This document shows positions 1 to 30,260 of a stretch of DNA of 30,260 nt, in pieces. Origin of the DNA: a virus. The DNA lies in the IMG/VR virus record IMGVR_UViG_3300029952_000098, positions 1 through 30,260 of that record, one strand, 5' to 3'. The translations under genes were made by a program, and so were the position numbers. Below the pieces are notes generated by a model. It was not told where the DNA came from and ran no database searches. It saw only the letters and a list, made by a program, of their open reading frames with translations. Position 1 is the stretch's first letter. Every line of letters starts with the position of its first letter.

Positions 1-81
1 GGGGAAGCAAGCGGCATAGCCCAGGCCCTGCGGATCGGTCTGTATTTCGGTTTTGAGTGCCGCCAATTGTGTGGGGGTCAT
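1..81 (-). CDS. Small phage tail-end protein, N-terminus only (cut by the window edge)
   Basis: Only the first 27 codons lie in the window. The translation begins MTPTQLAALKTEIQTD and contains no stop before the left edge. The ATG at 81-79 is preceded by a good ribosome binding site (GGAG, six bases before the start), just after two hairpins that follow the fibre chaperone gene. Short proteins opening with MTPTQLAALK or similar are common as uncharacterised genes beside tail-fibre genes in betaproteobacterial phages; that comes from memory of such genomes. The function is unknown. The start codon is well supported; the length cannot be judged here. Confidence 0.7.
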   Translation of the reverse strand, partial: MTPTQLAALKTEIQTDPQGLGYAACFP

Positions 82-104
82 GCTTTTCTCCGGGCGTAAA
101 AAAT

Positions 105-140
105 CCCGCATACAGCGGGCGTAAAAACGGCTCTTGGCCG
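105..140 (-). terminator. Tandem intrinsic terminator-like hairpins downstream of the fibre chaperone gene
   Basis: Read on the minus strand, CGGC-loop-GCCG (140-128) is followed by five T, and CCCGC-TGTAT-GCGGG (119-105) is followed by A and six T. Both lie after the stop of the chaperone gene (173) and before the start of the next gene (81). The first stem is only four base pairs and would be weak; the second is stronger. The sense orientation fits an internal terminator of the tail operon. Confidence 0.6.
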
Positions 141-172
141 GATTCATGTCAGTGCGTGATGCACGCCTTGCG

Positions 173-814
173 CTATTCCCAGACGATTTCCTGTACTGCA
201 GCGACAGTTTTAGCGGCTGCGATGGCCACTTTGTAGCCTTGGTACTTAGCAAACACCGTCTGATATGCAGAACCGATAGCGGCAGCAACGGCCGTCCCCT
301 GTGTAGTCGTTAATGTATGCGGTAAGTTACTGGTATCAAACAACGTTACCGACGCGGCGCCGCCAGCAGACGACAACTGTACTGCACCATAAATACTCAC
401 TGCGCTAGACATGCCTCCCGACCAGATCACACCATTGCTGTCAGTCACATTTACGACGCTCGCAGTCGCAAAGGCATCGACAATGATCGCAAGTTGAGAT
501 GCCTGGGCCTGGGCGAGTGTAGGCGGCGGTGCGGTCAACGCGTAGCCCACAGGAATCACTCCGATTGCCACCACTTCTTCGCTGGCGCCGGTACTCTGGT
601 TGTAAATAGTCTGACCTCGATAATCTAGCTGCGCGCTCCATGTCCCAGATGCATAGACGGCAATCTCATTTACAGCCACTGCTGGCGGTGCTATTTGCGT
701 CGAATAGGTGGGGTTATTAAAGACTCCAGGGTCAAGCGGTGATTCCTCAACCTCGCAAGGACCTTTGAATTCACCGGTAACCGCGTCGAATAAATAAAAA
801 ATTTGCGTGTTCAA
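173..814 (-). CDS. Tail fibre assembly protein-like (DUF4376-type C-terminus)
   Basis: This 213-residue protein follows the tail fibre gene, the usual place for a fibre assembly chaperone. The first 60 residues (FYLFDAVTGEFKGPCEV, then a Pro-rich stretch) resemble the N-termini of small fibre-chaperone proteins. The C-terminal half is Ala-rich and helical with a DUF4376-like look (SYQTVFAKYQGYKVAIAAAKTV); this assignment is from memory. The start is taken as TTG at 814-812, because AAGGAG lies six bases upstream and no ATG occurs near the N-terminus. The Shine-Dalgarno overlaps the stop codon of the fibre gene, so the two are probably translationally coupled. It may instead be a structural tail-tip protein; the function is moderately sure. 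Confidence 0.7.
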   Translation of the reverse strand: MNTQIFYLFDAVTGEFKGPCEVEESPLDPGVFNNPTYSTQIAPPAVAVNEIAVYASGTWSAQLDYRGQTIYNQSTGASEEVVAIGVIPVGYALTAPPPTLAQAQASQLAIIVDAFATASVVNVTDSNGVIWSGGMSSAVSIYGAVQLSSAGGAASVTLFDTSNLPHTLTTTQGTAVAAAIGSAYQTVFAKYQGYKVAIAAAKTVAAVQEIVWE

Positions 815-824
815 TTCTGTCTCC

Positions 825-2690
825 TTAATACTTAACGAATCTGTTCATGCGGACGCCTGCCGCCAAGTTGGCTGATCCAGCACCTGTTGACGTGGTGTTT
901 GCGGTGTACCCTATGAGCGGGCTTGATTGTCCCGATGATCCGTAGGAATTGCCGCCACTACCAAATGGCACCACATGTGAGTGAGAAGGCATTACACCGA
1001 GCGTTTGCGTGCCAAGATTGCCGCTTGCCATCGACGATACGTAATCGGGCGGATACCAGGGCATGCCAAACGTCGTAACGCCATCGCCAACGCCCCACGG
1101 TGCCACCACAATTGCCGCGCCAGTCCCGGCCGCTGTCGTTGGCAGGGATAGCCCGACAGTCGTTCCTGAAATCGAGCTGATGGTCGTTCCTGTTGCAATA
1201 CCTGTCCCGCTCATTGGATAACCTAATGCCATCAGCGCAGCATTTGCCACCAAGATGGATGACGCTCCATTGCTCCACGTCGCCGTCGTTTGGATTGTCA
1301 GCGCGTTGAACAAATTCACATAGGTTGAGCGAGGAAGATTGGTCTGAGCAATCGGACAAGCAAGGAAGCCATTTGGAGTTGCTGGAGTAGCAGATTCGAT
1401 GATCGTACCCGCTGGAGCCGAAAAGGCCACACCGGTCGCTGGATTGAGCAGTACCCACTTGCTCAGTGTCGCGTCCTGTTGCAGCGTAATCCAATGCCCA
1501 GCACCGGCAATGTCTCCCGGCACCAGTGCCAGACCGTTTCCCTTGACGATTGTCTGCGCGGGCACAGCCCCGGCGTTGGGCGTAAATGTTGGTGCGGTCG
1601 TCAGGTTGGCTGCCGTGGCGCGAACGGTCAGCTCGACAACGCCAGCGGCCAGCGTCGTGGACGTGATCGCTGGCAAGAAGCTGGCGGTAATGGCGTCTGG
1701 CGTGCCCGCTCCTTGTGCGGCAGAGTACAGATTCTCCTGGATTGCTGTCTGGATTTGTCCGAGTTGCGCGGCGTGCTGACTGGCTGATCCGGGGCCGACT
1801 TGCTGCGGGTCGATGTTGACGTTCGCACCATCGCCACGCAACTTAACAGCGCCTGGTACGATCGCGACTGGTGTACCTCCGCTTTCGAGAACTGACAATG
1901 CGTATGAGCCCGGCACGGTCTGATTGACCACGTACCATTTCTGGCTGGTGTTCGGGAACGTGATCTGGACGTTACCGGTGAGCGCTCCAGTGAAGAAAAT
2001 TATCGGCTTCGAGGACTGTGCAGCGGTCAGCGTTACATTGGCGTTTGTCAGCGCAACGGATGTCGAGCCGTAGAAGACGCCGGGGAGCCAGTTCGCGCCG
2101 CCCGTAGCCGTGATCGAAGTGCTGGAGACGGTTTCTGAGACGCTTACCATGTACGTACCAGTGCCGCCGGTACCGGTGCCGAGCGAAAGAATCTGTGTGC
2201 CAGCGGTAACGCCGGTTCCGGACAGCACTTGCCCGACTTGCACCGTGCCGGATGTGATGGCAGTAACGGTCAGCGTAGTCCCGGAAATTGAGCCAGTGAA
2301 TGACGCTGGCCCGGCATCTGGATCCGTGTTATTGTTGTCGGCAGTCGACCGCCAAAAACCCGTACCGTCTGCGCTCTGCAGCACGGCGCCATTCGGATAT
2401 CCGCCGATAGCATTTGCGAAGGTCGCGCCGTACACGGGCTGCCCGCCGACTTGCTCCCACTGAAGTCCGGCGGTGATCTGGTTCAGGATCCCATTCGTGT
2501 CAGCGCCCCAGGGCGGTGTACCGCCGGCATTAGTAGCCATGAACGTGACGGGAGGAAAGCCGTCACTCAGCGACGCAGCGCCGGGGGTTATGCCAATCTG
2601 CGAGCTTTGCGGGATCGCCCTGATATAGCCGACGCCGGCATTCGCCGCGAACGGGAGGGTAAAGAAGCTCGGTATTTGACTAGCTTGCAT
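825..2690 (-). CDS. Tail fibre protein with tail-collar-like C-terminus
   Basis: A 621-residue fibre. The N-terminus (residues 1-110) looks like a baseplate-attachment region. Residues about 131-198 are one copy of the Gly/Thr-rich repeat domain also found in three other virion proteins here. The C-terminus (about 430-621) reads [18 protein letters not shown], then [15 protein letters not shown], then MPSHSHVV and a final [10 protein letters not shown], an arrangement typical of phage tail-collar/receptor-binding fibres. A second short module ([20 protein letters not shown]) lies near residues 500-520. An ATG at 2690 is preferred over a TTG fifteen bases upstream because GGAG lies nine bases before the ATG. 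The gene follows the DUF2612 baseplate gene and precedes its probable chaperone. The exact receptor cannot be inferred. Confidence 0.85.
2096..2300 (-). repeat. Dispersed virion-surface domain, copy in the tail fibre
   Basis: This stretch encodes about 68 residues beginning [15 protein letters not shown] and containing [13 protein letters not shown] and [15 protein letters not shown]. It matches, nearly position by position at the protein level, segments of the baseplate J-like, sheath and decoration proteins. At DNA level the copies are recognisable but diverged, so this is an old or often exchanged module and not a recent duplication. Confidence 0.8.
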
Positions 2691-2713
2691 CGTTTGGTGC
2701 TCCAAAAAAGAAA

Positions 2714-2739
2714 GCGGCCCGACTCAGTGAGAGGGCCGC
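2714..2739 (-). terminator. Intrinsic terminator-like hairpin between DUF2612 and fibre genes
   Basis: On the minus strand a perfect 7-bp stem (GCGGCCC/GGGCCGC) with a 12-base loop is followed by TTTCTTTTTT. It lies 30 bp after the DUF2612 stop and 24 bp before the fibre ATG. The fibre gene's Shine-Dalgarno (GGAG) starts immediately after the T tract. Confidence 0.7.
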
Positions 2740-2768
2740 GTTTGAATGCGGGATAGATTGACTGCGGG

Positions 2769-3419
2769 TCAGGAAAAGCCGGCGAAGAACGTCCCCTGGT
2801 TAAATCCAGATACGCCTGGGCCTGCCTCGGCAAAACCAAAGACTGGAATCGGCACAATCATGATGTTCATAAGCACGCCGGTCGGCGGCGCAAAGGCCCC
2901 TGATTGCTTGAGAATCGCAATCTCGAATGACTGCAACGGGAACGTACAGACCAACGTCATCTGCATGTTGCCGTTGTCCATGACGTAGGCATTCCCCCTA
3001 CCAAGGAACAACTGCGTCAGGATCGTGTTGTACGTCTGGATATTGCTCTGCGAGATGTTCGCCAGTGCCTTAATGAGGATCAGCGCACGGAAGGCGTCAT
3101 CAGATAGCGTGTAATTTTGCGTCGCCAGCGGCCCTGAATAGAACGCACCCTGACCGAACGGAGCAGCAGAGACGATACCTGCCTCTTCGAAACCGAAGAA
3201 GGGTGCGCCGCCTGAAATCTCAAGCACATTTGAAACACCAACAATGCGACCCCATACCTGCAACCCGTAGCCTTTTGCGGTCTGAATGTTCCAAACGTTG
3301 TCGTAAAACGCATCGATGTTTGCCGAAGGATCGACAGCCGAATTGAAGCTGCTGATGAGTGACATCAGCGCAGGACTGTTGGCATACTGCGAAAGTACTG
3401 TATCCAGATAGTTCTGCAT
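2769..3419 (-). CDS. DUF2612-type baseplate protein
   Basis: A 216-residue protein beginning MQNYLDTVLSQYANSPAL with the segment AKGYGLQVWGRIVGVSN, the signature I associate with DUF2612 baseplate proteins, which occupy the place of P2 gpI after the J-like protein. The middle (DDAFRALILIKALANISQS) also fits this family, in which the protein bridges the baseplate wedge and the fibre. The ATG at 3419 follows the stop of the J-like gene directly (TGATATG), indicating translational coupling. The C-terminus ends in aromatic/Gly repeats (FGFAEAGPG, FNQGTFFAGFS), similar to its own middle segment (FGFEEAGIV). Confidence in the tail role is high. Confidence 0.8.
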   Translation of the reverse strand: MQNYLDTVLSQYANSPALMSLISSFNSAVDPSANIDAFYDNVWNIQTAKGYGLQVWGRIVGVSNVLEISGGAPFFGFEEAGIVSAAPFGQGAFYSGPLATQNYTLSDDAFRALILIKALANISQSNIQTYNTILTQLFLGRGNAYVMDNGNMQMTLVCTFPLQSFEIAILKQSGAFAPPTGVLMNIMIVPIPVFGFAEAGPGVSGFNQGTFFAGFS

Positions 3420-3420
3420 A

Positions 3421-4842
3421 TCAAGAGAACGTCACAGTGATATTACTGGCCGCGCACACGGGCTCTTGATTAATATTCATGAGGATCGCATTCGCGTTCG
3501 CAGCGCCTACGCCGATCTGGATCGAATAAATCGATACCCACGACCCCAGTGCAGCGATGTTGGCGTAGAACCTCGATGCGAACAGCCACGCCCCAACTCG
3601 TGCGCGCGACCCGCCATCGGCCCCTGTGAATGACTGCAACACGGCGGCCTGCACCAGGGCGATGGCATTCGACGGTACGCCGGGGTTGCTCTGCATGGCA
3701 ATGGTAAACAGTACTGTCGTGTTGCTCAGCGTCTGATATGTGACGTTGTATTGCGGCAGCGGCGGGCTGTATGGCTGGATGGCCGGACCTGGGTCTTGCA
3801 CCGTCACCGAGGTATTGCCGTTGTAATTGCACCCTGGTGATTTCTTCGTCCAGATTGCTTGACCGATGGCTTGTGCCTGGCCGCCGGAGACGCCGACATA
3901 TAGCGAATTTGGAGCAAGCAGTATGCCGCCTACCGCTGCTGTCAGCGACTCGGATGCGACGGACTGGCTCACGCCAACAACATACGTCCCGGCGCCACCT
4001 GTCCCGGTGCCGAGCGCGGTAATCAGAGTGCTTTGAGCGACCCCAGCTCCGACCACGGTCTGGCCGGCTGCCAGCGTTCCTGACGCCACCGCAGTAACGG
4101 TTAGCGTCGTGCCAGATATAGAGCCCGTGAAAACAGCCCCGCTTTGGACGGATAGCGGATTTTCAGTTGCGTAGGCATCTAGCACGCCCGATACGTCGAA
4201 CACCGCACCCAACACGGATGGCAGTGAGCCTTGCCCATTCAGCGCGACCGATTGCGAGCGGCGATATTCGAATTCCGAGCGCGTCTCGACGTTCTGGCCG
4301 ACTACGCCCGAGGCGCATGTGACTGAATCCCATCCGGGAATAGCTTGGTAGATTGATACGCCATTGGACGCAGGGACCGCGATAGGGCCGGTCGTCGTGC
4401 AGGCGAATGAGGCTGTAATCGAGCCGCCGACAGGAATTGTGACGGTGGCCGTACAGCTATACACATTGCCTGCGGAATCCTGAATCAACGCACTATTGGC
4501 GGGTATGACAACGCCGGCCAGGCCATTGCAAGGTATCTGCAAAACAGTTGGCAGGGCGGGATCGCGCTCGATGAAATAGATACGCCCGATCGCGTCCTGC
4601 ATGCGCCCGGCCGCGTACGCCGGATCGATGCCATTAGCAAGCGCCAGAAATTGATCGTTCTTGTCGCCGATGATCGCCGTTTGTGACGACGCCAATTGGC
4701 CCTGCGGCGCGGTCAGTGCGGGATTTAGATTGCTGCCGAGCGCCGCCTGCTGATCAGCCTGCACGCCGGCCAAGATCGCCGATTCAGCAGGCGCAATAAA
4801 TCCTGTCGCGCCAAAAACCGGAGCGGGTACGTTTGTCGTCAT
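3421..4842 (-). CDS. Baseplate J-like wedge protein with inserted repeat domain
   Basis: A 473-residue protein beginning [20 protein letters not shown], with [13 protein letters not shown] and [10 protein letters not shown], the typical N-terminus of Baseplate J/gp47-like proteins that build the baseplate wedge of contractile tails. The C-terminal half ([29 protein letters not shown]) also fits. Residues about 238-305 are a copy of the Gly/Thr-rich domain seen in fibre, sheath and decoration proteins; related J-like proteins usually continue without it, so it is probably an insertion. The ATG at 4842 starts the conserved sequence but has no clear Shine-Dalgarno: it lies 11 bases after the T tract of a strong hairpin. 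Neighbours are the wedge protein and DUF2612. Confidence 0.85.
3928..4131 (-). repeat. Dispersed virion-surface domain, copy in the baseplate J-like protein
   Basis: Encodes about 68 residues starting [15 protein letters not shown] and including [19 protein letters not shown]. It is the most diverged of the single copies ([10 protein letters not shown] replaces SGTGVTAGT). The insertion lies between two blocks of normal J-like sequence. Confidence 0.8.
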
Positions 4843-4858
4843 TGTTTGGGCGTAAAAA

Positions 4859-4876
4859 AACCGCCAGAAGGCGGTT
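4859..4876 (-). terminator. Intrinsic terminator-like hairpin between wedge and J-like genes
   Basis: On the minus strand AACCGCC-ttct-GGCGGTT is a perfect 7-bp stem with a 4-base loop followed by an unbroken T run. It lies 20 bp after the wedge gene stop (4896). The ATG of the J-like gene is 17 bp beyond the hairpin. Confidence 0.75.
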
Positions 4877-4895
4877 ATATTTGAGTGATATGGCG

Positions 4896-5246
4896 CTAAA
4901 AGCTCGCTACGGAAACAGTCCCATTCGTGTCAGTGACCTGCACTTGCCCTGATACAGCACGGTTAGTGACGCCGGAGATAAAAACTTGCGCACTGACTAC
5001 GCCGGGAACGGTCATTGCTGCTGCAACCAGATTCGATTTCAACAATGAGAGAGGCGGCAACTGACCCAGTAATTCAGTCCAATATGGCACTCCCTGCGTA
5101 GTGTCGTAATACACCTCACCAAGAAATGTCCGGATTGCACTCGCAGCATCTTGCGCCAGTGAATACGGCTCTGACGCCATCGCGATATTGCCTGATGCAT
5201 CCAACGCTAAATCCCAACTAGCCGGGTCGAGGTAAAGGGTATCCAT
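4896..5246 (-). CDS. Baseplate wedge protein, gp25/W-like
   Basis: A 116-residue protein beginning [20 protein letters not shown] with the segment [20 protein letters not shown] and the closing [16 protein letters not shown]. Small size, the RTFLGE(V/C) motif and a place directly before the J-like gene match the gp25/gpW family, which nucleates sheath assembly at the baseplate. The ATG at 5246 has AGGA four bases upstream. The gene lies 21 bp after the spike gene. I am fairly sure of the wedge role; the exact Pfam family is from memory. Confidence 0.8.
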
Positions 5247-5267
5247 GCAATCCTAAAAATAATGCAG

Positions 5268-6032
5268 TTAGTTGACGGAATTCGTATTGCTTGTACCGCT
5301 CTGGACGCCGCCATGCGTATGCGTATCATCAACCCGCTTGCCGTTGGCAAATACAGAGCCGATAAATTGCACAACACCAGTGATAACGGCCGATGCTGCG
5401 CCTCCACCGCTTCCGGTCATACCACTCAGCCAAGATAACAATCCTTGAATAATTACGGCTCCACTGAAATTCGATTGCGGCGAATTCACGGTAAATGATG
5501 TTGAAGCATCTGCCTCGATCAGCGGCGCTTGAAGCGTGATCTTTGTCGGCGAGACCATTGCGATACCACTCGATGAAAATGCGATGTACTGCGTCGGCAC
5601 GCCGTTGAGCATTCCGCCGAAATAAACCGCATCCGCCATATTGAACATACGCCGGCTGCCGGGGTTCGCTTGCCCCTTGTTGGCTATCACACTTGAGATA
5701 TCCCGGTCAGCGAATCCAGCCCAGCCGATGTCGCCTACCTGTGGATCAATAATGATCGCGTTTGCGCCACCCTGAAGCCGGAAGTATGGGCAGTGATAAA
5801 TCGTCCCGTGCGGCACAGCATTACCGACACCGTCCACCTGATTGACTAGCAGCAGCAGGTCGACAAAACCGACAGGAGAGATGCCGCCGGCATTGGTAAC
5901 GCCCATCACCTTGACCATCTGCATGGTCCGGACGCGGGCTAGGATCGACCAGACTATGAACGACTGAGCGTTGAAATCTGAGTCGGCCGATGTCGGGGTC
6001 TGCTGTCCGTTATAACCGTTATTGCTAAGCAT
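5268..6032 (-). CDS. Tail spike/membrane-puncturing protein, Gp138-N-like
   Basis: A 254-residue protein. The N-terminal part (MLSNNGYNGQQ, ARVRTMQMVKVMGVTNAG, GVGNAVPHGTIYHCPYFR, DPQVGDIGWAGFADRD) looks like the OB-fold of Gp138/gpV-type spikes. A beta-rich segment follows, and the end carries DDTHTHGGVQSG; a His-x-His pair near the C-terminus is known from spike tips that hold an iron ion. The start is ATG at 6032, overlapping the hub gene by 8 bp; the upstream extension to 6125 lies entirely within the hub gene and does not look like spike sequence. It would form the trimeric needle under the hub that pierces the outer membrane on contraction. Confidence 0.85.
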   Translation of the reverse strand: MLSNNGYNGQQTPTSADSDFNAQSFIVWSILARVRTMQMVKVMGVTNAGGISPVGFVDLLLLVNQVDGVGNAVPHGTIYHCPYFRLQGGANAIIIDPQVGDIGWAGFADRDISSVIANKGQANPGSRRMFNMADAVYFGGMLNGVPTQYIAFSSSGIAMVSPTKITLQAPLIEADASTSFTVNSPQSNFSGAVIIQGLLSWLSGMTGSGGGAASAVITGVVQFIGSVFANGKRVDDTHTHGGVQSGTSNTNSVN

Positions 6033-6915
6033 TGAATGGCGATCCCGAAAATGACGTTTCCCACTGACCGTTTGGCGTCTCGCTTTCGAGATCATGCGCA
6101 ATGCCAAACATAATGAACGTGCCATTGGCGAAGGGTAAGCTGCTTTGCACTTTGCAACTCCCGCCGATCCTCAATTGTGGATTGAATAGTGTCTTAACTG
6201 CGATGATGCCACCTGAACCGGCATTCGATGGGTAGCCGATCATGCCCGTACCAGGCGATACGAGCGGGATCAAACCGTCACGACTTCCGCCCTTCGGCCA
6301 GATCGCTAGGATGTTGTTGTCAAGCGTCCAGTTGATGTTTGCTGCGGTGGCGCAATCCTCCATTTGCTGTTTAGGTGAACCATGGAAGTATGGTGTCGAG
6401 AGCTTCGCCGTGATGCCGTTATTCTCGAACGCATATCCATTTTGCGTGGCGAGGTTTCGCATGATCGTTGCCACGTCAGCTACACCAGGAAAGCTCAGCG
6501 CTGCCGTCGGCTTGACCGCTTCGAGTAGGCCGCTATGAGCCGCTATATGCAGGGTCGAGTCAGGTGCGCTATTCATGTCCACCGCCGCTAGCAAAACTTG
6601 CCCCTGAAAGATTGCGGTCATACCAGCGACAGCATCGCCTGCCTCGATGATTATCTGGTAAAAGCGGGTCGTCACTTGCCCGTTGTTGAGGCGACTCACG
6701 GTCGATAGCTGGTTCATCAGCGATGGCGTTAGTCCATGCACAATCACCGAGGCCTCACCCATCGAAGGGGTGCCAGCATTCGCAATGGTGGCCTGGATGC
6801 GCAGGCCGGATACCACCACTTGGTCATAGTTTCCTTCGACGAAGTTATATTGAACTCCACTCGTGTCCCTGCCTAGCCTAAAGGTAAGAGTAATAGCACG
6901 CTGAACGAAGCTCAT
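6025..6915 (-). CDS. Baseplate hub protein
   Basis: A 296-residue protein beginning MSFVQRAITLTFRLGRDTSG, with IVHGLTPSLMNQLSTVSR, HIAAHSGLLEAVKPTA and a beta-rich C-terminus ending with GIAHDLESETPNGQWETSF. The pattern (HGL...MNQLST, QGQVLLA, DNNILAIWP) fits phage hub proteins of the gp27/gpD type that join the tube to the spike. The start overlaps the preceding gene's stop (TGATG), and its own end overlaps the spike start, so plug, hub and spike are translationally coupled. Order and length support the assignment; the exact family is not certain. Confidence 0.75.
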   Translation of the reverse strand: MSFVQRAITLTFRLGRDTSGVQYNFVEGNYDQVVVSGLRIQATIANAGTPSMGEASVIVHGLTPSLMNQLSTVSRLNNGQVTTRFYQIIIEAGDAVAGMTAIFQGQVLLAAVDMNSAPDSTLHIAAHSGLLEAVKPTAALSFPGVADVATIMRNLATQNGYAFENNGITAKLSTPYFHGSPKQQMEDCATAANINWTLDNNILAIWPKGGSRDGLIPLVSPGTGMIGYPSNAGSGGIIAVKTLFNPQLRIGGSCKVQSSLPFANGTFIMFGIAHDLESETPNGQWETSFSGSPFNA

Positions 6916-7226
6916 CAGCCCACCCCATTAAGATCAGTGGTCTCTAAATAGCAGAACAGATAGCGCGTCCCGAGCCCAGGACTGGACGGGTCAAGGCTTC
7001 CCTGAACATCCTGAAACATCAAATCTCCCGTGAAGCCGAGATAGAGGCTACGCACGATCCTATTCAGGTTCTGGCAAATCACGCCGCCAATCAGCAGCGA
7101 ACCATTGACGTACAGGTCGCAATAGAATCCCGTCGAATTCTGGTATAGATCGATATTGCAGTTCTGCCCCGCTAGGGCGACTGAAATCGTCTGCGAGTAG
7201 GTGTCGGATATTGGGATAATTTGCAT
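6915..7226 (-). CDS. Baseplate plug-like protein (Pam3 gp18-type domain)
   Basis: A 103-residue protein beginning MQIIPISDTYSQTISVALAGQ, with FYCDLYVNGSLLIGGVICQN and a C-terminal RYLFCYLETTDLNG. Small proteins of this pattern, placed directly before the hub gene, are known in simple myovirus baseplates as the plug protein (cyanophage Pam3 gp18 and relatives); this is from memory. It ends TGATG with the hub gene. Upstream on the minus strand is a plus-strand secreted-protein gene (7303-7638), which separates it from the Dit-like gene. The start ATG has only a weak Shine-Dalgarno-like sequence. Confidence 0.65.
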   Translation of the reverse strand: MQIIPISDTYSQTISVALAGQNCNIDLYQNSTGFYCDLYVNGSLLIGGVICQNLNRIVRSLYLGFTGDLMFQDVQGSLDPSSPGLGTRYLFCYLETTDLNGVG

Positions 7227-7241
7227 TCTTACGAGACCTGG

Positions 7242-7269
7242 TTAGACAAGAGATGTGTCGTGCTAATAT
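7242..7269 (+). promoter_or_regulatory. Sigma70-type promoter for the plus-strand secreted-protein gene
   Basis: TTAGAC (7242-7247) and TAATAT (7264-7269) are separated by 16 bp, and the -10 is preceded by TG-C, an extended -10 signature. It lies 33 bp before the ATG at 7303, leaving room for the AAAGGA ribosome binding site. An independent promoter is what one expects of a lysogenically expressed cargo (moron) gene. Confidence 0.55.
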
Positions 7270-7302
7270 TTGACTGAAAAACCACAAAATAAAGGAAAAC
7301 CT

Positions 7303-7638
7303 ATGCTGAGAAAACTCGTTTCAATTCTGCTTCTGCTTCCGTTGGCCGCGCATGCGCAGGGCATAAGCGGGGACAAGATGCGCGAATGTGGGCAGAAGGC
7401 GTGGCTATTCAGCATGGCGGCGCAGTACCGCGACTCCCGACTTTCACCGCAGGAGTTCATGAAGTTCGTTGAGCATAACCATCCCAACCCCTTTGTACTC
7501 GATGGCGCCTACATCAAGAAAGTAACCAACGCCGTTTATTTCGATGACCGGTTTGCTGGCGCAAGTTCGAGTGACCTATACCAGTCCATGGCTGATGCAT
7601 GCATCAACCCTGCGCCGCAATACCAGCCTCTCAAGTAG
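7303..7638 (+). CDS. Secreted small protein of unknown function, moron candidate
   Basis: A 111-residue protein transcribed against the surrounding tail genes. The N-terminus MLRKLVSILLLLPLAAHAQG is a classic Sec signal peptide with a predicted cut after AHA. The mature part has two Cys (KMRECGQKA and ADACINP) that could pair in the periplasm, and a helical middle (AWLFSMAAQYRDSRLSPQEF). Small two-Cys exported proteins of this pattern are seen in proteobacteria without known function. The start is ATG at 7303, with AAAGGA suitably upstream. It has its own promoter and ends 2 bp from the stop of the convergent Dit-like gene. Likely roles, by analogy with other morons, are altering the lysogen's envelope or blocking superinfection; this is inference. 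Confidence 0.8.
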   Translation: MLRKLVSILLLLPLAAHAQGISGDKMRECGQKAWLFSMAAQYRDSRLSPQEFMKFVEHNHPNPFVLDGAYIKKVTNAVYFDDRFAGASSSDLYQSMADACINPAPQYQPLK

Positions 7639-7640
7639 TG

Positions 7641-8240
7641 CTATGTCGATGCTGATGCAGCCGCAGACTGTGCCGTGGTTGGCTTCTGCGGTTGCACCGC
7701 CCCGCCCTGTACGGGGTCAGCCCCGCTAGGTGCTGCCGTATTGGTGAAGGATGGATTCGGTGCGACACGGATTTCCTGAAGCGCTACATCCACCGTCAGC
7801 AGCCCGACGCCATTGGTTGATGTGCGCCGAAAATCGAAGCGGATGATCGTCACGTTCGCAATAATATGGCCCTCGGGCATCCCTATATTGAAAGTTTTGA
7901 GTGACTTCGCCAGCGTGGATAGCGTAATCAGGAACTGATAACGCTGCTTATCAGTTCCACCCTTGGTCATCCGGATATTGGTTTCGAGCGGGAACATCAC
8001 CTTGTTGTAAGACTGAAATGCACCTTGCTCCTGAGGGGCATTTGACACTGACCACTCGCGCTTTGCGTCCAAGCTAATTATGGAGTCGGGCTTGATGGCA
8101 ATAGTCCCATCTGCATTAAATATGCCCCACTTCGGACCGGCGAACATATTCAGAACTATTTGCGCATCGGCCACCAACAGCGCAATAGTATTCGTGACTC
8201 TGGAGACCTTCCCGAGCAGCGGCGGAATTCCGATTGTCAT
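7641..8240 (-). CDS. Dit-like baseplate/tail protein
   Basis: A 199-residue protein beginning MTIGIPPLLGKVSRVTNTIA, with DAKREWSVSNAPQEQGAF, YNKVMFPLETNIRMTKGG and TVDVALQEIRVAPN. These match my recollection of Dit-like proteins that follow the tape measure in myoviruses with DUF3383 sheaths. The C-terminal 30 residues are low-complexity (Ala, Ser, Thr, Gln, Pro). The start overlaps the tape-measure stop (TAATG). The stop at 7641 is 2 bp from the stop of the convergent plus-strand moron. Confidence in the tail/baseplate role is good; the specific family is less certain. Confidence 0.7.
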   Translation of the reverse strand: MTIGIPPLLGKVSRVTNTIALLVADAQIVLNMFAGPKWGIFNADGTIAIKPDSIISLDAKREWSVSNAPQEQGAFQSYNKVMFPLETNIRMTKGGTDKQRYQFLITLSTLAKSLKTFNIGMPEGHIIANVTIIRFDFRRTSTNGVGLLTVDVALQEIRVAPNPSFTNTAAPSGADPVQGGAVQPQKPTTAQSAAASAST

Positions 8241-10222
8241 TAGCTAAGTCCTGAATTTGCTTGTGCAGCGAAGGAATATTTCTTCACGGCCGGAGCGATA
8301 TCTTTGGCGATTCCCGCGGCATCCGTCGCCTTGGTGTTCACCGTGATCTGCGCGATCTTCACGTCAGTGGTAGAAGTACTGCCGCCGCCAGCACTGCTGC
8401 GCGCCATGATTGCATTGAGCTTGGCTCCGTACTGAGGGTCTGTCGCATATTTACCCGTCAGTGCATTTGCAAAAGCCTTGGGGTCATCCCCATGCGTTCT
8501 GGCCGATGCATAGGCACTGCCAGTCGCCAGGAGTTTGGCGTGCTGATCGAATGCATCAGACAGCGAATCGAACTTGGCGAACTTCTGCGTGACGCGCTCC
8601 ATCTTGCCGTTGATGAACTCGTTGGTCTGAGCCTCGACGTAGGGCTGCCCAGCCTTGGCCTTGATCCCGAACGGATTGTTGCTACCTGCCGGCATGTGAG
8701 TGCCGTTACCACTCTCAAGCGCGAACTGCGCCATGGTGACCGCCGCCGGTATGCCGTACTTTGATTCTGAGCCCTTAGCCGCTTGCAAGGCTTCGGCGAG
8801 TACCGAGGCACCGCCGGATGGTTTAGACGAACCGGCCTTGATATCGACCCCCGGCGCAGCGGCAGGTTCTGCATCATGCTTGCCAGTGATCGCATTCCAG
8901 ATGGCCTTGGCGCGGCCCTTGACCCAATCGAAGGCCACCGAGAAGGCAGTCTTGAACGCGGCGAGGATGGCCGGTCCAAGATTTTGGATCAAGCCCACAA
9001 AATCGGTGAAATATTTTCCGAGATCGCCGACCAGTGCAGACCACGCCTTGACGATATCATCACCGTTGCCGGTGAACAGCGCGACGACCAGTTTCAGCAA
9101 ATCCTTGATATTAGATACCCAGTCGGTAAAGACCGCCTTGAGTGAGGCGAATACTGGCGTGACTACACTGGAGATGGCGTTCCACTTATCCGCAAAAAAC
9201 TGCCAGAACCCGCCGAAGGACGACTGCCCGCCATCTATCCATGTTTTCCAGTCGTCATAGAGCACGGCAATAGCTGCAACGGCAACGCCAATACCAGCGG
9301 CCAGCGCGGCCATTCCAGCAACCGGGGCAAAGATAGCGACAGAGAAAGCAGTAGCTGCAACCGCGAGGCCAACGAACATCGCCTCGACCATTGGCCGGTG
9401 TGTAGCAGCCCATTCGGAGAGTTCCAGCAGCGCAGCCGTCAACTGCTGAATGTAGGGCGACAGCGACGTCAGGATGCCTCGACCGAGATCGGTCGATGAG
9501 CGCCCTAGTTCTCGCCATGCCTTCTGTAAAGCTGCCGCCGACACCGTATCCTTTTCGTGGACAAGGGCGATTTTTTCCTGCTCTACGAGTAACGCCTGGA
9601 CCGCCTGGCGACCTTGCATCAGTACGTTCACCGTGCCTTCGTCAAAGCCCATGCCAGCGCCGAGTGCCTGCGCACGTGCCGCATCCATTCCTTTGAATGC
9701 ATCCGATGCCATCAGCAGCCGCTCACTCGAACTGGTTGCCTTGTCAAAATACTTAGAGATGTTGATGCCGGACATCGCCAGGCTTTGCAGCACCTGAACA
9801 CCAGGCGTACCGGTGATCGAAATCTGCGCCATCTGCTGCGTCATTGCCTTGAGTGAGCCTGTAATGCCGGCCGCCGAACCTCCGGCATCCTCAGCTACAC
9901 CCTGCCACGCGGACAAGGTTTCGGTCGACATGCCAAGGTTCTTCGCCATGCGACCCACGGCCGCGTCACCGGAAACGACATCCGATACAAACGACGACAG
10001 CCCCTTGCCAGCCGTGAAGGCCGCAAGCAGGCCGACGACCTGATTCTTGATCTGACCAAAGAACTGGGCAGCTTGCTTGCCACGTGCCTCCATCTCTTTG
10101 GCGGTGCGCTCAGCCTCATCCTGGGTCTTTTTGAGTGCGTTAACCGCATCTTTCTGTCCCTTAGTGAAGTTGGATGCATCAAGTCCCAGCGCCACTACCA
10201 GCGAGTCGATTACAGTACTCAT
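8240..10222 (-). CDS. Tape measure protein with C-terminal glucosaminidase-like domain
   Basis: A 660-residue protein. Residues 1-60 are charged and coiled-coil-like (VNALKKTQDEAERTAKEM). Residues about 279-322 form a long hydrophobic, membrane-compatible stretch. Residues about 483-607 resemble the FlgJ/glucosaminidase peptidoglycan hydrolases: AAVTMAQFALESGNG (catalytic Glu expected at about residue 503), NNPFGIKAKAG, FAKFDSLSDAFDQHAKLL, and GKYATDPQYGAKLNAIM. The protein sets tail length, and its hydrolase would open the cell wall during DNA entry. It is short, suggesting a tail of modest length. The ATG at 10222 overlaps the stop of the second-frame chaperone ORF (ATGA), as expected for a chaperone-tape measure junction. 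Confidence 0.9.
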   Translation of the reverse strand: MSTVIDSLVVALGLDASNFTKGQKDAVNALKKTQDEAERTAKEMEARGKQAAQFFGQIKNQVVGLLAAFTAGKGLSSFVSDVVSGDAAVGRMAKNLGMSTETLSAWQGVAEDAGGSAAGITGSLKAMTQQMAQISITGTPGVQVLQSLAMSGINISKYFDKATSSSERLLMASDAFKGMDAARAQALGAGMGFDEGTVNVLMQGRQAVQALLVEQEKIALVHEKDTVSAAALQKAWRELGRSSTDLGRGILTSLSPYIQQLTAALLELSEWAATHRPMVEAMFVGLAVAATAFSVAIFAPVAGMAALAAGIGVAVAAIAVLYDDWKTWIDGGQSSFGGFWQFFADKWNAISSVVTPVFASLKAVFTDWVSNIKDLLKLVVALFTGNGDDIVKAWSALVGDLGKYFTDFVGLIQNLGPAILAAFKTAFSVAFDWVKGRAKAIWNAITGKHDAEPAAAPGVDIKAGSSKPSGGASVLAEALQAAKGSESKYGIPAAVTMAQFALESGNGTHMPAGSNNPFGIKAKAGQPYVEAQTNEFINGKMERVTQKFAKFDSLSDAFDQHAKLLATGSAYASARTHGDDPKAFANALTGKYATDPQYGAKLNAIMARSSAGGGSTSTTDVKIAQITVNTKATDAAGIAKDIAPAVKKYSFAAQANSGLS

Positions 10223-10503
10223 GATTCCTCGCTCTTATTTGCAACCTGCTTGTTATGCGCATCAACGGTGATGATTTCGAGAAAATCGTAGACATCTTCT
10301 GCGCCGTAGATCGTATCCAGTTCGACACGTGTTGCAAGGCGCGACGAGATGACGGCGCCTATCGTGCGCGGGACATTTACGTATTCAGCATAGTCGCGCC
10401 CGTCACTGGCAGTGAAGCCGAGATCGAGCCGGCGACGGGCATAGTAAAATTGACGTGAAGAAAGAATAATTCTTTCCGCAGGCGCAGACGGGTCGAGATT
10501 TCC
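10219..10503 (-). CDS. Second-frame tail chaperone extension, probably made by -1 frameshift
   Basis: An open frame of 94 codons without ATG, GTG or TTG start, in the -1 frame relative to the tail chaperone gene. It overlaps that gene from 10503 to 10377 and continues to a TGA (10221-10219) that overlaps the tape-measure ATG. The part beyond the chaperone stop reads as a normal protein (YVNVPRTIGAVISSRLATRV, ELDTIYGAEDVYDFLEIITV). This is the classic gpG/gpGT layout, where a frameshift makes a longer chaperone. No perfect X-XXY-YYZ heptamer is present in the overlap; T-rich sites near 10446-10470 are the nearest candidates. Initiation at an ATT codon is an alternative. That it codes is likely; the mechanism is unresolved. 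Confidence 0.65.
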   Translation of the reverse strand, partial: GNLDPSAPAERIILSSRQFYYARRRLDLGFTASDGRDYAEYVNVPRTIGAVISSRLATRVELDTIYGAEDVYDFLEIITVDAHNKQVANKSEES

Positions 10504-10847
10504 TCAATGTCGTCCTCGACCAATGGCCCCAGCCCCCCGTACCCGCGCTTGATGGTAGGCCGAGCTGGGTCAGGCACGAACGAGACCATGGAGAACATCT
10601 CGTCAAGCAATGGCTCCGCATCCTCGAACGCCATACCGCCGAGTGCTTTGATGCCCAGCGCTGCAACGCCAGCCAAGCCGCCAGTGGCAATATCATCAGG
10701 AACTTCCATGCCGGACTTCGCCATCGCCAGCAATGCGCGGGCCGCCCACTTCTCGGATTGCGTGGCCGGCATCTCATTGATAACGAACATTTTTCCGTTA
10801 TCGCGGCCCTCAGTCTCGATCACGATCGCGTGTTGTTTACGGGCCAT
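10377..10847 (-). CDS. Tail assembly chaperone (short form)
   Basis: A 156-residue protein beginning MARKQHAIVIETEGRDNGKM, with NEMPATQSEKWAARALLAMA and PLVEDDIEEISTRLRLRKEL. It lies between the tube and the tape measure, where lambda gpG-type chaperones are encoded, and a second-frame ORF extends beyond its stop. These proteins coat the tape measure during tail assembly and are absent from the mature virion. The start is ATG at 10847, overlapping the tube stop by one base (TAATG), with GGAG upstream; the longer start at 10877 lies inside the tube gene. The last 25 residues (MPVAGSISASLPVTGATMLN) are low-complexity. Confidence 0.75.
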   Translation of the reverse strand: MARKQHAIVIETEGRDNGKMFVINEMPATQSEKWAARALLAMAKSGMEVPDDIATGGLAGVAALGIKALGGMAFEDAEPLLDEMFSMVSFVPDPARPTIKRGYGGLGPLVEDDIEEISTRLRLRKELFFLHVNFTMPVAGSISASLPVTGATMLNT

Positions 10848-11278
10848 TAGATCGGCGCTCCTATAACGGCTTGCCATTTGATCTGAAACTTGCGTGGTTG
10901 CAGCACTTTCTTGCCGTCAGCAAATGGCGCGTAATTACTAAGCGCGCCATTGGTAAGGGCATATGATCGACCGACGCCTGGCTGCGAAAGAACGCCAAAG
11001 CCGGCAAACGCGTCCTGCGCTGCCTCTTCGGCGGCATACCATGCCTCGAAAAATGCAATGGATGGGCTATCCGCCTGCAGCGTCACATTCATGACCTTGA
11101 TTTGCGGAATCCAGCCCATAGAAAGTTTCCCATCGGCGCCCATCTGGACTTCTTTCGTATCGACCGCCTCCATTGAGTACATGTCATCCTGCGAGAAGCC
11201 CTGCAATTGCTGCGGAACCGTGTAGAGCCCGGCGACGCCAATCAACAGAACGCTATTTGCTGAAGTAATTGAAGACAT
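10847..11278 (-). CDS. Tail tube protein (DUF3277-type)
   Basis: A 143-residue protein beginning MSSITSANSVLLIGVAGLYT, with VPQQLQGFSQDDMYSMEAV, VQMGADGKLSMGWIPQIKVM and FFEAWYAAEEAA. The pattern (QGF..D......V......MGADGKLS.G) is what I recall of DUF3277, the tube protein paired with DUF3383 sheaths. Tube proteins polymerise as hexameric rings inside the sheath. The gene lies 13 bp after the sheath stop and overlaps the chaperone start by one base. Size and place support the call. Confidence 0.8.
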   Translation of the reverse strand: MSSITSANSVLLIGVAGLYTVPQQLQGFSQDDMYSMEAVDTKEVQMGADGKLSMGWIPQIKVMNVTLQADSPSIAFFEAWYAAEEAAQDAFAGFGVLSQPGVGRSYALTNGALSNYAPFADGKKVLQPRKFQIKWQAVIGAPI

Positions 11279-11291
11279 TTATAACCCCTGT

Positions 11292-13019
11292 TTATTGCAC
11301 TTCGATGGATGCCAGATTGAGCGACTGGATGGAGCCGCCATCGCAATACCAGAATGTCATCGGTGGCGACGTGCGAGCGCCGCGCACCTGAGCGGTTGCG
11401 GGCAGGATCTGCAGATACCAACCTTGGTTGGCGAGCGTGGTTGCGATGTTGGTGCCAGCGGCGTTGTTGACCTCGGCGATTTGCGCCGCTGAAAGTGCCA
11501 CCCCGCCACTGAAGGCGCCAAAGTTCAGGCCGGCGGTGATCGGATCCATACAGGAAGCCCGCACCAGCGCATAGCCGACGGCGTCGAATGGCAGGCTCTT
11601 GACACTAAACAGCAGCGTCATCATTGCCAACTGGAAGGCGCTGTTTAGCCAGATCTGATTGACGTAGCTATCCATCCAGGCGTATGGGCCGCTGATCGAT
11701 CCAGGGGAAATTCCCTGAAACTGCTGATTGGCAGTCGCCCATGCGCCGTAGAAGTTGTAGCCGTTTGCCCGGAGATTGGCGGCGACAGTCTGGTTGGTAA
11801 CGCTCGGGACAATCCCACTCTGCGACTTATTAGCCAGAGTGATGCGTCCATTCTCTTCCGTGAAATCGATCGATGCGACGGAACCCGATGCAAACGCAGC
11901 GAGACCATACGGAATTGAAGGCACCCATTCCAGGTGCGTTCCGGAGATCCCTGCAGCCTTGATGAGTTGACCCAGCGATGCCGCGGCATTGTTCGATGCA
12001 GTCGGCGTGACGTCGGTGTCTTCGCAGACGTAGACATAGCGGTTGTTTTGCTGGCCGGCCCATGTCGAGAAGAGCAGCTTCTGGACATTGCCAGATCCAT
12101 TGTCCGGGTCGAACAGCGTGAAGAACGTGGCCCAGTTGGTCGTCTGCGCGACAATGTTGGTCATGAACGTGCCGGGGACCGCTGCCGCCGCGCCTTGCGA
12201 CAGGACTGCGCCGGTTACCGAGGTAAGTAGCAGCGAAGCCGACAGCGTTCCTGTGGCAAACGCCATGGTAGATTGCACGCCAGTGCTTCCCGAGTTGATA
12301 CAGTAGGCACTGGATACGCTGTCATAGGCTACGGTCAGCGCAGCAGCTGTCGCGGTAATGGTCGTGCTGGTCGCTGTCTGCGTGGCGCTGACGGTATAGG
12401 TCCCAGTACCGCCGGTGCCGGTCAGGAAGCCTGTAATTTTCGTGCCCGCTGTTACGCCGGTACCGCTCAGGACATTGCCCACCTGGAGCGCGCCTGAGAT
12501 CACCGCAGTCACCGTGAGCGTGGTCCCCGCGATCGAGCCCGTCACCGATCCAGCGGTCGGCAGCGTTGCATTCAAGCCGGTCTGGAGTAGCGCGGCACCG
12601 GACGAGAAACTGGTCGCGGAACTCAGATTGACCGAGGCTGCGTTGTACGGGTAGCCATCGGCCACGACCGACAGCGAACCCGAAAGACCCTGCAGTTGCG
12701 CGAGCGTCATCGCCGACAATGAGCCGCCACGAACATACGCCGATACGGCCGACTGGTTATATTGCGCGAACAGCATCGCGCCCGGCAGCACGTTTGAGCC
12801 CTGGAAGCCGGCGAAGTAGATCGCTGCAGCGGCGGCTTCAGGCGAGGCTGGGCCATAATAGTTGTCCACTGCCGTGTCAGACGGAAACGATAGAAAGCCG
12901 CCGATTGGTGTGCGCGCGCTAGTTGATAGGGCGAGGCCGATGAGATCCAGCGCCGATCCCCCAGCCGAAATCACGCTCGGGACAACGCCAACCAGGTCAG
13001 ATGCTGGAATACTCGACAT
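11292..13019 (-). CDS. Tail sheath protein (DUF3383-type) with inserted repeat domain
   Basis: A 575-residue protein. The N-terminus ([52 protein letters not shown]) and the C-terminal half ([58 protein letters not shown]) are typical of DUF3383 sheath proteins. Residues about 159-226 are a copy of the Gly/Thr-rich domain, flanked by normal sheath sequence, so the domain probably projects from the outer surface of the sheath. The ATG at 13019 has GGAG upstream, directly after the T tract of a hairpin. It precedes the tube gene, the standard order. The sheath contracts to drive the tube through the envelope. Confidence 0.85.
12342..12545 (-). repeat. Dispersed virion-surface domain, copy in the sheath
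   Basis: Encodes about 68 residues starting [15 protein letters not shown] and including [15 protein letters not shown] and [15 protein letters not shown]. Among the single copies it is closest to the third decoration-protein copy ([19 protein letters not shown]). An insertion in a helical sheath would be displayed in many copies along the tail. Confidence 0.8.
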
Positions 13020-13041
13020 ATATGCTCCAAAAATAGAAAAA

Positions 13042-13089
13042 CCGCCTTGAGCGGCGGCTTAGAAATGAAAAACCCGGCACGGGCCGGGT
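13042..13089 (-). terminator. Tandem intrinsic terminator-like hairpins between tail terminator-like and sheath genes
   Basis: Read on the minus strand, ACCCGGC-loop-GCCGGGT (13089-13072; 7 bp, 4-base loop) is followed by TTTTT, and CCGCC-loop-GGCGG (13057-13042) is followed by TTTTTC. Both are between the stop at 13120 and the sheath ATG at 13019, in the sense orientation. Two good terminators directly before the most abundant tail protein gene is unusual. Confidence 0.75.
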
Positions 13090-13119
13090 CGGTTCAATCG
13101 GGTAGAAATATCAAAATTA

Positions 13120-13653
13120 TTATTGCAGCGTCTCACCGATATCTATGGACACTTCGGTGAAGAAATCTTGCGGGACTGTGACCACTGGATTGCAGTGCAT
13201 CACGGCATCGATCGTCCAGCGAGTTTCGACCTGCTGTTCGCCGTTTAAAAATGGGGCCTGCCTTGGGTCGCTGGCATATAGCGGCGTAACATCAAATCCA
13301 GACGCAGAAAATGCCGTAGTCGCAAATTCATCTCGAAACAGTGTGACGATGATCTGCGCGTTGTCGGCGCTGGCCGGACCATGCACGTCTACCTGGATCG
13401 TAACTTTCGTCGGCTGCAATGATGCTTTCGTTCCCGGATTTACTGGATGACCATCGGTGTACGTATCGATATTCGTAGAAAGTCGCTCGCGTAGCGTCGA
13501 TGTCATCACAACAAAGTCGGAGCCTTTCGGCTCTGCTACGCGATTTACTTGCCCCTTCACTACCTCGACACCGGCTGGCAGCACTGCCAACAAGAACGAA
13601 CGCAATGCAGCCAATGTCTGACTTTCGGTAAGACTTAGCGTCGGCGTCGTCAT
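13120..13653 (-). CDS. Neck/tail terminator-like protein
   Basis: A 177-residue protein beginning MTTPTLSLTESQTLAALRSF with LPAGVEVVKGQVNRVAEPKG, FVVMTSTLRERLSTNIDTY, and MHCNPVVTVPQDFFTEVSI. It lies between a head-closure-like gene and the sheath, where contractile phages encode the tail terminator. The motif of a short N-terminal helix, then GQ.NRVAEP.G.DF, is one I associate with phage neck-terminator proteins (gp12-like). It overlaps the previous stop (ATGA at 13653-13650). It would cap the finished tail and dock it to the head. The family name is from memory. Confidence 0.65.
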   Translation of the reverse strand: MTTPTLSLTESQTLAALRSFLLAVLPAGVEVVKGQVNRVAEPKGSDFVVMTSTLRERLSTNIDTYTDGHPVNPGTKASLQPTKVTIQVDVHGPASADNAQIIVTLFRDEFATTAFSASGFDVTPLYASDPRQAPFLNGEQQVETRWTIDAVMHCNPVVTVPQDFFTEVSIDIGETLQ

Positions 13654-14033
13654 GATGCTAACTGCCTCGTTACGGCCACTTTCACCCAGCCATCAGAACT
13701 CGCCCAATTCTCCAAAACCAAAGCGACAAGCCAGATCGATCCATCTGGCAGTGCGATCAGATCGCCGCCCTTGCTGTCCGGACGTGCAACCCCCTCCCAA
13801 TTACCATTGATGTACATCGCACGGCGCTCGCCCTGGATATTCAGGGAATCGATCTGGGCGATGTCGTTGTATTGCAGTGCTTGGGCCTGGATCTGCACTG
13901 ATACGGGCGCGGCATAGCTAGGCACACGCGAACCATCATCGCTCGTCGCGTAGCCAGTTGATGCCTGGATCGTGGCGATCACCCATGGATTGATCGCAGC
14001 TACACATGGTCCAACGATGTTGTGTAGATTCAT
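13650..14033 (-). CDS. Neck protein, uncharacterised
   Basis: A 127-residue protein beginning [20 protein letters not shown], with SVQIQAQALQYNDIAQIDSL, RRAMYINGNWEGVARPDSKG and SIWLVALVLENWASSDGWVK. It lies between the gp10-like gene and the tail terminator-like gene, overlapping both by 4 bp (ATGA). Proteins with this size, order and QAQ.L...D..... pattern are found in related phages as head-closure or neck components, without an established function that I can name with certainty. No membrane segment or enzyme motif is visible. Confidence 0.55.
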   Translation of the reverse strand: MNLHNIVGPCVAAINPWVIATIQASTGYATSDDGSRVPSYAAPVSVQIQAQALQYNDIAQIDSLNIQGERRAMYINGNWEGVARPDSKGGDLIALPDGSIWLVALVLENWASSDGWVKVAVTRQLAS

Positions 14034-14485
14034 GACTCTTTTACCTTGTTGTCAACCGAGTTCAGCATATGACCCGATTCGCGCAGCGGCGCATCAAATC
14101 CTTTGCGTGCGATGGTCGATTTGGCATTGCCTGGCGTCGTGAAATCACGTATTGATTCCCGCAACTGATTGGCAATGTGCTCCCCCATAAGTCCAAGCGC
14201 TTTGCCAGCGTCATACTCATTGACGACCAGTAACTTACCTACTGCATCACCCCAATCCGGACTATCCTTGGCAATCATGTTGCGAAAATACGGCCGTGGA
14301 GGCGTGCCGTTCGCAGGAGCTCCAAACTCATCGATCGCCGCAATCATCGCAACCGATGTCCCATCAGGGTAAGTAGCACCTTCAAGAAAGCCCACCTCTA
14401 CCGACGCGGCTTTACTCACTTTTTTTGCAAGCTCGGCTAATGCAGCCTGAAGTTTCTCGCCGCCTGAAAATGACTTAGCTACCAT
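14030..14485 (-). CDS. HK97 gp10-like neck/tail completion protein
   Basis: A 151-residue protein beginning [20 protein letters not shown], with [40 protein letters not shown] and [20 protein letters not shown]. The AxxxEFGxxxxxxPPRPFxR-type motif is the hallmark of HK97 gp10-like and related neck proteins. The start is ATG at 14485, overlapping the DUF4054 gene by 7 bp; the longer start at 14593 lies in DUF4054 coding sequence and adds unlikely sequence. The role is probably at the head-tail joint or in tail completion. Confidence 0.7.
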
Positions 14486-14907
14486 CGTCTGTATGGGTCC
14501 ATGTTGCGCACTGGGCCTGGCACGTAGCGCATCGTTCGATAAGCGGCAGTTGCCGCCCAGAATGCGGCGCCGTACTTGGTTTGCTGCCACCATTGCACAG
14601 TGCCGGCCGGATAGTCGTTTTGCGTCTGTACGGATACGCTGCCTTCGGATGCATTGCTGATGCGACCGACCAGTGGTGAGGATGGCTGCCCATTCAGGGG
14701 CGCATTCAGCGCGGCGATATGGGCAGTCACCATATTCAACAACGTCGCACGCTGCACCAGATCGCGGATGATGCTGGCAGGCGTGTTGTCGCAGTACAAC
14801 TGTGCTTCGTTGAAATACTGCTGCGCCAGCGGTTGAACCACCGATTCATACAGTTCCGGGTACCGGATCGCCCAGGTTCCGTAATTGAAAACAACGACGT
14901 TATCCAT
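14479..14907 (-). CDS. Head-tail adaptor (DUF4054-type)
   Basis: A 142-residue protein beginning [20 protein letters not shown], with [56 protein letters not shown] and [20 protein letters not shown]. This is the pattern of DUF4054 proteins: an FRxxYPEF-like N-terminus, a central helical pair, a [13 protein letters not shown] segment and a final tyrosine-rich stretch. They are predicted connector proteins attached to the portal. It follows a conserved hypothetical gene by 3 bp. Start and family are well supported. Confidence 0.85.
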
Positions 14908-14910
14908 GAA

Positions 14911-15387
14911 TTACGCAGCGCGACGCAGGTCCGAGGTTTCGACACCCTTTGGCAACTTGGTAGGGTCGAGGCGCTCCAAGCCTGATTTGACATCATCTTT
15001 TTCGGCAGCTTCAGCCTTGATACCGGCACTATCGCCGTGAGCGAAAACCAGCCCATTAACGATGAAGTCGGCGTATTTATTTTGATCAAGCCATTCTTCC
15101 CAGAACGCTTTTGGAATGTCGTACGTGACTGCGTATGCGCCGATCAGTTGTTGGTGCGGCCCCTTGTTTTGGGCATAGGAATTGCCGGTAAGCACAAAGC
15201 TCGGCGAGTTCCTGCGTTGCTCTGCGATTTTGAACTCTCGCACGCCGCCGCCCATGACAGGCTCGCTGCCCTTCTTAAAATCGTACAGTCGGATGATCAA
15301 GTCCATCGGCAACTTCGAAGCAACCATGACGGTAGCACCGCCGGTGGCCGGCGTTTTGTTCGGAGAGATTGTTTTTTGATCGGACAT
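14911..15387 (-). CDS. Conserved phage head-region protein of unknown function
   Basis: A 158-residue protein beginning MSDQKTISPNKTPATGGATV, with VASKLPMDLIIRLYDFKKG, NSYAQNKGPHQQLIGAYAVT and DIPKAFWEEWLDQNKYADFI. It sits between the major capsid gene and the DUF4054 adaptor gene. I recall proteins with P.DL.LR.YD and PK.FW..WL.QN.....V at this place in related myoviruses, always uncharacterised. The ATG at 15387 (AAGGA upstream) is preferred over 15489, since the extension overlaps the capsid gene and a hairpin. It might be a minor capsid or connector component; no enzyme motif is visible. Confidence 0.7.
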   Translation of the reverse strand: MSDQKTISPNKTPATGGATVMVASKLPMDLIIRLYDFKKGSEPVMGGGVREFKIAEQRRNSPSFVLTGNSYAQNKGPHQQLIGAYAVTYDIPKAFWEEWLDQNKYADFIVNGLVFAHGDSAGIKAEAAEKDDVKSGLERLDPTKLPKGVETSDLRRAA

Positions 15388-15416
15388 GGTTTTTATCCTT
15401 CGATTGGAAATAAAAA

Positions 15417-15435
15417 CGCCCGGATTTACCGGGCG
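15417..15435 (-). terminator. Intrinsic terminator-like hairpin after the major capsid gene
   Basis: On the minus strand CGCCCGG-taaat-CCGGGCG is a perfect 7-bp stem with a 5-base loop followed by TTTTTAT. It lies 25 bp after the capsid stop. A terminator here would raise capsid message relative to the genes downstream. Confidence 0.75.
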
Positions 15436-15460
15436 CTTTGCGGTGTATCGGATATCTGAA

Positions 15461-16561
15461 TTACACGCCGACCATTGTCGACATGGCATACGGCTGACGC
15501 AGAATGAAGCCTGAGCTGCCTTGGGTGAACTTTTGCTTGTAAGCGGACAGTTCGCGAACGACAGGTCCGGCGCGCAACTTGGAGTTGAACGAGCAGTAAC
15601 CAGAATCTTGTCCGGCCGCTTGCGGCGCCCATAGTTGAACGATTTCGCCGGCGGCAGAGCCTTGTGGGTTCTGCGCAGTCAGCGCACCGTATTGAATTGC
15701 CGTCTTCACTTCCAGATTCGGGAAGTTCAATTTCAGCAACGCTGCCACGTTCACGTTAAACGTGTTTGTAGCCGTCATCGCACCTTCACTGCGCGGCGAC
15801 ATACCCAAGACAAATTTCGACTTCGTATTCAGCAGGCCCGACGACTGGTTGATCGACTGAATCGCCAGGCTCTGAATATCGGCGAAGATTTCGTTTGCCG
15901 TAGCGTTGATCGAAGTGCCGTTCAACCAGGCCAGACCGCCGGCAGCTTTTGGTGTTGGGGCAATCGCTGGATACAACGAAGGATCATTCAGTGCGCCGTA
16001 ATTTTGCAGGCCGGCGACGCCACGGAAGTAAGTCAGGTTACCGAACTTGTTGAGGCCGTCAATCGCAGCTTCTTTCTGTTCTGCAACGTAACCGATCTTT
16101 GCCAGTCCAACACGTTCGATTTCCAGATCGCCGTATTCTGTGACCGTTTGGTACAGATAAGGCTGGCGTTCTGGAAAGTTGGTATTGATGCCGGCGCGGC
16201 CGTTGTTGTTATGGTCGCCGTAGCTGGATACCTCGTACGTACGTTCCACGACCGGGAAGATCAGAGTCGAAGTTGTCCATTCGCCCTTTTGCTTCTCGCC
16301 GAAGATTTCAGCAGCCTCATTCGGCGCGGTCAGCACGCGCAGAATATCCGGATCCGTGAAAAAGGTCAGATACGCCGGAATACCCGAGTTCGGCGTGGTT
16401 ACGAGTGCGGGTTGCGCATCCATCGCCAAATCGATTCGCTCCTTCCACTCCGGACGGCAAAACATTTGCGCGCCGGGGAAGTCGATGCCCCAGCGGGAGC
16501 GGTGATAGTCGAGCGCAGCACGTTGATCCTGCGGCGACATGTCGTATGCTAATTTAGGCAT
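15461..16561 (-). CDS. Major capsid protein (DUF2184-type)
   Basis: A 366-residue protein beginning MPKLAYDMSPQDQRAALDYH, with NSGIPAYLTFFTDPDILRVL, KGEWTTSTLIFPVVERTYEV, QTVTEYGDLEIERVGLAKIG, GVAGLQNYGALNDPSLYPAI and a C-terminal SGFILRQPYAMSTMVGV. This matches the DUF2184 family of HK97-fold major capsid proteins. The ATG at 16561 has AAGGAA upstream. It follows the decoration-like gene and is followed by a strong hairpin. Family and role are well supported by sequence pattern and order. Confidence 0.85.
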   Translation of the reverse strand: MPKLAYDMSPQDQRAALDYHRSRWGIDFPGAQMFCRPEWKERIDLAMDAQPALVTTPNSGIPAYLTFFTDPDILRVLTAPNEAAEIFGEKQKGEWTTSTLIFPVVERTYEVSSYGDHNNNGRAGINTNFPERQPYLYQTVTEYGDLEIERVGLAKIGYVAEQKEAAIDGLNKFGNLTYFRGVAGLQNYGALNDPSLYPAIAPTPKAAGGLAWLNGTSINATANEIFADIQSLAIQSINQSSGLLNTKSKFVLGMSPRSEGAMTATNTFNVNVAALLKLNFPNLEVKTAIQYGALTAQNPQGSAAGEIVQLWAPQAAGQDSGYCSFNSKLRAGPVVRELSAYKQKFTQGSSGFILRQPYAMSTMVGV

Positions 16562-16595
16562 GATTCTATTTCCTTAAAATTGGAGTTGGCGAGGA

Positions 16596-17714
16596 TTAAC
16601 CGTTGAGCCAAGTTGTCATCTTCACCAGCTCGCCCGGCGCACCGATTGAGGAGGCGACCCATTTGGTTTCAGTGCCGGCTGCGACAATAATCGTGGTCGA
16701 TGTTGCGGTCTGGCTGATCGATACTGCGTAAGTACCGGTGCCGCCGGTACCGGTGATAAAGCCGGTAATAGTTGTACCTGCAGTGACGCCCGAGCCGCTG
16801 ATTGTGTCACCGACCGCCAAGGCGCCCGAGCCGACTGCCGAGACGGTCAATACGCCGCCCGATGCGGTCAGCGTGCCGCTGGCGAACGTCTGCGATACAG
16901 ACACCGCATAGGTGCCAGTACCGCCTGCGCCCGTTCCATAGCCGGTAATCACTGTACCGGCAGCAGCGCCAGAAAGTGTCTGCCCAATGGCGAGGACGCC
17001 GCTTGTTACAGCCGATACCGTCAGGCCACCACCGGAAGCAGTGATGGTTTCCGAAGCGATGTTTTGCGACACGGATACCGAATAAGTGCCGACACCACCG
17101 GCGGTTCCTGTCAGTTGCGACAGAATGGTTGTCGCCGGATCAACGTTCGTGCCGGACAGCGCTTGGCCAGCCGCCAAGACCGTGCCAGCCGCAATAGCGG
17201 AGACGGTCAGGACTTGACCGGCAATAGAGCCAGTCACCGAGTTGAGCGCGATGGCACCGGTAACGACAGTCGCCGCAATCGAACCGGTTACGCCGGCCGC
17301 CGCCGGTGGCGTACCAGTCGGGCCGAACGAGACGGATCCGTTTGCGTTATTCGCGTAGACCTTGTTGCCGATCGCCGAGGTAGTTGAGCCTGAGTTCAGA
17401 ACCCAGAAGCCGCCGGCATTGAACAGTGTGCACGGAAAACCGGCTGGAATAACCAGCGAGGCTTCGGCCAGATATGCAGTAATCAGCGCTTGCTGATCAC
17501 GGAAAACAAAGCCAGCAGGAGCGCCAGCGCCAAAGCTATTGGCGATCTTGTTGGTGAGTGTGTCAGCCCATGCGAACGAGCCGATTGTCAGACCACTCGA
17601 ACCCGCTACAAAACCACCTTGACCAGCATCGACAACACTACGCGGATTGGCATCGCAAAAGTCACCAGCTACTGCTGGTGCCGCTTGCACATTTACTTGA
17701 CGGGGAAATCCCAT
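16596..17714 (-). CDS. Capsid decoration/cement-like protein with three tandem repeat domains
   Basis: A 372-residue protein. The N-terminal part ([57 protein letters not shown]) resembles structural cement proteins encoded beside DUF2184 capsid genes. Residues 160-229, 230-288 and 289-346 are three consecutive Gly/Thr-rich domains; the last two carry the core [10 protein letters not shown] short C-terminal tail ([20 protein letters not shown]) closes the fold. The C-terminal KWxA......GELxKM motif continues the N-terminal fold, so the three domains look like an insertion near its end and probably protrude from the capsid. The ATG at 17714 has AGGAG six bases upstream. The cement assignment is inferred from place and N-terminus; the repeats are directly visible. 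Confidence 0.75.
16677..17237 (-). repeat. Three tandem copies of the dispersed virion-surface domain in the decoration protein
   Basis: Copy A spans 17028-17237, copy B 16851-17027 and copy C 16677-16850. Shared landmarks are LTVSA, then GQ/GD-x-LSG or ISG, then a TG-rich stretch ending in GTYxVSxSQ. Copy A is more diverged ([17 protein letters not shown]); B and C are closest to each other. B lacks a few residues in the SGTGVTAG segment (SGAAAG). Tandem arrangement suggests local duplication after acquisition. Confidence 0.85.
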
Positions 17715-17748
17715 GATGAACTCCTATATTTTTGAGGGTGATGCTGGA

Positions 17749-19590
17749 TTAGTGGCCGACGCGGTGCGCGTTCGGGAAGGAATCCAGCATGCCGGCTGGC
17801 AGCGAACTGTCGGCAGCGATAACCGGCTTATGGCCCTCGCCCGGCTTTGGCTGCGCCATCAGTACGGCTTTGTAGGCGCTCGGATGCACGTCTTTGACGT
17901 CGACCTTCAGGGTTTCCAGGGCGGTCTTGAAGACGGCTTCAGCACTGTCCATGCCAATCAACTTGCCGACATACGGCTTGACGATCTCTTCGGCTTCCTG
18001 AATGCCGCGCAGGCGAGCAATCGTCTTGGCTTCGGTATCGCGAGCTGTCGCATCGCATGCCAGGCGGATGGCCGCATCCATGGCTGCCTTAGTCGGACCA
18101 TCATCTTTCTTGGCGGCTGGGATTGCATCTTTGTTGTCGTTGTTCTTCGGATCAGCATTAGCTGCACCTGGAGTGACAACAGGTTCGTCTGCGGCTGTTG
18201 CTGCAGAGGCCGGTGCGGCGCTCAGCATGCTTTGCACTTGCGCTAGATCCTCGTCGCTGATCTTGCCGCGCAACATGTTTAGCAAGCCTTCCATCTTCGG
18301 GTCTGGCTCATCCTGCGTAACGATGTCGTCGTCCGACTCTTGTCCATCCAGCTTATCCAGCAATTGAACGATGTCGGCGATGTCAGCATCGGCGGCCAGC
18401 AGCGGCTTAATGGCGGCAAGAATGCCCGGCTTTTTGACAAGCCAGTTGCTTTTCTTCACGCCTGCGAGAATTGGATTCAGATCGATCGCAGCATCCGATG
18501 CCAACAACATTTTTGGCTTCAGGACAGCCAGCAAGGCTCCTTTTGCCATGACTGCTTTTTTGCTAAGAGACTTGCTCACTGGGATTTCTCCATTAAGGTT
18601 GAGTGAAATATCGCCGACCATCACATCCGGCCCGGCGCGGCCTTTTTGTACAATTGCTACGTGGTTGAATTTGATGTCGCGCATCACGCCGTCATAGGCG
18701 ACACCATCGAACGTTCCCGGCGTCATGTCGGCTTTGTAGTAGTAGGCGCAAGAGATTTCTTGCTGCACACCGCTCTCGATGCCCTGGATTGCTTTCTTGG
18801 TCCAGACCACCAGCGATTGATCGAGGTACGGCGCATTGAATGCAGCATCGGAACCGGTGGCGCCAACAATGATGTCGGGCTTGTGGTCTGCGGCTGATAC
18901 CGGTACATGTTCGTCAAGCAGTGGAATGTTGTTCGCGGTCGGCGCAGCTTTCGCTAACTCCTCCGGATCGCGGTACAACATGTAGACCTTGGCCGGGTCC
19001 AGGCCAAGTGCTTCGTAATCGGGAATCTCATCGCCACGGTATGGGCAGACATTGGCCTTACTGATGTGCGTCAGGGCCACATGCATACGGCCGTCTTGAT
19101 CGATCGTGCGCACACTCGCGCGGTCGAAGGCCAACTGATCCATCGCCGGCGCGTCTTCCGCATGCTTCACACCGAGCGCAGCATTGACCACCTCGCGCAC
19201 ACCGGGGTGCAGCGGCTCAGGGGGTGATGATAATTTCGCCCACTTGAATTCGGTATGCTCTTTTGGGTCCAGTTTCGGCCTGAACTTGTGCCGGATGAAT
19301 TGGCGGTACGTAATGAAATCAACTTCCGACCCGCTATCATCCTTGCTGAACGTGTCGGCGATCTTGGACAGTTCGCCGTATGGATGAGCACCGATCTCTT
19401 CGGTGCATTCGCGCTTCGCGGTTTCTTCCGGCGTCTCGCCATCGTCCGCCTTCCCACCAGGAAGATCCCATTCATTCGGGTGATTGGCGCCCGGGGAGCG
19501 CAGCAGGAACAGAGCCTCATCCCCTGGCGTGATCAGCATGATCCCGGCGCCCTTGATCTTTCCATCCTTGGCAATAAGTATTTTTGGCAT
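17749..19590 (-). CDS. Nudix hydrolase fused to DUF2213 prohead protein with scaffold-like tail
   Basis: A 613-residue protein of three parts. Residues 1-140 are a Nudix hydrolase domain with an intact Nudix box at 46-68: G46, E52, R60, E61, E64, E65 and G67 fit G-x5-E-x7-R-E-x-x-E-E-x-G. Residues about 155-350 fit DUF2213 ([78 protein letters not shown]), a family encoded beside capsid genes and thought to act in prohead maturation. Residues about 360-613 are Ala/Lys/Asp-rich and helical, like a scaffold. The Nudix domain may act on nucleotides or ADP-ribose-like substrates; the substrate is unknown. The ATG at 19590 lacks a clear Shine-Dalgarno and lies 17 bp after a terminator-like hairpin. 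Confidence 0.85.
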
Positions 19591-19606
19591 TGGCTAAGCA
19601 ATAAAA

Positions 19607-19626
19607 AGCCTGCGCAATGGCAGGCT
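19607..19626 (-). terminator. Intrinsic terminator-like hairpin before the Nudix-DUF2213 gene
   Basis: On the minus strand AGCCTGC-loop-GCAGGCT is a perfect 7-bp stem with a 6-base loop followed by TTTTTATT. It lies between the plus-strand ORF start (19651) and the Nudix-DUF2213 ATG (19590), so readthrough from portal and head genes must pass it. Confidence 0.7.
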
Positions 19627-19650
19627 ATTAAAAAGTTGTAAAATCGTCGA

Positions 19651-19881
19651 ATGGACAGAATTCCAGGCCGAAACGAGGCGCTTTGCCGCGTCTACACGAT
19701 GCGCGCATTGCGTGATGAAGGTGCAAGCATTGAGCTCATCGCGAAGTTCTTTGGTCATCAGCCATACAACATCGAAATGCTGATCCGTTGGCATGAAACG
19801 CTATACCCTGTCATGCCAGAAAGAGATGAGGTCGGCGCGCCGAACTTGCTCAACCGCTTTCGACTGAACCACTCCCCTTAA
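19651..19881 (+). CDS. Small helix-turn-helix-like protein on the plus strand, moron candidate
   Basis: A 76-residue ORF running against the head genes. Its core (CRVYTMRALRDEGASIELIA, KFFGHQPYNIEMLIRWHETL) looks like a helix-turn-helix: a regular helical pair with a turn and a charged recognition helix. The start is ATG at 19651. No Shine-Dalgarno is present, but a -10-like TAAAAT (19639-19644) stands just before the ATG, so a leaderless message is possible; no convincing -35 is visible. It ends 1 bp from the stop of the convergent head gene and fills a gap that would otherwise be empty. It may be a small regulator expressed in the prophage. Whether it is translated is moderately certain. 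Confidence 0.5.
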   Translation: MDRIPGRNEALCRVYTMRALRDEGASIELIAKFFGHQPYNIEMLIRWHETLYPVMPERDEVGAPNLLNRFRLNHSP

Positions 19882-19882
19882 C

Positions 19883-20752
19883 TTAAAGTCCTGGAATCAC
19901 ACTCCGACTGATGCACCGGCACCCGATCTCCCGACCTGGCCATGTCCATTTTCCATCGAGATACATCCCCTCTTTAATTGTGTAGCGCTTACCGTTTGCA
20001 TCCAGATGCGACTGGCGCGGATGCTTGCCTGCGTGGCTATGCATCCATACTGCCTCGGTAATGCCAAGGCTCGCCTGCCGAACCCGCGTAATCGATGCCG
20101 TTGCCTTGTTGTTCTGGTCCCGTGCGATCAGCGCCGCGCGCCGCTTGGTTATGCCGTACCTCCCCTCAAGTTCTTTTGCCAGAGTCCCGAGGTCACGGCC
20201 ATCGGTCACGCTGCGCATCACCAAGCCCTGAACTTCCGTCAAATGCTGCGATGCAATCGACCGGATCAGCCCAACTTGCTCGCCTATCGTGGCCTGCATC
20301 ACATCATTAGCCGCCGCGGTCATTTTGAATTCAACCGAGAACCCGGCTTTCTTCAAAATGGCTTGCAACGAACCATCAGCCCGTTTTGTCGCGGCGGTAG
20401 CGAAATATTTAGCGAGCTCTGGCGCAGCACGATCAAATCTGCGCTGCCAGCGCCGCGAAAGCCTGCGCATAATCTCACGCATTGCCATCGCTGGACTCAT
20501 TTGAGGAATGGCTGGCGCTGCTGACGATGATTCAATCCTGCCTATGCCTGCCCGCCGACTGGCACCCTTGCCATCCTGAGCCATTTCCGGCTCATTGGCT
20601 CGGTATGATGCCTTCAGCCAATACACCAGGCTGGTTTGCATTTCGTCGATCAGCGCGTCAATCTTTTTCTGATACGCCATCTGTAGGCCGGCATTCGGAT
20701 GGACCGCTGCGAGGACGATTGGCTTTTTACTCGGCGCCAGCAGTTTCGGCAT
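19883..20752 (-). CDS. Minor head / head morphogenesis protein (Mu F-like, SPP1 gp7 family)
   Basis: A 289-residue protein. The middle (LRSIASQHLTEVQGLVMRSV by pattern: IRSIASQHLTEV, then GRDLGTLAKELEGRYGITKR, RAALIARDQNNKATASITRV) and the C-terminus (MHSHAGKHPRQSHLDANGKR, WTWPGREIGCRC) are the signature of the Mu F-like minor head family: helix-rich, with the final H..A...PR..H....G......W.....P....ICRC-like block. Such proteins sit inside the prohead at the portal. The ATG at 20752 overlaps the portal end by 26 bp. Its stop abuts the convergent plus-strand ORF. Confidence 0.85.
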   Translation of the reverse strand: MPKLLAPSKKPIVLAAVHPNAGLQMAYQKKIDALIDEMQTSLVYWLKASYRANEPEMAQDGKGASRRAGIGRIESSSAAPAIPQMSPAMAMREIMRRLSRRWQRRFDRAAPELAKYFATAATKRADGSLQAILKKAGFSVEFKMTAAANDVMQATIGEQVGLIRSIASQHLTEVQGLVMRSVTDGRDLGTLAKELEGRYGITKRRAALIARDQNNKATASITRVRQASLGITEAVWMHSHAGKHPRQSHLDANGKRYTIKEGMYLDGKWTWPGREIGCRCISRSVIPGL

Positions 20753-22322
20753 TCTTCGACTCCACTTGTTGCTGGTGTTCGTATAGATCTAGCCCATCTA
20801 AATCCGGGCCTGGGTCGCCGTTCTCCATCACCGGCTCCGGCAATGGTCGATCCAGATCGAGTGCCGCATACGGTGAATCCTCTTCGCTGGCTATGCGCGT
20901 GCGCACTTCCTCTGGAAACAACACGCCCGAGTCGATATGAATTTGATCTGTTTCGGCTTCGGTCTTGCGCACGCCCGCAATCTCAACTTCCGACATCGTG
21001 TACAGCGGCTCCCACATGAAGCCGATCTCGGGATCAATCTCTCCGAACAGCGAAAGCTGCGCGATATTCAGAATCTTGGAAATGACCGGCGTGTAAATCT
21101 CTTGACTCGATGCGCAGTTGTCTTTGAAGACGCGTATCTCGCCGTCGCTGGTAGCATTCAGTCCTGCCGGTGTAATGCCGGTTGTATAGACAAGCGGGAC
21201 GCCGGCCGGCGCGCATTGCTGCTCCTGCGACTGCGCAAGCAACTTATCGAGGCCGCCAAGTGGCACTGAAACGTTGCTAAACTCTTCCGTTTCCTTGTTG
21301 ATTGCGTTGACACCGTGGTTATCGCGGCCAAGATTGAAAATCTCCATGCGGCGAAAGAAGTTTTCGGCGCCACCGGCATTCATGATCTGCGACATGTCTG
21401 TCGACAATGTCCATACGGTGAACGCATGGATCAGATCAGACACGGACTGGCGAGTACGTAGCCAGTTATCCACGTACGGCTTCATCATCTGCGACAGCGA
21501 TAGGCCGGAGAATGCATATGCCGGCTTGAGAATATCCGGCACCTCACGGGTGATGATCGTCTGCAGTCGGCTCGAATGAATCTCGCGGCCCATCACGAAC
21601 CAACTGACGGGCTTATAAAACGTCGGGTCTAGAGGATCGTTTGCGTTGTACTGATTCGGGTAGCTCCAGATCGGCTCGACAACTACCAATCGTTTGAGTG
21701 TATTTAGACCGATTTTTGCTTTCGTTTCAGTCAATTCCGTTTTCAATTCATCGCGATCAAGATCTGAGCCAGTAGTACCAACATCGATGAAAATCTGTGA
21801 GCGACCAAAGAACCCATCCTGCTCGATTGCCTCGCGAATCTTCGACTGGACGTTAAGGCGCTTGAATTCGGCCTCCAGCCGCTTGATCTTGGCCGACTTG
21901 TCTTCTTCGCCAGTCGCCTGCAGCTTGATCCATTTGCGCGTCATTTCTCGCGCATATGTTTCGGCAGGCTTGCGGAATTCGGTAACCTGCGCCCACTCAG
22001 CCAGCACAGTAAAGCCGGGAAACGCATATCCTTGACCGAATGCGCTGTTGACGTTTTCCAGCAAGCCGAAGTTCTGATTTGCACTGATCTGCGAATCCAT
22101 AGCCAGCTTCTTACCTGCTGGCAGGACGCCGGCTATCGGTACATACGGTTTTAGAAAATCAAATTTCTGTTCCAGCGCCGCCTTCGCACTTGACCTCATG
22201 CGCATGCCAATCACAGCATCAGTCGATACAGTCATCCCAGTTGATTTCGGAATGGCGGATGCGATAGGCGCAGCCGTACGCGCAGCGGTCATCTGCTGCT
22301 TTTTCCGTTGTTTGCGATTCAT
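20727..22322 (-). CDS. Portal protein (DUF1073-type)
   Basis: A 531-residue protein with GYAFPGFTVLAEWAQVTEFR, YAREMTRKWIKLQATGEED, AIEQDGFFGRSQIFIDVGT, VVEPIWSYPNQYNANDPLD, YKPVSWFVMGREIHSSRLQT and SLFGEIDPEIGFMWEPLYTM. These match the DUF1073 (anti-CBASS Acb1-like N-terminal in newer naming) family of phage portal proteins. The portal forms the dodecameric DNA gateway. The ATG at 22322 follows the terminase stop directly (TAA-ATG). The last 50 residues are acidic and likely disordered. Length is usual for the family; no separate Acb1 nuclease domain is seen. Confidence 0.85.
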   Translation of the reverse strand: MNRKQRKKQQMTAARTAAPIASAIPKSTGMTVSTDAVIGMRMRSSAKAALEQKFDFLKPYVPIAGVLPAGKKLAMDSQISANQNFGLLENVNSAFGQGYAFPGFTVLAEWAQVTEFRKPAETYAREMTRKWIKLQATGEEDKSAKIKRLEAEFKRLNVQSKIREAIEQDGFFGRSQIFIDVGTTGSDLDRDELKTELTETKAKIGLNTLKRLVVVEPIWSYPNQYNANDPLDPTFYKPVSWFVMGREIHSSRLQTIITREVPDILKPAYAFSGLSLSQMMKPYVDNWLRTRQSVSDLIHAFTVWTLSTDMSQIMNAGGAENFFRRMEIFNLGRDNHGVNAINKETEEFSNVSVPLGGLDKLLAQSQEQQCAPAGVPLVYTTGITPAGLNATSDGEIRVFKDNCASSQEIYTPVISKILNIAQLSLFGEIDPEIGFMWEPLYTMSEVEIAGVRKTEAETDQIHIDSGVLFPEEVRTRIASEEDSPYAALDLDRPLPEPVMENGDPGPDLDGLDLYEHQQQVESKNAETAGAE

Positions 22323-23738
22323 TTATCGTGTGCTACCTAATCGGGAGAGTTGTTTAATGGCATCGGAACTGATCACCATCGGCTCTTGGCCGGGCGCGAA
22401 CGCCATGATGAAGGCGTCGGCCAGATTCGGCGAATCAACTTCGCGCTTAGCCAAATCCTTTTTGCTTTCGACCTTTACCTTGCCAGTCGCGTCAAAGTCG
22501 CGCTTCGGTGTGCACAATTCATCGATCAGTTGTTCAAGATACGGAATGTCAGCCGAAATGCTGATCAATTCGTCTTCACTGAACTCGGCACCGTTGTGCG
22601 CAGCGTTGTACGTATTCTTGAAACGGTCCGCCACCAGCCACCAGGCCTGCGCCTTAATATTGGCGAACATGTCCTTGTTTTTGGTCTGAGTGCTGGCGTA
22701 GATCGATTCTGGCTTAAACACCGCGGCACCGGCATTGAACTTGCAGTAACCGATTCTCTTGCCATCGCCGCGCGCGGCATTGATTTCTGCAAACTTTGCC
22801 CCAGCCGACGCGCCAACACCAATTGAGTCATACGTGATCGATGCGCCACGATCTGCGGCGCTGGCATATACCCGAGTGCAGGACTTCAATAACTCATCCT
22901 CCTGCCCCTTCCACATGTCACCCCACAGCGCTGCAAATCCATGCGCATAGATTTCCGCGCACAGATCCTTGCCGCTATCCGCAACGTCGAAGCCAACTCG
23001 TTTGCGGCCGGTAGGTTCGATGCCTCGCTTCTGATGGAAGTCGATCGCAGCCATAACCCACGACCGCTTGATAACGACGTTTTCATCATCATCCTTCGGC
23101 ACACCCAGATAGATGTGCTCATACTCCTCGAAATCCTCCGCTTTGGCCGCCTCGATGACACCCCTCATCGTCTGGCTCAAGAACGGGTTTTCGTCGTAGT
23201 TGATCTTGCGCACTACGGTACTGCGGGGCGGATTCGTAACGAATCGCTTGTACGTAAAGTCCGTAGACAAGCGCGGATTGAAGATTATCCAAACTTGCGA
23301 TCCTTGCTTACGAATCGTCGCTTCCAGAATCTTCCACTGCGCGGCTGTGAGGTTGTGACCTTCCTCGATCCAGAGGATGTCGATCGCCTCAAGAGACTTG
23401 ATTTCGTCAATCGATCGCCACAGCCCGTAGAACAAGAACTCACTTCCAGTCTTCCGGGAGATGATCTTGTTATCCAGGATGCGAAACGTCGACGTCAGGC
23501 CGAATCGATCAATCTGGTGCTTGAGCAACGTGTAGACCGACTCCTCGATCTTGTTCTGGAACTGCCGGACGCACAGAACGCGCAACTTGTAATTGCTGGC
23601 AAGAAACGTAGCGAACCCTGCAGCGTCCCATGACTTCGATGAGGCCCGGCCACCATACAGAACTCTGTTACGCGCCTTCGCTGCCCAGAAGCTTTTAAGT
23701 GCAGGATTAAGTGTCGCCTTCGTCTTCGTCGTCGCCAT
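22323..23738 (-). CDS. Terminase large subunit
   Basis: A 471-residue DNA-packaging motor. The ATPase half has a Walker A-like GGRASSKS (residues 29-36) and a Walker B AIDILWIEEGHN (about 118-129), with a coupling-type stretch FNPRLSTDF near 153-161. The nuclease half starts about 245 with GFDVADSGKD (D251), then YDSIGVGAS (D304) and, near the end, NLADAFIMAF, providing the usual acidic triad. The layout fits the PBSX-type (Terminase_3/3C) family, often associated with headful packaging, though that cannot be decided here. The start at 23738 overlaps the small subunit by 32 bp. All expected catalytic acids are present. Confidence 0.9.
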   Translation of the reverse strand: MATTKTKATLNPALKSFWAAKARNRVLYGGRASSKSWDAAGFATFLASNYKLRVLCVRQFQNKIEESVYTLLKHQIDRFGLTSTFRILDNKIISRKTGSEFLFYGLWRSIDEIKSLEAIDILWIEEGHNLTAAQWKILEATIRKQGSQVWIIFNPRLSTDFTYKRFVTNPPRSTVVRKINYDENPFLSQTMRGVIEAAKAEDFEEYEHIYLGVPKDDDENVVIKRSWVMAAIDFHQKRGIEPTGRKRVGFDVADSGKDLCAEIYAHGFAALWGDMWKGQEDELLKSCTRVYASAADRGASITYDSIGVGASAGAKFAEINAARGDGKRIGYCKFNAGAAVFKPESIYASTQTKNKDMFANIKAQAWWLVADRFKNTYNAAHNGAEFSEDELISISADIPYLEQLIDELCTPKRDFDATGKVKVESKKDLAKREVDSPNLADAFIMAFAPGQEPMVISSDAIKQLSRLGSTR

Positions 23739-24261
23739 AGAAATGCGTCAGCCCCGAAGGAACCTCGCTTGCCCCGCCCTTGTTTAAGTCGTCCACCGCT
23801 TCCTTATTGGCCTTCACCAAGTTGATCGGTATCTCGCTCGACTCGTTAGCCATCCTCGTCAGCACGGCGATACTCTTCAGGGCTTGCATGCCATCCTCAT
23901 CCAGCGGCATCGCATCATCAATCTCGGCGACCTTGCTGTTTGCGATGCCAGAAAGCCTGTGTGCAGTCGCCGCTCCATATCTTGCAGCCCCGGCCAGATG
24001 CATTGATATGTCCTTCAGGTCGTCCGCAAGTGAACGCGCCGCGATTTGTTCCGAAACGTTTAATAACGACATCGCGGATTCGGCCGCAACTAGTTGACTG
24101 GCAACGGTTTTGACCGTTTCGATACGTTTAGAAAAGCGTACCGAAATAGATGCCTTACTGATCTTGTACTCACGGGCAAGCGCTGCTGCCGATTCGCCGT
24201 TCAGCAATCTTTTTCCGATTGCCTCCCATTGAGCATCGGTCAGTTTTGAAGGTCGCGCCAT
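23707..24261 (-). CDS. Terminase small subunit
   Basis: A 184-residue protein beginning MARPSKLTDAQWEAIGKRLL with a helix-turn-helix (NGESAAALAREYKISKASIS) that would bind the packaging site. The rest is helical, with an acidic C-terminus (GDDEDEGDT). Small subunits of this form precede the large subunit in many phages. ATG at 24261 is preferred, with GGA about seven bases upstream; a TTG at 24273 would add four residues. The DnaA-box cluster stands about 135 bp upstream. The family assignment rests on the HTH and position. Confidence 0.8.
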   Translation of the reverse strand: MARPSKLTDAQWEAIGKRLLNGESAAALAREYKISKASISVRFSKRIETVKTVASQLVAAESAMSLLNVSEQIAARSLADDLKDISMHLAGAARYGAATAHRLSGIANSKVAEIDDAMPLDEDGMQALKSIAVLTRMANESSEIPINLVKANKEAVDDLNKGGASEVPSGLTHFYGDDEDEGDT

Positions 24262-24395
24262 ACTGCCATCCAATAGTTAAATGTTGAAGCGCCCCGCGCT
24301 GCCAGGATCGGCATTGCGCCGAGAGAAGGAAGCAGCTTCCATGTCGTGCGCCCCTGCCGGGCTTATTCCCGAGTCGCCGGCCTGCGGGTGAAATC

Positions 24396-24430
24396 TTATC
24401 CACAGATTCTGTGCATAGCCTTGTGAATAA
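24396..24430. promoter_or_regulatory. Cluster of DnaA-box sequences upstream of the terminase genes
   Basis: TTATCCACA (24396-24404, plus strand) and TGTGAATAA (24422-24430, i.e. TTATTCACA on the minus strand) both fit the DnaA-box consensus TTATNCACA exactly and face each other. Between them TGTGCATAG (24410-24418) is a third box with two mismatches, forming an imperfect palindrome with the first. The 247-bp stretch 24262-24508 holds no convincing gene, so the cluster could belong to an origin, a packaging-site region or a regulated promoter. Role not determined. Confidence 0.55.
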
Positions 24431-24508
24431 CCGGGCATTACGTTTGCCAACCGGCCCGCCCCTGGCGGTTTCCAGTCAAGGTATTGCATCGGAGGGCAAC
24501 CGTAATCT

Positions 24509-25024
24509 TTAGTGCGCGAGGAGGCTGGGCTGTAACTGCCCTTCGAGCAATCCGCGCTCTTCGCGCAGGCTCGGCAATTCCTTCTTGCGCTTGAGCATCA
24601 GATGCGAGCCGAACGAGGCGCGAACCTGCGAACTCACCTCTTTCGAGATCAACGCCTGCATTTGCGCCCATAGATCAGCGCTTTGGTTGCGCAGTTGACC
24701 GGCCATGTCATTGAAGGCGGCGATATACGCCTCCTTGAGCTCGGCTGCTTTGGTGCCAGTGAAGCCCATTGCGGCGAACATGAATCCGTCTTTCGTCATC
24801 GTGTAGGCCGGCTCTTGGCGCGTTGCACCCTTGGGTCCGCGCACATCGATCATCGTCAACGCAAAATTGCGCTCACGAAAACCGGTGCTGCATTCCATGT
24901 TTTTGACGGCGCGGAGGATGTCCGAGTGCCGCTTTCCGAAGTGCTTGGCTACCTTGCGCGAGTATGTGATCAGCTCATCGCCGGCCAGTGCTACCAGGTC
25001 GCTCATGCTTATCAGATCATTCAT
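24509..25024 (-). CDS. rha: Rha family phage regulatory protein
   Basis: A 171-residue protein beginning MNDLISMSDLVALAGDELIT, with SRKVAKHFGKRHSDILRAVK, GFRERNFALTMIDVRGPKGA and YTMTKDGFMFAAMGFTGTKA, the standard signature of Rha (N-terminal pRha) proteins of lambdoid and other phages. Rha affects lysogeny/lytic growth and interferes with growth in some hosts; family knowledge only. Beyond residue about 110 the C-terminus (LMLKRKKELPSLREERGLLE) is charged. The ATG at 25024 has a GGGG-rich weak ribosome binding site. A minus-strand terminator-like hairpin stands about 95 bp upstream, so it needs its own promoter or antitermination. Confidence 0.85.
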   Translation of the reverse strand: MNDLISMSDLVALAGDELITYSRKVAKHFGKRHSDILRAVKNMECSTGFRERNFALTMIDVRGPKGATRQEPAYTMTKDGFMFAAMGFTGTKAAELKEAYIAAFNDMAGQLRNQSADLWAQMQALISKEVSSQVRASFGSHLMLKRKKELPSLREERGLLEGQLQPSLLAH

Positions 25025-25119
25025 TTACTGCCCCTGTACGCCTGGAATGAATGACTGCGGCAACGCGCCCAGGACGCGCGATTGTCGGCCGGCCAGCCTA
25101 TCCGCGGCACAAACGAAAA

Positions 25120-25145
25120 AGGGCGGCACCCGAAGGAACCGCCCT
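25120..25145 (-). terminator. Intrinsic terminator-like hairpin between hicAB and rha
   Basis: On the minus strand AGGGCGG-loop-CCGCCCT (7-bp stem, 12-base loop) is followed by TTTTC (A tract 25116-25120 on the plus strand). It would stop minus-strand transcripts that had passed antisense through hicAB, before rha. Confidence 0.7.
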
Positions 25146-25224
25146 GCACATGTAAAAAATCCCACTATCGGAATTCCGACCATGGGCAAGTCAGCCTTGC
25201 GACTGAGGAGGAGACTCTTTAAAT

Positions 25225-25278
25225 ATAATCAAAAATGATTACAAATAGCTTGATGATGCAAACATTTTTGGTTACACT
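25225..25278 (+). promoter_or_regulatory. Promoter/operator region of hicAB
   Basis: TTGATG (25250-25255) and TACACT (25273-25278) are spaced 17 bp, giving a fair sigma70 promoter. A perfect -10 TATAAT also occurs at 25225-25230 without a convincing -35. A palindrome TAATCA-aaaa-TGATTA (25226-25241) overlaps that TATAAT and is a candidate HicB operator; autoregulation by the HicB HTH domain is common in the family. Which promoter is used is not decided. Confidence 0.5.
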
Positions 25279-25312
25279 GTACTTACTGAATCAAACAACG
25301 AAAGGAGGTGCG

Positions 25313-25486
25313 GTGAAGCAGAAAGAGTTTGTACGGTGGCTCGCAGAACAAGGGGCGACATTCAAGGAAGGCAGCAACCACTTGAAGGTCTATCTGAACG
25401 GCAAGCAAACAGTGATACCGAGACATGCTGGCGAGATGAAAACTGGCACAGTCAACGGAATCAAAAAACAACTCAACCTAAAGTGA
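25313..25486 (+). CDS. hicA: HicA-type mRNA interferase toxin
   Basis: A 57-residue protein with the HicA fold signature: KEFVRWLAEQGA at the N-terminus, GSNHLKVYLNGK with the expected catalytic His at residue 23, then PRHAGEMKTGTV and GIKKQL. HicA toxins bind and cleave mRNA in a dsRBD-like fold. The start is GTG at 25313, with AGGAGG four bases upstream; a GTG five bases earlier runs into a stop, and the long in-frame extension from 25235 overlaps the promoter. It precedes hicB by 74 bp, with a hairpin between. The toxin appears intact. Confidence 0.85.
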   Translation: MKQKEFVRWLAEQGATFKEGSNHLKVYLNGKQTVIPRHAGEMKTGTVNGIKKQLNLK

Positions 25487-25509
25487 GGATGCCCCGAAAG
25501 GGGCTATCC
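25487..25509 (+). other. Strong hairpin with GAAA loop between hicA and hicB
   Basis: GCCCC-GAAA-GGGGC (25491-25504) is a 5-bp stem with a GNRA tetraloop, extended by GGAT/ATCC below a one-base bulge. It directly follows the hicA stop and has no T tract, so it is not an ordinary terminator. It could protect the toxin message end or block ribosome passage, setting the toxin-to-antitoxin ratio. Confidence 0.55.
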
Positions 25510-25560
25510 CCGCAACAGCTTCACCGCATCGATTACCTGATAGCAGATAAAGGATTAACT

Positions 25561-25980
25561 ATGAAATACCCTGCACATTTTGAGCCCGACACCAAAGATG
25601 GCGGCTTTGTCATTACCTTCCGCGATATCCCAGAGGCAATTACTCAGGGCGATACTGAGGAAGAGGCACTAGCAATGGCCGCCGATGCACTTCTGGCGTC
25701 CATGGATTTCTACTTTGAAGACAGCCGCCCTGTTCCGCCGCCATCCAAGGCAAAGCGCGGCGAGCGTCTTATCTCACTTCCTGCCAGCGTCTCTAGCAAA
25801 GTCTTGCTGCTCAATGAGATGCTGGCGCAGAAAGTAACGCCAAGTGAACTTGCCCGGCGTCTTGATACTACGCGCCAGGAAGTCAATCGCCTGATCGACC
25901 TGGGCCACGCGACAAAGGTTGACCGCATCGAAGAAGCGCTAGGCGCACTCGGCAAGAGTCTGGAGCTGTCACTAGCTTGA
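25561..25980 (+). CDS. hicB: HicB-type antitoxin with C-terminal HTH
   Basis: A 139-residue protein. Residues 1-55 (MKYPAHFEPDTKDGGFVITF, DIPEAITQGDTEEEALAMAA) are the partial RNase H fold typical of HicB that neutralises HicA. Residues about 85-120 (QKVTPSELARRLDTTRQEVN, RLIDLGHATKV) are a helix-turn-helix for DNA binding. The ATG at 25561 has AAAGGA six bases upstream, and the upstream in-frame extension runs through the hairpin and hicA. The length is normal for the family. As a plus-strand pair among minus-strand genes, hicAB is probably expressed from the prophage and contributes to maintenance or defence; this is inference. Confidence 0.85.
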   Translation: MKYPAHFEPDTKDGGFVITFRDIPEAITQGDTEEEALAMAADALLASMDFYFEDSRPVPPPSKAKRGERLISLPASVSSKVLLLNEMLAQKVTPSELARRLDTTRQEVNRLIDLGHATKVDRIEEALGALGKSLELSLA

Positions 25981-25983
25981 TTC

Positions 25984-26057
25984 TGGGGCATCTGCGCAAA
26001 ATCGAATCGCAGTCATAAGATTGGAAGGCAGCGGCTCTACCATTGAGCTACAAACGC
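25984..26057 (-). tRNA. tRNA-Gly(TCC)-like sequence with broken anticodon stem
   Basis: Read from 26057, the sequence fits a 74-nt tRNA with encoded CCA: acceptor GCGTTTG/CAGATGC pairs over seven positions with some G-T pairs, D arm GCTC-AATGGTA-GAGC is perfect, anticodon loop CTTCCAA gives TCC (Gly), and T arm TGCGA-TTCGATT-TTGCG pairs with wobbles. The proposed anticodon stem GCTGC/TCTTA pairs at only one of five positions, and the discriminator is C where glycine tRNAs usually have U. It is therefore a degenerate or modified tRNA, perhaps a pseudogene. It directly follows the T tract of a terminator-like hairpin. Confidence 0.5.
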
Positions 26058-26061
26058 AGAA

Positions 26062-26090
26062 AAGCCCCGGCCAGTTAAGGTGCGGGGCTT
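26062..26090 (-). terminator. Intrinsic terminator-like hairpin after the bro gene
   Basis: On the minus strand AAGCCCCG-loop-CGGGGCTT is a perfect 8-bp stem with a 13-base loop followed by TTC, the T run being only TTTT. It lies about 140 bp after the bro stop and 5 bp before the tRNA-like sequence. Confidence 0.65.
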
Positions 26091-26163
26091 ACGACATTAC
26101 ACAGTTCTATCTGAAAAGTTGCAATTCTCTGGGCGTGCGAAACCACCCATGGAGATAAATATA

Positions 26164-26183
26164 CACTGTGTTTACGCACAGTG
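26164..26183 (+). terminator. Candidate plus-strand terminator after hicB
   Basis: CACTGTG-tttacg-CACAGTG is a perfect 7-bp stem, followed on the plus strand by CAATATTTTT. It lies 184 bp after hicB and is the only hairpin with a T-rich tail in that direction. The same dyad could be a protein-binding site. Two AAGTTGCAA copies (26116-26124 and 26203-26211) flank it. Confidence 0.4.
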
Positions 26184-26230
26184 CAATATTTTTAACAAAA
26201 TAAGTTGCAACAATCCTTTCTTCGGCACTT

Positions 26231-26926
26231 TTATGTTGCCGTCATTTTTCCTTCAAGGCTTTTGATTGCTTCGGTAGCACTCTCTCTGACCATTTGAAGA
26301 TAGCTTGCGCACGATTCTATTTCCTCATAATAGTGATGAGCCAATGCGTTGCCGAGAGTTGCTTTTGCGATAATGTCACTCGCAAGCTCACTGCTTAGCT
26401 GACGTGGGGCGCCATACTCGCACCGGTACGCAATCGCCCTGATAAGATATTGCTTTGACAACCTAAATGATTCAAGTGCCATCTCGAACGATTTATTCTC
26501 CAAGGCTTGATTCAGGTCATCAGTAAGTGGCAAGGTTGGCTTGGAACCTCCGGACAAAAGAAGCGCCTGCACATCCACATATTTTTCTGCGTCAAACTTT
26601 CCGGTCTTGCGAATCGTTGGCAGAACATCGGATGTCACCCACTTGCGGAACCGATGTGGCAGGGTTCCCGGTTTGACGGCATCGCGGCAGCGCAGGACCA
26701 GCGTGTACATGCCGGACTCGCTGATGATAGACAGGTTCTGCTTTCCGCCAAGGGTGTCGGTTAAACCTACACCCTTTTCATCGTCGTCTAGCGACCTCAG
26801 TGAGTCTCTGGAATTTACAAGATTCAATGCCTTGCACACATCAACAGCAACAAACCACGGCTCGCCGTCGATCAGAACAATGCGGACCTTGTGATTCTCA
26901 AATGTGAAAATTGTAGGGTCGCTCAT
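26231..26926 (-). CDS. BRO family antirepressor-like protein
   Basis: A 231-residue protein. The N-terminal domain (IFTFENHKVRIVLIDGEPWF, VAVDVCKALNLVNSRDSLRS, LDDDEKGV, SIISESGMYTLVLRCRDAVK, FRKWVTSDVLPTIRKTGKF) is the BRO-N/antirepressor domain. The C-terminal about 120 residues are unassigned and helical. Such proteins bind DNA or repressors to modulate lysogeny. The start is ATG at 26926: CGGAG lies seven bases upstream, and the BRO-N pattern begins a few residues later. The longer frame to 27127 is not protein-like, and a 49-codon ORF there overlaps this ATG (ATGA). It ends about 140 bp before a terminator. Confidence 0.85.
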   Translation of the reverse strand: MSDPTIFTFENHKVRIVLIDGEPWFVAVDVCKALNLVNSRDSLRSLDDDEKGVGLTDTLGGKQNLSIISESGMYTLVLRCRDAVKPGTLPHRFRKWVTSDVLPTIRKTGKFDAEKYVDVQALLLSGGSKPTLPLTDDLNQALENKSFEMALESFRLSKQYLIRAIAYRCEYGAPRQLSSELASDIIAKATLGNALAHHYYEEIESCASYLQMVRESATEAIKSLEGKMTAT

Positions 26927-27072
26927 GCTGCAACTCCGATTTTGGCGGGGGTGGCGAGAGGCGCAGAAACACTGCAAAGCCGTGCAATCAAGGCTTCGTA
27001 AATTTCCTGTGCTGCGGCGAGATTTGGGACGGGTTGGCGCGGTGCGGGCGTGGGGATGCAAGTAGCAACCAT
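26923..27072 (-). CDS. Small ORF (49 residues) coupled to the bro gene
   Basis: The translation begins MVATCIPTPAPRQPVPN and continues NLAAAQEIYEALIARLCSVS to end AKIGVAA. The ATG at 27072 has a good ribosome binding site (AGGAG, six bases before the start), and its TGA overlaps the bro ATG (ATGA). It has a Pro-rich first third and a helical centre. I do not recognise it. Coupling and start signal argue that it is translated; it may simply regulate bro translation or may be a small partner protein. Confidence 0.6.
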   Translation of the reverse strand: MVATCIPTPAPRQPVPNLAAAQEIYEALIARLCSVSAPLATPAKIGVAA

Positions 27073-27147
27073 GACTGACTCCTGTTTGAGACTTAGAGAA
27101 GCCCACCGGAAGCGATTTCAAGCGCAAAGGGGTGGGGTTAAGGTGTT

Positions 27148-27275
27148 GAAATCTCGTAAACAGCCGAGCGGATAGCCATTTCTGGCAATCCCACCTTTCC
27201 CCATTGAGGAAACTGCAGGCGTAAAAAATGTCACAAAACTATAGGGGTGACATTCCGCTGTTTACTCGTGATTTC
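27148..27275. repeat. Inverted repeat around the bro leader
   Basis: GAAATC and GTAAACAGC occur close together at 27148-27165 and, inverted, at 27256-27275, with two or four bases between the two blocks. TCAAG-CA-CTTGA (27274-27285) follows. The pairs could be operator half-sites or could fold in the leader RNA. They bracket the terminator-like hairpin at 27227-27254. The rest of the 27073-27374 gap shows nothing else. Confidence 0.45.
27223..27254 (-). terminator. Terminator-like hairpin just downstream of the strong minus-strand promoter
   Basis: On the minus strand AATGTCAC-loop-GTGACATT is a perfect 8-bp stem with a 12-base loop followed by a T tract (bases 27227-27223). It begins about 30 bases after the predicted start of transcription from the promoter at 27290-27318, so most transcripts could end after about 60 bases. 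The stem is AT-rich and only moderately stable. Confidence 0.55.
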
Positions 27276-27289
27276 AAGCACTTGAGCGG

Positions 27290-27318
27290 AATATAGCCCT
27301 GGATTTACCAAATGTCAA
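27290..27318 (-). promoter_or_regulatory. Strong sigma70-type promoter, candidate late promoter
   Basis: On the minus strand TTGACA (27318-27313; a perfect -35) and TATATT (27295-27290; five of six to the -10 consensus) are spaced exactly 17 bp. Start of transcription would be near 27283. It reads toward the 49-residue ORF, bro and onward to the terminase and structural genes. A second TTGACT lies about ten bases upstream of the -35. Confidence 0.7.
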
Positions 27319-27374
27319 ATCAGTCAAAATGAGCCGAAATTAGCCGGTGCGTGCAGCGGCTAGGCACAACATGT

Positions 27375-27746
27375 TCAAAATGTGGCGCAATCAAAATAAT
27401 TTCGCGTATCTGAGTGCAGCTTCATTTTGGTAACAAGTATCGCCTCAGCCTCCGCCAATTCCTTGAGGTAATCGGCATTTGGAAACCGCCACACTGTGAG
27501 TACGCTGCACTTTTTTTGAATCGCCCACCGGTGAATGGGCTTTAGATCAAATATCATCACATGCACCGCCTCAGCTGTTCGAATGTCCGCTTTGACGTAT
27601 GGCAAATCCTCGTCATCGCATCCGCCTGCACGGTCCCGGTGCGTCATCGCAAGATCATCGCGGCGTGACCAGCGTACCCAAATATCAAGCACATCCCCTA
27701 ACGGATCGGGTTCGCGCTCAAATACTGGTATTTCACGTGCTTTCAT
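27375..27746 (-). CDS. Uncharacterised protein in the Q position, candidate late regulator
   Basis: A 123-residue protein beginning MKAREIPVFEREPDPLGDVL, with DIWVRWSRRDDLAMTHRDRA, VHVMIFDLKPIHRWAIQKKC and TVWRFPNADYLKELAEAEAI. I cannot name a family with certainty. The C-terminal part looks like a helical, sigma-region-4-like DNA-binding arrangement (LKPIHRWAI, then VWRFP, then a helix), and its place (after a NinI-like phosphatase, before a promoter-terminator module) is where lambda has Q. Its start overlaps the previous stop (ATGA). An antitermination role is inference from position. Alternatively it is an ordinary nin-region protein of unknown function. Confidence 0.6.
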   Translation of the reverse strand: MKAREIPVFEREPDPLGDVLDIWVRWSRRDDLAMTHRDRAGGCDDEDLPYVKADIRTAEAVHVMIFDLKPIHRWAIQKKCSVLTVWRFPNADYLKELAEAEAILVTKMKLHSDTRNYFDCATF

Positions 27747-27976
27747 CGCTTGCCCTTTCGTTTTGACTTCCGTTTTTGCTGCCGCTTTAGCTCCGCCTCT
27801 TGCTGCCGCTTTAGCTCCGCCTCTTGCCGGCGCTTTAGCTCCGACTCGAACTCAACGTGGTTGGCTGGGTCACCGCCTCTTCCATACTGGCCCTGCACTA
27901 ATTCCCCTTGTTCGCTCAGCAGTCGAAACAGGTCTGTCTTGCGCGCCTCCTTGGCGTTTTCTCGGCACCAGCTCAA
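27743..27976 (-). CDS. Small Lys/Gln-rich repeat protein
   Basis: A 77-residue protein if started at TTG 27976: that codon overlaps the phosphatase stop (TTGA) and has GAGG five bases upstream. An ATG at 28051 would add 25 residues lying entirely inside the phosphatase gene, so the TTG is preferred. The protein reads SWCRENAKEARKTDLFRLLS and VQGQYGRGGDPANH, then three imperfect repeats of about eight residues (ELKRRQEA, ELKRQQEA, ELKRQQ) and a basic tail KRKSKRKGKR. The charged repeats would form a single helix, and the tail could bind nucleic acid. It overlaps the next gene by 4 bp. Function unknown. Confidence 0.6.
   Translation of the reverse strand: MSWCRENAKEARKTDLFRLLSEQGELVQGQYGRGGDPANHVEFESELKRRQEAELKRQQEAELKRQQKRKSKRKGKR
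27777..27848 (-). repeat. Three 24-bp tandem repeats inside a coding sequence
   Basis: Units at 27777-27800 and 27801-27824 are identical; 27825-27848 differs at a few bases. Because 24 is a multiple of three, copy changes keep the frame and would lengthen or shorten the ELKRQQEA helix. This is a likely site of slippage. Confidence 0.8.
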
Positions 27977-28686
27977 TGCGCCCTCACCGGTGCCAGTGTT
28001 GCCGCATCCAATAACGTGAAGAACCCAGTCCCTCGATGCGTCGGCAGCCATGCGCCTGTATCGATGTATAGGACGTTGTCCAGACTGGCGAACCGCTGCA
28101 CCGGAGTGTGGCCCACCACCACAGCGCGCACCCCTGCGATATCACCATCCAGCGCGCCGGTGATGCGATCCCGCGACCACTGCGCATCCATAATGACTGC
28201 TCGGCGCTTGTTGTTGCTGACCGACGTATCCTTCAGCGCCGTTACAAAGTCGCCCCAGTGAAGAAATGGGCAGTCTGCGTGCACGATACCAACCAGGCCA
28301 GATTCGGTCTCCAGTTCAATAGCAATCGGCAACGCAGAAAATGCATCAGCGAATTGCCGCTGCTTCGCTGGCGTGCTTTCCACATTCCAGCCGCCACCGT
28401 TTGCTACATAGTTCTGTGCGTCCATATTGCCGTTAGGCCACCGAATAGCCATGTCTTCATGGTTCCCGGCGACAGTGCGAAACCACTGCTTTGCCAGCCA
28501 TTCAAGCGCTTGATCTGACTCAGGGCCGCGATCAACCAGATCCCCGACGCCGAATAGCCGGTCGACCTCAGGATTAAAGCTGGCAGCATCAAGTGCTTGC
28601 TGCAGTTTTGTGAAATGACCATGGATGTCGCCCACGATCAAATCGCGTCCAGACGTGTTTTTTCTGTAGCGATCAACAATGCTCAT
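27973..28686 (-). CDS. Serine/threonine phosphatase-like metallophosphoesterase (NinI-like)
   Basis: A 237-residue protein with the PPP phosphatase motifs in order: GDIHGH (residues 19-24; D20 and H22), GDLVDRGPES (48-57; D49 and R53), GNHED (74-78), a His in VHADCPF (H136) and VVVGHTPVQRF near residue 198. All metal ligands of the bacteriophage lambda NinI/protein phosphatase group are present, so it should be active on phosphoserine/threonine or similar substrates with Mn2+. The ATG overlaps the previous stop (ATGA). In lambda this gene lies next to Q in the nin region, a useful parallel to the order here. Its substrate in the host is unknown. Confidence 0.85.
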   Translation of the reverse strand: MSIVDRYRKNTSGRDLIVGDIHGHFTKLQQALDAASFNPEVDRLFGVGDLVDRGPESDQALEWLAKQWFRTVAGNHEDMAIRWPNGNMDAQNYVANGGGWNVESTPAKQRQFADAFSALPIAIELETESGLVGIVHADCPFLHWGDFVTALKDTSVSNNKRRAVIMDAQWSRDRITGALDGDIAGVRAVVVGHTPVQRFASLDNVLYIDTGAWLPTHRGTGFFTLLDAATLAPVRAH

Positions 28687-29015
28687 ACCATCCCCGTTTC
28701 ACTATTGCGCGCACCCTCGCACAACCGCTGATGCTCACCGATATCGCGCAGCCCCAATTCCTTCCACTCAGGCACGTACTTCCCTGGCAGCACCGGGACG
28801 GCGACCGCCTCATCTACGGGCAGTGAGTAGTACCTGGTGCGGCTCTCGACCGTGACGTCAATCGTCCCTTCCCCCATGGTCTGCAATACTTTTCGGATTA
28901 CGGTATCGCCGCGATGCAACTTTTTCTGGAGGTCGATCATTGAGTACCGCTCACCTGGGCGCATCATGTTCACTATCTGGCTAGGGCGGAGGGCCTTCTC
29001 TTCTTGATGTGTCAT
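28683..29015 (-). CDS. Small winged-helix-like protein, uncharacterised
   Basis: A 110-residue protein with RPSQIVNMMRPGERYSMIDL, QKKLHRGDTVIRKVLQTMGE and a following strand pair (TIDVTVESRTRYYSLPVDEA), the pattern of a small winged helix-turn-helix: two helices, a recognition helix and a beta wing. The tail (VPEWKELGLRDIGEHQRLCE) is amphipathic. The ATG at 29015 has AGGAG six bases upstream. It lies 13 bp after the helicase and overlaps the phosphatase start (ATGA), so it probably belongs to the early/replication operon. A role in replication or regulation is a guess; I do not recognise the family. Confidence 0.6.
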   Translation of the reverse strand: MTHQEEKALRPSQIVNMMRPGERYSMIDLQKKLHRGDTVIRKVLQTMGEGTIDVTVESRTRYYSLPVDEAVAVPVLPGKYVPEWKELGLRDIGEHQRLCEGARNSETGMV

Positions 29016-29028
29016 ACAAGGCTCCTAT

Positions 29029-30260
29029 TCACAGTTGTTCGGCCAGCCCGCGACGGCTTGGCACTTTTGATATTGGCGGTGTCCATCTAAAAGCATTTTC
29101 AAACCTGGTCTGCTCACCGATATAGGTCAAGGCAACGCGCCCTGGGGCTCCTTGCCGGCACAGGGCGACATCAACCTCGCAAGTCCCCTTGTCCATCGAA
29201 TCGGCGTTGTAGACCTCATCGCGATAGAGGAAAATAACGACGTCGGCATCCTGCTCAATCGCGCCTGAATCACGCAGATCAGACGGTTGAGGGCGCTTAT
29301 TTGGGCGCTCTTCCAGTTTCCGATTCAGTTGCGACAGCAGGATAATGGCGATACCTAATTCCTTCGCCAGCGCCTTGAGGCCGCGCGTGATCCCCTCGAT
29401 TTGCGCATTGCGGTTGTCGCCGTCGCCTTCCATGAGTTGCAGGTAGTCCACTACCAGCACGTCAAGGCCATGCCGGCGCTTGGTCTGCTTTGCCTTCATA
29501 CGGACATCCAGCAGACGCAAGCCGCCCTGATCATCCAGGTAGAGATTCATGTTTTCGAGCTTTTGAATCGCGCTTGTCAGGCCAGTCCAATCTCCATCGG
29601 TCAATTCCGATGGCTGCAACAGGCTGCCCAACGGGATGCGACCGAGGTTTGCCAGATTGCGATCATGCAATTGAGCCTTGGGCATTTCCATCGATAGAAT
29701 GAGAACCGAGTGGTCCTGCGCAACATTCAATGCAACATTCAGGGCGAAGGCAGTCTTTCCCATTTTTGGCCGCGCTGCCAATACGATCAGCTCACCTGGG
29801 CGCATACCGCCAGACAAGCGCTTGTCGACGTCGGCGTATCCAGTGCCGATGGCCTTGACGCCCTTGCCATCCAGACGATCCTCAAGCGCTTGCAGGTACT
29901 CAACCAATTCATCGGAAGCGCGGACCGGCTCTTGCCGGATGCGAGCCTCGGCCAGTTTTTCCAAGCTCGATGATGCGCGGTCTACCAGTACGCCAGCATC
30001 TTCGGGCGACGTAGCGCCAAGGTCGGCGAGCTCGCAGCCAAGGGAGATCAGGCCGCGCTTCACCGCGCGGTCACGAACAATTGAGGCGTACCGGGCGATA
30101 TTGGCCGACGACGGGGTGTTTTGCGCCAAAGCATTGAGGTAACTCAGCGCATCGTCCACTTGCCCAGTCAGCGCGTCGTAAAGAGAGATGACGTCGCAGG
30201 TCTTACCGGCCAGGACTTGCTTGATGATCTCGACAAAAAATGTCCGGTGGTCAGCGCGGT
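29029..30260 (-). CDS. DnaB-type replicative helicase, 5' end beyond the window
   Basis: The reading frame stays open to the right edge of the window, so the GTG at 30159 is only an internal codon: upstream codons translate to FFVEIIKQVLAGKTCDVISL, which continues into the DnaB N-terminal domain. Motifs: ARPKMGKTAFALN (Walker A), MEMPK, DVLVVDYLQLMEG (Walker B), LLSQLNRKLEERPNKRP and SDLRDSGAIEQDADVVIFLY, all standard for DnaB. It unwinds DNA at the phage replication fork. The C-terminus (RFENAFRWTPPISKVPSRRG) is normal in form. Next comes the winged-helix-like gene after 13 bp. Confidence 0.9.
   Translation of the reverse strand, partial: RADHRTFFVEIIKQVLAGKTCDVISLYDALTGQVDDALSYLNALAQNTPSSANIARYASIVRDRAVKRGLISLGCELADLGATSPEDAGVLVDRASSSLEKLAEARIRQEPVRASDELVEYLQALEDRLDGKGVKAIGTGYADVDKRLSGGMRPGELIVLAARPKMGKTAFALNVALNVAQDHSVLILSMEMPKAQLHDRNLANLGRIPLGSLLQPSELTDGDWTGLTSAIQKLENMNLYLDDQGGLRLLDVRMKAKQTKRRHGLDVLVVDYLQLMEGDGDNRNAQIEGITRGLKALAKELGIAIILLSQLNRKLEERPNKRPQPSDLRDSGAIEQDADVVIFLYRDEVYNADSMDKGTCEVDVALCRQGAPGRVALTYIGEQTRFENAFRWTPPISKVPSRRGLAEQL

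What the first reader, a model, noticed from the sequence alone, without database searches (positions are those of the whole stretch)
2096..17237. One Gly/Thr-rich domain shared by four different virion proteins
A 60-70-residue module (LTVTAV or LTVSAV, then GQ[10 protein letters not shown], then [10 protein letters not shown]-x-VS) occurs once in the tail fibre (2096-2300), once in the baseplate J-like protein (3928-4131), once in the sheath (12342-12545) and three times in the decoration-like protein (16677-17237). It interrupts recognisable family sequence in the sheath and the J-like protein. Phage surface modules such as Ig-like domains are known to move between virion proteins; here one module decorates head, tail shaft, baseplate and fibre, which would coat the whole virion with one type of patch, perhaps for binding glycans or surfaces. 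DNA copies are diverged, so protein-level selection or repeated exchange has kept them alike.
Basis: partly seen in the sequence, partly recalled or inferred. Interest (0 to 1): 0.75.

Follow-up and report, generated by a model that had tools for sequence, protein, structure and literature searches.

The report
Roving beta-barrel module on phage virions
This phage carries the same small, undescribed protein module plugged into four of its outer-shell proteins (head decoration, tail sheath, baseplate and fibre), and relatives gain, lose and relocate it like an add-on part, which points to a shared surface function that nobody has yet tested.

Summary
Six copies of one ~67-residue module sit in four virion proteins at the stated coordinates. 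The module has no Pfam or NCBIfam family. AlphaFold predicts a compact beta-barrel, closest to a chain from Arthrobacter phage Bridgette and to elongation-factor domain-2 barrels, not an Ig sandwich. In the sheath model it stands as a separate domain in a loop. Relatives show it is an insert. Sheath lengths step through medians of 498, 571, 645 and 705 aa for 0-3 modules, with at least 16 count changes on the sheath tree. The J-like protein takes it at two sites, and the probable tail terminator, empty here, carries it in over half of relatives. Major capsid, tube, tape-measure, hub, spike and portal proteins never carry it in this phage group. Unrelated phages carry it in P22-type neck proteins and even a capsid protein. 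A secreted Bacteroidota protein has it too. Same-site copies are under purifying selection (dN/dS mostly 0.04-0.2). Best reading: a promiscuous plug-in accessory barrel for exposed virion loops, behaving like phage Ig-like domains but apparently of another fold. Whether it binds surfaces or stabilises the particle is untested.

The parts
2097..2300 (-). Module copy in the tail fibre protein, after its ~130-residue N-terminal domain
   Evidence: present in 7 of 52 homologous fibres
825..2705 (-). Tail fibre protein (phrog_12796), host of the copy above
3931..4131 (-). Module copy in the baseplate J-like protein, mid-protein site
3421..4842 (-). Baseplate J-like protein (phrog_6, baseplate wedge)
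   Evidence: 46 of 62 homologues carry 1-3 modules, at a middle or a C-terminal site
12345..12545 (-). Module copy in the tail sheath; modelled as a separate barrel (sheath residues 157-224) between helix 138-149 and strand 229-233
11292..13019 (-). Tail sheath, DUF3383/phrog_205, same fold as E217, Pa193 and XM1 sheaths (Z 30-34)
13120..13653 (-). Probable tail terminator (phrog_1876; by synteny and size the XM1 gp5 counterpart); empty here, but 49 of 89 homologues carry a module
   Evidence: assignment to terminator is inference from synteny with XM1
17040..17237 (-). First of three tandem modules in the decoration protein
16857..17042 (-). Second tandem module in the decoration protein
16677..16868 (-). 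Third tandem module in the decoration protein
16596..17714 (-). Minor capsid (decoration) protein, XM1 gp53 family in residues 7-146, modules appended C-terminally

Best explanation
The segment is one small, independently folding beta-barrel domain that phages plug into exposed loops or ends of external virion proteins. Shown: a single homologous domain; a separate fold in the models; gain, loss and change of site between relatives; restriction to a few outer proteins within this phage group; purifying selection. Inferred: its long first and last strands lie side by side, so both termini emerge together and the domain can be inserted without disturbing the host fold. It spreads by occasional recombination between phages, perhaps helped by its own conserved end motifs, and is then inherited mainly in place. 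Inferred function: many copies on head, tail shaft, baseplate and fibre give weak, multivalent contact with surfaces or polysaccharides around the host, as proposed for phage Ig-like domains. Particle stabilisation is the main alternative. The confidence given is for the promiscuous plug-in domain; for the adhesive function alone I would say about 0.5.
For: Fold: module alone pLDDT 84 with strands 6-24, 32-35, 42-47, 55-73; the same four elements at 157-175, 183-185, 193-198, 206-224 in the sheath model, pLDDT 88.8. Insertion: sheath lengths have medians 498/571/645/705 aa for 0/1/2/3 modules, with at least 16 count changes and 6 presence/absence changes on the core tree. The J protein is used at two sites, L091 at both. 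Occupancy: sheath 75/91, terminator 49/89, J 46/62, decoration 0-3, fibre 7/52, against none in MCP (60 homologues), tube (87), tape measure (80), hub (67), spike (66), portal (26). Recent gain or loss: L049 and L015 head-closure proteins are 96% identical outside modules yet carry 4 and 2 modules, the breakpoint lying at the conserved SQTV end motif. Other lineages: P22-type Hc3 and Ad3 neck proteins, a capsid-protease fusion, BFVD capsid, gp10, Stf and tip-J proteins at 34-60% identity. Selection: module dN/dS mostly 0.04-0.2, like or below the rest of the protein. Outside phages: five tandem copies in a 2296-aa Bacteroidota protein with GEVED, fn3 and a secretion sorting tail.
Against: No binding, virion or deletion data exist. 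The surface position in the assembled particle is inferred from homologous structures, not modelled in an assembly. Low dN/dS does not by itself show adhesion and would fit plain fold maintenance. Nearest-neighbour data show mainly inheritance in place, so movement is occasional. Alignments of 67 residues give weak trees.
Confidence: 0.8

Rival explanations
1. The module is a cementing or stabilising domain: neighbouring copies on decoration trimers, sheath rings and neck touch each other and strengthen the particle, rather than binding anything outside.
For: Strong purifying selection with no sign of diversification; hosts include decoration, adaptor, head-closure and terminator proteins, all of which hold particles together.
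Against: Relatives do without it at each site; copies in a fibre or at the C-terminus of the J protein have no obvious neighbour; tandem copies occur in a secreted bacterial protein.
Confidence: 0.3
2. It is an Ig-like domain, that is, an ordinary member of the known set of promiscuous phage Ig-like domains.
For: Same style of spread among virion proteins as described for Ig-like domains (PMC9230969).
Against: The model's best matches are a phage Bridgette chain and EF-Tu/IF2/SelB domain-2 barrels (Z 6-7.5), with no Ig-like entry among the top rows; none of 99 members matches an Ig family in Pfam.
Confidence: 0.05
3. It is a low-complexity Gly/Thr-rich stretch that arose independently in each protein by convergence or composition.
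For: Gly/Thr/Ser/Val-rich letters; BLAST's low-complexity filter appears to hide much of it.
Against: 19 invariant positions across copies, no hit in shuffled ORFs, a confident shared fold, E down to 6e-20 between different proteins.
Confidence: 0.01
4. It is a selfish DNA cassette that inserts in frame and gives no benefit to the virion.
For: Repeated gain and loss, including between 96%-identical proteins.
Against: In this group almost only certain virion proteins carry it although other genes are equally available; low dN/dS. Mobility genes and repeats at the ends were not searched for systematically.
Confidence: 0.08

Closest known systems
Phage Ig-like domains (Fraser et al. 2006, as cited in PMC9230969)
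   Same: Small all-beta accessory domains that spread horizontally among head, tail and fibre proteins and are dispensable for the host fold; proposed weak carbohydrate contact
   Different: Different predicted fold (beta-barrel, not beta-sandwich); no Pfam or NCBIfam family; four different proteins of one particle carry the same family, with 0-3 copies each in relatives
XM1 sheath gp6 insertion domain (PMC10457771)
   Same: An extra domain inserted into the N-terminal domain of the same sheath type
   Different: Described there as part of the XM1 sheath and similar to FliD domain D3; the present module is a further insert that close relatives lack
XM1 gp53 / TW1-type decoration protein
   Same: The first 146 residues of the window's decoration protein belong to this family
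   Different: XM1 gp53 (about 160 aa, PMC10457771) has no such C-terminal modules; here there are three
PDB 8eci chain 1 (Arthrobacter phage Bridgette)
   Same: Best structural match to the module, Z 7.5 over 73 residues, 25% identity
   Different: Only a middling score; a 124-aa chain of its own rather than an insert; common ancestry not shown
PHROG 21413 and PHROG 38233
   Same: Both contain this module as an internal segment
   Different: They are whole-protein clusters (unknown function and tail fibre), not a description of the domain

Membership tests
Phage Ig-like domain | Ig-type Greek-key beta-sandwich fold | tested here: inconclusive
   Top structural matches are a phage Bridgette chain and elongation-factor domain-2 barrels; no Ig-like entry in the rows shown, but scores are middling
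Phage Ig-like domain | Sequence match to an Ig-like Pfam family | tested here: not met
   None of 99 members matches one at E 0.1
Phage Ig-like domain | Horizontal spread among different virion proteins | tested here: met
   this is shared behaviour, not shared ancestry
DUF3383 tail sheath (host protein) | Pfam PF11863 above its cut-off | tested here: met
   379 bits against cut-off 34.9; fold matches E217, Pa193 and XM1 sheaths
XM1 gp53 minor capsid protein (host protein) | Pfam PF23982 above its cut-off | tested here: met
   83.6 bits against cut-off 27, residues 7-146
Translation-factor domain-2-type beta-barrel | Same barrel topology | tested here: inconclusive
   Z 6-7 to EF-Tu, SelB and IF2 domain 2, a range that may reflect only a common arrangement
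Carbohydrate-binding module | Measured glycan binding | not testable with these tools
   No binding data; no CBM family among the Pfam matches

The most novel reading that the evidence does not exclude
An undescribed beta-barrel family serves as a general plug-in surface patch of viral particles: present on heads, necks, sheaths, baseplates and fibres of unrelated tailed phages, and also in giant-virus collagen-repeat proteins (Indivirus, BFVD match at 51% identity), so that a whole virion is coated by one kind of contact site with a common ligand or a shared mechanical role.
Probability: 0.35. Interest if true: 0.8.

Novelty: new variant of a known kind. Interest (0 to 1): 0.66.

Why it matters
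Ig-like domains are the standard example of promiscuous accessory domains on phages. Here a second, apparently unrelated fold does the same thing on a larger scale: one particle uses it in four proteins, its relatives supply a natural series of 0, 1, 2 and 3 copies at fixed sites, and other virus lineages use it on necks and capsids. That series makes the long-open question 'what are accessory virion domains for?' directly testable, by comparing closely related proteins with different copy numbers. The stepped sheath lengths also show how freely a contractile sheath tolerates extra domains in this loop.

Tried and rejected
tblastn of the module in named phage genomes found one record only; the low-complexity filter probably masks the module, so this is not evidence of rarity. 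A weaker look-alike in the fibre C-terminus ('[22 protein letters not shown]') was compared by profile: 22% probability, inconclusive, not counted as a seventh copy. PDB sequence searches with one copy or the 99-member profile gave only chance-level hits. Within-phage homogenisation of copies was tested and not seen. L224, first scored as a sheath without a module, has a diverged one and was recounted. Junction DNA was read for one close pair only (L049/L015); other with/without pairs are too diverged to show target duplications. A table of occupancy undercounts the decoration protein, since some copies were matched only through their neighbour, the capsid gene (column 'other').

Full report
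What is there. The window is a 30,260-base virus record holding the structural genes of a contractile-tailed phage, minus strand. A single copy of the module finds six places and no more: tail fibre 2097-2300, J-like baseplate protein 3931-4131, sheath 12345-12542, decoration protein three times in 16677-17237, E 1e-32 to 1e-12. The six copies share 19 invariant columns. A profile of them found nothing in 17,300 shuffled ORFs.

What it is. The module is not described in Pfam or NCBIfam: among 99 members the best Pfam match is E 0.006 and the best NCBIfam match E 0.01, scattered over unrelated families. It appears only as an internal stretch of two whole-protein clusters, PHROG 21413 and 38233. 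AlphaFold with a 99-row alignment gives an all-beta domain (pLDDT 84) with two long strands, 6-24 and 55-73, and two shorter ones. The best PDB match is a 124-aa chain of an Arthrobacter phage Bridgette entry, followed by domain 2 of EF-Tu, SelB and IF2; Z values are 6-7.5, so the fold class is likely but kinship is open. No Ig-like entry appears among the rows shown. In the full sheath model (pLDDT 88.8) the same elements form a separate domain at residues 157-224, while the rest of the protein matches the E217, Pa193 and XM1 sheaths at Z 30-34.

Is it an insert? Yes. Sheaths of relatives align on both sides of the module, and L092, L099, L101 and L104 simply lack it. Over 90 sheaths whose start could be placed, lengths are stepped: medians 498, 571, 645 and 705 aa for 0, 1, 2 and 3 modules, with ranges that do not overlap. 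On a tree of the sheath without the module residues the count changes at least 16 times and presence/absence at least 6 times. The J-like protein takes the module at a middle site (window, L089, L092, L101) or a C-terminal site (L090, L094, L102, L106), and L091 has both; Acetobacter phage phiAO1 and Pantoea phage PA-1 have neither. The gene next to the sheath, empty in the window, carries it in 49 of 89 relatives; by synteny and size it is the counterpart of the XM1 tail terminator gp5 (PMC10457771). The decoration protein has 0-3 copies after its gp53-type domain.

Where it is not. In 26 to 87 homologues each, the portal, major capsid, tube, tape-measure, hub and spike proteins of this phage group never carry it. 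Sheath, terminator, J protein, decoration and fibre do. A few cases occur in other genes (two homologues in each of three genes). This is a rule for this group only: elsewhere the module is found in P22-type head-closure Hc3 and adaptor Ad3 proteins, a phrog_3287 virion structural protein, a capsid-protease fusion in a Methylovulum contig, and in BFVD models of an HK97-type capsid protein, gp10, Stf, tip protein J and a giant-virus collagen-repeat protein.

How it moves and what keeps it. Of 262 distinct modules in the myophage group, 182 have their nearest relative in the same gene of another phage, 77 in a different gene of another phage, and 3 in the same phage. So copies are mainly inherited in place, with occasional jumps between genes and phages, and little homogenisation inside a genome. 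One recent event is visible: L049 and L015 head-closure proteins are 96% identical outside the modules but have four and two; the two extra modules are not duplicates of their neighbours and enter at the conserved SQTV end motif. That fits recombination at the module's own conserved ends (inference from one case). Same-site module pairs have dN/dS mostly 0.04-0.2, like or below the rest of the protein, so the module is maintained rather than drifting or racing.

Function. Not shown. The hosts are mostly outward-facing proteins. The copy number would be high: the decoration protein alone would give over a thousand modules on a T=7 head like that of XM1 (inference). Five tandem copies occur in a secreted Bacteroidota protein with GEVED, fn3 and a secretion sorting tail. 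These points favour weak multivalent contact with surfaces. Strong purifying selection with no diversification argues against a specific, arms-race receptor contact and leaves particle stabilisation as the main rival. A Rhodopila MAG (Acetobacteraceae) carries a prophage-like locus of this group with modules in decoration, terminator and sheath (L145), which hints at the host.

Relation to known things. It works like the promiscuous phage Ig-like domains discussed for sheaths (PMC9230969) but fails their sequence test and probably their fold test. I therefore file it as a new variant of a known kind: a second, undescribed family of promiscuous accessory domains on virions. I found no paper that describes it in the searches made, which cover only openly licensed papers; databases not held here (InterPro beyond Pfam and NCBIfam, ECOD) were not checked.

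Noticed in passing
window 17749-19590 (-): The head maturation protease (DUF2213) carries an N-terminal NUDIX hydrolase domain, residues 14-135, in one ORF; an odd fusion for a capsid protease.
   Followed up: no
window 25235-25980 (+): Two small ORFs that look like a HicA/HicB toxin-antitoxin pair, by eye from the translations; not searched.
   Followed up: no
window 7270-7638 (+): A 122-aa ORF with a signal-peptide-like start on the opposite strand inside the tail operon; possibly a moron gene.
   Followed up: no
BFVD A0A1V0SCQ2 and A0A1V0SDM6: Collagen-repeat proteins of the giant virus Indivirus ILV1 match the module fold at 43-51% identity, so the module may occur outside viruses of bacteria.
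   Followed up: no
L138:3913-10800 (+): A 2296-aa Bacteroidota protein with GEVED, fn3 and a secretion sorting domain has five tandem copies of the module.
   Followed up: partly
window 1074-1271 (-), fibre C-terminal part: A second, weaker look-alike motif ([22 protein letters not shown]); a profile comparison was inconclusive.
   Followed up: partly
L128, L130, L132 (Sphingopyxis flava): One bacterial genome has three loci on three contigs, each encoding a module-bearing protein of 445-533 aa.
   Followed up: no
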